Assembly: GCF_024713945.1 (NCBI RefSeq)
Contig: NW_027461519.1
Coordinates: forward strand, 248,001-312,000
Direction of reading: 5' to 3'
Length of the DNA: 64,000 nt
Origin: Dermatophagoides farinae
Lineage: Eukaryota; Arthropoda; Arachnida; Sarcoptiformes; Pyroglyphidae
Shown here piece after piece: positions 1 through 64,000 of this stretch. Made by a program: the position numbers and the translations under genes. The number at the start of each line of letters is the position of its first letter. Positions within the stretch are counted from its first letter, which is position 1. A model generated the notes under the pieces. That model had not been told where the DNA came from and searched no databases. It was given only the letters and a program-made list of their open reading frames with translations.

Positions 1-1230
1 AACTTCACTGCAGTCGAAGAAAAACCACTGATTTAACGGAATGTACTTCCCTAAATACTTGATTGCTTCTTGCGAAGCGATGGCTCCAATTATGGTTGCA
101 ACCGGGAGAAATTCACAGTTGACATGCTTGGCAAGCTGCTCAAATAACTTTTTATTTTTTAAAGAATCGAGTATGTTTTTCCAACGGTCACTTTGATTTC
201 TCAATTGACTTGAAACTTTCTCAATGTTGGCCATTATCTCATTGGTGTAATCTTTTTTTCTGTCTAGTGCGTCGATGTTGGGTAACTGCAACAGTGCTTT
301 CCAAAAAACAAACAAAAGTTCAGAAGAGTTTTCACGAGCCATGTTAACAGAGCCAATGTAGCTTTGCCCAGATTTGTAAAGCCTTTCAGCAAGGCTTTCG
401 AATGGTTCAAAGCTTAGTTCGTCTTCTATAGGCAAGGTAGCAATATTTCCCGAAAATTGATATATTCCACTTTCACACTGCAAATCAATGTAAACACAGT
501 CCTTTTTAACATCTTTAACTTGGAACACCCCATTTTTTAATTTTTCATATAAGACAGAGTTTTCAACGCCGGATAACGAACTAAATTTTATTTTGTTATT
601 CACTTCAATTTCTAATCTAGAGTTAGCTTGAATGCAAATTATAGATTCAGACTCATTTACGATAAGGCGCTCAATAACATATGATTTAGACTTCTCGCCA
701 AGTTTGTCGTATACTATATGTTTGTCTCCAAAGTCGACAAAAATACTGCCGAATAATCCGTAACTAAACGTAGAAATAAATCCTTTTTTAAATTTACGGC
801 ATAGTTTGTTTAAATAGATGTTTGTTTCGTTCAATTGGTTGCACGTGATGACCACATCAAAGTTATCAATGTTAGCTTCAGTCAGATCGTCAGTAAAACT
901 TTTTACAGAAACGAACGAACAAAGGTTTTGCAACGCAGGTAATACTGCATTACTAATCGGAACTTTACCAACATGTTCTTTTTTGCAATAAAAGTTAACA
1001 CTTAGATCTGCCCATTCTACAATCTTATTTTCTTTGATTGTAACAGAACTAGGACCTGTCAGAGTGATGTTTTTTGCTATTTCTATTCCCACCCCGTTTA
1101 TTCCTAAAATGAACACACGCATTTTTGTAAGTTTGAGCATCGTTGTGTAGCCAAACGTGCCAATTTGTCTACTGTACAAGTTAAGAAATTCATCCGATCT
1201 CGGAATATCGGTTTTAGCATCCAAAGACAT
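1..1230 (-). CDS. UBA1: Ubiquitin-activating enzyme E1, N-terminal 410 residues (3' part outside window)
   Basis: The frame is open from an ATG at 1230 to the window edge, and the gene continues to the left. The protein starts with the inactive adenylation half of E1 (Rossmann-like run MRVFILGINGVGIEIAKN near residues 36-53, then a WADLSVNFYC stretch). An FCCH-like region follows around residues 190-290, then a helical bundle. The last visible part (ATIIGAIASQEAIKYLGKY followed by QWFFFDC) matches the E1 segment leading into the active adenylation domain. E1 activates ubiquitin with ATP and passes it to E2 enzymes. The catalytic cysteine and active ATP site lie outside the window, so they cannot be checked. 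A relative such as another ubiquitin-like E1 is less likely, because the FCCH and four-helix segments are both present. Confidence 0.85.
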   Translation of the reverse strand, partial: MSLDAKTDIPRSDEFLNLYSRQIGTFGYTTMLKLTKMRVFILGINGVGIEIAKNITLTGPSSVTIKENKIVEWADLSVNFYCKKEHVGKVPISNAVLPALQNLCSFVSVKSFTDDLTEANIDNFDVVITCNQLNETNIYLNKLCRKFKKGFISTFSYGLFGSIFVDFGDKHIVYDKLGEKSKSYVIERLIVNESESIICIQANSRLEIEVNNKIKFSSLSGVENSVLYEKLKNGVFQVKDVKKDCVYIDLQCESGIYQFSGNIATLPIEDELSFEPFESLAERLYKSGQSYIGSVNMARENSSELLFVFWKALLQLPNIDALDRKKDYTNEIMANIEKVSSQLRNQSDRWKNILDSLKNKKLFEQLAKHVNCEFLPVATIIGAIASQEAIKYLGKYIPLNQWFFFDCSEV

Positions 1231-1363
1231 AGTTATTTAGCTATTATAAAAGATTGTTATTCTATGATGGCTATGGTAACTATTCTTTCAAACGATATTT
1301 TCAGTAAATAAATTATTATTTCTTGAAGTACAATAAGAGGGAATGGCAAATGTCAGCGTTTTT

Positions 1364-1435
1364 GCGGACGTGGCATAATGGTAGCGCATTACCCTCCTAA
1401 GGTAGAGGTTCCGGGTTCGAGTCCCGGCGTCCGTT
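1364..1435 (+). tRNA. tRNA-Arg(CCT)
   Basis: The 72-nt sequence folds as a cloverleaf. The anticodon stem TTACC/GGTAG encloses the loop CTCCTAA, giving anticodon CCT (reads AGG). The T arm is CCGGGTTCGAGTCCCGG. The acceptor GCGGACG pairs with CGTCCGT, leaving a terminal G1-U72 wobble. No intron is seen. It lies between the divergent UBA1 and UTP18 genes. Confidence 0.9.
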
Positions 1436-1466
1436 AACTTTTTTTTTGTGTGTGATAAATTAAAAA

Positions 1467-1538
1467 TGAGCCCAGAGCGACTCGAACACTCAACCTTCTG
1501 ATCTGGAGTCAGACGCGCTACCGTTGCGCCATAGGCCC
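1467..1538 (-). tRNA. tRNA-Trp(CCA)
   Basis: On the minus strand the anticodon stem TCTGA/TCAGA encloses CTCCAGA, giving anticodon CCA. The T-loop is TTCGAGT. The acceptor GGGCCTA pairs with TGGGCTC with wobbles, and the discriminator is A. It is 72 nt, has no intron, and faces tRNA-Arg about 30 nt away. Confidence 0.88.
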
Positions 1539-1671
1539 TTAATAACAAAGGTAGTGTATTGAAAAACACTGGCAAATTTTTGTATTAAGAATGTTTTATT
1601 TTGCAAAATAAAATTTTGGCCTTTATGACAAAAAAATAAAATAAGCAATAATGCAACTATATTAATGAGAT

Positions 1672-2991
1672 ATGTCTTGCAGCCTCGACATATTAGAAAA
1701 TATTATCATTAAATGTGAAAAGACAGAAGACACAGAGGAGCATTTGTCCGAATCTGAAGATTCACAATACACACGTCAAGAGACATCTGAAACTACAAAT
1801 AGCTTGGACAATGAAGAAAAAATAGACTTACTCGAAAACCCGAAAATCGCGCGGAAAATTAATATAGATTTAGCTAGTACAGAATCGTTTCGAGTTCCTG
1901 TAAAGCGTTTCATCACGCCTAAGGAATATGAAACAGCGCTAAAAAAACAAAATGCAGGTAATTTATCTTGGCTGAACCAAATTAGAAAAGAGGCCGCAGA
2001 GACAGGAGTTAAAGTTGCGGAACTAAATGCCGATTATGGAGAAGTTCATAATCCTAAACAGTTAAAGGTCCATCATTACGGAATTATGAATGAAGGAAAG
2101 CTACACAATTCAGTAGTGAGTTCCGTGGGTATATTTACCTCGGAAAATGGGGAGCATTTAGCATTCTCTGCTGGGCCGGATAAGACTCTCAGGTTATACC
2201 AGTTCAGCGAAGATAAACAAACACTTTTATGTGTAATATGTATCAAAAAAACGCCGGTGTGGTTGGCTACCTTCAGCTCTGATGGCAAAGGTATTTATTT
2301 TGTCTCTGATAACGCACATCTATACTACTTTGAAGTAGAATCAAAAAAAATTACAAAAGTGTCTAGGTATTATGAGCGCGGCCACGTAAAGCAAATCAAG
2401 AAAATGGTAGCAAACGACGGCTATTTATATATGCTGGAAAAGCAAGGAAAGTTGTATCAAGTAGATGAAAAATCTCATAAATGCTCGAATGTGTTCAACA
2501 GCGGATCTTTAATAAAAGATTTTTGCATCGAGCCTGCTGAAAAGTTGATTGTAGCTGCTGACTCAGCTGGATACGTGTTCAAGTGGAAACCATCTTCTTC
2601 TCGATGCATTAAACGAGAAGAAATTAAAAATTCAATTGGGGCTCTCACCATTGGGTACACAGTTAACGGTTTTGTCGTCGGAGACGCTGGCGGCGTTGTT
2701 TTTTTATTTGACCCATCAGACGTGACCAAATGTGTTAAAACCTTTCGCAACTTGAACGGGCCTCCTTTCAAAATGTTGACGCATCCAGAGCTTCCAATGT
2801 GCTTAGTAAGTAATTATAATGCTGAAAACAATATTAAACTATACAATACTAAAGAACTAATTACGTATGCTTCGTTTCCAGCGAAAAATACGTCATATGG
2901 AAAAATCACTGCTGCCGCCTTGTCCAAGGACAATTGGCTTTTATTGGGCAACGAAAAAGGCGCTGTCCGTTTAATAAAATTTAATTATTGA
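1672..2991 (+). CDS. UTP18: UTP18-like WD40 protein, U3 snoRNP / small-subunit processome
   Basis: The product is 439 residues. An acidic N-terminus is followed by the UTP18 pre-propeller segment (FRVPVKRFITPKEYETALKKQ, then SWLNQIRKEA near residues 65-110) and a beta-propeller. The diagnostic match is a blade reading AFSAGPDKTLRLYQF followed by KKTPVWLATFSSDGKGIYF and a YFEVESKKI stretch. UTP18 belongs to the U3-containing complex that processes pre-18S rRNA in the nucleolus. The protein is shorter than yeast UTP18 (about 590 residues), mainly at the N-terminus. The ATG at 1672 is the first in frame. It begins about 130 nt from tRNA-Trp. Confidence 0.75.
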   Translation: MSCSLDILENIIIKCEKTEDTEEHLSESEDSQYTRQETSETTNSLDNEEKIDLLENPKIARKINIDLASTESFRVPVKRFITPKEYETALKKQNAGNLSWLNQIRKEAAETGVKVAELNADYGEVHNPKQLKVHHYGIMNEGKLHNSVVSSVGIFTSENGEHLAFSAGPDKTLRLYQFSEDKQTLLCVICIKKTPVWLATFSSDGKGIYFVSDNAHLYYFEVESKKITKVSRYYERGHVKQIKKMVANDGYLYMLEKQGKLYQVDEKSHKCSNVFNSGSLIKDFCIEPAEKLIVAADSAGYVFKWKPSSSRCIKREEIKNSIGALTIGYTVNGFVVGDAGGVVFLFDPSDVTKCVKTFRNLNGPPFKMLTHPELPMCLVSNYNAENNIKLYNTKELITYASFPAKNTSYGKITAAALSKDNWLLLGNEKGAVRLIKFNY

Positions 2992-3082
2992 ATAATCATC
3001 TCCTTGCTTTACTTATTCGTTTTTTCTGTTATACAGCACCAAAAGTATCTTTGAATTATAAATTAAAATTTTATAAATACAA

Positions 3083-3838
3083 TTATCTGATAGATCCAGC
3101 GCTCCAGATCTCGATATTCTCCATAATCGTTGTTAAACCTATAGGGTTTGACATATTTTTTTCTTTTGGATCGAGACTATTAATATAGCACTGTACTTCT
3201 TCCACTACTTCTTGCGATAATTTTAAGGCTTCTTCACAAGCGCCTATTATCTCAAAAAGATAAACACTGTAATTCAAAATCAAACCAAGCCTAATTTCAT
3301 TGTCAATGGGCAGCTGAGAGCTGTGGTCATAACTCTTAGTGTAATACGAGCGAGCAAGCTTTATGAATTTTGCTTTATCGTCACCAGAGCTGCACTCACA
3401 TAGGTATCGATAATAATCAGCAAGCAGTTTGTACAGAAAACATAAATATTCTACTTCAGCCAAAGCGGCAGAAGTTTCTAAAATGAAAACGACTTTATCC
3501 GTAAGCAGATTTTCTTTAATAAGAGCAATAACATCGGTACAATGTTTCATTAAGTCTCGCTGTGTTTGAGTGAGAACGTCTTTAACAAACTCGAAGCGTT
3601 TAGATGCCACCTCACACTCTAACAGTTGTACTTGTAGTTTGTGACAAGCTTCTCTGCTTTGTAAGGCCACACTTTTAAATATTTCCCCCATACAAATATA
3701 TTCTGCCTTTTTAAGCACTTTTCCGAACACACAAAACTCTGAAATTAGTTTGACACATTCTTGCAAGCGATTTGCGTTTTCAAAAGTTTTCCAAATGAAC
3801 AACGAATCATTGGTGTTAGATATTTCTTCCGCTAACAT
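3083..3838 (-). CDS. Divergent 14-3-3 protein
   Basis: The 251-residue all-helical protein carries the 14-3-3 motifs KLLADYYRYLCE (near residue 140) and LPIDNEIRLGLILNYSVYLFEI (near 176-197), the second being the family's most conserved helix pair. 14-3-3 dimers bind phosphoserine/threonine motifs and are usually cytosolic. The N-terminal helices that normally contain the dimer interface and the Lys/Arg phosphate-binding residues are poorly conserved, so this copy may bind unusual ligands or act as a partner subunit. The C-terminus lacks the usual acidic tail. The gene is convergent with UTP18, about 90 nt away. Confidence 0.75.
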   Translation of the reverse strand: MLAEEISNTNDSLFIWKTFENANRLQECVKLISEFCVFGKVLKKAEYICMGEIFKSVALQSREACHKLQVQLLECEVASKRFEFVKDVLTQTQRDLMKHCTDVIALIKENLLTDKVVFILETSAALAEVEYLCFLYKLLADYYRYLCECSSGDDKAKFIKLARSYYTKSYDHSSQLPIDNEIRLGLILNYSVYLFEIIGACEEALKLSQEVVEEVQCYINSLDPKEKNMSNPIGLTTIMENIEIWSAGSIR

Positions 3839-3979
3839 GAAATTAATTCAGGATGGCAAAAAATAAGAAAATGAATTTAATTTTGAAATTTGATTGTCTC
3901 ACTGCTCTTCAATTGGCGCTGTCCAAAGTGCTGAATAAAATAAAATGAAAAGCATGATACGTATATTTATTTTTCTACC

Positions 3980-5356
3980 TCAGTCTATGTTTATATCTAC
4001 CAAAAAGCTATGGATTTTTGCATGTCTAGTAGCTTTTTCTTTTTCACGCGCTGCTTTCAGCTTATCTGAAGTGAGAGCGACACGCTGCTTATAAGCTGAC
4101 ACGATCCCTTCAAGGGTACGTTGCAGCAATTGATTATTCAATTCGAAATACGAAACAACAAAGCAACAAGTCAGATCGTAAAACTTTGAGTTTGGATTTA
4201 ACGAATAATATTTTGAATAAGCTTTGGCAACAGAGGCTTCAATCCCTCTAGAAAACTCAATTATAAAACTTAATTTTTCATGTTTTAAAAACCGTCGAAC
4301 AATGCCAAACAGTTTGAAATAATCTTGAGCTTCTTTGAGGATGTTAATACTACTTTTGTAGTCTAAATTTTTACTTTCATTGATTTCACAAAGCAAAAAC
4401 CGATTTGTGAAGTTGTTAGCTAGATAAAATGCATCACTCAAGTTATGCACGTCGACATGGTTGAAGTATCCTTTAAGTTTTAAATTGGTATTTGGCATTT
4501 TAATGTCTTTGTCAATAATAGCTAACATATTCGTTTTGTTTTCGTCAACTACGTTTTCCATCAGTTGCTTGCAACTAGAAACGGAAGAAACCAATTTTTT
4601 CGCGGATAACGTCTTGTTTTCAAAAACTTCACTATTTATTTTGTCCACAATACTCGTTACCAGCATGGGGTTACGCGGTTCGACAATTGCGATTTTATAA
4701 TTTTCCGAGTCGAATACGCTAAGAGTCTTGACTTTGTCGTACTTTTCAAAAAAATTGATTATCTTGTTTTCATCCGTGTCGAGTGGAAACCCAGTAATTA
4801 CAATTTGATAAGAATGCACGTCATTTTGCATCAAAGCTTTGAAATCTTTTGACTTGCTCGTCAAACTATCTACAGCAGAAGATTCGAACGCTGTCGATGT
4901 AGTCATGAGCGAACTAAGCGTTTTGGCGCCAACTAGCGCTGAAATGCCACCTCTCAGTTGGAATTCATATTCTAACTGTTGACTTGCAAGTTTTGAGTCG
5001 TAGTCTTGCGGTCTTCTGAGTTTTAGTTCATAGTCTTGCAAAACAATTCCATCAAGACCTAGACAAAAAGTAGTTTCTTCGATGCTTCTCAACTCAATAA
5101 AAGCGTATCTCTTGTTAATATTTAGATAAGTTCCAATAACAGAATTTCCTGGAGGTTTGTTGGGTAGTAACGTATTGAGAGTATAGTTAAAAAACTGAGC
5201 GATAATAATTTCTTCGTTAATTGAGGGTGGAATATTTCCCAAATATATTTTTCTGGCGTGTTTGGTTGAATGATCAAGAGGAAGTGGGTTTGAAAACGCA
5301 ATTCTAGAAAAGTCAATAGACTCTTCTTTGTTAATTATTTTTTTGTCGTTAGTCAT
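3980..5356 (-). CDS. U2AF large subunit (polypyrimidine-tract splicing factor)
   Basis: The product is 458 residues with three RNA-recognition-type domains. RRM1 (about residues 36-118) is closest to U2AF65: RKIYLGNIPPSINEEIIIAQFF, then PGNSVIGTYLNINKRYAFIELRSIEETTFCLGLDGI and a closing LKLRRPQDY. RRM2 (about 183-250) is short and divergent. The C-terminal domain (about 320-430) resembles the U2AF homology motif that binds SF1. U2AF65 recognises the 3' splice-site pyrimidine tract and recruits U2 snRNP. The N-terminus lacks an RS domain and is only about 35 residues long, which may relate to the very short introns here with little room for a tract. Confidence 0.8.
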   Translation of the reverse strand: MTNDKKIINKEESIDFSRIAFSNPLPLDHSTKHARKIYLGNIPPSINEEIIIAQFFNYTLNTLLPNKPPGNSVIGTYLNINKRYAFIELRSIEETTFCLGLDGIVLQDYELKLRRPQDYDSKLASQQLEYEFQLRGGISALVGAKTLSSLMTTSTAFESSAVDSLTSKSKDFKALMQNDVHSYQIVITGFPLDTDENKIINFFEKYDKVKTLSVFDSENYKIAIVEPRNPMLVTSIVDKINSEVFENKTLSAKKLVSSVSSCKQLMENVVDENKTNMLAIIDKDIKMPNTNLKLKGYFNHVDVHNLSDAFYLANNFTNRFLLCEINESKNLDYKSSINILKEAQDYFKLFGIVRRFLKHEKLSFIIEFSRGIEASVAKAYSKYYSLNPNSKFYDLTCCFVVSYFELNNQLLQRTLEGIVSAYKQRVALTSDKLKAAREKEKATRHAKIHSFLVDINID

Positions 5357-5506
5357 ACAGTAATAGTCTTTTCATGTTTAAAACCAACAGTGTCGGTGAG
5401 AAATTTTTTTAATATTATATAACATTAATTGCATTCTAAAGGAAATTTAGTAAATATTTCAAAATAATTTTGGATAGTATAGTGAATGATTATCCCCTAT
5501 TAACTA

Positions 5507-7249
5507 ATGAATTCTCAAAAAAAGACGTGCCACGATGCCATAATCGAAAACTGTGGGATAGATGATGCCACATTACGCAAAATCAAAAATCCTTGTTTAG
5601 ACCCCAAGCAAAACAGTACTTTGGAAGATAGATTAGATTATATTTATTTTGGAATTCTCGAGCCAAATAACAACGTAGTTTTCCAGGACTTACTGGATAA
5701 CTTATTTTTAAACGACGTGTCTCTTGATTCGACGAGTCGGGCGGATTTACTAATATCAATAAACAATCGTGAACTTTCTAATATTGCGAAGAAATTCATT
5801 TTAGTAATTCTGTCTCTGCTCAAAAATCTAGACGCACGACCAGAGCTACTGATTACTACTTTTGAAACTATTACTGTGATTTTAAACACCTTATACGTGG
5901 CTGAAGCAAACACCATATGCAAGCTGGTCATTACGTTTAAATCGAAAATCAGTAAAACCTTACAAAGGCTATCAGGGTCGGACATACAAATTTGCAATTC
6001 TTTAATCATTAGTACGGTCAATGCTGCTTATTTGTGCAGCATTGAACCGCAATACGCTTGTCCGTTTCTACATTTCGCAGCCTGCATGTATGAATGGCTG
6101 CCAATAAATTTTGGCGGATTACAAAATAAGTACAAAAACAAGCAGTTTACGTATTGCAACAATAAATTACCGTTTCAAATCCCCGTTGAATCTTTGTTAA
6201 CGAATGAGTCAGTTGAACGTATCCGTTTCATAGTCGACACAAATTTAGACTCCGATAAAACGTTCAGAATACAGTATTCAGAACATTATTTGGAGTTTCT
6301 TCGGACTATTGAATTCATTAGTGACACAAACTACAAGTTCAATTACGTTCAGGCTCATTCAAGCGGGGGAGAAACGAAGAAAAAATTAGTCAGGTCCACC
6401 ATAAAGATTTTCAAAGGGTTTAAAGGTTTGATTGGCTTTTTTCAAAAGCTAGGATCTACAACGTTCTCCACGACGATGTTTCCAGAGATCTTCAACATTT
6501 CTCTTTTAACCACTGTTAACGCTTTAGCATACTTTGACGCTATAGTGGCTACGCCCAACTATCGGCAAATGGCCATGGCGCAGATCTTTTTGTTGCTACG
6601 TGCAAAAGTACAAACAATGCCCTACGAACAAGCAAACTGCTTGTTGAACTATTGGAACGCTTTTTATCCAGACTTAAAAAACAGTTATTGCATGACCATG
6701 ATATCAGCAATTCAATCTTTTTCGCCAGAAATACTCGAATTTTCAAAATCTCTTTGGACAGTTAACATACTCAACCTCTCTTTTCAACTTGACTCTTCGC
6801 CTCTTACAGAAATTTTTTCCGCATGCGAGTCGCAGCTTGAATCTAACTTTAACTACTTAAAAAAAACCTTTGAAGTTAGTAAAGCAAGCGAAGAACAAAA
6901 AGAAGCTAAAAAAATCGAATTATACGACGCAGATGCTTCTGAGTTCAAACAGTTGTGGAAAGACCATAATAATTTCAAAGTCACTTACATTAGTAATATA
7001 AATCAATTAGTCTCCAAGCAGGTATCTTTACTTCACAAGTCCAAAAAGAAAACTACATATCTGAGTAGCTTAGCTTGCTATACAAAAACAATAACCAATG
7101 AGATTAATACTGCTATAAATAATAATGAAAATTTCAACGGAAATATAAACTTCCAATTTTGGAAAGTATGTCGAGGAAGTGTGCTGTCTAACCCTGACAG
7201 CTTGAAAATAACACTTACCAACTATATCGCTGATAATAGAGCGAATTAA
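5507..7249 (+). CDS. Unrecognised 580-residue, probably all-helical protein
   Basis: The frame is long and clean, with an ATG at 5507 shortly after a TATCCCC stretch. The protein is rich in amphipathic helices (for example residues 80-180 and 330-450) with a charged lysine-rich patch near residue 460 (KASEEQKEAKKIELYDADASE). There is no signal peptide, membrane segment or recognisable motif. HEAT/MIF4G-like folds in RNA-export or translation factors were considered, but no diagnostic signature was found. Composition is like neighbouring genes, so it is judged real. It is divergent with the U2AF gene (150 nt between start codons) and convergent with DBR1. Confidence 0.7.
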   Translation: MNSQKKTCHDAIIENCGIDDATLRKIKNPCLDPKQNSTLEDRLDYIYFGILEPNNNVVFQDLLDNLFLNDVSLDSTSRADLLISINNRELSNIAKKFILVILSLLKNLDARPELLITTFETITVILNTLYVAEANTICKLVITFKSKISKTLQRLSGSDIQICNSLIISTVNAAYLCSIEPQYACPFLHFAACMYEWLPINFGGLQNKYKNKQFTYCNNKLPFQIPVESLLTNESVERIRFIVDTNLDSDKTFRIQYSEHYLEFLRTIEFISDTNYKFNYVQAHSSGGETKKKLVRSTIKIFKGFKGLIGFFQKLGSTTFSTTMFPEIFNISLLTTVNALAYFDAIVATPNYRQMAMAQIFLLLRAKVQTMPYEQANCLLNYWNAFYPDLKNSYCMTMISAIQSFSPEILEFSKSLWTVNILNLSFQLDSSPLTEIFSACESQLESNFNYLKKTFEVSKASEEQKEAKKIELYDADASEFKQLWKDHNNFKVTYISNINQLVSKQVSLLHKSKKKTTYLSSLACYTKTITNEINTAINNNENFNGNINFQFWKVCRGSVLSNPDSLKITLTNYIADNRAN

Positions 7250-7325
7250 AATTTTTCACGTTGCAAACTTTAATTATAACTGGATTGGAGTAAAATTACG
7301 ACCAAGTTGTGAATGAATTAGGTTT

Positions 7326-8724
7326 CTAATCTTGCTGATCATATAATAATCCGAATATTTTAAACCAATACTTATATTGCAAAACAGGCTTGCTGAAATC
7401 ACATACCGTCGGCACAACAATCCCAGTGTTTGTTAAAAACGAAGCTCGAGTCATATGATCAATTTCGTTTGTTTTTAGGAAAGCATTTATCAAACCAGGG
7501 TTTACCAATTCGGTTGTGTCGTCGTAAACTATACGTGCGATCCATCTACAAAATATTTCATTACCAATGCATATATCGCTTTGTTCAATAACTTTATGAC
7601 CTTTCAAGCAAAGATTGATACGAACATCATCTACTTTGATTAAATAGCAGAGATCGTCCGCTGGGTCACGCGCTAATTTCGCTATATCTGTCGACACGAG
7701 TTTGTTGTACCAACAAACTAAATACTCAAAATCCATCCAGAGTGCGTCTGGAAAACCAACATCTTCATAAGTTTCTGCCACTTTTGTGAATTTTTCATTT
7801 TTTGTAATCAATTCCTGTGTATTCGTGTTCCAGTATGTAGTATCAACAAATTTTTTTGTGCTTTTTTTTTTGTCTTGGTTTCGCTCAAAAGATTTTCTGG
7901 GTTTATCATGCGCTAAAAACAAAAAATCACCATCCGCGTTGTTTTCTTCACTTATTGAATCTAATAATTGGTTATTGTGAAAACTTAATTCGCTGTAATT
8001 AAACTTATAAGCTAAAGAACAATGAATGTGCGCTGCCAGCCAAAGTTTTGGCGTGTTTTTTTGAACTGAATGATATATGAACGGGTCTCCAAAGTCTTTT
8101 GCTCGAATTTCATTTTTTAAAAATGGTTTTTTACCCAGTAATTTCCGTACAAAACCCTGATTTTGCAACAAAGCTGCAGGCCAATCGTGAGTACAAACGA
8201 TATCAATTGGGTATTTTATTTTATTGAGTATTTCTTTTAAACTTTCCATTCTGGACGAATACAACACGTTACTCGAGTAGTCATTAAAGGCAAAGAACGG
8301 CAACAACTTTTTGTTGAAATGATGCTTGATAAATATTCCGCTTTGGCCGAGAATTCTCAAATGTTTATATCTGATGATAGACATATTTCCAAAATAAAAA
8401 ATTTTGTTGCTGACAAATCCACCATACGGTAGATTTACATAATAATAAGCGTTTTCATGGTTTCCACCAATAAATAGAGTTAAACACTGAGGCTCGCGCT
8501 GGTTAGTGTAGAAATCGCGGAAGTCTCCTAACTTTAAATATTTTTTTGGAATTCTTATATATTTATAATCATCTTCGTTTCTTAGACATTGAATATCACC
8601 TAGCCAGATTAACAAATCTAAATTCTCGTCTGATACAGCGTCGTACGCATCAATTAAATCGCTGTGTAAACATCCTTGAATTCCTACCTAAATTTATATG
8701 GCATTTACACCTTACTCTGACCAT
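7326..8724 (-). CDS. DBR1: RNA lariat debranching enzyme, two exons with a 9-nt first exon
   Basis: Exon 1 (8716-8724) encodes MVR. A 28-nt intron (8688-8715, GTAAGG...TTTAG) precedes exon 2 (7326-8687), giving 456 residues. The joined start MVRVGIQGCLHSDLIDAYD matches the DBR1 first strand and metal site. The metallophosphoesterase ligands are all visible: C9, H11, D34 (WLGDIQC), the Asn-His of GGNHE, the His of CTHDWP, and both His of AAHIHC. The enzyme hydrolyses the 2'-5' bond of intron lariats. The exon-2 frame alone begins at a non-ATG codon and lacks the first metal ligands, which supports the splice model. The gene starts 16 nt after the stop of the upstream small gene on the same strand. 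Confidence 0.9.
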
Positions 8725-8740
8725 AAGTGATACTATCAAA

Positions 8741-9271
8741 TTACTTATTATTTTTTTTTTCAAGTGTCTTTATAAAGTTCTAAAAATAATAAATCTATTT
8801 TTACATACCTGTATTTTGACCAATTCAATTTCAGCGTTATGATTAAAAGAATTATTTGATAGCCATAAATTTTTTTTTCTTCTAAAGAACTTCGGCGGTT
8901 TTAACGATGATACGGTCTATCGCCACTTCTGCATCAAAAACTTACTATACTTTCATAGTTAGATCCTCTATTTTTAAACGGCATAGTTTCATAAAGAGCA
9001 TTATCAATTAACATTGGATCAACTACGCCTGCTAGTTGTCTAGTTTTTCTTGGTTGTTTATGTATAAATGTATCAGCTCGATCAACTTTTTTGGCATCAG
9101 ATATATTCAATATTAGTTCTTTTGTCAGCGAGAAGCTGTTGTTTTTTATAACTAGAACTAGCAATATTAGTACTTTATATATACTTAGGCAGATCATTAT
9201 AAGTATTAATTTTAATAATCTTGTGATGCAATCTATGAGCAAAAACTACTAACCGGTTTATTTACATCCAT
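8741..9271 (-). CDS. Small multi-exon gene, unknown function (about 129 residues)
   Basis: Two 29-nt introns are well supported, at 8917-8945 (GTAAGT...GATAG) and 8780-8808 (GTATGT...TTTAG). Removing them joins three exons (...-8946, 8916-8809, 8779-8741) in one frame ending at TAA 8741. The 5' part is less certain. The best model has exons 9271-9254, 9219-9185 and 9135-8946, with introns of 34 and 49 nt, the latter containing TACTAAT. That gives a 129-residue basic protein (MDVNKPIIKINTYNDLP...). No domain was recognised. A Lys/Arg-rich stretch (KPPKFFRRKKNLW) lies near residue 85. The stop lies 16 nt before the DBR1 start on the same strand. Confidence 0.5.
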
Positions 9272-10137
9272 GATCAAATATAAAATTTTTAAGAAATATT
9301 TTGCTGAATCAAAGATCAGCAATTGTTTCAATGAATTATTTTTTAAATTTTACGGAAAACCTATTCATTTTTTAAATACTATCATTTATCATTATTTATA
9401 ATATTTATGATTGGCTGCATCGCAAAGATGATGAAGATTAGATAAACTAACAGGTATCTGATTTTACAAGTTATTTAGACAAAATACTAGTGATTAACTA
9501 AATTATCGATGAATTCAATCTGCTGCCTTTAATTAATTTTAATTGCGACTTTATTGTTATCTAGAATGTCAGAATTAAAAACATACATTGGATAAACTAG
9601 TTATTTATATTCAGAAAGTTTATGAAAATTTATTAACTCGAAAACAGTGCATATATCAGAACACACACGATATACTGGCTTAGTTAAAAATACAAAGTAA
9701 TTTGTATTATCCGCAAATGAAATTGGTTAATTAGAGCCAAAACAATGAAATACAATTAACATAATACTTACTAAATTGTTCCCTGAATTAGCACGAAAAA
9801 ACTTTAATAGATTTTATCAACTAAATTCCCTATTTATGACTTGAAAATCATACATCGAAGTATTTTAACTTATCGACAGTTCGAGTAGATACTTAGCAAC
9901 TACGTATCGTAAGAACTGATTATTCAAGATTCAATATTTAATTAGTAACGAGAAAATCATTTTTACGAATAAATATTTGCTAACTTCATGTTTATTAGCG
10001 AAAAAGGTCTCATTACAAATTAACGATGATTACAAAATTTACGAAAATTTATTTTATTTGGCTTTGAATTAATCCGTTAAAACTAAGGAAGTTTGTTCTT
10101 GATAACTAAAGTAGCGGCTGCATAAAAAATTCATTAG
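9272..10137. other. Gene-free AT-rich stretch (866 nt)
   Basis: No frame longer than a few dozen codons, tRNA, or repeat was seen on either strand. It separates the divergent starts of the small multi-exon gene and the RPC31-like gene, so it presumably holds both promoters. An unrecognised structured RNA cannot be excluded by eye. Confidence 0.5.
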
Positions 10138-10676
10138 ATGAAGCAACATGGTATGTTTAACTACTTAACTACCGTTTAGAAAAAAAAACTTCAAAGATAA
10201 CACTACCAAATAACGAAAATTCAGAAATCCCTTATAATCTTTCGAGCGATGATAAGAAAATAGTGACTCATTCGTTAATTATTAAAAAGTTGTTCAGAAA
10301 CAACACGCTTTGGGAAACAAAGGCATGTGTTGATTTTGCCTACAGTGATCAGTTTGACGATAATTATTTAAAAGATGTAGAAAAATTAAAGCAATTTTTA
10401 ATTGATTCAGTAACACCGGGATTTTTTCCCGATGAACTTGTTAGTAACACAAACATGCTCGAAGGACACAAAAAAGTCAATAAGCATAAGTTGACAATAA
10501 AAAAATACGCAGACAGTGAACAAACAGCCAATGAAGATGAAGATTCATCAGATAAAGAAATCGATAACCAGACTAACTACGGAGACGAAGATTACATAAT
10601 TCATCACGAATTGGAAGAAGACAAAGAAGATGATTTTCTAGACAAAAATGAAGTGTTAAATGATCAGGACAATTGA
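10138..10676 (+). CDS. RNA polymerase III subunit RPC31/RPC7-like, two exons
   Basis: Exon 1 is 10138-10150 (13 nt, MKQH plus one base). A 29-nt intron (10151-10179, GTATGT...TTTAG, containing CTTAAC) is followed by exon 2, 10180-10676. The product has 169 residues. Without this join the frame has no ATG near its start. The segment VDFAYSDQF (about residues 60-68) resembles the conserved DxERYSDKY of RPC31/RPC7. A basic middle leads to a strongly acidic C-terminus containing DEDYIIHHELEEDKEDDF, as in this family. RPC31 belongs to the Pol III subcomplex needed for tRNA and 5S transcription initiation. The protein is short for the family and the match is weak, so another acidic nuclear protein is possible. 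Confidence 0.5.
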
Positions 10677-10753
10677 AAGCTGGATTGAAATTTAATATAT
10701 TTTTTATAAATATTAAATTATTTTAGCTACAATTGGAATGCTTCTATCCATAA

Positions 10754-11626
10754 ATGCACAATTGTGAAAAAGAAACACTTTCGTTGGAAGAAATTAAGAA
10801 GAGTGCTGGCAGAATTTATGGAATTGCAACCTTACTTGTAACGATATGCATCAATTTAGGCCTCAGTGTCAATATAATAATTTTGTCGTTACGATTGCTA
10901 AATAAATTTTATTACTACATCAACTTTGACACTTGTGACTTGAAACTGGCCAGCTTAGCTTGTATTTCACTGGCGTGGAAATATTTTGAAGATATTGAAG
11001 GGTGTTACAGCGATTTTAAATTTGAAGAACTGACGAATGCATTTTATCTTGCCCATTTATTTCCAGGAGGAATAAACCGGAAAACTTCGTCAATTGTTGA
11101 AGCGTACGAATTAAACCAAAAAACTGAAAGAAATCTGATTATGAATCAAATCTCAACATATGAAGAAATTATCGCAAACATGTCACATTACAACTTACAA
11201 GAAGCGTTACATAGAGAGTTCTTAGCAGATTTATCGTACCGTATAAACGATTTTTTGCCAAACATTGAAGTAGAAACTAAGCAGTTCCAAGAAGTTCATT
11301 GGACTGCCGTGGCTATAATACTAGACTACATGAGTTGGCCCATTTCGTTAGAGTTTACAAACGAAGAAATTATAAATGCAGCAGTATTCAAGGCAGCGAT
11401 CATTACATGCAAACAACTATGTTCAAGCGGCACATCATTAACGCCCAGTCAGTTGAAAATTGTTAAACCACCCCTTAAGAGCGTTTTAAAGTCAATTCAG
11501 ACCTCTTACGAACTTGTAGACCTTGCTGTTAAAGAACTGAAATATATAAAACCAAAAGAAATGCAAAATGGTGAAACTGTAGACTCAATTGTTCAAACTT
11601 CAACAGACGCAATTAAGTCAGACTAA
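10754..11626 (+). CDS. Cyclin-fold protein (transcriptional cyclin type)
   Basis: The product is 290 residues. Residues 18-75 form a cyclin box (NIIILSLRLLNKFYYYINF, then LKLASLACISLAWKYFED), and a helix pair ISTYEEIIANMSHYNL near residue 133 resembles the end of the first cyclin fold. A second helical domain follows, and the C-terminal 50 residues are polar. The closest class by eye is the cyclin C/H/K/L/T group that partners transcriptional CDKs, but no subclass signature is clear. No destruction box was noticed. It follows the RPC31-like gene on the same strand by 77 nt. Confidence 0.6.
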   Translation: MHNCEKETLSLEEIKKSAGRIYGIATLLVTICINLGLSVNIIILSLRLLNKFYYYINFDTCDLKLASLACISLAWKYFEDIEGCYSDFKFEELTNAFYLAHLFPGGINRKTSSIVEAYELNQKTERNLIMNQISTYEEIIANMSHYNLQEALHREFLADLSYRINDFLPNIEVETKQFQEVHWTAVAIILDYMSWPISLEFTNEEIINAAVFKAAIITCKQLCSSGTSLTPSQLKIVKPPLKSVLKSIQTSYELVDLAVKELKYIKPKEMQNGETVDSIVQTSTDAIKSD

Positions 11627-11681
11627 GGTTCGTAATAAATTTTTTGTGCACCAGTGCAAAATATAATTCACTCTACTTAAA

Positions 11682-12743
11682 ATGAATCTCTCAGAGATTA
11701 TTAACTCTAATAGAAACATTTTTTGCTGGTTATCTGCACAAAAGGATGATGATAAAGCAACTAACGTTCAATACGAGCCAGTTCAAACTAATAAATTAAT
11801 TGAAATTTGTTCTAGAAAATTTGTAAATACTAGCAACACATTAGAGTCTTTGTCAACGCAAATTTCACTTGAACAGCATCGTAACGGAGCTTCACAGGAA
11901 AACCTTTCCCCGACTAATAAATGTTACGCCCCAGCAAACGCTTACTCCAAAAACGAAAAAAATTTTTCGAGTATATTTGACGTTCACTCCAGGCCCGTGT
12001 TCAAAAAAAAAGACAGTATACCTAAGCGTTTACAGATTGAATCGACTGTGGTTGCAGAAAACAAGCCAAACTTTCGAATTCTTTCGCCTGATCACGAGCT
12101 GCAGGACTTATCAAGTGATTTTGTTTCAATTCCAATTCCCAGTAACTTTTTAAATGAATCAAAGTCCAACAATACTGAAAGAACGAGCATTCAACAATCA
12201 AAAGCTACAAACACTTATCAGTACAATTCAATTGACTCCATACCATCACATATAGCTCGAGACTCAAATTACTCCCCTAGCTTCACAGCTGTAGATCAAT
12301 TTAAAATAAACCAGACACTGAAACTTCTTCCTGTCTCTTTCACGTCGTTTAAACTTTTTATTGAAAATCCTGCAGAATACGAAAACGATTCTTTGTATTT
12401 ACTCTGGGGTGTGATTAATTCAAATATCTTGACTAAACTTCGAGATATAGTAATGAAGAAATCGAAGGTAGCGTATTGGCGTTTGATATATAAAACAAAA
12501 ACAGGTAAGCTGCAAACAAGACTTATTGCCCCTGATCAAGCAACAGCCCTGAACGAGTTTTACGGGCGCGAAGGAAAAATACTTTTTACATTTTCACAAA
12601 GTAACTTACCTGGTTACAGCTACCTGACCATAGCAGCAGACCAGAATAAGTATTTGAATTTTTTACCGATTAGGAAATTGTTTAGATACTTTAGACGAAA
12701 TAAATCACATAAAAAAACTACAAAGCGGGTTAAGATTGCTTAG
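11682..12743 (+). CDS. Unrecognised 353-residue protein
   Basis: The N-terminal 210 residues are Ser/Asn/Gln-rich and look disordered. The C-terminal 130 residues (from FKLFIENPAEYENDSLYLLWG) look folded and alternate hydrophobic and charged residues. The protein ends in a basic patch (KLFRYFRRNKSHKKTTKRVK) that could be a nuclear localisation signal or nucleic-acid contact. There is no signal peptide or membrane segment. It lies 55 nt after the cyclin gene on the same strand. No family is proposed. Confidence 0.6.
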   Translation: MNLSEIINSNRNIFCWLSAQKDDDKATNVQYEPVQTNKLIEICSRKFVNTSNTLESLSTQISLEQHRNGASQENLSPTNKCYAPANAYSKNEKNFSSIFDVHSRPVFKKKDSIPKRLQIESTVVAENKPNFRILSPDHELQDLSSDFVSIPIPSNFLNESKSNNTERTSIQQSKATNTYQYNSIDSIPSHIARDSNYSPSFTAVDQFKINQTLKLLPVSFTSFKLFIENPAEYENDSLYLLWGVINSNILTKLRDIVMKKSKVAYWRLIYKTKTGKLQTRLIAPDQATALNEFYGREGKILFTFSQSNLPGYSYLTIAADQNKYLNFLPIRKLFRYFRRNKSHKKTTKRVKIA

Positions 12744-13061
12744 AATCAAAAGTCCACGTAAAGGGTAATTTTTTGTTTTATATATATAAACTTTTTCTCG
12801 AAATTAGAAATTTCGACATTTCTTTATAGACTTTTAATTGATAAAAATTAGTTTTAAACAAGTCTAGTACATCATTTTCGTTTATCCACATTAGCTAATG
12901 AAACGTCTAGTGCTATTAATTCTTTTTGTCAAAATTTAGTTTACCGTCAAAATACGAATGGGGAGGATCGAACTCCCGACCTTCTGCGTGTGAAGCAGAC
13001 GTCATAGCCACTAGACCACATTCGCTCACAATTAATTTCTTTTCTCTCCTTCGATTAACAA
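12744..13061. other. Intergenic region holding tRNA-Val
   Basis: This spacer of 318 nt contains a TATATATATAAA run near 12781 and the minus-strand tRNA-Val at 12953-13025. No protein gene is supported. The tRNA 5' end lies only 36 nt upstream of the Hsp90 start codon. Confidence 0.6.
12953..13025 (-). tRNA. tRNA-Val(CAC)
   Basis: On the minus strand the anticodon stem TCTGC/GCAGA encloses TTCACAC, giving anticodon CAC. The T-loop is TTCGATC. The acceptor GCGAATG pairs with CATTCGT, again with a terminal G1-U72 wobble, and the discriminator is A. It is 73 nt and has no intron. Confidence 0.9.
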
Positions 13062-15158
13062 ATGAAAGTTGGATTTTTGTCTTATTTATTTTTACTTTAC
13101 TTCCAGAATTTTTTCATATTTGGCTCTGGTTTAGAACGTAATCAAATAAAAGAAAAGTCGTTTGAGTTCGCAATCGATCATCAAAACATATTTGATATAA
13201 TTGTTCATTCGCTGTACGAAGACAAAGATTCGTTTGTCAGAGAGCTTATTTCTAATAGTCAAGACGCAATCAGCAAAGCTTTAATTGTAAACGGCTTAAA
13301 AAAAGACAATGCCTTCATTAAAATAATTATAGACAAAAAGAAAGGCAGGCTTATTTTTCTCGACAATGGAATCGGGATGTGCAGAGACGAACTGTCAAAA
13401 AACCTAGGTACAATAGCGTATTCTACGAGCAAACTAGGTCGCGATAAGAATTCTGGAATTATTGGACAGTTTGGAGTGGGATTTTATTCAGCTTTTCTCG
13501 TTTCAGATGTCGTCGAAGTGCAAAGCAAATGCGGCGATTCGGATGGTGAATATATTTGGAAATCCAAAGGATCTAAAGATTACAAGATTTCTTTAGCGGA
13601 GGAGAAAAATTATTTTTTTAGCGACGAAATTTCAGGAACCAAAGTCAAATTACATCTGAACCCTAAATACATCAGCCGATATACTAATTACGAGCACATA
13701 AAAGATCTAGCACAGAAATATCACATGTTTTCACCGTATCCTATATACATTACAGACAATATCAATAATACCGAAGAATTGGTAAAACGATTGAAACCGG
13801 CGTGGAAAGAAAAAAATGTGTCTGAAAGTGATCTAAATGCTTTATATAAAGACATCTTTGCTGCAAATGAACCTCCCTTGTACAGTTTCTTGTTAACAGA
13901 CCCTAACAACTATTACAACGGCGTAGTTTATATTCCTAGGAAGCCCAAAACCAAGCTAGTAGACACTTATGAAGATAATTCTAACAAAAACACTAGAATA
14001 TTTATAAAAAACGTTTTGCTTACCGATAGTATAAAGGATTTTCTGCCGCAATATTTGTCATTTTCCAATATTGTTTTAGAACTAGACGCCATTCCGCTCA
14101 AAATTGATAGAGATAATATAATAGATAAGAAAAAGTTGGTATACATTTCAAACAATATTACACGACAGATTTTAAATAAGCTGGTCCAAATATCCCGATT
14201 AGCGGATGTGGAATTTAAAAAGTTAAAAAATAACCAAATCCAACCTGCGGAGGCGAAGAATCTTGTATCGATCAACAGATTTTTCAACAAATACAATGAT
14301 TTTCTTTCAGTAGGTTGCATTCATGAAACAAACGCCGAACTGTTGAATAACATTTTGAGAATATTTAGGGTGTATTCACTGAGAAACTACCCTTATTTAA
14401 TTTCATTTGAGCACTATTTAAAAACAAAACAAAAACAGCAAGATAAAATATATTATATGCATTTAGATTCACTCACCTTGCTACCTTTTCATCCTGCCTT
14501 AGATATGTTTAGAGAAAACAACGTGGACGTTCTAATTTTTACAGGAACGTTTTCCGAAGGTTGTATTGGTAACATAGAAAACTTAGAAGGTAATACTCTC
14601 GCAAACGTTGCAAAAGATTCTCTGAAACTTTACGATTTAGCCCTGCTTACTGACGAAAATAACACGGTAAGTCCAAGTCAAATCAAAAAAATTAAGCAAC
14701 AGCAAGCAAAACTAGCCACGGAGTTTCAGACGCTGATTGAATTCGCCAAAAAGCATTATGGACAAAAAAGAGTAGAAGAAGTAAGAATGTCTAGCAGAAC
14801 CTTGGATTCCCCTTCTTTAATGTTGGTTGCAGAAGATGGTTTAACCGCGTCGCTCGATAAAATGTTGAAACTCAGTTTTGGAGCCGACACCATGGCGAAC
14901 GAAATCCGAAGACAAGCTAAAATACTGGAATTAAACGCAAATTCTCCTGTAATAATTAAACTTAACGAATACTCAAAAAACAGCGCGAAATTCGATCAAC
15001 TTCGCTATGAATTGAATATTTTATATGAGATTTCACTTTTAACGACTGGTTTTACTATTTCTAACTCTGAACTTATACTAACAGAACTTTATATTTCGCA
15101 GGAGAAAAGACTAAGCATGGGTAATGATTCGAAATCCAACGAAACTGACGAACTCTAG
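13062..15158 (+). CDS. HSP90B1: Endoplasmic-reticulum Hsp90 (GRP94/endoplasmin-like)
   Basis: The product has 698 residues. A hydrophobic N-terminal signal peptide (MKVGFLSYLFLLYFQNFFIFG) leads into the GHKL ATPase domain: FVRELISNSQDAISK, DNGIGM near residue 106, GQFGVGFYSAFLV near 139, and GTKVKLHL. The middle domain has RIFIKNVLL...DFLPQYLSF and KIDRDNI. The C-terminal domain has SRTLDSPSLMLVAEDGLTAS. The chain ends in TDEL, a KDEL-like ER retention signal, which together with the signal peptide favours ER Hsp90 over mitochondrial TRAP1. It lacks the long acidic insertions of animal GRP94 and is about 100 residues shorter. Its stop overlaps the stop of the convergent RING gene in a CTAG palindrome. 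Confidence 0.9.
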   Translation: MKVGFLSYLFLLYFQNFFIFGSGLERNQIKEKSFEFAIDHQNIFDIIVHSLYEDKDSFVRELISNSQDAISKALIVNGLKKDNAFIKIIIDKKKGRLIFLDNGIGMCRDELSKNLGTIAYSTSKLGRDKNSGIIGQFGVGFYSAFLVSDVVEVQSKCGDSDGEYIWKSKGSKDYKISLAEEKNYFFSDEISGTKVKLHLNPKYISRYTNYEHIKDLAQKYHMFSPYPIYITDNINNTEELVKRLKPAWKEKNVSESDLNALYKDIFAANEPPLYSFLLTDPNNYYNGVVYIPRKPKTKLVDTYEDNSNKNTRIFIKNVLLTDSIKDFLPQYLSFSNIVLELDAIPLKIDRDNIIDKKKLVYISNNITRQILNKLVQISRLADVEFKKLKNNQIQPAEAKNLVSINRFFNKYNDFLSVGCIHETNAELLNNILRIFRVYSLRNYPYLISFEHYLKTKQKQQDKIYYMHLDSLTLLPFHPALDMFRENNVDVLIFTGTFSEGCIGNIENLEGNTLANVAKDSLKLYDLALLTDENNTVSPSQIKKIKQQQAKLATEFQTLIEFAKKHYGQKRVEEVRMSSRTLDSPSLMLVAEDGLTASLDKMLKLSFGADTMANEIRRQAKILELNANSPVIIKLNEYSKNSAKFDQLRYELNILYEISLLTTGFTISNSELILTELYISQEKRLSMGNDSKSNETDEL

Positions 15159-17043
15159 CTAGAATTAGAGTCACTCTCAAACTCAAAAGATGACGAGATA
15201 CACTCTTCACTTGAGAAAGAACTATCAAGCTCGTCGTACGACTCTTCACAGATTGCCTCTAAATCACTTTCTTCTATAAAACTGTCTTTATCAGAATCTT
15301 GTTCGTAATCAGATTCGGACATATTGTCTGAGACAATGAAATTGTCGTCCGAGAAATCCTCTTGCTCGTCCTGTTCCAGAATTGTTTGACTTGATGATCC
15401 TGATTCTACAAAATCATTTTTTTGTAAAGCGTTAGAAAAGTAATTAAACAAAAGCCCAATATTAATATGATCATTATTTGAGTTTTTTTCGTCTGTACTG
15501 TATAAGAACTTTGCAACCAGTTCTTCAATTTCTTTATGGTCATCTATTAAAAATTTAATTTGATCAATAATTTTGCTTACGACTGCACTAGTGCAATCTA
15601 ACCGATTGTTTGAAAACTTCAATGCATAGTTCAGTTCAACATGGCCATCAACTGTTACATAAAACAAAAAACCTTTATCAAATATTTTTTGAAGAACAAT
15701 CAAACATTGTAAGCCGAGCTTACAAGCGGGAAGCCAAAAATGCAAAGAAATTCCTTTATGATCCTCGACGTAGGTGTCATGTAAACTAGGAACAGTTTTA
15801 CCAGGTTTGCAAGAAATAGTGGAACTAAACCAACTTTCATTATTAATGTCTAACAACTCTAACTTCCAAAGAGCGTCCGGACTTTTTCCAGACAATAACA
15901 TTGCTGAGACATTACATAACGGGCATTTAATGTATTCAATGATTTTTCCATCTAAAGACTTTACGTAAGCGTCGAAGCACAAAACATGAAACTTGTGATT
16001 ACATGACTTTAATTGAAAACTCTGGTACTTTTCAAGCGAATCTAAACATATGACACAAGAATTATCTGCTATTGCGTCTCGGTTGTTTAATAGTATCACA
16101 TGATCAGCGAAAAATTTATCCCTCAAAATCTTTGAGTTTATTTTGTTAATCTTGTAAATCCTAATGTTGTCTGGAATAGTCAGTGTGCTACTTAAAGCTG
16201 AAGCTGAGTCGTAGCCTACATCGTGCAATTCCTTTACAGCCACCGGAATATAAACATTTTTATGAGCTTTAGATTTGTGAGATATGAGAAGTTTTTCTAT
16301 TAAAACATTATTTTGTGACGCTTCAGAAACACATATACTCAATCGTGACACAATGTCATAGCCGGTTTGTAACACCGGTGAATATGGCTGATAAACAAAA
16401 GTGTCGATGCTAACAGTCCCATCTTTGGCTTCGTAAGTAAAAGGACCTCGGTAACGCTCCATATAACGACGTTTTCGATCATATTTATCCTTGTCACCTA
16501 AAGGAACAATTTGCTGAAAAGCTGCATCATTCGAAATAAGCCATGAGGCAGGCACTTCTGTAAATTTTAAGTTACGCAGGTACATAGAAAACAAAGCTTC
16601 GATTCCCTTGTTGTCTTTTTCATCAAATCTACGCAAACATCAAAAATACTGTTTACTTACTTCTTCCAGCCGTTGACATCTCTATAGAACCAATAAAAAT
16701 ATGAAAACTGTTTCTGACCTTCTTTTAGCAAATGTTCTGGAATCAGCAAAAGATTTGTTTCCGCCCAATCTGTTACTGCGGTGATTTTCGCTAAACGCGT
16801 TCTTTTCGAACCAACAATTTTATACATCGCGTCAATGTTATCATCTGTAACTTCATTTGTTATTATTTCATATTCTGAATCACGAATTTTGAATTTCCAT
16901 TCATTGCGGCGGCCAATAGTTGAATTTTCGAGAGCAGAAAAAATACCTAAAATTGCAAATGGTTCCAAAATATGCCAATCAACTACTTTGTATTCCCAGA
17001 CACCATAGTATTTAGTATTCTGAGCGGTTATTGTGGCAACCAT
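15155..17043 (-). CDS. WWE-RING E3 ubiquitin ligase, two exons
   Basis: Exon 1 (16661-17043) and exon 2 (15155-16628) flank a 32-nt intron (16629-16660, GTAAGT...GCGTAG), giving 618 residues. The join rebuilds a WWE-type segment across the boundary: YFYWFYRDVNGWKK|FDEKDNKGIEALF (about residues 113-140). WWE domains bind poly-ADP-ribose-type ligands in some E3s. A RING-H2 finger follows at about residues 319-372 (CVICLD..., SCNHKFHVLC, IKCPLC). The last 100 residues are very acidic and Ser-rich. Domain order (WWE then RING) recalls Deltex-like ligases rather than RNF146. Substrates are unknown. Neither unspliced frame begins and ends sensibly alone, as exon 2 would start at a non-ATG codon. 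Confidence 0.8.
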
Positions 17044-17253
17044 AGAAATTTCACCATTTTATTTTATACTTTTAAGTTTTTTAACTCTAAAGAATAGGCG
17101 TTTTTTAAAAAATTATAATAAGGCTGTTAAATTTATCAAAACAGTTATAGCATGTATAAAAATAAAGTGCAATAAAAACAATTGATGGATTGTTGTTTCG
17201 AAACGTTTAAATATAACCATCTAATTTCGAATTGCACACAATACATAATTATT

Positions 17254-17335
17254 GGCAACTTGCCCGAGTGGTTAAGGGGGTAGACTAGAAATCTACTGGG
17301 CTTTGCCCGCACTGGTTCAAATCCAGTAGTTGTCG
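17254..17335 (+). tRNA. tRNA-Ser(AGA)
   Basis: The 82-nt sequence is a class II tRNA. The anticodon stem GTAGA/TCTAC encloses CTAGAAA, giving anticodon AGA. A long variable arm (GGGCTTTGCCC) follows, then the T arm CTGGTTCAAATCCAG. The acceptor GGCAACT pairs with AGTTGTC and the discriminator is G, as expected for serine. No intron is seen. Confidence 0.92.
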
Positions 17336-17389
17336 TTTTTAATTTATTCTAAAATATTTTACTAATATATAATAGAGCATTTTTAAAAA

Positions 17390-17460
17390 TGCACTTGCCG
17401 GGACTCGAACCCGGGCTTTAAGCTTGGAAGGCTCAAATCCTACCCTTGGACCACAAGTGC
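17390..17460 (-). tRNA. tRNA-Gly(TCC)
   Basis: On the minus strand the anticodon stem TGAGC/GCTTA encloses CTTCCAA, giving anticodon TCC. The T arm is CCGGGTTCGAGTCCCGG and the acceptor GCACTTG/CAAGTGC is fully paired. It is 71 nt and lies 54 nt from tRNA-Ser on the opposite strand. Confidence 0.92.
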
Positions 17461-17571
17461 AATAGTTATGGAAAATATTTTATCCATAATTATATCATAT
17501 ATTTTTGAAACTAATTATATAATATGTTTTAAATATTTTAGTTTAGAAAATTTCAATGTTTTCCACTCATC

Positions 17572-20500
17572 ATGGTTGAATTGGAAATAAAAAAAAAGAA
17601 GTCTTCATTCAATCTGTCATATTTTATAGCACCAACAAAAAGCAATAATGACGCGCTAGCTCATTCTGCTTTATTAATAAGCCAACAGGCAACTGACTTT
17701 AAGAAAAGTGCTTACATAAATAGACTAATGAATTATTCTTCAGATGTTATAACCAACAACAAAGGGTACATAGATAGGTTTAAATGTCTTTGGTGCGTAA
17801 GCGAAGATATACTCAATATTACATATACGAATTCTACTAAGGTTAAAACTTTTAATTTAAATCAAAATTCTACTCATTCAATAGTAACGGATATTCCCAT
17901 TGAAGTTTTATTTTTACCTTTTTTTAATTCAGAAAACTGTCTTTTAAGACACTATACAAAACAGTATTACGTAACAAACCCTACTGTTATTGAAGCGCTT
18001 GAAAGTTCTGGTGACATTCAAGATCCTGATTCAGCATTAAATCAAATCACAGTATATCGTTTAGTTTTATTTAGCTCGTACAATATTCAAGAATATGCGT
18101 TAGTTTTTGTACAATCGGAATGTCTACTTGTCGAGAAAATTCCTGAATTGTTTACAAGTTCTTTGTATGGTGAAATTTCAGACGTGATTTGTGACCCTAT
18201 AACAAATACAATTTATTTTTCAACCAAAAACAATTCAATTTATTCGTACTCAACGTGTTTAATTTCAAACTTAACATTAAAGCTTTCAACCAAAACTACA
18301 ATTAGCAACTCTTCTAATATCATTGAACTTATCAATGCATTGACAATTGAGCCAAAAAAAAATAATAGCTCAATTTTAGAATCTTTATATGATTTAATTT
18401 CTTCAAAAAACAAAGTCAGTCTAATTTCTAAGTCAGTGACTATAATTCACACTGAAAGTAACACAGATGGAAAATGCTCAATTAAACTTGGCTTCGACTG
18501 CATTAACTCCATTCTCTTTGCGTTGGTTGATTATAAAGATGTTTTTGCTTACAAAATACCTTCTTATGAGTATCATTCTACTAATACTAATACTATTTCA
18601 CTTAGCTGCAAAGTTTCTAACTTCATTTGTTTAACATCTCTTAGTTTAGATAATTTATTATCATTTTTACCGGCAATAGAAAGTAAATACCACGAAGTCT
18701 CAGGTAAAAAAAATAATAAAATCTTTCAACACAGATTTAACCGCGCTCAAAATCTGGCGTTGTCAAGCGATATATATATTAACGATATATGTTTAAACAC
18801 TGAAACTTTAGTTTTAGTGCTTTCTGATTGCAGTATGATTAAAATTTCGCTTAATTCGCCCGTTTTTAATAACAAAAGATCGGTTAAACAATATACATCA
18901 TCTTTATTTCAGTCTACAAACAGGATTTTTTCTTTGCCAAACGCTTCTTACCTTTACAAACCTATAAATATTGCTACGACAAAAGAAGTTAACAGGAAGA
19001 ATGAGACTATTTCAGCTGATGTGACATATTACCCGCTTAGTCATACAGATTCAATGAAACTTAAATTTTTTAACTTTAAAAAATATTCTATTACTATTAC
19101 TGATGTAGTCTATGCACCGGAAAGTACAATAAAAAATTTAAATAAGGTTATAAAACCTAACTATTTAATCGATGAATATTATTTTGCTGTCAATATATCC
19201 AACTCTACGTCTTTAGGCATGATAAGGGTATTTTTAGATTCAAGTTATAACACAGTCTATCACTGCGTATCTGATCAATTTTCGTCTTCGACTATAACTT
19301 TTTATTTAATGAACAAAATTTACTCAAGCGGAATTTTTTTACCCAGTTGTTTGAAGTATTCAACTATTTTCATAGTTAACCAATCGTCAGTTAAAAATTT
19401 AATTGATAACGTTGATCTGAACGGATCACCCAATAAATTTTTAACAGATGACTTTAATGAGGTAAACTCAGCTTCACAGGATACATTATTTTTAACCACA
19501 GGCGTTAACAAATATACTTTATGGTTATCTCCATACTTTAAAATACTTAAATTATATTTAAAGTCAAGCAATCACCACATTTTCTATAAACACAAGCTTT
19601 TAAAAAGGTTAATAGCTAGTGAAGACCAAGTAATTGAATCATATACTAAATCTATCTTCTTCAGCAGCAATAGTATTTTAGTTAAATTATTGCCAATGTC
19701 ATATTCGAACATAAGTGACATAAAGTTAGAATTTAAATCTGCAGAAGAAATGATTGTAAAATCCATGAAGACATGGATTGATATATCCTGGTCTGAAATA
19801 AACACATTAATTACCAATCCAAATTATTTCAATGATTTAAAAACTATGTATGAATTCATCATTGGTATACAGCAAAAATCTGGTAAAAAGTTTAAAGGTA
19901 TTCTACTCTGGATACTATACCAGTTGGAAGCAGAATCAAAGACTTCTTATAAGATTGAGAATCAAGCTACAGAAGCACCTTCAAAAGTTTCTGATTTGAC
20001 TAATCAATCTAACACTGATATTAATAATGATCTAGTACTAAATACACTTGATTGTTTCAATGATTTAGAATCGCAACATTGGATTTCTTTAAGTTCTATT
20101 CCTTACACACTGACGAATTTAATAATTTGTTTACTAGTAAACAGAATTAAGCGACATCAACTTTCTATCAGCACTTCAAAACGTGTTCATAAAGATTTTT
20201 TTTCTTCTTCGTTGAACGAAGGATTAGTTAGATTGACTTATACTTTAACTTTATTGAATTATTTGGTAAAAAAGGACTTTGTTCTAACAAACATATTAAC
20301 TGACTTGTTTAGTTCTATTACAACCCCTGTCAATCACCTACCAATTTTGATTCCACATTTAATAATGAAGCCAGACGACATGAATGCCCCACTAGTTCTA
20401 TGCAACTTGCAACCAAGTGACACTATTAATCCAAACTTTTTAATTTCTAAAAAAATTCACACCAATCAACAAAATTCCAACCAGCTTACACACTGTTTCC

Positions 20501-23500
20501 AGATATCCATGGAAACGTTACATAATATGGTATTTTGGTACGACTCGTTTGAAGAAGTTATATTAGAATTAAAAACATTTTTTTATAAATCCACTAGCGT
20601 AGACAACAAATCTCATGATTTAAACTCTAAACTAACTAAATTTGATGAAATAATTAATAAGTGCAAAGTAGGAAAACAGCTTTCTCAGTTCTTAATAATA
20701 TTTAACACAGGTATCACGAAATACATTCAGTTCAACAAGTATCCATACTATCTTCCTGAAAGCGTCAGCTCGAAATTAATGAATTCGAATTTCTGCGAAT
20801 TGTTTACTGAAGCTCTCACTAACGTTGATTTTTTTATTAACTTATACAAATTTACTGACATCAAGAACATTGTATCCTCTGCTTCTTTACTTCGCCATTG
20901 TCCTTTGCTATTCGTGAAAAATAATGAAATATTATTTGAAATCACTTGGTCAGCATCATTGGAACCGATTGATTCTTTGTTAGAGCTTGTAAAGCAGTCA
21001 ACTTACAATAGATTCTGCATTTTGGCAAACGAAGTAAACTTTATCAACAACAATGTTGAAACAATGCAAATTGATTCACTGACATTAATGAAAAATACTT
21101 GGAGAAAATGGCTTATTAATTGTCCTGAAACCGATTTACTTTTATTTTTACCTCTACCTGCTGAGTTCAGTAACATGACAAACTACTTGTCATACACCCC
21201 TAACGAGCAAGCCAAACTTGAAAACAATCATTTTTTGAAACAATGCTATGTTCATGCTATCAATTGTGTTAACAAAATAATTAACATTTCGACGGACTCT
21301 GGTGTTGTGAAAAATAATTTATTTTCAGATTTGATTGATAAGTTCTTTGTGTTAAAAATGTTTTCAATTGTCAAATATGCATACGTAGCATGGTACTACT
21401 TGATATTGCGACAGAAAGATAACGAAAAAATTGAAAAGTTGTTTACTTCTACTTTAGATTCACGTCATGCTATCCTTTTTGATCCAATAAAAAATCATCT
21501 GGGCTTAATGCTAAGCAAATTTTCCAACGTTTTAACTGAGACTTCCGGAGTGATTGGACAAACAGATTTCTTTAATTTCATTACTATTCTGACTGATCTT
21601 TGCTCAATCGACACAACGAATTTGTTTTCCGATCAAATACATTCCAGCTTTGACTCATATTACAAGAGCATTTCAGATGAAAATACTTCCGCAATTCATT
21701 TAATTGCTTTTTATTGCTTAGATTGGTTAATTCTTTTTAATGGAAAAACATTTTTAAATAATAAGCTGCTAAAAAAAATATCTCCAACAGCTCTCACACT
21801 TTGGGCACAGAATAAATGTGACTTGTATAACGGCAATTACCATGGAACATTAAAAATATGGCTTGAACTAGGACTTACAACGTATCCACTTAACTCGTTG
21901 TCCAAGATCATTTCGATCCAACCCAAATGGCTTTCTACGACAAACACGTTTAGAAACTTTAACGTTAACAGCTCTCCATCTCTAGATTCTTCTGACGTGT
22001 TCAACAAGACTGATTATCATTTCTTTGTTAGCAGAGGCATTAATCTCGATAAAGAAAAGTCAGAAGGCAACTTATTTTTCCAGGACTCTAGAAATTGTGA
22101 ATCTATTAAACTTTTGTCACACTTAATTAGGAGTTTTTTTTCTAAAACCGATCTAAACTTGTTTTCTCGACTGGATTACATTTTAGAAGGACTATTGCTT
22201 TGTGACTTAAGTAAAACAACGGATTCTAATACCCAAACCACAGATAAAATAGTACAGTACAACGATAAAAATAGCTTAGATATAGATAAAATGAGTGCGA
22301 ACGAGTATTTCATGAAGATACTGACCAAGCAGCACGCTATTACTTCTTTACCAAACAAAATTCAAGCTGAAACGAGGCTGAAACAGCAAGAAAAGAAACT
22401 ACTGAATAATAAATCAAATATTTTAAAAAAAATTGATAACGTGTTGGACGAGACCGATGCATCATCAGGAATAATCATTAAAACTTCAAGAATGGACACC
22501 AAAGAAATTTCTGAGTTGCTGGGTGACAATTACGTCATCGAAAAGATTGTCAACACTATAGAACTAACGGACTCAGGTGAAAACTTTGACTGTTCTAGCC
22601 CTGCTTATTGGAAAAATGAATATTATACCACTTTAACGCAGCATTTAGCTTTGCGTGACTTGTTTGAAAATATTCTTTTTGTTTCGCAAATTGAACATGT
22701 CAAACCAATTTTGTATAAGTTGATTTCTACTTTCGAATCAATCGACAAAGATTCTATTTACTCGTTGCTAGCTCAAATCAACACGGCTTCGTCTAGCACG
22801 GTAATCCATCTTATTGAACTTATAATTCAAATCGCTTACAGGTATTTTGAAAATCCGAGCCAGTTGTACTTGACGCTGTGCAATTCTTTCGGTTACATTT
22901 TGCACTTTTCACCCATTCGATGTTTTTCTATTTTATTCATGTCCAACTTTCTTCCTCGAGAAGTAGTTGTTGAAGGCGCTGATAAATTTTTGAATGGGCT
23001 CAAAATAGATGTTTCTAAATCAATTAAAACTTGTTCTGTCGACGAATGTCAAATTTTTTCAGTTCAGTTGATGTTTGCAAATATCCATTATTACTCTTTT
23101 CTCGTTCGTACAAATTACTTCAAATATTCGAACTGTACAGACTTAGTATTTTCATTTCAGCGTGCGGCTTATGCGAATTGTTCTCTCCACCACGAAGAAG
23201 CGGTTTCACTTCCGATCACGATCGAACCTAAAAAGTCGTATCTAGGACTAAGCCAAGCAACACTGCTTTATACTTTTTTCGCCCTACTGCAAGGAAACGA
23301 AATAGAAAAAGAAAAGCTCTACGACGAACAAATTCTTACTCTGCAATCACTCGACACCAACTACAAGCAATTGTACGAATCTTTGTTTAGCTCAGGTACA
23401 TTACTCGACGTCACGTTGGTTTCCGAAGCTTCTCAATTTAAAGAGGCCAATCTGTTATTGGCGTTCTCTGAGCCCTACTTGTACGATATTTCTGATCTCT

Positions 23501-24375
23501 TATCTAGCTATCCGACAGCTACTAACAGAAAGCGCGGTTTAGACAAGTTCGCTCATACTGATTCCACCTCTTCCATGAACATCAATTACATTTCACTATT
23601 CAAGATAATCAGGTCTGCCTTTACATTCATGAGAAACGTTTTGTACTACGTCCACTGCGTTGCTATTGTCGCAACAGATGGCGATAAAATAAATCCTAGA
23701 CCAGAAATGACTGAGAATGACATTAAATTCATCAAGTTTTATTTGGAAAGTTTCAAATGGTTCCAGTTCAGCACTCAATCGATTGAAAAACTCGTCTTTT
23801 TGTTAGTACAGGCTTACAGTTTTACTTTCTCGAACATTTGTCAGAAATTACTTCCTTGTTTCGAATTCGTCGTTAACAATTATCACGCGTCTAAATTCAG
23901 TGTTGCCACCACTACCAAAATATTCGAATCTATCAGTAAACAGATTTCGTATGAGTTCATCGAAATATCAAACAAAATGCAGCAATTGGCTCTGACGTCG
24001 AGAACTGGTCAATCTACTGACGTTTTGTTTCAAAAGCCTTATTCTTATACCACAGATATTCTTGGATCTGAATTCGTTTTCAACAAGTTATGCACTAAAA
24101 CAGAAGGAATCCTTTCTTATTCTAATAAAAAGATTGACGAGACACTTAACAAACTAGACATGTCTCAATACTCTGTAACAAACATTAAAGATAATCTAAA
24201 AGCTGTGTTTCAATCCGCAAACCATTTAATCGATATTTTGACTCTTGTTTACAACGAACAAGACTTAGCTAAATTTGACTCTGAAGAGTTATCTAAGCAG
24301 TTCCAACATAGCAAAGTATTGTTCCAAAACCTTTTAGAGAAATACCAAATTTACAAAAAATTCTTTGCTGATTAG
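17572..24375 (+). CDS. Very large Nup155/Nup170-like nucleoporin
   Basis: The frame encodes 2267 residues, much longer than the usual 1300-1500 for Nup155/Nup170. The N-terminal 600 residues look like the Nup155 beta-propeller: FKCLWCVSEDILNITY near residue 68, a blade EISDVICDPITNTIYFSTKNNSIYSY near 203-230, a second blade LGFDCINSILFALVDYKDVFAYKI near 307, and IYSSGIFL near 583, which parallels the YSKGILL segment of Nup155. The remaining roughly 1600 residues are helical, as in scaffold nucleoporins. Such proteins anchor the inner ring of the nuclear pore. There are no FG repeats or membrane spans. The assignment is by fold pattern, and another large propeller-solenoid scaffold is the alternative. 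Confidence 0.6.
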   Translation: MVELEIKKKKSSFNLSYFIAPTKSNNDALAHSALLISQQATDFKKSAYINRLMNYSSDVITNNKGYIDRFKCLWCVSEDILNITYTNSTKVKTFNLNQNSTHSIVTDIPIEVLFLPFFNSENCLLRHYTKQYYVTNPTVIEALESSGDIQDPDSALNQITVYRLVLFSSYNIQEYALVFVQSECLLVEKIPELFTSSLYGEISDVICDPITNTIYFSTKNNSIYSYSTCLISNLTLKLSTKTTISNSSNIIELINALTIEPKKNNSSILESLYDLISSKNKVSLISKSVTIIHTESNTDGKCSIKLGFDCINSILFALVDYKDVFAYKIPSYEYHSTNTNTISLSCKVSNFICLTSLSLDNLLSFLPAIESKYHEVSGKKNNKIFQHRFNRAQNLALSSDIYINDICLNTETLVLVLSDCSMIKISLNSPVFNNKRSVKQYTSSLFQSTNRIFSLPNASYLYKPINIATTKEVNRKNETISADVTYYPLSHTDSMKLKFFNFKKYSITITDVVYAPESTIKNLNKVIKPNYLIDEYYFAVNISNSTSLGMIRVFLDSSYNTVYHCVSDQFSSSTITFYLMNKIYSSGIFLPSCLKYSTIFIVNQSSVKNLIDNVDLNGSPNKFLTDDFNEVNSASQDTLFLTTGVNKYTLWLSPYFKILKLYLKSSNHHIFYKHKLLKRLIASEDQVIESYTKSIFFSSNSILVKLLPMSYSNISDIKLEFKSAEEMIVKSMKTWIDISWSEINTLITNPNYFNDLKTMYEFIIGIQQKSGKKFKGILLWILYQLEAESKTSYKIENQATEAPSKVSDLTNQSNTDINNDLVLNTLDCFNDLESQHWISLSSIPYTLTNLIICLLVNRIKRHQLSISTSKRVHKDFFSSSLNEGLVRLTYTLTLLNYLVKKDFVLTNILTDLFSSITTPVNHLPILIPHLIMKPDDMNAPLVLCNLQPSDTINPNFLISKKIHTNQQNSNQLTHCFQISMETLHNMVFWYDSFEEVILELKTFFYKSTSVDNKSHDLNSKLTKFDEIINKCKVGKQLSQFLIIFNTGITKYIQFNKYPYYLPESVSSKLMNSNFCELFTEALTNVDFFINLYKFTDIKNIVSSASLLRHCPLLFVKNNEILFEITWSASLEPIDSLLELVKQSTYNRFCILANEVNFINNNVETMQIDSLTLMKNTWRKWLINCPETDLLLFLPLPAEFSNMTNYLSYTPNEQAKLENNHFLKQCYVHAINCVNKIINISTDSGVVKNNLFSDLIDKFFVLKMFSIVKYAYVAWYYLILRQKDNEKIEKLFTSTLDSRHAILFDPIKNHLGLMLSKFSNVLTETSGVIGQTDFFNFITILTDLCSIDTTNLFSDQIHSSFDSYYKSISDENTSAIHLIAFYCLDWLILFNGKTFLNNKLLKKISPTALTLWAQNKCDLYNGNYHGTLKIWLELGLTTYPLNSLSKIISIQPKWLSTTNTFRNFNVNSSPSLDSSDVFNKTDYHFFVSRGINLDKEKSEGNLFFQDSRNCESIKLLSHLIRSFFSKTDLNLFSRLDYILEGLLLCDLSKTTDSNTQTTDKIVQYNDKNSLDIDKMSANEYFMKILTKQHAITSLPNKIQAETRLKQQEKKLLNNKSNILKKIDNVLDETDASSGIIIKTSRMDTKEISELLGDNYVIEKIVNTIELTDSGENFDCSSPAYWKNEYYTTLTQHLALRDLFENILFVSQIEHVKPILYKLISTFESIDKDSIYSLLAQINTASSSTVIHLIELIIQIAYRYFENPSQLYLTLCNSFGYILHFSPIRCFSILFMSNFLPREVVVEGADKFLNGLKIDVSKSIKTCSVDECQIFSVQLMFANIHYYSFLVRTNYFKYSNCTDLVFSFQRAAYANCSLHHEEAVSLPITIEPKKSYLGLSQATLLYTFFALLQGNEIEKEKLYDEQILTLQSLDTNYKQLYESLFSSGTLLDVTLVSEASQFKEANLLLAFSEPYLYDISDLLSSYPTATNRKRGLDKFAHTDSTSSMNINYISLFKIIRSAFTFMRNVLYYVHCVAIVATDGDKINPRPEMTENDIKFIKFYLESFKWFQFSTQSIEKLVFLLVQAYSFTFSNICQKLLPCFEFVVNNYHASKFSVATTTKIFESISKQISYEFIEISNKMQQLALTSRTGQSTDVLFQKPYSYTTDILGSEFVFNKLCTKTEGILSYSNKKIDETLNKLDMSQYSVTNIKDNLKAVFQSANHLIDILTLVYNEQDLAKFDSEELSKQFQHSKVLFQNLLEKYQIYKKFFAD

Positions 24376-24402
24376 AAAAAAACTATGAAATTTTGTCATG
24401 AT

Positions 24403-26052
24403 TTATATTACATATTGTTTACCCTCCGTATTGTCATAACATTTCGTAAATGAAACTTCTGACAATTTAGATTCAATTTCTTTTGAAATCAAATTTAACT
24501 TGTTAATATATTCATCATTATTGACGGAGCCATAATTATTATCAATATTGATAGGTTTAAGAAATTCTACTGATGGCGTTTTTTTTAATTTATTAGCAAT
24601 ATCATAACTGGATAAAGAATCTGAAACTAAATTATTAGAGTTTGAACATGATATATCCAAATTTGATTCATTAATAAAAATATTATCCTCGATATCTTCA
24701 TTATCATCGTAGGTGACATCAAAATTCGAATATTTTTTTTTGTGAGCATTATTATCTATAAAACCTGCTTCATGGGTACTATTCGATAGTTGATTTTTCT
24801 TAGTGTTATCAATGTTATTAACATTAATCTGCTTGTTACTTAGTATTTTACCTTTTGAAACAACAGAATTTGTTCGTGAAGAATAGTTAAGCTGATTATT
24901 TGCCGATTGACAAATTAATTTGCTTGATCTTTGTTCCTTGTTCCATTCTTTCAAAGAAGACAGCGCAATTTTGGTCAAGTCAATGTCTTTTGGACCGTTG
25001 ACGACGTTATCTGCAATGTTTTCAGTCTTGTATAATAAGGGAATTTTTTTGACATTATCCTCTTGGTCGTTCAAAAATATATCTGACTTACAACTACTAA
25101 TAACAAAATCTTTTTGCGGTTTCGGTTGTCTCTCAACGGTAACAGCGGTTTGGATCGTTTCTCCCGTGACTACATGAGCTGTGAGCGAATTTTGTTTTGG
25201 TTGTTCTAATAAGTCGTTTTGAACGTCAACATGTTTTGGTTTTGGCTGCATGATATGATTGAAATATTCAATCACGTCACCTACTAGCATCTCTTCGGAT
25301 ATCGTTGAATTTAACAATTGATTTTGCAAGACTTTGAGCTGATTAATCAGGGTGGCTTCTCTATCTAAGGACTCTCTCAATAACTCTTCCATGTGATCTT
25401 GTTCGTGTTTATTCTCAATAGTTTTTGCTAGTATTTGGTTCATTCTGTCTAAATAATATTCATATTTTTGGAGCGTGTTTTTAAGAATCAAATTTTCACT
25501 TTTCAATTTGTCGAAGTATAATTTGTCTTCGTTCTGTTTCTTGCCTTCGACGGTGCAATTGTTATTGATGTCCTTAACTGAGCTTTCGAGCGATTTAACA
25601 TCGTTTCCTTGAAGCGCATTGATGATAAGTTCCAACTGATAGTTTGAACATTCCAAGCGAACACGTCTGATGAACTCGTGCTTGAGTTCATTTAACAATG
25701 CAATACACAATTTCTGATCTTTAGTTAAAAGATTTTCATCGAGAGTTAGTTTGGTTATGTAGTTAGTGTAGCGATTATAGTATTCTGACAATTTTGAATC
25801 GATCAGTGCTGATAACTGTGAATAATGGTTTTCGAAGTGTTTTTGGTTCTCAAATAATTTCTTGAGTTTGTCGTTCTCTATGGACAAATTGATCGCCTTT
25901 TTTTGAACGTCAAATAACTTATTTGAAAGATTGTTTAATTTGACGCTTGTCTCGTACTGAATCTTAGAAAACAATTTCTTTGTAAAGATCGAAAAAGAAT
26001 TGCAGTTCGCATTTGAGCGAGACTCGGATATTAACTCCGGCGTTGTGAGCAT
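24403..26052 (-). CDS. Coiled-coil protein, unknown function; start uncertain
   Basis: The protein has heptad-rich coiled coils (for example KLKKLFENQKHFENHYSQL and LRESLDREATLINQLKVLQNQ) followed by a long Asn/Ser/Lys-rich, probably disordered tail. The frame stays open upstream to 26226, but the only in-frame ATG is at 26052 (MLTTPEL, 549 residues). The upstream 58 codons look coding (SSYIYSPKELLNDLSPSL), so an unseen short 5' exon or a non-ATG start is possible. No mini-intron donor was found nearby. The gene is convergent with the nucleoporin gene, with only 27 nt between the stops. No family is proposed. Confidence 0.6.
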   Translation of the reverse strand: MLTTPELISESRSNANCNSFSIFTKKLFSKIQYETSVKLNNLSNKLFDVQKKAINLSIENDKLKKLFENQKHFENHYSQLSALIDSKLSEYYNRYTNYITKLTLDENLLTKDQKLCIALLNELKHEFIRRVRLECSNYQLELIINALQGNDVKSLESSVKDINNNCTVEGKKQNEDKLYFDKLKSENLILKNTLQKYEYYLDRMNQILAKTIENKHEQDHMEELLRESLDREATLINQLKVLQNQLLNSTISEEMLVGDVIEYFNHIMQPKPKHVDVQNDLLEQPKQNSLTAHVVTGETIQTAVTVERQPKPQKDFVISSCKSDIFLNDQEDNVKKIPLLYKTENIADNVVNGPKDIDLTKIALSSLKEWNKEQRSSKLICQSANNQLNYSSRTNSVVSKGKILSNKQINVNNIDNTKKNQLSNSTHEAGFIDNNAHKKKYSNFDVTYDDNEDIEDNIFINESNLDISCSNSNNLVSDSLSSYDIANKLKKTPSVEFLKPINIDNNYGSVNNDEYINKLNLISKEIESKLSEVSFTKCYDNTEGKQYVI

Positions 26053-26329
26053 GTTAATGTTGTTTATGTCAACCTCATAAATTGGTACTTCGACCTTATG
26101 TGATTTTCCCCAAAAATTTTTTTTTTTGCAAGTGACTAACGACGGGGAAAGATCATTTAATAATTCCTTTGGCGAATAGATGTAAGAACTATTATCTAAG
26201 CTTGCTAGTTGAGTCACGATTGTCAAATTTAATTAGTTTATAAGTTGTCCATATATTGTGGAATGGTATTTTGATGCACCCATCAGGAGCACCACTTTAC
26301 ACGGATTTCTAGAGTTGCTTTATTAGCTT

Positions 26330-27928
26330 TTAAAAAATTTTTGATTCTATTGAAACATGAACCACGCCGAACATAGTGCAATACGTTGAAATTCTTGTGT
26401 GTGAGTCAATAAGTTTAGCGGAGCTACTAAAATTTAATATACTGGCTACATCAAATGAAAAACAGTGTAATGCATTGGAGATAACTTTAGAATCACGTTT
26501 GATTTTTTCCAGCTCTGTGAGGCTTGAACGAAAAAAAACTACGCCGTTCTCTTCTATATATCTTCTCATTTTCGTATGTCGTAACAGTATTTCGTTCGAA
26601 ACGCGTTCGGAAAAATTCGTCAGATCTGAATCAGGCTCAACATTGCGATCAGTCAACATTATAATTTCGTTAGCAACTTCACACAATTTAGTGGGGAAAG
26701 CGAGATCCCATCCCATAATTTCAACTTTTTTTTTTCGTTTTGAAAGTTCAGAAAGATTGTTTCTGATGATAAGTCCGAATTCATAAAAAAATAAAACGTA
26801 ATCAGTCATAGCCAGTGTTAAAACTGTTGAAGGGTGGTACAAAGCGACAAAATCTTTACCGCGGTAAAAAACTTGGGAAGGATCATACACTATGTCATTT
26901 ATATGATATTTATCATTTGTTGCAAGGTTTACGCTAGATTTTGCAGTTAGTCCTCTAAAACATTTAGCCATAGTTCGCGTTGATTCAGAGCCGTCAAATG
27001 AAATTATGAAGCCTTCTTTTTGCGCAACACTTAAGTATTTTTTTTTTTCAGTTATATCGAAATCATGTATTTTAGATCTGTAGTACATTTCACAAAACAA
27101 GACACTATGTGAAAAACGTTTTCGATTAAGTTTTTTCAATTTTCCATGTCTGGTTGAGACCCAAAAATTGTTTTCATCTGCCAGTAACACTTTATCACAC
27201 ATGTCCCCTGGTAATTTCATTAATTTAATGTTACGAAGGTTATTTTCTGCAATTTCAAAATCCATGATACTGCCATTTGCTAAAGTTAATAAAAAATAAA
27301 TAACTTGTTTCTGTACATCGAAATAAGACTGAGCAGATTTTATACAATGAGGAAAATTAATTGATATTGGATTTACATTCGTCAAATTTAATACGCCAGG
27401 CTCGGTTTCCGTTAGTTTTAAAATTTCGAAGTGGTCACAAAAATAACAAATAAGACCAATGCCATTTTTGTTATTGTTGGTGTAACTAGAGATGACCGGA
27501 GGAACGATCTGCGAAAATGTTTTTTCAGAGAGAACAGCGAAAAAGCCATTGGTAGTTAGTAAATAAACACACCAAAAAAAATTTAACGGGTCAGTGACAG
27601 TGTGTTCAAGCGTCGATAAAACTAGGTCTTTACTCAACTTCAGTTTTTGGATATTTATAGACAAGCAGATACGATCTCCTAACTGAAAAAAAATATCTTT
27701 TCTCATAGGAAATTTTTTATCATGAACAATAACTGCCTCTCGGGAATGAAGAAAAAACGGTACCGTATTATCAGGTGTTTCATTTGAGGTGAAGAATTTT
27801 TTTTTTATCTTTAAAAGGTGACCATTTACGTTGATTGTATCTTCTAAAGTAATTAAATCGGCCGGAGTGTTAGTGTTGGCAATTCTATTATAATTATTGA
27901 CGGAGGAACTTATATACCAAAGTAACAT
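26330..27928 (-). CDS. Propeller-like protein of unknown function
   Basis: The first ATG in frame is at 27928 (MLLWYISSSVNNYN); an upstream extension would begin with a non-ATG codon. The 532-residue product alternates short beta-strand-like blades (FFWCVYLLTTNGFFAVLS, NGIGLICYFCDHFEILKL, IYFLLTLANGSIMDFEI, KYLSVAQKEGFIISFDG), then turns helical in the last 150 residues. A propeller followed by helices recalls scaffold nucleoporins, or similar coat-like proteins, but no diagnostic motif was found. The short hydrophobic N-terminus is a weak signal-peptide candidate. It is divergent with the DNAJC9-like gene, 39 nt between starts. Confidence 0.6.
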   Translation of the reverse strand: MLLWYISSSVNNYNRIANTNTPADLITLEDTINVNGHLLKIKKKFFTSNETPDNTVPFFLHSREAVIVHDKKFPMRKDIFFQLGDRICLSINIQKLKLSKDLVLSTLEHTVTDPLNFFWCVYLLTTNGFFAVLSEKTFSQIVPPVISSYTNNNKNGIGLICYFCDHFEILKLTETEPGVLNLTNVNPISINFPHCIKSAQSYFDVQKQVIYFLLTLANGSIMDFEIAENNLRNIKLMKLPGDMCDKVLLADENNFWVSTRHGKLKKLNRKRFSHSVLFCEMYYRSKIHDFDITEKKKYLSVAQKEGFIISFDGSESTRTMAKCFRGLTAKSSVNLATNDKYHINDIVYDPSQVFYRGKDFVALYHPSTVLTLAMTDYVLFFYEFGLIIRNNLSELSKRKKKVEIMGWDLAFPTKLCEVANEIIMLTDRNVEPDSDLTNFSERVSNEILLRHTKMRRYIEENGVVFFRSSLTELEKIKRDSKVISNALHCFSFDVASILNFSSSAKLIDSHTRISTYCTMFGVVHVSIESKIF

Positions 27929-27967
27929 AAATATAAAACATTTATTCTTTTTACCATTTTTATTTTG

Positions 27968-28612
27968 ATGGTTCAAAAATCTTATTACAGTATTCTAAAT
28001 TTGGATAAAAATTGTTCCCAAGCAGATATTGTTAGGGCTTACAGAGTTTTGGCAATTAAATACCATCCAGATAAAAACTCAGACGGGAAAGAGTTATTTC
28101 AAGAGTTGAAAGAAGCTTATGAAGTGTTAGCAGATGAAGAGAAGCGTTATTTGTACGATAACGGTTTAGATTACGATAATACTGAATCTAGGGTTAAAAT
28201 TACACCAGAAGACATAGAAAATTTTTGTCGTGTTTATAAAGGCAGTGTCGAGGAAGAACACGATATTATTGCTTATTACAAGAAACAAGACGGAAATATT
28301 TTAAAAATATTTGATCATATACCATTGCTCGAGTTCTGTGAAGAACATTTCGAGCGATTAATTAAGATGATTGAAAAATTATTTAATGAAAAACTTTTAG
28401 AGAATACCAGAGAATATGAGGTTTCAGTTTCGAAGTTAAGAATGCTACTTAACAAAAGTAAAAGTAAAAAAAAATCGAAAAGAAAAATTTCTTCTAAAGT
28501 TCACATTGACAGCCTGAAATCTTTGGCAGAAACCATAAAATCTCGTCAGAAAGATTCACATCGAAATATTGAAAATATTGTCAGTAAATATGTAAAAAAA
28601 AGTAAAAAATAA
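27968..28612 (+). CDS. DNAJC9: DNAJC9-like J-domain protein (histone co-chaperone family)
   Basis: The start is the ATG at 27968; the codon before it is a TTG. The 214-residue protein opens with a J domain (YYSILNLDKNCSQADIVRAYRVLAIKYHPDKN, residues 6-38) containing the HPD motif. It then carries the DNAJC9 hallmark ITPEDIENFCRVYKGSVEEEHDIIAYY with GNILKIFDHIPL and ERLIKMIEKL (about residues 76-140). The C-terminus is lysine-rich (NKSKSKKKSKRK). In animals DNAJC9 links HSP70 to histone H3-H4 handling in the nucleus. It probably shares a promoter region with the divergent propeller-like gene. Confidence 0.8.
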   Translation: MVQKSYYSILNLDKNCSQADIVRAYRVLAIKYHPDKNSDGKELFQELKEAYEVLADEEKRYLYDNGLDYDNTESRVKITPEDIENFCRVYKGSVEEEHDIIAYYKKQDGNILKIFDHIPLLEFCEEHFERLIKMIEKLFNEKLLENTREYEVSVSKLRMLLNKSKSKKKSKRKISSKVHIDSLKSLAETIKSRQKDSHRNIENIVSKYVKKSKK

Positions 28613-28730
28613 AATTTTTATTTATGTCTAAATAAGTATTGAAGAAATAGAAATCTATTTGCTAATTAATACATTTCGACTGCTTGTTTATTAATTTTAA
28701 TTTTGGTTATTTTCAACTTGAACTATTAGA

Positions 28731-29585
28731 ATGACGATGAATAATTACGGATTAAATGAAAGTTTTGAGGATAATAAGCATTACATTTCAGAACAACTTC
28801 AGAAAACGATTTTCAAGAACGAAGACGATAGAACGGAAACTGTAAATAAAATGGCAAAAAAAACTGGTACGACAATTTGTGGTTTAATATACGACGGAGG
28901 TGTCGTGCTAGCAGCTGATACTAGAGCAACAGCAGGCAGTTTCATTGCTGACAAGTCTTGTTTCAAGTTACATTTACTGTTAGATCACATTTGGTGTGCT
29001 GGAGCCGGAGTGGCTGCTGATTTAGAGCATGTTACAATGCGTATGGCAGCAGACCTGAGAGTTTTTCAGGCGAAATTGAAATCTCTAGTTCGAGTAGAAA
29101 CCGCTGTAACCCGGCTATGCAATCATCTAGTTCAATACATGGGGCACATATCTGTAGCTTTGATTATTGGAGGGATAAATCCTGATTCTAAACCCAGTCT
29201 TTGGTATGTTAGCGCTGAAGGGCATGCTCACCAGCTTCCTTATTTGGCTATGGGTTCTGGAGGTTTATTCGCCACTTCAGTGCTGGAGAGAAAATACAGG
29301 AATTCCATGCCTGAGCAAGAAGCTATGGATCTTGCTGCAGATGCTATCGAAGCTGGTGTAATTAATGATTTGGGCTCTGGTACCATGGTCGACGTAGTAA
29401 AGATCACGATTGCTAATCCTAAAAAACCAGTACTTACTCGTGGATACAGACGGCCAGTCGCTAACATTCCAGGGTCTGTGTCTTCTGATATTAGTATGAG
29501 GTTGAAAAACTATACTATACTAAGCGACGTTTCCAAACCAATTCCCGTGTTTGACAAAAACAGCTTTTACGAATATCTAGATTAA
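28731..29585 (+). CDS. PSMB7: 20S proteasome subunit beta-2 (trypsin-like)
   Basis: The product is 284 residues with a 46-residue propeptide cut before T47 in KKTG|TTICG. Active-site residues are present: Thr1 (T47), Asp17 (D63) and Lys33 (K79), within GGVVLAADTRATAG...DKSCFKLH. Other beta-2 signatures are WCAGAGVAADLE, GHISVALIIGG and AIEAGVINDLGSGTMVDV. This subunit provides the trypsin-like activity of the core particle. The C-terminal tail, which in beta-2 wraps around beta-3, is present but divergent. The gene lies tail-to-tail with POP1, 8 nt apart. Confidence 0.93.
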   Translation: MTMNNYGLNESFEDNKHYISEQLQKTIFKNEDDRTETVNKMAKKTGTTICGLIYDGGVVLAADTRATAGSFIADKSCFKLHLLLDHIWCAGAGVAADLEHVTMRMAADLRVFQAKLKSLVRVETAVTRLCNHLVQYMGHISVALIIGGINPDSKPSLWYVSAEGHAHQLPYLAMGSGGLFATSVLERKYRNSMPEQEAMDLAADAIEAGVINDLGSGTMVDVVKITIANPKKPVLTRGYRRPVANIPGSVSSDISMRLKNYTILSDVSKPIPVFDKNSFYEYLD

Positions 29586-29593
29586 AAGAAAGT

Positions 29594-31543
29594 TTAATTA
29601 CATTTTTTATAACCAATTATATATGTTTTACCCGTTGATCTTACTTTATAAAGAAACTTGTCTACGTGAACATCGCTGGTAATATAAAACAAACTAGAAA
29701 TTCTGCCAATTCTTAAGTTATGAAAGCTATCTGCAACATGCCCAATAATGTCGTGATTTTGAGTGCAGTTTATCAGTTTAATACTTTCATTTATCGATAA
29801 CACAATTGCGCTGCATTGATCACAGCACGAAAATATAGGACTGAAAACATGAAACTTTATTGTTAAATCAGTCGGCAACTCTAAATAGCTATGAGTGCCT
29901 ACGCATTGTATTGTCTGAATTTCAGTTGAAAAATTAGAACTATAAGCATAATCCCATCTTCTTAATTTAATACTGTTTTTAGTACGAACAAAATAAATTT
30001 GCTTTAGCGACAATTTAGCTAAATTGATAAAATGTTCTGGAAATAAAGGCTTGGAAAACGTCGTAAAAATACGAGATTTATCGTCTACGCCCATTAAGCC
30101 AGCACCTATTGAGTACAATCTGTGAATTATTTTTTTAATGTAAAAACCTTTTGGAATGATTAACGTTATTTGAGGTATCAAAGCATAAAATTCGCTGAAT
30201 TCTATCAAAATAGGCACGGCATTAATGTGTTCTGAGTATGAGTGTAATTTTTCGCTTTTTGGTTTGCACAAACTATTATTTGGCTTAGATGATTTATCCA
30301 TGTTGTTTATTTTAGTGACTTCTTTGTTCCAATTTTTGCGAGCGCGGCTACGAACACATTGTTCTATTGTATTTGCTTTGGCTTTGTTGGCGTCTTTAAA
30401 GCTTATTAAATTTAAAAAAGTATTTGACAATTGGATCTGAGTATCTAAGAAAGATTTCTTATAACTCGATCCATCATACCGCTTGGTACGTGGAGACTGA
30501 AACGGTCCGACATTTCTCATTAAGCAATTCAATTTTACTTCTTGAAACTGATTTTTTAGATTTAACGCGATATCTAGCCAGGCTGAATATTTCGGGGTAA
30601 ATATGGATTCTAACGTAAAAGTATCATGCTGAAAATTTTGATTGTCCGATAAGTCTAATCCATATTGTGATAACGCATCTGACAAAAAAGACAAAGCTAA
30701 TGGCCCGATAACTTCGAGCGTATTGAATTCTTTTATAGTAAAGTTGATTTTACTGTCTATACATGCCTGAACGCATTTAAAGAAGTTTAAAGGATGAATT
30801 CTAATAAGAGAATCATCTCCGCTGTTCAAACAAGCGATTGTAACGTTATTCCAATTTATTTTATTTAATCCACTTTTCAAACTGGAATCAATTAATTGCT
30901 CGAATTCAGACGTCTTTACTAAAAGAAACTGATGATAAGATGAATCAAAAAAAACACATTTTTGCTTAACTTTCTTATATATGTTTCTCATAGATTTCTG
31001 CGTTGAAGCTATTGGCAGTACAAAACCGTTTGAAATCTGCCTTAAATAATTTTTTGTCTCTACATCATTGATGTTATTGACGCAATGGTCATCTTGAACA
31101 AAATTAACTCGAGCGTTTACATAAATATCAGATTTTTTGTCGTATTTTCGATCACTAGATTTCGTAGTGTCATTTGTTATATAGTAGCTTGCTAAATGAG
31201 CACGTTTGCTAAACCATAAATGAGAATCTAGCCAGTTGGGATAGTTTTCTCTAAACTTGTATTTGTAATTTGCCCTCAAAATCCAGGCTCTATATTGACA
31301 TCTATTGATTTTCTTTGATATAGGAGTTGTAGAATCATTGTTTGGCTTCAACAGTCGATGAGATTTTGGAATTCTGTAAGGATTATGCGATTGCACTCGA
31401 CGACGCTGAGTAAAGGGTAATGCTTGAAAGTATCTTTTATTCTTTTGGTTTTTAGCAAGGAAATCACTTTCTAATAACTCGATGTTTGCTTTGAAGGTTT
31501 TCACATATTCAGGTACATCTAAAAAAGTCTTGTCTTCAAACAT
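29594..31543 (-). CDS. POP1: RNase P/MRP protein subunit POP1
   Basis: The first ATG in frame is at 31543; upstream codons to 31630 overlap the pyruvate decarboxylase gene and begin at a TTG. The 649-residue product has the POP1 N-terminal signature RYFQALPFTQRRRVQSHNPYRIPKSHR (about residues 40-66) and WLDSHLWFSKRAHLASYY (about 115-132). A POPLD-type segment (SIKLRRWDYAYSSNF) and a C-terminal glycine-poor domain follow. POP1 is the large scaffold of the RNase P and MRP ribonucleoproteins that process pre-tRNA and pre-rRNA. It is shorter than human POP1 (about 1000 residues). Confidence 0.85.
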   Translation of the reverse strand: MFEDKTFLDVPEYVKTFKANIELLESDFLAKNQKNKRYFQALPFTQRRRVQSHNPYRIPKSHRLLKPNNDSTTPISKKINRCQYRAWILRANYKYKFRENYPNWLDSHLWFSKRAHLASYYITNDTTKSSDRKYDKKSDIYVNARVNFVQDDHCVNNINDVETKNYLRQISNGFVLPIASTQKSMRNIYKKVKQKCVFFDSSYHQFLLVKTSEFEQLIDSSLKSGLNKINWNNVTIACLNSGDDSLIRIHPLNFFKCVQACIDSKINFTIKEFNTLEVIGPLALSFLSDALSQYGLDLSDNQNFQHDTFTLESIFTPKYSAWLDIALNLKNQFQEVKLNCLMRNVGPFQSPRTKRYDGSSYKKSFLDTQIQLSNTFLNLISFKDANKAKANTIEQCVRSRARKNWNKEVTKINNMDKSSKPNNSLCKPKSEKLHSYSEHINAVPILIEFSEFYALIPQITLIIPKGFYIKKIIHRLYSIGAGLMGVDDKSRIFTTFSKPLFPEHFINLAKLSLKQIYFVRTKNSIKLRRWDYAYSSNFSTEIQTIQCVGTHSYLELPTDLTIKFHVFSPIFSCCDQCSAIVLSINESIKLINCTQNHDIIGHVADSFHNLRIGRISSLFYITSDVHVDKFLYKVRSTGKTYIIGYKKCN

Positions 31544-31626
31544 ATCCAGGTGGAAATTTTTTTTTGAAGACGCATTATTAAATAAACTACTAAATTTATA
31601 GAAAATTATTATGTAGTTAAAAGATA

Positions 31627-33325
31627 TCAATGATGTTTTAGAGATTTGTAGCTATGCTTATATGTGATTTCGTTCGTTTCTGCCATGTTTTGCCCGGCTA
31701 GTTCAAGAGAACGCCCAAATTCGTTTCTGCCAAGTATAATTTGCACAACAATAGTTCTTCCTGGATTTTGGTCTATGAAAGTAAAAGTTTCCAATAGTTC
31801 TTCGTAGTTACGAACTAAATGTCCTTTTTCTCCGCCAAAAACACGAGGAATTTCTGCGTAATCCCAATGCGGTATATCGTTGTAAATATTATCGTCAATA
31901 GCTCGTTCAATGGTGTACCCATCGTTATCAATAATGAAAACGATGATGTCAAGGTTATTAGAAATATAACGACTAAGATCTTGCGCAGTGACTTGGAAGG
32001 ATCCGTCGCCTATAAATAACACAGTTCGTTTACCATTTTTCAAAGTTTTGTTAGCAATTCCTATACCTAGCGTTGCTCCTATTGTGTAACCAATACTTCC
32101 ATAAAACAACTGTGTGATCAACTCATTTCCGCTATTAAAAAATAAATCGCCCATTGCAAACATACTACTTCCTGTTTCTGCTACAACAGTTAGATTTTTT
32201 CCTAACCAGTTATTAATAGCTTGAAAAAATCCGTTCATAGATAAGATTTGCTTAAGATTTTTAGTAGCTTCTATGGGTAAGTTCTGGGGTAAGATACCAG
32301 ACTGTTTAGGGTAATCTGCTATCTGTTTTTTTTCGACTTTGGTTATTAAGCTTTCTAACACATTTTTGATATAAACGTTTGTAAAAATTTGATCGTCTTT
32401 AGCTACATAATCATCATGAATAATAAGCGTTTTTTCTTTATATAGTGAAGCTGTAAAAACCTTTTGTATTGAAATCGGTGAGCATTTCTCCCAAAATGAC
32501 AATTAAATCAGAATTTTCTAAATAATTTTCTACTTCATCCGTTGTCGTTCCGATGGAATACATTCCAATAAATTGTGGATGATCTTCTCCAATTATTCCT
32601 TTTGACATCATCATAGTTGTGTATGGTAATCCCGTGATTTCAAGCAATTTTTTAAATTGGTCTACAATTTGATATCTTTTTAATAATACCCCAGGCACTA
32701 AGACTGCGCGTTTAGCTTCAGAAATATTTTGACAAATAAATTTCGTAACTGATTCTAAGGTTGTCTTATCACTTGAATTAAACAGAGACAGATTCGAATT
32801 AAGTTTGATACTAGGAAGCTTTTTAATTGGCATGTCAGCAGGAATTACAAGATAAGCTGGTTTTTTTTCTTTTAAGCAAGTAGAAATACATCTGTCAATT
32901 TGTGCTTGTGCATTGTTTATGTCGAATATTATTTCAGCTGCGCAGCTAATTTCGCTGTACATTTTAAAAGGAATATGATAATCGTAAAACGTATGATGCA
33001 ACATTCTTTGATCTCTCCAATCTTGAGTCTTTGGAGCTCCAGTAATTTGTAATACTGGTACCCGCTCTGCTAAACTACCTGCAACAGCATTTAAGACGGA
33101 CAATTCCCCAACTGCGTAAGTTGTAATAACAACTCCTAAACCTTTAATTCTCGCATAACCATCTGCTGCATATCCAGCGTTTAACTCATTACAACAGCCA
33201 ATATACTCTACCTCCGAGTCGACTAAAACATCTAAAAGTTCTAAGTTGTAATCACCGGGTACTCCAAACACTTGTTCAACCCCGACTTCTTTTAACTTTG
33301 CAAATAGGTATTCTGAAAGCAACAT
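31627..33325 (-). CDS. PDC: Pyruvate decarboxylase, frame broken by one extra base
   Basis: The reading frame is split in two overlapping halves. A single-base skip at the five-T run (minus strand; plus positions 32455-32459) joins them into about 565 residues, the normal family length (yeast Pdc1 is 563). The alignment runs through DFNTKGF|TASLYKEKT without a gap. Catalytic features are present: ThDP-contacting E47 (CCNELNAGYAADGYAR), H110-H111 (RMLHHTFYDY), the ThDP motif GDGSFQVTAQDLSRYISNN, and GYTIE. The enzyme makes acetaldehyde and CO2 from pyruvate for ethanol fermentation. The break could be a homopolymer sequencing error, a real inactivating indel, programmed frameshifting, or a 10-nt GTTTTTACAG intron. 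It is divergent with the 192-residue unknown gene. Confidence 0.85.
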
Positions 33326-33363
33326 TTTTTATAGATTGAACATATTATGTAATAAAAATTATT

Positions 33364-33942
33364 ATGTTAAATATTATCACTTTGAATAATTTAACTGTGT
33401 CAACAAGTCTTATTTTGACGACAGCTAGCCGTGATGACGTAAAAAAAACGCTAAATTTATTAAATGTTCATTTGATTTATGAAGATCGAATATCAGATGA
33501 TGTTTTGGAGCATTATAATGAACCGCTTATAACAGTAGATTTAAAATCCAACCAAATCCAAGTTATTATTCCGTTTATTGAGTTAAATAATGCTGTTGAT
33601 TTTTATATAAATGAACATTTTAAAAGATTTGAATGCTGCAATGTTAAGTTAATTTTGGCCAAACCCTCTGATCTACAATTTGTTGAAGTCTGCAAAAAAT
33701 TACTGATTAATCATATCACAAATATTCAAATAACTGATCTAAAAAAACGATCAAAAGAAAAAATAAATAATTCTCTAAAGCAGTCGTGTAAAGAAAAAAA
33801 TAATTTGATTGAGTGCAGTTCTTATCAACTAATATTATTATTTAATGTAGATAACAAGATAAAAAATGAATATTTGACAACTGAAATAACAAATTATTTT
33901 GTAGCTCCAAATTTATTCTCGGCTTTAAACACTAGATGCTAA
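33364..33942 (+). CDS. Unrecognised 192-residue protein
   Basis: The ATG at 33364 opens a clean frame 38 nt from the divergent pyruvate decarboxylase start. The protein has alternating beta-like hydrophobic strands (SLILTTAS, PLITVDLKSNQIQVIIPF, VKLILAKPSDLQFVEVCKKLL) and a lysine-rich loop near residue 135. This looks like an alpha/beta fold. It has no signal peptide or membrane span. Proteasome-assembly-type folds were considered without support. No function is proposed. Confidence 0.55.
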   Translation: MLNIITLNNLTVSTSLILTTASRDDVKKTLNLLNVHLIYEDRISDDVLEHYNEPLITVDLKSNQIQVIIPFIELNNAVDFYINEHFKRFECCNVKLILAKPSDLQFVEVCKKLLINHITNIQITDLKKRSKEKINNSLKQSCKEKNNLIECSSYQLILLFNVDNKIKNEYLTTEITNYFVAPNLFSALNTRC

Positions 33943-34204
33943 ATAAGCTTGAGCAATTTAGATTAAAAGTAAAATAATTACACCAATAAGTTTATTTCCG
34001 TTCTCTGACTACCCATCTTAAAATTATATTCGTCGGTTTTGTTTAAATATTTCAATCTAAGTGATATAATATTAGTGATCTAGTCTAAATAAAAATTTTT
34101 ATGAAATTGAGAAGACTTTATAATCATATGTAATATCTAGATACTTTACTTAATATAATTAATTTTGATTAATCCATTGAGAATGAATTTTTTGTGTGTA
34201 TTTG

Positions 34205-36361
34205 ATGATTATAATTCTTTACCTTTTTCGCATTATAACTGGTTTAAGCTTTTCAAAAGCATGTAACAATGATTTTTGTCCAGAATTTTTGCCAGTTGGT
34301 TACAAAGGAATAAGTAAACAGTATGTTGATCACATTAGAACTTCGACATTTGAAGAAATAAAAAATGTGAATTTTGATATTATCATTGTTGGCGGAGGAG
34401 GTACTGGATGCCCATATGCTCGTAAATTAGCTGACGAAGGTTTAAATGTATTAATAATCGAAAGAGGAAACGCAAGGATTAAACATGTGCTTACGCATGA
34501 TATGTATGGAGCAGGATTAGTAATAGCAGACGAAGCTGTATCACAACCTTTGAAGTATACGTGTGGAGTGAGATCCCATGCTGCATCTGTTTTAGGAGGA
34601 GGAACTGCTATAGGTATGGGAATCATGATATTAGAATCTGAACCTTATTTAAATCAAATAGAAAAACATGGCAAAATAAAAATTGATCGAACTTTGTTTA
34701 ACCAATCAGTTAGTTGGATTATAGAACGCTTGTCAAACCCAGCCAAAATGATTGAGTCATATAGTTCGACATTAGTAAAGATATTTAAGGATATTGACTT
34801 TAAAAATTTCACAAAAAATAGCTTTAAAATTAGGACGGACGGCAGTTGGAACCCGGATAGTTTATTTAATGAACAAAAAGGAAAACTGAGACAAAGTTCT
34901 GATTATTTATTGGGGTCAGAAGATTATCCTCAACCTTCAAATTTGTATATTTTAACAGGCCACACAGCAGACGAAATAGAATTTGAAATGGTAAATAACG
35001 AACCACATGCACGCTGTGTTATATTCCATGAAACGAAAAAATCAGATATACAAAAAATAGGTTTGAGTGAATGTGGGCCATTAGTCAGAAAATCATATAT
35101 GACCAAACTATACAAGTATAGTGATAATATATTTTCTTTTTTCAGTAGAAGACACGAAGAACCTGTTGAGAAAAAAAAACTGTGCGCAAAACATAATATA
35201 ACACTAGCTACTGGAGCTATATTTACGCCAATTTTGCTGGCAAAAAGTAAAATTGGGAACAGTCGTCAAATGAAAGAACTTCAAATCGAAAATCCAATAT
35301 TAATAAACGAAAACCTTGGTAATAATTTTGTTGACCGCGGTTTGATTCCAATCGCACTATTTCGAGTTGATAATGCGGACCAGGCACAAGAGTTGGAGCC
35401 GCAGATTTGCGGTGTAGTTGGCCTCACGCCAATAGGAAAAAGTATAGAATACGATGAAAAATCAAGTGCTAAACTTGGGTCGAAATCGAAAACATGGGGA
35501 TTCACTTCTGTGGAAGAGATTACAGGAGGGCGAATAATTGAGGGTTTTGTTTATGCAACTAAAATAATTTTTCCGCCTAAAGTGCGGGATATGGTGGTGG
35601 TAGACCAGTTATTGACGCTGATAAATTATTGTAGTGAAACCAAACGGCATCAAAACTCGTGTGAATTTATGAAACCAGCAATAAAATGTTTAAGACAGCT
35701 TTCTGCAGTTTGGTATTTCATCAACGAGCCAAGATCCAACGGAAATATATTTTTATATCGCAATGGAAGTATAGAAATGAACCCTAAATATTTTTCTGAT
35801 CCGAAAGATTTGAGTGACGCTATACGTGGTGTGCAATCATTATTGAAAATGACTAGACAGGGAGGAAACGCTCAAGAGATTTACCAAGACAATTCTGCAA
35901 ACTCTTGTTCGACTATTATACATGAATTGATTTCGAAAGGACTAGATTATATTTTGAGTAACCGGCGCGACCCAAAGCTAATGGCGAGCCATGAACTAGG
36001 CTTTTTAGAACCGTCGTTTCACAAAGAAATATTTATGTACGAAATTAATCGATATTTAGACCAGACTCTTAGTACTTGGCCACCTTCAATCCCTAATCCG
36101 ACAAATGAAGAAGAAATCGAAAAATACTTAAAAAACACGTTTCAAAGTATTTGGCATTCTTCAGGGACAGCTCGCTTGGGCGACGTAGTAGATGGAGACT
36201 TTAATTTGATTGGAGTTAAGAACTTGAGTATAATCGACACAAGTATACTACCTCAAATGACCCGTATGAACCCGACATTTACTGTTATGGTTCTGGCCCA
36301 TTACGCCGCAACTAAAAAGATAATTGAACTTAATCGTAGAAAACTCAATATTGCATCGTAA
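34205..36361 (+). CDS. Secreted or membrane-entering GMC oxidoreductase
   Basis: The first ATG is at 34205. A signal peptide (MIIILYLFRIITGLSFSKA) starts the 718-residue protein. The FAD-binding Rossmann motif is FDIIIVGGGGTGCPYARKLADEGLNVLIIERG (about residues 56-87), and the GMC first signature follows at ASVLGGGTAIGMGIMI (about 123). The C-terminal signature WHSSGTARLGDVVDGDFNLIGVKNLSIIDTSILP carries the catalytic-type His, and the second position, usually His or Asn, is in RMNPTFTVM. GMC enzymes oxidise alcohols, sugars or related substrates with FAD, often making H2O2. Closest subgroups are hydroxynitrile-lyase or alcohol-oxidase types, but substrate cannot be read from sequence. A possible alternative 3' exon follows at 36423-36549. 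Confidence 0.85.
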   Translation: MIIILYLFRIITGLSFSKACNNDFCPEFLPVGYKGISKQYVDHIRTSTFEEIKNVNFDIIIVGGGGTGCPYARKLADEGLNVLIIERGNARIKHVLTHDMYGAGLVIADEAVSQPLKYTCGVRSHAASVLGGGTAIGMGIMILESEPYLNQIEKHGKIKIDRTLFNQSVSWIIERLSNPAKMIESYSSTLVKIFKDIDFKNFTKNSFKIRTDGSWNPDSLFNEQKGKLRQSSDYLLGSEDYPQPSNLYILTGHTADEIEFEMVNNEPHARCVIFHETKKSDIQKIGLSECGPLVRKSYMTKLYKYSDNIFSFFSRRHEEPVEKKKLCAKHNITLATGAIFTPILLAKSKIGNSRQMKELQIENPILINENLGNNFVDRGLIPIALFRVDNADQAQELEPQICGVVGLTPIGKSIEYDEKSSAKLGSKSKTWGFTSVEEITGGRIIEGFVYATKIIFPPKVRDMVVVDQLLTLINYCSETKRHQNSCEFMKPAIKCLRQLSAVWYFINEPRSNGNIFLYRNGSIEMNPKYFSDPKDLSDAIRGVQSLLKMTRQGGNAQEIYQDNSANSCSTIIHELISKGLDYILSNRRDPKLMASHELGFLEPSFHKEIFMYEINRYLDQTLSTWPPSIPNPTNEEEIEKYLKNTFQSIWHSSGTARLGDVVDGDFNLIGVKNLSIIDTSILPQMTRMNPTFTVMVLAHYAATKKIIELNRRKLNIAS

Positions 36362-37750
36362 TCACATTACGGAATCGAAATTTAATTTAATACAACAGCA
36401 ATCTAATATGAAAAACAAATAGTGCATTAATTACAGAAAATTCATTGCTTAAGAAGCCTAAATATGAAATATTAGATTCTACAAAAGATAACGATCAAAA
36501 CGGAGCTGATGTGCAAAAAATAACTGCAAAACAAATAAAAACAAACTAGTGTTTTTGGTTGTTTTTCTGATCTTATAATTGATGCGTGAATTAAGTATAA
36601 TTACTGCTTGAACACAAGTAGACTGCAACAAACTTGTTATATTAATATGAGTTTGAGTTGCCTATGTCATATAAAATTATTGAATTGCGGAGCGAACTTC
36701 AATAACGTTTCATGAAGACTAATTTTAACATTAATATGTTGATTAACGTGTAAATTTAAGATGAATTTCTCCAGTTGAGATATTCGTAAAAAGCGGACTT
36801 TGAAATAATTATTTACGCCAATCGATTTGCATAGCCCAATAGCAAACACGATTAAATCATGAAAACAAATTATTGACGAAGCATTGACGTACAATGCTAT
36901 ATTTACAAACCTCAAATATTTCTAGATTGCCAGTTTGTTAATTTTTTGATCATACATTGGTGGGTATTGTTATCATAAATTTTCCTGAATTAATGATACA
37001 TAGTACTAAGCGATTTTTACACTTTTTAAAAATTAAAGATCCACATTGGAATAACTTTTATTCTAATTTTCCAAAATGTTAGATTTTTAATAACATTATA
37101 AATCTTAACCTGAATAGGTTTTTTGTGCTGAAATTAAGCTGATGCCGTTTGTAAAGTGAGATTTATATGCTTATTCGCACAAATTTTCTTACTAAAGTAC
37201 AAAACTCTATGAGTACAAGTGTTTAAAACGATATGACTGTAACTCAACTAGCTACAATTAGATTAAAATGATTAAGATATTTACTGAGTCTAATGAAGTA
37301 TAAATAAAAACAAGAGAAACTATTTCACATCAAACTGAAGTAGTAGGAAAGAGAATCAATGACGTTTTTAATGAGTAATAAACTAAAATGAGCTATTGTT
37401 ACGATGAAGAATTTTTGGTAATGTGTGGTCTAAGTTTTTTAAAATTTTTATCAGTTCTGAAAATAAAATTTAACTCAAAGACTGCTTAAAAGCAATTGTT
37501 CTGAATGAAGTGTGTAGATGGAACAGTAGGCATGAGTTATCCTGACGGAATTTTATGAACAGAGCGTTTCTCAATTTTCTGTTTGTTTATATTTAAAATA
37601 AATCTAGTCTAATATTAATTCCAAGAACCTGACAAATATTGTAAAAATTATAATCTAAACTATAAGCACAGCTTATAGTAATTTTAAGTTAATAATAAAC
37701 AGCCTATTTTAGCGTTGATAACGTTAATATTGTTCGTTATAAAATATTTT
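36362..37750. other. Long gene-poor AT-rich region (1.39 kb)
   Basis: This is the longest stretch without a confident gene in the window. At 36423-36549 one plus-strand frame reads SALITENSLLKKPKYEILD... to a TAG and has coding-like composition. It could be a spliced 3' exon of the GMC gene (65-nt intron 36358-36422). The rest shows no frame, tRNA or obvious repeat. A minus-strand open stretch at 36667-36915 looks like chance. Confidence 0.45.
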
Positions 37751-38396
37751 TTATTTTTCATTTTTTTTAGCTTGAAGTACTTCTTGCTGATCCAAGGATC
37801 TTTCGTCTTCAGGAACTAATTCAGCAGCAGTCTAAAATGGGGATGGTAGATATACTTACGTCGTGTAATAAGATAGTTTTTAGGATTTGATCGTTTTCAC
37901 TTTGAAAAGCGTAGCTTAGCGGAGATTTGTTGAAGAAGTTTTTTTGTAACACTGAGAGTGGGCTAAGAAATTTGATAACTTAAAAAACTTACATGCTGGG
38001 CATATTGCATAAAACGCGTACGACTTCGACACATTCGTTTTGCACTGCCCAGTGCAGCGGAGTGTTTCCAAGGTTATTTGGAATATGCGGAATATTTAAT
38101 TCTGTAATAAGAAAGTTGACGAGTTTCTCGTTGCCACTAGCTGCGGCGAAATGAAGTGCATTGTTGCCATTGATGTCTTTTTGTAATAAAGACTCCAGCG
38201 TAAAAGGCGACTTTCCGTCTACTAGCTCGCATGCAAAGTCTTCGGGCAAGACGCCATTTTTAACGCAAGTTATAATTTCTTGTACTTCTTCTAAATTACC
38301 ATGACCACAATGGTAATGAAACTCATCTATTAATGTCCACTCGTCTTCTAGATCTGGATTTATTGCTCCTATGCTTTCGAGCGGCCTCAATACCAT
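37751..38396 (-). CDS. Ankyrin-repeat protein, three exons with two mini-introns
   Basis: Exons are 38396-37993, 37962-37860 and 37831-37751. They are separated by introns of 30 nt (37963-37992, GTAAGT...TCTTAG) and 28 nt (37832-37859, GTAAGT...TTTTAG). The product is 195 residues. At least three ankyrin repeats are seen: NGNNALHFAAASGNEKLVNFLI, LGNTPLHWAVQNECVEVVRVL, and NKSPLSYAFQSENDQILKTILLHD, the last created by splicing. The C-terminus is acidic then lysine-rich (TAAELVPEDERSLDQQ). Such small ankyrin proteins usually act as binding adaptors, and yeast Yar1-like ribosome chaperones are one parallel. No partner can be named from context. Confidence 0.75.
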
Positions 38397-38473
38397 TTAA
38401 TTAATATTTTTGAATTATTTAAAAAATGTCTCAAAAAAAAATTTAGCGTTATAGTATAAAGTTTCTTGTTGAT

Positions 38474-40042
38474 ATGGTTTCGAAATGTTCAATCTGCAAG
38501 CCTACAGATTATTGTACTCATTCATCTTGTAAGTGATTAAATTACTAAGTTTTAGTTTTGATCTCAATCCGAGCTGCTGCTAGCGCCAAATTTACTTCCA
38601 TTTCTAACTATGTTAGGATGAAACCGTACATTGCACCGGAGTACGAACACAATTTGCTGAAGAACACCTACAAACCACTTGGTTCTACTAAATTAGAGGT
38701 CGTCATTGACAAGTTCTTGTGGAATCCTGTCGCGACGATGTTACCGCGCTGGCTGCATCCTAATGTGCTAACTTTGATTGCTTTCTTATTTAGCGTATTA
38801 GGAGCATTCTTTCCGACTTTTCTTTTCAATTATGACGGAAAAAGCGTATCTCCTAGATGCATTTATTTGATATCCGCTATTTCGATTTTCCTTTACCAGC
38901 TTCTTGACGCCCTCGACGGAAAACAAGCTAGAAATTTGAAAATTGCCTCTTCTGCTGGCCAACTGTTTGATCATGGTTGCGATGCAATTACCACTTTTTA
39001 CATGTTATATACCGCATTGTCTGCTAGCCAATTTGGTTTCAGTTCTAATTGTGTGTTTATTATTACTGCGATTACTTATCATTTATTTATATGTAGTTGG
39101 TACGAATACGAATTTGAGAAATTTAAAACAAACATAGCTTCTACTGTTGGTATAACGGAGGCCCAATTACTACTGGTACTTCTAAACTTAATCTGTTTTG
39201 CTCGTCCTGGTATTTTCGCTTTTTGTCTAGTAGATATCATGCCAAAAATTCTAGCTAATGTTTTGAATTTCCCTCCCTTCAACATTAATTTAACGACAAT
39301 GGTATTCTACATTGTTTTTGCCTACGTTTACTATCTAAGTGGTACTGACTTATTAAACATTTTATCTACCTCTAAATTCAAAAATCCTAAAGAATCTGCA
39401 AGTATTTTTGTTACCCTATTCATTCACTTGTTTTGCCAATTCCACTATTTCTGGAACGGTACTATCGAACGCCACATGTTTGGTGTGACATTTATTGTTG
39501 CCATTTTCGGAGCTAACATCTGTTGGAGATTTATGCTTGCATCCGTTGCAAAATCTAAACCAATGTTAATTGACGCGCATACTGTTTTCTTCTATTTAGT
39601 CGGTATTATATTGGCTTTGCCACTCAGGAATAACATATGGGAAACTATCATTATTTACACGATGTGTGTTTATACCTTTATTTACATGCTTGGTTTCGTT
39701 TATGTTAACCTTAAGATGATGAAGAGAGTACTGAACATTTCTTTTTTTGTCGTTCCTCCTGCTAATATTCAAATAACTCCAGACAATAATGAAGCTAAAA
39801 AAAAGTCTGAAACAAAAACCGAAAAAAAAACAGTTAGTCTCGAACAAATAAACGACCCTCAACTTGCTTCAATTGTCAATAAGCTTGAGCTAATTAACTT
39901 GGAAAGTTTTAACACTAAGGTCGTCGATAGTGAAAATGATGATCATAACGTTGAAAGTGACATTGAAGAATGCAAGAATGATAATGACATGACTAAACCT
40001 CTGTTAAATAGAAAAAATAACCAATCGTCATTAAATCAGTGA
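38474..40042 (+). CDS. Choline/ethanolamine phosphotransferase (CDP-alcohol type)
   Basis: The 513-residue model joins exon 1 (38474-38528) to exon 2 (38556-40042) over a 27-nt intron (38529-38555, GTAAGT...TTTTAG with TACTAAG). The alternative is to start at the internal ATG of MKPYIAPEYEHN (38618), where family homology begins. The CDP-alcohol phosphotransferase motif DGKQARNLKIASSAGQLFDHGCD is complete, with its Asp residues. About eight to ten membrane segments follow, matching ER-membrane CEPT/EPT proteins that make phosphatidylcholine or phosphatidylethanolamine from diacylglycerol. The C-terminal 110 residues are a charged cytosolic tail. The short exon-1 peptide is Cys-rich (SKCSICKPTDYCTHSS) and could instead be an upstream ORF. 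Confidence 0.85.
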
Positions 40043-40582
40043 TATGAAACCAAATATCTCTTTTAATGCTTTTATTTTCAGCTCTGATGGGGAAATGATA
40101 ATTTCTACAATGAAATCTTAAAAATTAATTGCTTTTTACATTGGATGAATATTGAATACCTTATTATTTTTTTGATCATATTTAACTCGTTCATTTTCTA
40201 ATATAAAACTAGTCAAACTAATTTTTGGTAAGAATTCTGTTGTATTTTGTGGAATCAATCCATTTGATCGGCATCGAAAGTAAATACTCATCAACAATAA
40301 TCTGACTCGATTTATTGGCTTAGGGAACTGTTATCTATGCACTTTTTGTTGTTTTATCAGAAAGCATAATATGAAGCAAATAATGATATATGAATTTGTC
40401 AGTTCACACACTTGTCAGCTTTTTTCCTATTTGAATTAACAAAAGTAAGATTTTTAAGTTGGCTTTAGAAGGACTTATATTAGCTAGTTAAGATTATTTA
40501 TTCTGGTAGGATAATCTAAGTAACACATATTATTAAATTTAAGGCTATGTATAAGACTCAAAACTAACAAAACAGCAACTTG
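40043..40582. other. Intergenic AT-rich region (540 nt)
   Basis: No coding frame, tRNA or repeat is seen. It should include the terminator of the phosphotransferase gene and the promoter of the giant surface-protein gene, which run in the same direction. Confidence 0.5.
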
Positions 40583-43500
40583 ATGATAAAAATGGTAAGA
40601 CTATTAAATATATTAGCTCTCTCATTTATTGCTCCGTTAACATATTCGTTTGAATGTGTTAATAATAGTGACTGTAGTGTATTTGAAGCATGTACGAATA
40701 ATATTTGCGTTGGCTTGATACCTGATATACATGACGAAAAATTGATTAGGTGTGCTGACGGATATAAGTGCAAAATTGATAAAGAAATTCCAGGGTATGG
40801 AGTAAATGAAAAATTTAAGATTATGGCAATCTTGCCGGATCAACATTGTGGAACTTCAGATGTAGTTTCGAAAGATTGTAAGTTATTATTCATTAAAGAT
40901 TATAGATGAATTATTTTCTGGAAAGCATATTTGGTCTTGTAAATCAGGTAATAGTGATTATTGTGTTATAGATCTTGGTGTGGGTATTAGAAAAGATAAA
41001 TCAATAGCAGTTCAAGGTTTGAGGTTGTGTGGATGTGTCGAATCAGATAAGAATGACTTTGAAAGTGTTTGTTCTTCTTATAAAAACTTCGTTGTACCTG
41101 TTGGTAAAATTGGAGTGCAGGAATGCTTGAATAATTCACACTGTTTACATAAAACGTTCGCTTATTGTATGAACAATAAGTGTGCTAAATTTTCTGGTAT
41201 TGCAGCTACAGCTGGAGCTAAAATTTATCAATGTCTAGTAGGAAAAAATTGTACCATAAATAATATCGCAACTAAAACTATTAATGAAACCATGAAAATT
41301 CTGCCTGTTGCTCAAAAAGTTAAATGTGGGGTAGATATGGCTTTGGATCCTGATTATTTTGACTCAGCCGTATTGCCTTGCGTTTTAGATTTAAATAATG
41401 ATGGAAAATGTGATATAAATTTAGGGATGGTTAAAACAATGAACAGCAATAGATTATGTGGTTGTTCAGGAAGTGATAGAGGCGGAAACGGAAGACCGTG
41501 TGACGAACCTGCCGATTTTGACATAGACTTAGGGTTTGTTAAAACTGTTGAATGCAATATTGATGAAGATTGTAAATCTGGACTATGTGCCGCAAACCAA
41601 TGTATATCTGATACAGTGCCTCCAACGTTTGTTCGAATGATTCCTGAAAATAATACAATTGTTATACCACCAATTTTAGAAGTATCGTTAACCTTTAGTG
41701 AAAATATTATGTATCCACCTAACAGTGAAAACTTCCCGAGAGTTTTAATAAAAAATATGGATCGAAACTTAGAATTTGAAATTTTTATAGCTGATCCTAC
41801 TAAAGTAGATCCAGCGTCAACGTTTTACAGAACAAGAATTGAAGGAACAGATCTTATTATTAATCCAGATATTAGATTGAGTACATTTCCTGAAGGAAAG
41901 TATATTGTAATTTTTGAAGGTGGAATAGTAATGGATATGGATGGAAATTTAGTTGAAGGAAAGAAAGACTTATCATTTACAATTCTTAGTGATGCTGGTT
42001 GCCCTTTTTTCGGTATAACTGGACTTTCAATAACTCCGATTAATGGAAACGGTATTTATAAAAGGCATGATTCTTATAATGACCGTCCAACATGGATATT
42101 AAAGACATTAAATGGAAATTTATTTTTAGAGCTCTACTTTTCTAAACAAAAAGATAAAAACAACAAAAATCAGCAAGGAGTTTGGGTCATTAGTCCATTA
42201 GGCGCAAGAGAAGTAAAGTTCTACGCAATGTTTGAAGTTTCCAATTCTCAGATTGCAAATTTCGTTAGACCTATTAGTGGTAGTTGGCAAGTCTACAGCG
42301 AAGGAGCCTGGACATTACATGAAAATGTAATTTTATCCTGTTTATCAACTGTTGATCTGACTGCACCCGTACTAATATCAGTAAGTTTTAGTTCGTTATA
42401 TTGTCTTAGATTTTACCTGAAAATGGGCAAAAGCAAGTGGATAGAGATGACATTGTTTTGAATTTTAATGAACCTATAAATTACGGTCACTGGAGTTTAT
42501 TTACTTTGTATAATTTAGATGACAAAACAATAGAGTTCGAATTAGATCCTCAAAATGAAGATGATCGCAAACTTTTAAAATTATCAAATGATTCCAAAAC
42601 TTTAACAATTAAATTAAAAAAAAAATTAGAGCTCGGAAAGGCATATAGTTTTAGTTTCGACACTGGCGTTTTAACAGACTATTCATATAATCCCGTTGGT
42701 CCAATCGAACCTGGCTCGTATACATTTACTACTTTAGGTCTTAAATGCAAAAATATTACAGACGTATTGAATAATATAGTTGTAATAGAAAATTCAAAAG
42801 AAAAATATAATCATCTAGATGAAATCGTTATAGCTTGTGAAAAAGGATTTACTCCACGATTTCCACCTTCAAATTTGGACTATGATAGAATCAATTTTTC
42901 GACGAACTTAAATGATTATACCAACGTAACAGTCTTGTGTAAAGATGGTGAATGGGTAACACAAGGATTAAAATGTATGCAAAATTGTTCATTATCTCAG
43001 ATAGACGAAATATTACGTTTTGACCAAAATAAAACTGAATTAATCAATACTATTGATGATGAAAATGCAATTATAAGGTCTAAAAATACAAGTGTAAAAA
43101 ATGAAGAAGAACAAAAATCTTTGGTTCTTGATATAGAAAAAAATCAAGTGCCAAAAAGTCACAACAAACTTAAAAATACTAGTATGATGAAAAGTGCTAA
43201 TAGACGGCATTCAAGAAGTTTATCAACGTCTGAATATAAACGCCCAAAGATTAAATATGATGCAGATAACCACAAATTTCTAATCAATATTAACAATCCA
43301 AGTTATCTGATATTAGTTAAAAGTTGGGCGATGGATGACGAACGTAAAATTTTTAATAATGATATGAAATCAAGTTTAATAAATGATGAAATTACGTTCA
43401 AACACGGAAGTTCTCTTTCTATTCAATGCTCTAAAAATTCAAGGGTATTACAAGGAATAACAAATGAGTCTACAATGGTGTGTCATAATGGATCATGGAC

Positions 43501-46500
43501 AAAACCTAAGTTGGTCTGCTCCCTTGTCTGTGGAGAGATAAAAATTAATCGATATGCTTATCTTGTAACAGGTATTAACAATTTTAATATAGGAGCTACG
43601 AGAAATATTTCTTGTGTATCATATGCTATAGGAGATGTAGGCAAAATTCAAACTATTAGATGTAACGAGGATTTAAAATGGGATGAAGTAAAAATTAAAT
43701 GTAAACTTCCGTGTTCCAAAATTGATTTACTAGAATACAAAAATGAACACGGATTAGTACCAGTTGATTATTTTGAAAGTGAAGAGATCGATAAAAGTAT
43801 TACTGAAATAACATTTAAATGTGTCGCTGGTTATTCTCAGGTTGAGCTACCAGAATCAAATAAAAATTCAATTAAAACCAACTTTAGTATCCAAGAATAT
43901 CCAGAATGTAACGAATCTGCAGACAACATATGCGTAGCTTGTATTAATGGAAGTTGGATGAAAAGTCAAGATATAAAATGCGAAAAAAATTGTTCAAAAT
44001 TCATTGAAAAAAAAGGCTATAATACAAATCTTGTTTTTGGAAACGGTACAAATCCGGGTTCAATTTATGAAGTTTCATGTAAGCATGATTCTTTGGCATT
44101 GCCTCATTCAGGTGTTGTAGATAAAATAATTTGCCGAGACGGAAAGTGGAAGAACATAACACAAAAATTAGAATGCCATGCAGCTTGTCCACATCCAAAA
44201 AGTTATTTTTCATCAACTTATATTGTTTCAACATTTGATGGAGTTCCTCTTAATATCACAGAAGAAAAGAAATTTGACAATTTAACATACCGGCATGAAT
44301 TGTCAAAAAACAATGTAATTAACAACAAAAATTTTATTGTTTCTTGTCATCCAGCATCACAAGTGTTATTTTTTGAAAAGTTTGTTTCCGCTAATTTCGA
44401 TGAATTAACTATGGATGAACTTGAGTCTAATTTAGTCGTAAACTCCACGTTGTTATTTGCGTATAAAACTACTATCAGTCAATTAGTTTATTGTTCTGAC
44501 GGTAATTGGATTCCCGTTAATAAGACAAAACCGCATACTTATATGACGTTAACTGAAACTAACAAAAAAGAGAATAATCTTCAAACTAATCTACTACAAA
44601 ATAATGGATTTTTACGTTGTGCTAAGTTATGCCCGAGTTTCAATTACATATATAATAGACGATTTAAATTTGACAGCACAGACAATGATAGCTTATGGGG
44701 TACAAGTGTAACAATATCTTGCAGAGAACCTTACAAAGGTGGAAATTTCTATATTAATCAAAGTAAAGAATTAGAATTTGAATCGATAAATCAATTATTG
44801 TTGTATTGTTATAACGGAGATTGGATTACGAAGAAAAGAGAATCTTACTATTCGATATTTAATGATAATTTTGAAGAGAATAAAGACTACATTAAAATGT
44901 ATAATAACAAGATGAATGCAAAAGATGTTGAAAAAAATATACAACTTCTTCTTGGTTGTGGAAATTCATGTTCTGTTAGTTCCTATAAGATTCACTTAGA
45001 AAAATATCACTTAAACGATTTTGATCAAAATATACAAAAAGATTTTCAGCATGGTTCACTAATTAGAGTTAGATGTAAACAAAATAGTATATCAGAAATT
45101 GACAAAAATGATTTTTTTATTGGTTGCAGTGATGGTGAATGGACTATACCAACACAAGTATGTTTGAATAAAACTAGTGAATATCGAGATGCGTTAAATA
45201 AAATCATAAACGATGAAAAAAAACAAAACATTGAGCAGAACAATCAGAACTATTCAAATAACTGTGCTTCAATAGACGTTTCTGTATCTTTTAATTCTGC
45301 ATCTGATTACTGGATTTCTTTATTGAACTTTGAAAAAGATAAATATAAAATTAGTTCATATATTAGTTATGGCAAAGAAGTTATGAATGAAAATGATACT
45401 ATTGTGAAAAACGGTACAATCGCAAGAATACGACCAAAAGAAAATTACAAAATATCGAATAAAATTCAAAATCAGCTACTAAACGTTAATTTTTATGTTT
45501 GCAAAAAAGGAGAATGGAAATTATTGCGTGAATTAAATTTATCCGACGACTATAATCATGTGTATACCTCTAAAAACGAACTTTGTTCGAATAATTTGCT
45601 AGACCGAGGAGAAATCGACATAGATTGTGGGTTTATATGTGAAAAGGATTGCGTTAGTTGTTATGATAAAAAAATAAATGGTAACGAAATATGGATAGAT
45701 TGTGGTGGAAATTGTCGACCGTGCCATAGTTGTAATGAAAAACATTTAAAATATTTCAAATCTCCAGACTATGTGGTTCAAAAAACTGATGGTGTCAATT
45801 TACTAAAACTTTTAGAGAAAACTAGCAATACTTCACTTATACCAAATAGTTTTTTCAAAAAAAATTTGAGAGTTCAATACTTTCACATCGCTTGTGGAAA
45901 AAACACAATGAAAATAGGTAGTAGATCGTATATCGATTTGGTGTGCTTAGACGGATCATTGATTCCTTTGGAGTATGTCTTAGAACTCAATGATAATGGC
46001 ATTTTACCGGGAGGATTAATTGTAAGTAAATTACCTTTTTTTGAACTGTCATGCGTAGCTGTTGATAAATCAAAGCTATATAAAAAATTTCTTAATAATT
46101 ACTTAGAAGTTATTCCTTTAATGACGCATCGTTATTGCCCTAACATAAGATTAAAGTCACAAAATGAAACTTCATTAATGTATGAGGCTTGTAAACTCAT
46201 TCAAAGGTATCAATATTTTTATCTCTCAGAATGCAGCACTTTAATCCAATCAACTAGTTTAGCTTCTGTTTGTAATGGAAGATGTAGTAAAGTTATAAAT
46301 GAATTAATTATTGACACTCAGTTACTTTTTGAAAAAATAGATGATGATGATTTAGACGCTGACGACGAACCAGAAAAAAAAAGTTTGTTCAAGTATGTTA
46401 GTTTGCTGTTAGAAGGGATTAAGTTGATATGTAAAGAAATATCTGTGGCTGAAAATAGTTTACGGCAAAAAATAGGATATAGTAATTTTTCAAGTCACAA

Positions 46501-49500
46501 TCAATATTGCATGAGTTTTACGGAAAAAGATTTAAGGCACATTAAGAACTTAGATGAGTACATTAGCGTAAAAGAAATGAAGCCGATTTGTTTATTTGAC
46601 TCTTGTTTTCGTTCAAATATTAAGTATATTGGAACTATATGGAGTTTAATGAATTTTCCATATATGCAGATAATAGATGAAAAAGATAATAGAAAAGAAT
46701 TACAAACATTGGGGTTTTTAAGCAATATTCCATCAATTTCTGAATCAGAAAAAACTGAATTACAAACTAATCGTTATATTCCATTGGTTGAAAAAGTAAG
46801 ATACAGCGATAACATAATCGACTTATTATGTTTATCAGCAAGTTCAACTTCTTCTTGCATGCCCTATTTAAAATTGATTAACGACAGTTTGTTAAAGTGG
46901 CAATACAAATCTGGAGAAATGAATTTAGAAGCCAAACTTTCGATTGCCCGTCAACTTGGTTTGCAGAAGTTTTGTTCTGATCCAAACTCTTGTTTAAGCA
47001 AAATTATGCGAAATATTGGAAATATAATAATTGAAAAAGGTATAGAAGGTTCGTTTCCTTATTACAGGTTTCTTGGACATTTATTCAAATTTTATGGAAG
47101 ATATTACTGCTCGGTTAATCACTTGAATAAATCGTGTTCGATACATATGATTGGTAATATTATAGATGCATTGGATTTGTCTTTGATTGAAATTTCCAAC
47201 GACAAACTTAATTTATCTGAGCTAACCAATGAAATGTTTGAAGTTTTAGATACTTCGAGTTTGAAAAAATGTCAGTGTGACAGAGGAAAAATAAACAATG
47301 GCGAGTGTAATCCCGAATGTTTTACTGCAGAATGCGGTTTCGATGGTATAGATTGTTTTTTCATGGTTCAATTTCCCGCGGTATATAAAAAATTAACAGG
47401 TAACATTTCATTAATAGAAGGATTTATACCTTATTTTATTGCTGATTTCAATCACAAATTGTCGAAGAAAGCTCTTGAAAGTTTAAAAAAACAGTTTATC
47501 AAAGAAGACTGTTGTTTACCTATTCGTTTGTTTACCTTAAAAGAACTGTTGGATTTAGATTTTATCACTCATCCTTTATTATCTTCAGATAAAAAAATCA
47601 ATAAGCAAGTTAGAAGCGTTATTTTTGCATTCATCAAAAAAAATCCAGCGAAAGTTTTGAATGATTTATTGATATTTGAAAACTATTCCTTAGCTACTTT
47701 TGATCTTAGATACGCTGATCCTGAATTTCAACAAATAATGAATTATAAATGTGGAAGATCACCTGATGAAACAGAAATTATTTTAAAAATAGATTTTCCT
47801 TCTATATCATTTGATTCATTACTTATTCTTCGTGCATATTTAACAGAAAGCGAGCTCCTTTATATACGATCCCTACCCCTGTTTTCCACTGCGACTTCTT
47901 TAAACGAAATATTGAAACTGCTAGATAAACATATTGAAGGTTTCAGTGATGTTTTACGGTATAATAATTACTTAGTTAATTTAAACATCGTTTTGAAACG
48001 AGCTATCAGTAATATATTAATTTTCCCATTAGCAGACATTGTAGACATCGAGTGGGTTCCTTTTAATTTCAGTGGCTCTACTATTGTAATCAAGTTTCAG
48101 GGTGGTAGCTACAATCCTGTAATAAAAGAAACAATTGTGAATAAGTTACAAACAAACGAACTAACAAACTTTGTGAAAAAATCTATTCTCAATTGGATTA
48201 AGCGATTGCCTACACCGTTTCAAGTTTATTTCGTTAAGTTCAATGAAATTACAAATCCAACTAATATTACTCCACGATCATTATCGTCTACGCGAGAAAC
48301 TATGCAAAATGTATTTTTAAACTTTATACCTTTTAGCATTTGGAAAAATTACAACACCAACGGTATAAAAGATCTTCAAATATATTCCGATGACGTTTTT
48401 GAAGAAATTTTAGATGTGTATGATACAAAGTTGGACGAAGTAAGTTACGGAAAATCTCAAGAAAGTGCCTCAAGAAATAAATTTACTGGGAACGATGATA
48501 TAATTAGCTGCTCGATGGATTTTCAAAATCCAAGTCACGAGCTGCACAATTATGAAGTAGTTTCTACTCGTTCAATTAGCAGATCTTCGAACGAAGTTTC
48601 ACTACTTATCAAATGCAAAAACGGCAGTCACGGTGTCGACCAGAAAGTTGACGCTTATCAGTTGGTCGTTTGTATTTTGGGAAAATGGCGCAGTCTTGAA
48701 CGAACCGAACTAATGGATTGTAGAAAAACTTGTCCAAAATTCATTTATTGTGGAATACTAGAAAGACCGGAAATGTACAATCTTAAAATTTCAGGACTAA
48801 AAGAAGGCGATACAGCACAACTCTCTTGTGCGTCAAACTACAAGAAAAATTCAGTAACTTCAGTGTGTTCAAACGGAGTTTGGTCTGATATAGATTTGGA
48901 ATGTGAAGCATTGCAAGAGAGTGCTGAATATTGTAACGGTTTTTATATAAATGAACTTGTTCAGAAGTTCAAGTTGAGGCTAGAGCCGATGCAACCCATG
49001 CTGAATAATATTGATTGGTGGAAGCTTCAGTGCCAAATCGGTTACAATGCGGAAAACGAAATTTTGAACTCGTCAATAATAGCTTGTGTAAACGACCTTG
49101 ATTTAATCGTTATTCATTCTATCGACGTTGAACTTAAAAAACTTTTACAAAAAAAACCGTACAAAACGAACTTAATTGAAAAAGCTGTCACAGGATACCT
49201 AACCGATCCGCTAAAAAAAGCAAACGCAAGCCGCATAAACCTGGAAGCTGTAGACCTCAACGACTACTTGATACTCAACCCGCTCTTGCCAAATGAAAAA
49301 CCAAAAAGGCTGCAGTGTTTAGAATACACTATTTCTGAGACTCCGAAAGTCAAAATTCTTAACTTCGACAGCTATTCTTACGTAATCGCCGTCGCTGTTT
49401 CCGCGTTGTTGTTCATTGTGTTATTTTGTTTGCTTGGCTACCTTTATGAGCGAAAAAAACGCATGCGACAATCCAACATTTCTTTTGAAGACAACCAGCT

Positions 49501-49744
49501 CAACAGCAACATCGTTAATAATGACAGTTTTATGACTCAAAAATTCGAAAGTCAAGCAAGAGCACAAAACGAGAATTTCCACAGATCAAATATGAAAAAT
49601 AATTTGGCTTCCGACTTTTTGTCAGACGATGAATACCTCAACATAGACGACTATGTAAAATTCCATGACAGCGTGAGCCATGACGGCCAGTCTAAAATCA
49701 GTTATTATTCTGACATAGAAATGTATACACAAAAAAGATATTAA
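40583..49744 (+). CDS. Giant secreted type-I membrane protein with CCP/sushi and LNR domains, three exons
   Basis: Exons 40583-40877, 40906-42380 and 42410-49744 are joined by introns of 28 nt (40878-40905) and 29 nt (42381-42409), giving 3034 residues. The signal peptide is MIKMVRLLNILALSFIAPLTYS. Two Cys-rich modules follow, then two SbsA-type Ig-like domains (VPPTFVRMIPENNT; TAPVLISILPENGQKQVDRDDIVLNF, the second rebuilt by splicing). Eight or more divergent CCP/sushi-like units come next (pattern C...DG.W......C). A module CSNNLLDRGEIDIDCG...DCGGNCRPC lies near residue 1650 and an LNR/Notch module (CQCDRGKINNGECNPEC...GFDGIDC) near 2210. Further CCP-like units precede a membrane span (VIAVAVSALLFIVLFCLLGYL, about 2915-2935) and a 97-residue cytosolic tail with acidic and Tyr motifs. 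An adhesion or sensing role is inference. Confidence 0.8.
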
Positions 49745-49834
49745 TGTTCAAGCAAAATTTTTTTGATTTATTGGTATGTATATTAAACTTTTTTTATGAT
49801 AACAAGACTAGTTCGTCTCAATTTAAGATGTAGA

Positions 49835-51517
49835 TTAAACTAGTAATCCTTGAATTCCGATTTGAGTGAGAATCTTAGGGTTATTTAAAATTTCTCGTAT
49901 TTGGGCTTTATCCTTCATAGGTAAAACGATGTGTGAGTTGACCTGTCGACCACGCTGTACAATGAAGAAGTCTTCCTGATACTGTGCCCTGCGACAGATA
50001 GTGCTGTTTTGACTGCAAGAAGTATAGAACAGACGTGTCATCGATAATTTTTCGTCTATGACGCTATCGAAAATTTCGCTAGCTTTTTGGGAGTCTATTT
50101 TGGAACTGTACTGAACAAAGATGATGCAGATTTTGGCGTCATTTGTTCCGCAAATTTTTGGTGTGAGAAGACGCGAGTCAAGTCTTCTGGGATAGCTGTA
50201 TATGCCGATCAAATTATTGAAGTCGTTAATCCATTTTCGGAGCGTGTAATGGAGTTTTTGGACGAGACCGTTGCCAGTGAGGTGTTCGATCTCTGCGTTG
50301 TCGATGTCGAAAATATCGACTACGTGAATTAGAGCAAACTTGTTGTTGTCTTCGTCGAATTTGATACGTTTGAGAATCACGTTGACAAACTTGCCGGACT
50401 CGCCAGCTATCTTGCCCGTCATGTTTGATATGTCAACGAAGTTGATGCTGTTTTTTAACGGCCTAATGTCTTGCAGCATGTTGTACTGGTCCGCCTCTGA
50501 AAGCTTTTTAGACCTATAAATTAAAACAACTGGCTGTGTTACAGACTTGAAGTGCGCTATTAAGTTGCCGGCTTTGGTGATGATTGTGGGAAAATAACTA
50601 ATGTCGAGAAACTTCGTTAAGATGGCTGGAGTAATGTTGCTACCCAAACTGATAAGTTTTCCTAGGTTTTTATCGCTGGTGTTGACCGCGAAAACAGTAC
50701 CCTGAATACTGTATTTGCTAGAATATATAAACTTGCTGCATTGGGGTGACGACTTAGTGCAGTCGAGGAATTGGGCAGTTTCTTTAAACGGACTATTAGA
50801 AATGATTTCGTCAAACAACTGTGCGTTGTCCAAAACATCTTGAGTGTCAGATGAATATACAAACACGATAACGAAGTCAGTGTCTTTCATAAGGTTGACG
50901 TCCAACTGCCCAGTAGTGATATGCTTAAAAGTAAAGTGTTTCTCGATCATCCTACGAATCGTTTGAGGGTTCGTAGGTTTTGGCGGCCGTGTTTCATAAG
51001 TGTTTGAAACGTTGTACGGGTTATAGTACTGGTTTCTTCTCCTGGAATTTGGATCATTTCGATGGTTAGTGGCGCCAAAAAAAGTTTTGAGAATATCGTC
51101 CAAACCAGCGTTGGCCTCGTCTTCAGCGCCAAAGTTGAAAAAAAACGTGCTATGGGACGGTCCTGCGCTTCCGCGAGCAAATTGTGGACCGCCGAAGTTG
51201 AAAAACTGAAAGCCTGGGTTTTGGTACTGCGGTCTAGCAGGGGTTTGGCCACTTTGGGCAAATTTGACACCTTCTTCGCCTCCGTTGTCGTACGCTTCCC
51301 GCAGTTTCGGGTCCGACAACACTTCGTAAGCCCAGTTTATGTCTTTGAATTTGTCGTCTCCACTTTTGTACTTGTCAGGATGATACTTTTTTGAGAGTTC
51401 TCTGAATTTTTGCTTTATTTCTTTTTCTGAACTTTTCGGATTTACGTCCAATATTTTGTATGGGTTGCGAGCGAACGCGGAAACTAAGCAGAAAGCGTAA
51501 AAAAGTAGTTTAAACAT
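49835..51517 (-). CDS. ER-type J-domain protein with thioredoxin-like C-terminus
   Basis: The 560-residue product begins with a signal peptide (MFKLLFYAFCLVSAFA). The J domain follows directly (NPYKILDVNPKSSEKEIKQKFRELSKKYHPDKY) with HPD. A Gly/Phe/Asn-rich linker comes next, and then two or three thioredoxin-like folds without CxxC (DTDFVIVFVYSSD...; QPVVLIYRSKK...). This layout resembles DNAJC16/ERdj-type co-chaperones of the secretory pathway that work with ER Hsp70. There is no obvious KDEL. It is convergent with the giant surface-protein gene, 90 nt apart. Its base composition is less AT-rich than that of neighbours. Confidence 0.75.
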   Translation of the reverse strand: MFKLLFYAFCLVSAFARNPYKILDVNPKSSEKEIKQKFRELSKKYHPDKYKSGDDKFKDINWAYEVLSDPKLREAYDNGGEEGVKFAQSGQTPARPQYQNPGFQFFNFGGPQFARGSAGPSHSTFFFNFGAEDEANAGLDDILKTFFGATNHRNDPNSRRRNQYYNPYNVSNTYETRPPKPTNPQTIRRMIEKHFTFKHITTGQLDVNLMKDTDFVIVFVYSSDTQDVLDNAQLFDEIISNSPFKETAQFLDCTKSSPQCSKFIYSSKYSIQGTVFAVNTSDKNLGKLISLGSNITPAILTKFLDISYFPTIITKAGNLIAHFKSVTQPVVLIYRSKKLSEADQYNMLQDIRPLKNSINFVDISNMTGKIAGESGKFVNVILKRIKFDEDNNKFALIHVVDIFDIDNAEIEHLTGNGLVQKLHYTLRKWINDFNNLIGIYSYPRRLDSRLLTPKICGTNDAKICIIFVQYSSKIDSQKASEIFDSVIDEKLSMTRLFYTSCSQNSTICRRAQYQEDFFIVQRGRQVNSHIVLPMKDKAQIREILNNPKILTQIGIQGLLV

Positions 51518-51848
51518 AATGTAAGTTTAATTTAACAGTCTAATTCGGGTTTCACTTAACTCAGTTGCGTTCAATGGTAGCTCAGCTGGTACTTTGTGGG
51601 AAATCCTTTCTGGTAAATTATCTAGGGAATAAAAAGATATTTTTTTTAAATCTAAGATCATATTTAAACAAATTATTATTGTTCGAACACGACTCTAGAT
51701 GCAGTTTGTCATATTTAAATGATAAGTTGATGCAAAAAATTCAGTTTTCTGAGCACGTCACCGGTGTGTTATTTCGTGACTCATGATAGAGCAAATTTAA
51801 CGCAAAATATTTAATTTATTAGTCATATGTGTAAATTAGTACATTGTA
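51518..51848. other. Intergenic region with a possible small ORF
   Basis: A plus-strand frame from an ATG at 51574 to 51786 encodes 70 residues (MVAQLVLCGKSFLVNYLGNK...HVTGVLFRDS). It has no recognisable domain and may be chance. The same bases contain a D-arm-like string (TGGTAGCTCAGCTGGT) without the rest of a tRNA. Confidence 0.3.
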
Positions 51849-52346
51849 TCAGCGTCTTTTGAAAGAGCATAATAAATTTAAAGAAAAATCAAGCGTTTTG
51901 ACAAGAATTAATGTTACGGCTGTTACCAATACAGTTATAATGGTAATGAACAAAACAACTCTATAGTACCCATCTGTGTTAGAGGTAACAAGTGGGCTCG
52001 CAATTTTAGATATTAAAGAAAAGACACCCATTTTGAGTTCTTTCCAAATCGAATTATTATATGTTAACGGGTAGCTATCCATAATTAGGAACAGTTTTTC
52101 ATCCTGAATATATCCATACTTAAATATAAATTTTTTTTTTTTAAAATATTTAGAAATGCAATAGCAGCATGGCTGATATTTAGCGAGGTTAGAGTCTTTT
52201 GCGCATTGAGTAAAATCTTTGCAATATTCTAACGTATTATTTTCTAAGTCATATCGACAATTTAATAACGGGATAGTTCTAAAAACGGTCAAGGAAGCAA
52301 CTAACAGTTCATTTTTATTAGTAGAATTTCGTTTTGATAACCGCAT
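51849..52346 (-). CDS. Small single-span membrane protein, unknown
   Basis: The 165-residue product starts with a basic N-terminus, has a Cys-rich middle (NCRYDLENNTLEYCKDFTQCAK...CCYC), and carries one strong hydrophobic span near the C-terminus (VVLFITIITVLVTAVTLILV, about residues 130-150), followed by a short basic tail. It could be tail-anchored. The gene is divergent with RPL24, 88 nt between start codons. No family is recognised. Confidence 0.55.
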   Translation of the reverse strand: MRLSKRNSTNKNELLVASLTVFRTIPLLNCRYDLENNTLEYCKDFTQCAKDSNLAKYQPCCYCISKYFKKKKFIFKYGYIQDEKLFLIMDSYPLTYNNSIWKELKMGVFSLISKIASPLVTSNTDGYYRVVLFITIITVLVTAVTLILVKTLDFSLNLLCSFKRR

Positions 52347-52434
52347 CCTGATAATAAAAATAAAAAATATATAATTACCGTTTTGTCTTTATTTTTATTA
52401 GCAATATAAACTTGTCTGCAATTCGTTATCAAAA

Positions 52435-52916
52435 ATGCCAATAAAAGCAATATCAACAACTTTAAAGCTTGAGACTTGCGCTTTTTCTGAGGAAAAAATT
52501 TACCCAGGTAGGGCTAGAAATTTTGTTCGAAAGTAAGTTACTAACATGCTTTTTGGAGTCACGTTGCGTTTGAACGCAGCTTCGTGTAATTCCAAGAGCG
52601 TAGTTCTCAACTATGTTTTAGAGATGGAAAAGTTTTGACTTTCATAAACACAAAGTGTAAGAGTTTGAACTCGCAAAAAATCAAGTCTTTGAATGTCCGT
52701 TGGACCTCCAGCTGGAGAAAAGCACACAAAAAGGATGTTAGCGACAATCAGTCTTCGAAGAAGAGATCAAAGACCAACGTTCGTACCGTTAAGGCTATTA
52801 GCGGAATGAGTTTAGATGCTATTACTGAAATCAAAGCCAAAGCTAAATCCAACTCGTCTAAAACTGAGGGTGGAGCCAAGAAACACGCTCCCTTAGCGTC
52901 AAAACATAAAAAATGA
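52435..52916 (+). CDS. RPL24: 60S ribosomal protein L24 (eL24), two exons
   Basis: Exon 1 is 52435-52532 and exon 2 is 52622-52916, with an 89-nt intron (52533-52621). The product is 130 residues. The join gives the family core ETCAFSEEKIYPGRARNFVRK|DGKVLTFINTKCKSL...RWTSSWRKAHKK. The usual Cys ligands of the eL24 zinc-ribbon-like region are only partly present. About 11 extra residues (MPIKAISTTLK) precede the typical start. The intron opens with GTAAGT followed at once by TACTAAC, and ends TTTTAG. It is about three times longer than the other introns in the window. Confidence 0.9.
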
Positions 52917-53024
52917 TCAGTTTTTATAGTATATACATAAGTTTTTATATTTGATATTTTTTGTATATAGAGAACATATATAAAATTAAAAAGTGAAACT
53001 GATTATAGTCTGATTATCATTGCT

Positions 53025-55520
53025 TCAATCAATGTCTTCTGATGAAGTCAGTATAATTGACTCTTCAACGTCATGAGCGGGCTCGCGCTCTACATTAAGT
53101 TGAATAGAGCTAGAATCTGCTAACATTTCGTTAGACTGAATTTGTTCGACTGGCTGAACGGAAAGTGGGTTCTCAATGGTTTGTTCGACTGGCTGAACGG
53201 AGAGTGGGTTCTCTATGGTTTGTTCGGTTGGCTGAACGGAGAGTGGGTTTTCTATGGTTTGTTCGACGGGCTGAACGGAGAGTGGGTTTTCTATGGTTTG
53301 TTCGACGGGCTGAACGGAGAGTGGGTTTTCTACAGTTTGTTCGACTGGCGGAACGGAGAGTGGGTTTTCTACAGTTTGTTCGACTGGCTGAACGGAGAGT
53401 GAGTTCTCTACGGTTTGTTCGACTGACTGAACGGAAATTGGGTTCTCTGCATTTTGTTCTGATATTTCGAATTTGTCAAACTTAACTTTCTTCTCAGGTT
53501 GGGCTAGAGTTTCAACAGACGAAGCGAAAACAGGTACGTCATTAACAATGTCAGATTCTTGTATGATAAGAGGAATGAAGTGGTGGTTTTGAAATTCGTA
53601 GATTTTGGCGTTTTTGATTAAATCACGGTTGAGTTCTGCCGATAAAATTACAATGGTACAGTGTACAGACAATGTTGTCAAGACAGATTCGATCAATTTG
53701 TGGTAAGAAAGAGGAATTTGTTCGAAAATATTGTTGTAAACAATAAGGCTGACTTTCTTTAGTAAAGATTTGATGAACAACATGCAGGCAATCACAGTTG
53801 GAGTGACTTTGTGTTGAACTTCACGAAGACGTCTTGAAGCATTTTCACCGGTGAAAGAACTGAAAATACTTTCGAAGTTAAGTTCTTTAATAATGTTGTC
53901 CAAGTCCTCTTTAGTAACGTTTTCATCGTTGACTCCCAATAACATGAATTCGTACGCAGTCAAGAAATAGTCGATGTCGTCAGTGTAGTTGCAGAACAAC
54001 GAGTTGTTGGTCAATTTAGAGTTGCTTATCATGCTAAGTAACATGGAGGCGTCATTGAAATCCTGGATCGACTTGCTGCTCTTTTCGGAATGGCTCAATT
54101 GAACAGGAGATATTGTGTTCAAGTTTTGAGTCAAGAAATTTCCAATGCATTCTCTGTAGAATGAAGACATCTTGTATATATACACAATGGTGTGAGCTTC
54201 AATAAGAAGATTGGCATTTTTGAGAATCTGTGTACCAGTTAACTTGCAATACATGTTTGCATTAATGAGTTCCAAATTAGAATCTAAGTCTTCAATGTCA
54301 ATAGAGCAAGAAAGTAAGTTTTCAACGGGCGGTAAATACAACGGTTTTTCCTCAACGATTCTCATTATTGGAAGAGCTTTGATTGATAAATCACTAAGTG
54401 CGCTTGAGAATGTTGGAACCAGTGAAGAACTGTTGATGTAACCTAAAGCGATTTTGGTGAAATAAGCAAGTGTTTTGAAATCTATAGAGTCAGATTGAAA
54501 GTTGACGTACAACGAGAACGACAAAAGGGAGACGACAATAATAAATGTCGCGCTCTTGTTCCAAACGATAGATAAAATAGAAAATCTTGATTCTTGGGTA
54601 TCAATCTTCTTATATTCCTTGAAATATTTGACTATGGTTTTGTTGCTGTTATCATATTCATTCCAAGCTGAAATAGTCGGTAAACAGTTAAACTTTGAAG
54701 TAATTGCTGAAATTAAGAGAAGTCTGGATCTCTGTCTATCGTGAGCTATCTTTCGTTTTCGTTCATTGATCTTTAGAACGACCAACTTGTACACGTTAGC
54801 AAAGAATAATATCAGAAGCGAAGCCATAATTGTGAAATCAGCAAACGAAACTACAAGATCAATTAAAATGAAAGTTGATGTAAATAATTTTAGGCAGTTA
54901 GGTATGGTTTCCAAAATAACCAGTTTAGCTAATTTGACATTAAGCATTGAGTAATCCGCAAGCATTACTGCAAGTTGCGAAGGTGTAATGTGTTTTTGAA
55001 GTTTTTTACTGTTTTCATAGTTGGTTATGCAAGTTGCAAACAAAGGAACTTTTGTGTTTGGCAAATAGTGGCTGAGTAAGAGTTTAGATAATGCAGTCAT
55101 GATAGGCTCGGCTACAAACAAGGCTGCGACTTTTGAAAACTGAATTAAACCTTTCTCGTCGATTATTTTTCCAGTGTCTCTGCAACGTTGAAAATGTTCG
55201 GGCAAATTCTTAAGTTCCTTAATCGTCATGATATCACACATGGGCCCCGCCGCGCTAAGACCAATGGCAGTAATAAGTGCTGCCCACGATTTTTTGTTTT
55301 GTGGTTTTACTTGCTTCAAACTAAACTTCAATACTTCCCATGTTCTAATAGAACTGTTTTTAGAATAATCCTCGTAGTCTAAACTATGAGTTAAGTTATA
55401 AGATTCATATTTTGAGACAGCCGGCCGCACGTTTGTACCAAACGGCACGAGAGATGCCTCTGGATAGTAGTACTCGTCGAGAATAAGTTCTTTGTTTTTT
55501 GATTCACTTGCTTTTCTCAT
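53025..55520 (-). CDS. ATM1-like ABC half-transporter with degenerate nucleotide-binding domain and repeat tail
   Basis: The product is 831 residues. The N-terminal about 400 residues hold an ABC exporter-type membrane domain (several hydrophobic segments, for example TFILIDLVVSFADFTIMASLLILFFANV). The following about 250 residues align in layout with an ABC ATPase, but its motifs are ruined. The Walker A position reads AHTIVYIYKMSSFYREC (about residues 440-456) with no GxxGxGK, the signature position reads GENASRRLREVQHK in place of LSGGQ, and the Walker B region reads VSLIVYNNIFEQIP with no Asp-Glu. ATP hydrolysis is therefore unlikely. The C-terminus carries eight 13-residue repeats, then an acidic end. 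It sits directly downstream of the intact ABC gene on the same strand, suggesting a heterodimer partner. Confidence 0.7.
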   Translation of the reverse strand: MRKASESKNKELILDEYYYPEASLVPFGTNVRPAVSKYESYNLTHSLDYEDYSKNSSIRTWEVLKFSLKQVKPQNKKSWAALITAIGLSAAGPMCDIMTIKELKNLPEHFQRCRDTGKIIDEKGLIQFSKVAALFVAEPIMTALSKLLLSHYLPNTKVPLFATCITNYENSKKLQKHITPSQLAVMLADYSMLNVKLAKLVILETIPNCLKLFTSTFILIDLVVSFADFTIMASLLILFFANVYKLVVLKINERKRKIAHDRQRSRLLLISAITSKFNCLPTISAWNEYDNSNKTIVKYFKEYKKIDTQESRFSILSIVWNKSATFIIVVSLLSFSLYVNFQSDSIDFKTLAYFTKIALGYINSSSLVPTFSSALSDLSIKALPIMRIVEEKPLYLPPVENLLSCSIDIEDLDSNLELINANMYCKLTGTQILKNANLLIEAHTIVYIYKMSSFYRECIGNFLTQNLNTISPVQLSHSEKSSKSIQDFNDASMLLSMISNSKLTNNSLFCNYTDDIDYFLTAYEFMLLGVNDENVTKEDLDNIIKELNFESIFSSFTGENASRRLREVQHKVTPTVIACMLFIKSLLKKVSLIVYNNIFEQIPLSYHKLIESVLTTLSVHCTIVILSAELNRDLIKNAKIYEFQNHHFIPLIIQESDIVNDVPVFASSVETLAQPEKKVKFDKFEISEQNAENPISVQSVEQTVENSLSVQPVEQTVENPLSVPPVEQTVENPLSVQPVEQTIENPLSVQPVEQTIENPLSVQPTEQTIENPLSVQPVEQTIENPLSVQPVEQIQSNEMLADSSSIQLNVEREPAHDVEESIILTSSEDID
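53138..53443 (-). repeat. Tandem 39-bp repeat encoding 13-residue units
   Basis: About eight in-frame copies of a 39-bp unit encode NPLSVQPVEQT(I/V)E with few substitutions. The copies are nearly identical in DNA, indicating recent expansion or homogenisation. The array stays in frame inside the degenerate ABC gene and is probably length-variable between isolates. Confidence 0.95.
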
Positions 55521-56017
55521 AATTCAAAAAAATTCAAAAAACTTTAAAAAAATAAAAATTTTATAACATGTTTATATAAGATGCTAGTTTTCCTAAATTA
55601 GTAAATATATTTTTGCTGTTAACTCTTTATTACTGTTAGAAAAAAAAGTTTTAACTTATTGCATAGTAAAATACAACAATGTTTATTAGAGTTAAATACG
55701 ACTTTCAGTTTATTATCAACTCTATAACACATTATATACTAGTTTCAAACTAGTTAATATACAACTAAGTTTGTTTAAGTTATTAGACATGTAATGACTG
55801 TGTAACTTTTTTATTAATTATGGTCATTGTATTTATCCAATATATTTTAAATTACTAAATTTTTTGGAGCTGAGCGGCGACACAAAATATTTTTTTAATT
55901 TTTTTGAAAACATCATTTATCAATTCAAATACACAGCCTTGTTGCACAGCGATATAGTTTTTTATTGAGTTTTTTTGTATAAATTTTAAAATATCTTTGT
56001 TGAAACGGTACTTAAAA
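55521..56017. other. Intergenic AT-rich region (497 nt) between the two ABC genes
   Basis: No frame or RNA gene is seen. The spacing is too large for a simple bicistronic transcript in a compact eukaryote, so the downstream ABC gene probably has its own promoter here. Confidence 0.5.
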
Positions 56018-58063
56018 CTAAGCACTGCAACATGAATCTCCGCTTAAGCAATGCATCGCAATATCTTTATTTTGTAGTGGTTTAGGTTTTGTGTTTTCAA
56101 CATAGTCAAACAAATTTTTAAATATCAAACCGTTTTTCTCTAGCTCACCAAACGAGCCACGCTCTACAATTAAACCTTTGTCGAGGATGATCACTTCATC
56201 TAAGTCTTTTAATAAATACGGTTCATGAGTGACTACAATCATGGTTTTATCTTCACAAAACTTTTTAATGACCTCTAATACTTTATTTTCGTTGATTTTA
56301 TCAAGAAAAGTGGTCACCTCGTCAATTAACACAATTGAAGGGTTTTTAAGCGCACATCTGATAATTGATAGTAATTGTTTTTCACCTCCAGACAAGTTAG
56401 AACCATTTTCTTCAATTATGGCGTCATAACCGCCTATTTTCTTCACTAACGACTGCAACTCTAGTGAGTTGACAACTTTATCAATATCATTATCAGTTAT
56501 TGCAGCTTCGTTATTGCCAAAAAGCAAGTTTTCGCGTAAAGATCCGTTAAACAAATATGCTTGCTGAGGTATCACAGCGATTTTATTTCGCAAGCTGTTG
56601 ATAGAGACATCACTGATATTTTGACCACAAACTAATATTTCTCCTTTTTCAGCATCGTATAATCGCATTAAGAGTTTTAGCAAAGAAGTCTTTCCAGCTC
56701 CGTTAGTTCCAGTAATACCAATCTTTGCTTTTCCTGGAATAAATAAATTGAAATTTTTAATGACATAATCAGTTGAACCCGGATACTTGAAAAAAAGATT
56801 ATTGAATCTAATAGACCCTCGGTTTATTACAAGTTCCTTTTTTGCTTCATCTTGGATATTTTGTTCATTCATTAAAATTTCGCTGACTTTTTTCATTCGT
56901 CTCCAATTCAAGATCCATGTTTGAGTCAATGTTCCTAGAAAATGTAAAGTAGATGAAATGTTTTGAAACGCTGAAGCCGTTGCAGAAACTTGTTTTATTA
57001 AAGAAGTTGAGTTTCCCGGTTCCGCGGATAATATAGTTTGACTCACAGCTTTCAAGGAGCCAGTTTCTAAAAACAATTTTTGGAAAAAATTAAGTATATG
57101 GAGACTAGACACTACCTTGGTGTCTGCTCGAACATAATCGATCATGGCTGTTTTTAACCTTTCGTTCGAAGTCTGAGTGGCATCTAATAACCTAACTAAA
57201 TCAGCTGCAGTCATTGTTTCGATTAATTTTCCTTTAAAGTTGAACTTCTTTAAACCCATGCTTTCTCGCTGTTTTATTCTATGCTGAGTGTAACCAAGTG
57301 TAAATAAAAAATAAGTAGACAGAGTCATTTTGTTAAACAATCGCGTTTTAGGTGATACGTTGGAAAGCTTATTGACTTTCAGAACCAATTCGGAAATATC
57401 CAACATTGTTGGAATGACTCTGTGCATAAAATTACTGGAAAAAGCTGAAGCAGATTTAAAGTTTTCGAGCAGTTCTGTAGTGAACGCTCCAGAGGTAGTT
57501 GATATTAGTCCGTTATACTGAGAAGAGTTTATTATGTTGATAAGTTTATTCGAATTTCTTATTTCCATTTTATCAGTTACTCTATGAAATAATATTGCAC
57601 TTAGCTCATTCGAACTAAACGTTAAAAATTTCGACAAAAACCATTTTGAAAGTAAAGTGTTCACCTTAGAATTTTTGATGTTAAAATCTGATAAGGTTGA
57701 AAGCTTCGACAATTCAGCCGATAAATCAGCAAAATAAGAAATAGAAGCAAATTTGGCTTTTCTATTGAGCAAGATAAGTAAAAGAGTTCCAAGTGTTTCT
57801 AACTTAGATATTTTATCTTCTGGATAAATCAAACTACATGTCCATAAGAAGTGTTTGAACTTGCTATTTAATTTTGATTTTGGCAAAGCTAAATCATTTG
57901 CAATCCTGGGTTGTACATTTTGTATTGTTTTACTATTTTCCTTTAATTTCGATGAAAAGTTTAAATTCTCACTCAAAAAAACATTTTTGGAACTTAATTT
58001 ATTTGTCAGTTTAGTACTACTTCTTGGAATAGACTTTTCTTTGTTAAAATATGATTTTAACAT
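56018..58063 (-). CDS. ATM1/ABCB-type ABC half-transporter with intact ATPase domain
   Basis: The product is 681 residues. After a Ser/Lys-rich N-terminus, LIYPEDKISKLETLGTLLLILLNRKAKF (about residues 79-106) resembles the ATM1 WPKD-to-TM1 segment. The membrane domain is poorly hydrophobic. The ATPase domain is complete: Walker A GITGTNGAGKTSLL (about 447-460), Q-loop VIPQQAYLFNGSLRENLLFG, signature LSGGEKQLL (about 554-562), Walker B IVLIDEVTTFLD (about 575-586), H-loop VVTHE (about 612). ATM1 exports a glutathione-linked sulfur compound from mitochondria or their remnants for cytosolic Fe-S assembly. Location and substrate here are inference. The C-terminus ends in a Cys motif (CLSGDSCCSA). 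Confidence 0.8.
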   Translation of the reverse strand: MLKSYFNKEKSIPRSSTKLTNKLSSKNVFLSENLNFSSKLKENSKTIQNVQPRIANDLALPKSKLNSKFKHFLWTCSLIYPEDKISKLETLGTLLLILLNRKAKFASISYFADLSAELSKLSTLSDFNIKNSKVNTLLSKWFLSKFLTFSSNELSAILFHRVTDKMEIRNSNKLINIINSSQYNGLISTTSGAFTTELLENFKSASAFSSNFMHRVIPTMLDISELVLKVNKLSNVSPKTRLFNKMTLSTYFLFTLGYTQHRIKQRESMGLKKFNFKGKLIETMTAADLVRLLDATQTSNERLKTAMIDYVRADTKVVSSLHILNFFQKLFLETGSLKAVSQTILSAEPGNSTSLIKQVSATASAFQNISSTLHFLGTLTQTWILNWRRMKKVSEILMNEQNIQDEAKKELVINRGSIRFNNLFFKYPGSTDYVIKNFNLFIPGKAKIGITGTNGAGKTSLLKLLMRLYDAEKGEILVCGQNISDVSINSLRNKIAVIPQQAYLFNGSLRENLLFGNNEAAITDNDIDKVVNSLELQSLVKKIGGYDAIIEENGSNLSGGEKQLLSIIRCALKNPSIVLIDEVTTFLDKINENKVLEVIKKFCEDKTMIVVTHEPYLLKDLDEVIILDKGLIVERGSFGELEKNGLIFKNLFDYVENTKPKPLQNKDIAMHCLSGDSCCSA

Positions 58064-58273
58064 TTTTTTGTAAAATAAGTTTCAAGATTTTACAAATTTT
58101 TTTCATTCTAAAAATAAAACAATGTTAACCTCTAACAAATGTTAAAGTAAAAAAATTTCTAGTAGCGGTTATGGTTTGTTAATTTTGTTTTCAAAATGTT
58201 GTGCTTCAATAAATTTATTTTGCAAGCGCGTTTGCTACACTCATATAAAACTTTTTTGTGATTAGATATTAAA

Positions 58274-61200
58274 ATGCATGAAGTTATTGAATTATTAAAT
58301 CAAACGTCCTTACACTCAAATTCTTGTCAAAACAAGAAGGTTATGGACGACAGTAATGGTGTCATTCGTTTCAATCTTTGTTTTGACTTAATGAACGCCA
58401 TTTTAGATTCAAATGAAGGCTATATATGTAGTTACTTGGATGATCTGGCAAAAAACGTGAACATTAGTGTTTTATCTGATTATTTAGCATCGATAAAAAC
58501 CTGCTTATTCCCAAATTTACTAGCTATTGAACATTTTAAGGTTCTTGTAATTGCTTTACATGTTCTATTATTTTTTGATCTAGATAGAGCCTTACAACTT
58601 AACCCTTACAATATATATTTGAAACATATATATAATAAAAATGTTGTACATGAGGAAATAGATTATTCACAGTCGCTAGATGTAATTTTGAAAAAAAATT
58701 GTTGGCAAAATCTAGAACTTGATCCAAGAATTTTTGCGGTCAACAATTGTATTAATATTGACTTACAAGTATTATTAATATACACATATTCTTCTGGTAG
58801 ACTCAATATGTTAATGTTACAAGTAATTCGGAGTTTAGTTAAATTTTGTTCTTCAACTGATGAAGTTCACAAGCAATATTTTGAACAAGTTCAAAAAATT
58901 TGTAGCGAGTCAAGTTCAAATAAAAATTTGTCTGAACGTAAGCTCAAAAACTTTCCCGTTTATAATCAAATTATAAACTTGAAACGGGCTTATTCCTATG
59001 CTGTTGAAAGAGTTATTGATGAATCAAAGTTTGAATGGTACAGAAGTATGCTTATAGAATCAGAACCAAACACAATAGTAGATACTCTCGAAGATTTAAG
59101 AAAAGATTTATGGTTTAATGAAGTTTTACCATTTGCTAATGATAGTAAAGAAAAGGTAGTATCACTATTGACTCCAATGCTCGGTCATTCTTCTGTTCAA
59201 GTGAGAGAATACGCAGTAAACATATTCACTTACTTAAATAATCGACATAATTGGGAATATCAAGCGCCACTGTTAGCAGATGTGAAAGAAATTAATGACG
59301 ATTATATCATTACTTTGACATTATTTCTATCCACGCACCCATCTGAAAAGAAAAAAGGTCCTTCAAACTTTTACTTGTGTGTATATTCTCCAGAAACAGA
59401 AAAAGGTCAAGATAATAAATACTTTTGTAGTTTCAAGTATTACAAGGTTAGCTGGACACCGTTTTACGATAACAATTTAAAAAATAGGGTAGTCACAGCA
59501 ATATTTGATTCAAAAACAATGTATAAATGGACCTCGACAATAAATCTAGGAAAATTCACAAAGTGTGGTTTCTACGATTACAGGCTTTTTTATTATTCTT
59601 ATTCTGAAAATAGATTTGTTACAGCTACTCCTTTAGTTGACGAGCAATCTTGTGTAAAACAATCCTCCTATAGTTTAGCAAGCATAGATGAAAATGCTGA
59701 CGAAGTTTTATTTGACGAAAATGATAAAATTAAACTAATATACAATAAGTTGAAGCAAGAATATAACGGTGTGTTACCGATTCAAGGTAGAACCATCGTT
59801 CTGGCACCGAAAGTTAAACATAAAATTTATGCCGAAGTCAATGTAGATTATTATAATGCTACATATCTTGCTAATGGTGAAATAGCAAAGCGAGGAAATT
59901 TTCGTGAATTGTCCAATTCGGTTTGCAAAATAAAAAGTTCAGGTATAGATGGGCTTTTTTTCGATTCATGTATGGAACGTAACACCGGATTACCAACTGA
60001 AAATGGTTCTTTCGAAAGAGAAAGTGCTTCACCATACGTAATTATTTGTCGAAAAACACCTGCATCAATTCTAGGAGGTTCGAAAGAATTTGAAGAATTA
60101 TCTTTAGAGGCTAAAAAAAATGATCTTAAGTTGTTTATAGAAGCGCCAATCAGAATCAGTTCTACTCATTCTCATAGAATTTATTCGAGCTCAATTTTAA
60201 AAACCGTAGATTCGCACGGATTAACAAAGATTGTTACCGGAACCCCAGGTAAATATATTAAACATCATGAAACTGCAATGCTTAACTTTAGAGATTCCCA
60301 AGTTTGGAGACAATATATTGACGATATCATTCATTGGATCGACAAATTCGACATTGATGGTGTTCGAATTGAAAACGCAATTCATTTTCCTGTTTATTTC
60401 CCCATGAATTTGCATGAACTCAAAAGAAGGGAGCCCGATTACCAAATGAGTTATAGCGATGAAGAAATTTTCAAAGGTTCAGTAATTAAAAAAGTTGTAC
60501 AGGAAGATGACATTATTCGAGGAATATATGATACAAAGTACTTTCATAAATTCTACGCTCATCCAATTTATGTATATTTAACGAAAGAGCTCTGGTCTGT
60601 TAAAAACGATTTATATATATTTGCTGACTGTGGAATATTAAATAATGATGATTACGATAAAGTATCATGTTTAGCAAGATCTGGGTTAATACCATTCTCG
60701 ATGAATACCGCTACAATTTTACCAAAAGTATTTGGAACTTGTGTATCAACTAATGGAGAAATCAAGCAATGTGCAAGATCAGATGTTTCTACTTTGCACG
60801 CCTGGCACAGGGAAATTCATAAAAATTTGCCAGCTTCTACGCCTTTAATAACTTTTTCTTGTTATCCAAACAGTCCACTTCCAGCGATAATATACAAAGC
60901 AGGAGTTTGGGCAGCGGTTGATTTCCATTTTTTAGCAAATGACATTCCATGTATCTCGATTGAAGAACAGTCAGAATCTACGCTGCGTTTAAATTTATGT
61001 AAATATACATCTGACGTTTTGCACATTGAGCAAGAAGAAAACGAACCAAGAAAACTTGATGAAGATGATTATGAAAGCGAAAACAGCCAACAAAATGAAC
61101 TTAGTTCATTAAATTTACTTTCGAGATCTATGAAAGACATAATTAAGACGCATTATGAACTTTCTAAAACAATTTCATTAAGTTCTGGTAAAACTTTGAA

Positions 61201-64000
61201 AGATTTATCTCTTCATTATCAAGCAGCGAAACAACTCCGGTCTAAATATCCGATATTTATCGATTCACATTTAATTCCATTGAAAGTATACAATAGGGCA
61301 GGAGAAAGAATGAATTACATATATGCATTTTGTCGGCTCAACTCGAACAAACAAATAGTCATTGGGGCAATAAATTTTGAAGACAAAATGGTCGATGATG
61401 CTTGTATATCTTTGAGTTTTATTCGATCTTTGGCTAAACAAGCAAATTTATCTTCTAATACAATTTGCGAAATGTGGGATATGAAGAAAATAAACAATGA
61501 TTATGATAATGTGTCATTGGCGGAAAAAGCGATCGAAAAAAACAATATAGATGTACTAATATGCGATAAATTAAAACTCTCTCGATTGAATCAGTTAATA
61601 GCAACACCATTACTTTTAATGTTACAACCGTATGAATCTAAAGTATTTGGTTTGAAATTTTTACAATCAAGTCCATTTTCTGAAGCTTGTGAATTAGCCT
61701 TATATTTAAGTGACATTCAGCACATAAAAGAATTATCATGGCGATGTCGTAATGAAAAAAATCTTATAGGAAAATTGAAGCACAAAACTTTGAAGCGAGC
61801 AATAGATTCGAATTATATTTTCTCCTTAATAAAATACTCTTGTTCATATAAAGAAAACATAGAACAATTATTCTTACTTTTCAAGCGATTAATCCATATT
61901 GATGCACTGACTTACAAAGCGAGTTCTAACAAAGGATTATATCATTTCCCCTTCCAATTATATGATTACTTGGTCGATTGCGACGTGTTTAATGAATTTA
62001 GTAACGGAGCAACAATGTTTTTTGCAAAATTAGCAAAACTTAAGACAAGTATAATAGAACAATACAAACTACATGAGTCAGAAATTCAACTCTCCTCGTT
62101 AGAATATGATAACGCATCAACAAATAACGCATCAGTTTCAACAGACTCGATGCAACTACTTAGCACTCCTGTTCCACAACATTACATTGAAAATACATTA
62201 CTTACTTACATAAATGAACTAGAAAATAAGCAAGCGATTGGCGATTTAATATTTTTGACAACGGAATACGGAAGGTACTGTACTGTGGGTGGTTTAGGAG
62301 TTATGTTAGATGATTTATGTACCACTTTAACTAACATTCATGGTTTCAATTTGAAAGTACTGTTACCTTATTATGCTGTCAACACAAAAAATGAAAGAAA
62401 CTATTTGGATCAATATGAAATGACTTATCTTAAAGACGTTTCAGTTGTTTTAAACGGAAAAACTTATTTTTTTAAATTGTATGAATCATTGTGCAACGGA
62501 GTAACTGTTTTATTAGTTTACAATGAAGAAATATTCCCTTGTGTCTATCCTTCTAATAGTGAGGCAGAACAGGTATTATTTTTGTCAGCGATAGGGAAAG
62601 TTTTTTTACAAGTTTTGATCGACATTGATTGTATACCTAGGATAATTATATGTAATGACTGGCCAACTGGATTAGTGCCAGCTTACGGGAAATTTGATTT
62701 TTTCGGACCTACATTCAAAAATACTAAATTCTGTCATATCTGCCATAATCTAGACAAGAATTATGAAGGCCGCATTTATGTTTCAAATAATCTTGCTTAC
62801 GAAGAAATTCACGGACTACCGAGAGATATTGTTATGGATCCTTATTGGGACGATAGCATAATAAATCCTAGTAGAGCTGCGCTATTATGTACAGACAACT
62901 GGTGTACCGTTAGCCCTGGCTATAGAGATGAACTTTTGGGATTAGTTCCTAATGTTGAACCATCTCCATTGGCTCCGTTGTTGAAATTGTTTAAAACTCC
63001 TTTTGCTACATGTAACGGTATACCAATAGAAGCAAGAAAGAATCAACTAAAGAGCTTAAGTATGACGAGAGAAGAAACAAAACGATTTTTGCAAATGAAA
63101 TATTTTAACATGACAGATCCAAACTTGAAAATACCTATATTCTCGTTTATTGGACGTATAACAGAGCAAAAAGGTGTTTTGATGATTTTGGAATGTACAG
63201 AAAAAATGATAAATCGTTATAACAATCAAATACAGATTATAATTGGAGGTAAAGTTAACTGGAATGATCCCTATTCCGTAGCTTGTGCAAATCTTATGTT
63301 ATACTTAAGGGAAAAATATCCGAGCTCGTTTTACGCAGAGCCGGAACATTTTTTTACAGATGGAAAAGCTGTTAATTTGGGTAGTGATTTTGCCCTAATG
63401 CCTTCATTGTTCGAACCTGGTGGAATTGTACAGCATGAATTTTTCATTGCTGGTACACCTGTTATTTGTTATAACACGGGTGGTTTATCTTGCACTGTTA
63501 GTGAGTTTTGTGAGCAAGATTTATCAGGAAATGGATTGGTTTTTAAAAACTATACTAATTCTGAGTTTATGGCAGCCTGGCAAAGAGCATTAAATATATA
63601 TGAAAATGTTTATTTCATGGAAGCGATAAGAAAAAATGCAGAAAATAGCGTAATTTCTTGTGAGTCATGTGCATATGAATGGGCAAAAGAATTTCATCGT
63701 ATATGTGACATGTTATTCGTAGCACCCAACGAGAAAAGGAAATTAGAAGATGAAATAAGTGAAATAAATCTAACGGACAAGATCAAAGAAATCAATGAAA
63801 ATATAGTTCCAAATTATTTAAGTGAGTACAGTTCCAAAACAACAGTAAAATTGGTTCACAACACATCCGTCTTACTTCAGTTCAAAGCACCAGCAAACGC
63901 AAGGTCAGTTAAAATATCCGGAAGTTTTGACAATTGGAGAACTCAAAAATCGTTGAAGTTAAATGTTGAGACGGCGACGCATGAAATAATTTTATCTCTA
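58274..64000 (+). CDS. Glucan synthase fusion: debranching-enzyme-like GH13 region, GT5 synthase, CBM48 (3' end outside window)
   Basis: The frame is open for 1909 codons from ATG 58274 to the edge. An N-terminal helical region (1-300) is followed by a GH13/debranching-like region. DGVRIENAIHFPVYF (about 695) aligns with the GDE region II but has Glu in place of the nucleophile Asp. LYIFADCG (about 782) lacks the usual acid/base Glu, and FSCYPNSP replaces NHD, so this half looks catalytically dead. A GT5 domain begins near 1325: TVGGLG (family KxGGL, but Lys is replaced), CNDWPTGLVPAY, HICHNLD, then FEPGGIVQHEFF and YNTGGL. A CBM48-like module (VKISGSFDNW, from about 1865) reaches the edge. 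The enzyme would extend alpha-1,4-glucan from a sugar nucleotide, as in glycogen or amylopectin stores. Confidence 0.8.
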   Translation, partial: MHEVIELLNQTSLHSNSCQNKKVMDDSNGVIRFNLCFDLMNAILDSNEGYICSYLDDLAKNVNISVLSDYLASIKTCLFPNLLAIEHFKVLVIALHVLLFFDLDRALQLNPYNIYLKHIYNKNVVHEEIDYSQSLDVILKKNCWQNLELDPRIFAVNNCINIDLQVLLIYTYSSGRLNMLMLQVIRSLVKFCSSTDEVHKQYFEQVQKICSESSSNKNLSERKLKNFPVYNQIINLKRAYSYAVERVIDESKFEWYRSMLIESEPNTIVDTLEDLRKDLWFNEVLPFANDSKEKVVSLLTPMLGHSSVQVREYAVNIFTYLNNRHNWEYQAPLLADVKEINDDYIITLTLFLSTHPSEKKKGPSNFYLCVYSPETEKGQDNKYFCSFKYYKVSWTPFYDNNLKNRVVTAIFDSKTMYKWTSTINLGKFTKCGFYDYRLFYYSYSENRFVTATPLVDEQSCVKQSSYSLASIDENADEVLFDENDKIKLIYNKLKQEYNGVLPIQGRTIVLAPKVKHKIYAEVNVDYYNATYLANGEIAKRGNFRELSNSVCKIKSSGIDGLFFDSCMERNTGLPTENGSFERESASPYVIICRKTPASILGGSKEFEELSLEAKKNDLKLFIEAPIRISSTHSHRIYSSSILKTVDSHGLTKIVTGTPGKYIKHHETAMLNFRDSQVWRQYIDDIIHWIDKFDIDGVRIENAIHFPVYFPMNLHELKRREPDYQMSYSDEEIFKGSVIKKVVQEDDIIRGIYDTKYFHKFYAHPIYVYLTKELWSVKNDLYIFADCGILNNDDYDKVSCLARSGLIPFSMNTATILPKVFGTCVSTNGEIKQCARSDVSTLHAWHREIHKNLPASTPLITFSCYPNSPLPAIIYKAGVWAAVDFHFLANDIPCISIEEQSESTLRLNLCKYTSDVLHIEQEENEPRKLDEDDYESENSQQNELSSLNLLSRSMKDIIKTHYELSKTISLSSGKTLKDLSLHYQAAKQLRSKYPIFIDSHLIPLKVYNRAGERMNYIYAFCRLNSNKQIVIGAINFEDKMVDDACISLSFIRSLAKQANLSSNTICEMWDMKKINNDYDNVSLAEKAIEKNNIDVLICDKLKLSRLNQLIATPLLLMLQPYESKVFGLKFLQSSPFSEACELALYLSDIQHIKELSWRCRNEKNLIGKLKHKTLKRAIDSNYIFSLIKYSCSYKENIEQLFLLFKRLIHIDALTYKASSNKGLYHFPFQLYDYLVDCDVFNEFSNGATMFFAKLAKLKTSIIEQYKLHESEIQLSSLEYDNASTNNASVSTDSMQLLSTPVPQHYIENTLLTYINELENKQAIGDLIFLTTEYGRYCTVGGLGVMLDDLCTTLTNIHGFNLKVLLPYYAVNTKNERNYLDQYEMTYLKDVSVVLNGKTYFFKLYESLCNGVTVLLVYNEEIFPCVYPSNSEAEQVLFLSAIGKVFLQVLIDIDCIPRIIICNDWPTGLVPAYGKFDFFGPTFKNTKFCHICHNLDKNYEGRIYVSNNLAYEEIHGLPRDIVMDPYWDDSIINPSRAALLCTDNWCTVSPGYRDELLGLVPNVEPSPLAPLLKLFKTPFATCNGIPIEARKNQLKSLSMTREETKRFLQMKYFNMTDPNLKIPIFSFIGRITEQKGVLMILECTEKMINRYNNQIQIIIGGKVNWNDPYSVACANLMLYLREKYPSSFYAEPEHFFTDGKAVNLGSDFALMPSLFEPGGIVQHEFFIAGTPVICYNTGGLSCTVSEFCEQDLSGNGLVFKNYTNSEFMAAWQRALNIYENVYFMEAIRKNAENSVISCESCAYEWAKEFHRICDMLFVAPNEKRKLEDEISEINLTDKIKEINENIVPNYLSEYSSKTTVKLVHNTSVLLQFKAPANARSVKISGSFDNWRTQKSLKLNVETATHEIILSL

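Follow-up and report, generated by a model that had tools for sequence, protein, structure and literature searches.

Introns of 28-30 nt in probable apicomplexan DNA within a house dust mite genome assembly

The window analysed here is a stretch of 64,000 nucleotides from contig NW_027461519.1 of a Dermatophagoides farinae assembly, and it holds short segments that look like spliceosomal introns of about 28 nt. Are these segments introns, and whose genome do they belong to? The assembly consists of large contigs (C1-C10) and 11 small scaffolds (C11-C21), which include the window.

Candidate introns in the window

A sequence-only reading of the window had listed ten such segments. Their coordinates, their lengths (27-32 nt) and their GTAAG or GTATG starts proved correct, and all ten end in TAG. 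Frame continuity, which had been claimed for nine of them, is supported in six, while the other three (8780-8808, 10151-10179 and 37832-37859) are plausible. An automatic frame screen, which demanded 30 or more open codons on each side of the junction when spliced and a broken frame when unspliced, found five of the nine (8917-8945, 16629-16660, 37963-37992, 40878-40905 and 42381-42409), and the sixth, 8688-8715, is supported by homology. The tenth, listed as tentative at 38529-38555, is plausible; its 27 nt are a multiple of three and its upstream exon is short. Of the ten listed, four are without independent support.

7326..8687, minus strand: main exon of a DBR1 homologue (phmmer against PDB: RNA lariat debranching enzyme 5uki, E 6e-30; Metallophos domain)
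8688..8715, minus strand: intron of 28 nt that follows codon 3 of the DBR1-like gene; the spliced start, MVR before the junction and VGIQGCLH after it, fits lariat-debranching enzyme (DBR1)
8780..8808, minus strand: plausible 29-nt intron candidate; consensus fits, frame evidence weak
8917..8945, minus strand: 29-nt intron; 100 open codons before and 48 after, stop after 3 codons if unspliced
10151..10179, plus strand: plausible 29-nt intron candidate with about 5 codons upstream
16629..16660, minus strand: 32-nt intron of a RING-finger gene; open codons 132 and 490, stop after 1 codon if unspliced
37832..37859, minus strand: plausible 28-nt intron candidate, linking to a 26-codon tail
37963..37992, minus strand: 30-nt intron within ankyrin repeats; open codons 134 and 46
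38529..38555, plus strand: plausible intron candidate of 27 nt, close to where a CDP-alcohol phosphatidyltransferase gene begins
40878..40905, plus strand: 28-nt intron upstream of a Big_5-domain frame; open codons 103 and 517
42381..42409, plus strand: 29-nt intron that joins two long open frames (505 and 2444 codons) where a Big_5 domain begins

Splicing of 8688-8715 moves the start of the Metallophos match from profile position 8 to position 2 and raises its score from 27.7 to 28.9 bits. At 8780-8808 the product stops within about 12 codons whether spliced or not, and splicing alters only the last dozen residues. No homologue was found for the gene around 8917-8945. The junction of 16629-16660 (residue 133) is spanned by a weak WWE match of 16.7 bits, under the cut-off of 21.1, and that of 37963-37992 (residue 134.7) is crossed by an Ank_3 match (110-136) and an Ank_5 match (104-153). 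At 42381-42409, Big_5 in the downstream frame starts at profile position 11 and the upstream exon ends DLTAPVLIS.

A further candidate in the window, 36922-36955 (34 nt), was not accepted. Separately, the frame of a pyruvate decarboxylase gene is broken at about 32438-32502, where a 10-nt GTTTTTACAG is present; an intron that would mend this frame was looked for and not found, and an indel is the more likely cause. A chaperonin gene on scaffold C20 has a frame break that also resembles an indel.

Spacing and length of the intron class

The class was followed in a set of 199 kb from 38 sources, namely the window, six single-hit loci, seven stretches of 10 kb, 20 contig ends and four AP2 loci; the set amounts to about 5.5% of C11-C21, and 1,500 of its bases are N. 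In this DNA of the window and its sibling scaffolds, 27 pairs of GTA[AT]GT and TAG are spaced at 28-30 nt, against 6.5 at other spacings. The window alone has seven such pairs where the mean is 1.95 (background maximum 5; Poisson 0.004), and the sibling scaffolds, counted apart from the window (135 kb), have 20 against 4.58. Among hexamers with at least six occurrences, GTAAGT is the most enriched 28-30 nt 5' of the TAG end (18 against 3.3).

Where at least 60 open codons were demanded on each side, the GTA[AT]GT screen gave ten calls at 27-32 nt and the scrambled motif gave none. With GTAAG or GTATG as donor, the calls at 27-32 nt were ten against 0.5 in decoys at 60 codons and 19 against 5.83 at 30 codons; over 15-79 nt the 30-codon screen is noisy, with 66 calls against a decoy mean of 66.8 (six decoy sets in each case). 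The signal depends on the extended donor, since a loose GT..[CT]AG screen at 27-32 nt had no surplus over decoy: 18 calls to the decoy's 22 with 60 codons, and 47 to 54 with 45 codons. A 60-codon screen over 15-79 nt peaks with four calls at 28 nt, three at 29 nt and two at 30 nt. An automatic list of 17 introns, from a screen that was limited to 27-32 nt and demanded GT...AG ends, contains five of 28 nt, six of 29 nt, four of 30 nt and two of 32 nt. Besides the window, the class is present on C11, C12, C14, C18, C19 and C21. A sharp peak at 28-29 nt had been proposed as a histogram check, and in the 199 kb sample the peak lies at 28-30 nt.

Homology also runs across junctions on the sibling scaffolds. 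A prenyltransferase gene on C18 has three introns of 28, 29 and 30 nt; its spliced product matches PF00432 over 4-304 of 304 positions (182 bits), and its best PDB alignment, to an FTase/GGTase beta chain, covers query residues 38-340 and crosses all three junctions. On C21, a Tau95 domain (97.6 bits, 2-144 of 144) runs over an intron junction. Of seven spliced products scanned with Pfam, one had no match and another matched only away from the junction.

Could the segments remain in the RNA, being either random GT...AG strings or frame-breaking sequencing indels? Some frame breaks do look like indels, those of the pyruvate decarboxylase and chaperonin genes among them. Against this, the spacing peak (27 against 6.5) is independent of frame information, GTAAGT ranks first among the hexamers, and domain homology continues over several junctions with 28-30 extra bases between; indels would not add 28-30 bp with fixed ends. 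We consider the absence of splicing very improbable. As judged from the DNA, these tiny introns form a genuine class, with a sharp GT-AG peak at 28-30 nt in the lineage of C11-C21.

The peak by itself does not establish the proposed length restriction of the spliceosome. When GTA[AT]GT was combined with a minimum of 45 codons on each side, 14 calls fell at 33-99 nt against three in the decoy. Three of these start at a donor already used by an accepted 28-nt intron, and two more add a second acceptor to another donor. Nine separate donors are left, of which six have calls of 35-49 nt whose unspliced frames soon reach a stop. At 60 codons or more there were one, two and three calls at 33-39, 40-59 and 60-99 nt (decoy 0, 0 and 1). 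Beyond 100 nt the real calls (8 and 23) and those of the decoy (5 and 15) lay too near each other for a decision. Because of the six separate donors, a thin tail of 35-49 nt introns, reaching about 50 nt, probably exists, and deletion pressure in a compact genome would yield the same peak.

Origin of the DNA

The sequence-only reading missed two things: the window appears to come from an apicomplexan whose DNA lies within a dust mite assembly, and the same class of introns had been described before in a gregarine, itself an apicomplexan. All four AP2 hits in the genome lie on small scaffolds (C11, C14, C16 and C19), three of them above the cut-off, and the single genome hit above the cut-off for alveolin (IMCp) repeats is on C14. 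C16 carries a CDPK gene with an EF-hand part (L008), whose best five PDB hits are CDPK-type, four of the five aligned over the full length. Short CCCTAAA repeats stand at the starts of C14 and C16.

Should the introns be the mite's own, C11-C21 would be unplaced mite sequence; these scaffolds are indeed part of an assembly published as mite, and their base composition overlaps that of the mite contigs. The large contigs, however, gave no call at 27-32 nt (GTA[AT]GT donor, 60 or more open codons on each side), all their calls being at least 40 nt long, and with the shorter donors GTAAG and GTATG a single mite call, at 32 nt, stands against a decoy mean of 0.33. Several gene sets occur in both C1-C10 and C11-C21, with MCM at six and six loci, Cpn60/TCP1 at nine plus a relative and eight, proteasome at 14 and 11, and PRP8 at one and one, while AP2 and alveolin hits are confined to C11-C21. 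C1-C10 total 58.83 Mb, near the 58.78 Mb of a second D. farinae assembly, for which eggs were used to reduce contamination. The mite as owner of the introns was rejected on the duplicate marker genes and the lack of 27-32 nt calls in its contigs, and we regard it as extremely improbable.

We judge it highly probable that the window comes from the nuclear genome of an apicomplexan, probably a gregarine, that was present in the mites sequenced for assembly GCA_024713945.1, and that the spliceosomal introns of this organism peak sharply at 28-30 nt, with a thin tail that reaches about 50 nt. An apicomplexan of another lineage, such as a coccidian (e.g., an adeleid), a piroplasm or a cryptosporidian, is an unlikely but serious alternative. 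None of the tests gives the organism a position within Apicomplexa, searches of PDB with 14-3-3 and proteasome sequences did not place it, and Babesia microti has introns of 18-21 bp (PMC8446681). The arthropod host, the likeness to the 28-nt class described for Porospora (PMC9250747) and an earlier survey that reported gregarine contamination in 12 arthropod transcriptome assemblies point to a gregarine, as leads and not as tests.

Splicing and genome reduction

Among the 17 automatically called introns, used here in place of a hand-picked list of 20, A occupies 31 of the 51 cells at -10 to -12 (shuffle P 5e-5), an A-rich zone with no sharp motif; the counts of A at -6, -7, -8 and -9 are 0, 5, 1 and 4. 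When four introns of the sequence-only reading are added, A fills 35 of 63 cells at the best three positions (P 1.5e-4). This composition suggests a likely branch adenine 10-12 nt from the 3' end. Removal of the segments would proceed by an ordinary GT-AG spliceosome that works by intron definition. The near-perfect GTAAGT would be read by U1 and then by U6, U2 would select the adenine 10-12 nt ahead of the intron end, followed by a short T-rich stretch and TAG, and the lariat would be opened by DBR1. Intron length may be fixed by a steric minimum together with deletion pressure.

The PRP8 domain PROCN has one copy in C1-C10 and one on C14. In a genome-wide search, U2, U5 and U6 genes were matched on C6, C2, C3 and C10 and none on C11-C21, and an Rfam search of the window and six sibling loci at lax thresholds gave seven tRNAs, two sub-threshold matches and no snRNA. 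Although the genome looks nearly complete, C11-C21 thus show no U2, U5 or U6 gene, which weighs against the explanation preferred here; the snRNAs of the parasite are missing or divergent.

Marker genes were detected on C11-C21 in 26 of 29 cases, a count in which neighbouring hits were grouped by position, eight Cpn60/TCP1 loci were taken as the eight CCT subunits, and the CCT subunits and six MCMs were counted without one-by-one assignment. This count suggests a nearly complete apicomplexan genome of 3.7-4.9 Mb; the smallest apicomplexan genome named in PMC8446681 has 6.5 Mb. Tentatively, and with more doubt than belief for the whole, C11-C21 could be the nearly complete nuclear genome of a house dust mite parasite, about 3.6-4.9 Mb and the smallest in Apicomplexa. 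Such a genome would encode about 1,500 genes and contain a few hundred tiny introns whose lengths peak at 28-30 nt; its branch point would have moved to 10-12 nt, and its spliceosomal snRNAs would be too diverged for the standard U2, U5 and U6 models. The published chromosome-level assembly of a major allergenic mite holds about 3.6 Mb of apparent parasite DNA in 11 small scaffolds, so parasite genes may pass for mite genes, and mite cultures may be infected. Among apicomplexans the parasite appears to be an extreme case of genome reduction, most of its introns being tiny, and it offers a test of the shortest introns that a spliceosome can handle and of whether such genomes keep standard snRNAs.

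Porospora cf. gigantea, as described in PMC9250747, has an intron class of 25-30 bp with a mode of 28 bp beside other introns, and the introns of C11-C21 fit this length class. Both are arthropod-dwelling apicomplexans (Porospora in lobster) with compact, gene-dense genomes. They differ in GC content (33% in the window against 54%) and size (about 3.6 Mb against about 9 Mb), and in the acceptor region, where Porospora has a strongly conserved A 6 bp upstream (PMC9250747); an A at -6 was found in 0 of the 17 introns called on C11-C21, whose A-rich zone lies at -10 to -12. Its authors set their gene predictor to accept introns >10 bp (PMC9250747), a parallel that backs the earlier suggestion that ordinary gene finders would probably miss such introns. 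Babesia microti is likewise an apicomplexan with uniform tiny introns and a small genome, but its introns measure 18-21 bp and its genome has 6.5 Mb and about 3,500 polypeptides (PMC8446681). The introns of mikrocytids (16-17 nt) and of chlorarachniophyte nucleomorphs (18-21 bp) resemble those of C11-C21 in their narrow range and reduced genomes, but they are shorter and belong to unrelated lineages (PMC10245619).

Gene complements of the assembly

The assembly comprises 62,435,336 bases in 22 contigs. The ten large contigs (C1-C10, 3.3-9.2 Mb each) sum up to 58,827,282 bases and the eleven small scaffolds (C11-C21, 90-645 kb each), including the window's own contig C16 (window at C16:248001-312000), to 3,593,788 bases; the first 1,500 bases of C18 are N. 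The smallest contig, C22 (14,266 bases), is matched by the bacterial-type LSU rRNA model, and its frames, in the 10,000 bases examined, appear to encode animal mitochondrial proteins under code 5. Passages of the assembly paper describe GCA_024713945.1 as 21 scaffolds placed on 10 pseudochromosomes and state that microbial DNA was filtered from it by BLAST against microbial RefSeq (PMC11074847). Another D. farinae assembly, described in part of its report as made from bodies and eggs, the latter chosen to lower contamination, has 58.78 Mb; C1-C10 reach nearly the same size (58.83 Mb), so that C11-C21 are left over.

Several conserved genes occur in both sets. One PROCN domain of PRP8 lies on C7, scoring 788 bits, and another on C14, scoring 530 bits within a 2,341-aa open frame, and six MCM loci lie in C1-C10 and six in C11-C21. 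When matches were grouped by position by us, C1-C10 had 14 proteasome subunit loci against 11 for C11-C21, and Cpn60/TCP1 gave eight genes in C11-C21 (one spread over two frames) versus nine in C1-C10, where a relative also sits within a long frame. Judged from such sequence evidence, C11-C21 is DNA of an organism other than the mite. All four AP2 matches lie on C11, C14, C16 and C19 (three above cut-off), the only alveolin match in the genome is on C14, and the five best PDB matches of a C16 kinase are CDPK structures. Taken jointly, AP2, alveolin and CDPK are marks of apicomplexans, and their combination here points to an apicomplexan. Short CCCTAAA repeats open C14 and C16 (20 of 22 contig ends examined, one of them N). 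C11-C21, which make up 3.59 Mb of a published D. farinae assembly in eleven small scaffolds, look apicomplexan and carry near-complete marker sets.

The markers in C11-C21 amount to 26 of 29 (MCM 6/6, chaperonin 8/8, proteasome 11/14, PRP8 1/1), which would put the size of the complete genome at 3.7-4.9 Mb (binomial interval 0.73-0.98); the smallest apicomplexan genome named in the consulted part of a 2021 review is that of Babesia microti, 6.5 Mb (PMC8446681). From about 27 genes in the window, our estimate from 30 frames of at least 150 aa, about 1,500 genes are extrapolated for this organism. A contamination survey found gregarine sequence in 12 assemblies, each an arthropod transcriptome, and the words mite and Dermatophagoides are absent from its main text. 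Among the papers listed on Dermatophagoides with gregarine or apicomplexan, none reports an apicomplexan in D. farinae in its title or abstract opening; passages were consulted in PMC6321676, PMC10603697, PMC11074847 and PMC8487952, and PMC6321676 describes a gregarine 18S sequence out of a Caparinia mite sample.

A class of 27-32 nt introns

The sequence-only reading proposed ten introns of 27-32 nt in the window, nine firm and one tentative. All ten segments are present and end in TAG. Six of the nine firm introns are backed by frames or homology, while 8780-8808, 10151-10179 and 37832-37859 only fit the consensus.

8688-8715: intron whose splice supplies the first residues of the DBR1 homologue
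8917-8945: intron with frame support
16629-16660: intron with frame support and a sub-threshold WWE match
37963-37992: intron with ankyrin matches running over the junction
40878-40905: intron with frame support
42381-42409: intron; the Big_5 domain at 42410 opens at profile position 11, its absent start lying at the end of the upstream exon
8780-8808, 10151-10179, 37832-37859 and 38529-38555: candidate introns agreeing with the consensus

In 199 kb of C11-C21 DNA, GTA[AT]GT...TAG at 28-30 nt spacing occurs 27 times, with no frame criterion, whereas other three-base spacings average 6.5 and never exceed 12 in any of 98 bins; 139 kb of mite contigs show no excess (2 versus 3.1 background). When 60 or more open codons were required on either side, the GTA[AT]GT screen made ten calls of 27-32 nt in the C11-C21 set and none with the scrambled motif or in mite contigs, where the shortest call was 40 nt. 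The shorter donors GTAAG/GTATG gave ten calls against a decoy mean of 0.5 (six decoy sets), and one against 0.33 in mite contigs. A looser GT..AG screen gave no excess of short introns, hence it is the extended donor that carries the signal. The 17 introns called automatically, whose donor and TAG end were screen requirements, measure 28 nt (n=5), 29 nt (n=6), 30 nt (n=4) and 32 nt (n=2). Scaled up from 199 kb, they suggest about 300 introns in the 27-32 nt range.

Homology also runs over junctions outside the window. The spliced product of a C18 gene with introns of 28, 29 and 30 nt scores 182 bits against the Prenyltransferase toroid model, over positions 4-304 of 304, and aligns best in PDB with an FTase/GGTase beta chain, through all three junctions; on C21 a Tau95 domain spans the junction (97.6 bits). 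Among the seven spliced products scanned, the one from C19 matches nothing in Pfam, and the ankyrin product from C14 has matches only off its junction.

C11-C21 are also likely to contain some longer introns, forming a thin tail at 35-49 nt; the candidates have GTAAGT/GTATGT donors.

L008:1332-1377: candidate 46-nt intron upstream of the CDPK frame
L033:1867-1902: candidate 36-nt intron beside the alveolin frame
L025:5596-5630: candidate 35-49 nt intron
L054:1805-1853: candidate 35-49 nt intron
L045:522-567: candidate 35-49 nt intron
L044:1085-1133: candidate 35-49 nt intron

Two genes are broken in another way. Pyruvate decarboxylase (window 31627-33328, minus strand) has two overlapping frames near 32438-32502, with a 10-nt GT..AG string and no 28-nt intron at the break, which is probably an indel. 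The chaperonin gene at C20:129443-130979 is divided between frames with a 5-base overlap, so no intron fits, and the break is probably an assembly indel.

Splicing and precedents

The 17 automatic introns share a feature that the screen did not impose: positions -10 to -12 are rich in A (31/51, shuffle P 5e-5), and a T-rich stretch follows up to -4. We read this A-rich zone as a putative branch region, which would place the branch roughly at nucleotide 17-21 in introns of 28-30 nt. We infer that the introns are removed from RNA, most likely by ordinary GT-AG splicing via intron definition; their length is probably fixed by the minimum that the spliceosome tolerates together with the deletion pressure that acts on compact genomes.

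A DBR1 homologue lies within the window and PRP8 on C14. U2 (three loci), U5 (one) and U6 (two) were found on mite contigs only; despite PRP8, DBR1 and introns there, family searches, which score only the best first-look candidates and could be escaped by a diverged snRNA, detected no U2, U5 or U6 gene in C11-C21, nor was there a U6 core at three or fewer mismatches. The parasite snRNA genes could be diverged and missed, or otherwise lie in unassembled parts, and their absence counts against completeness.

Introns of this kind are already known, and the C11-C21 class is a variant in another organism. Passages on the gregarine Porospora cf. gigantea give introns of 25-30 bp (mode 28; 71-72% of introns) in which an A lying 6 bp before the acceptor is strongly conserved (PMC9250747). 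The length fits, but A at -6 occurs in 0 of 17 introns here. Excerpts of other papers give 18-21 bp for Babesia microti (PMC8446681), and 16-17 nt for mikrocytids and 18-21 bp for chlorarachniophyte nucleomorphs (PMC10245619).

The window also contains the following.

17542-24375 (+): 2,277-aa open frame for which Pfam gave nothing at E 0.001
40866-49744 (+): predicted protein of very large size that carries Big_5, Sushi and Notch (LNR) domains
58262-64000 (+): protein resembling starch synthase, 1,912 aa or longer, running off the window end
1364-1538, 12953-13025 and 17253-17461: five tRNA genes, including two close convergent pairs
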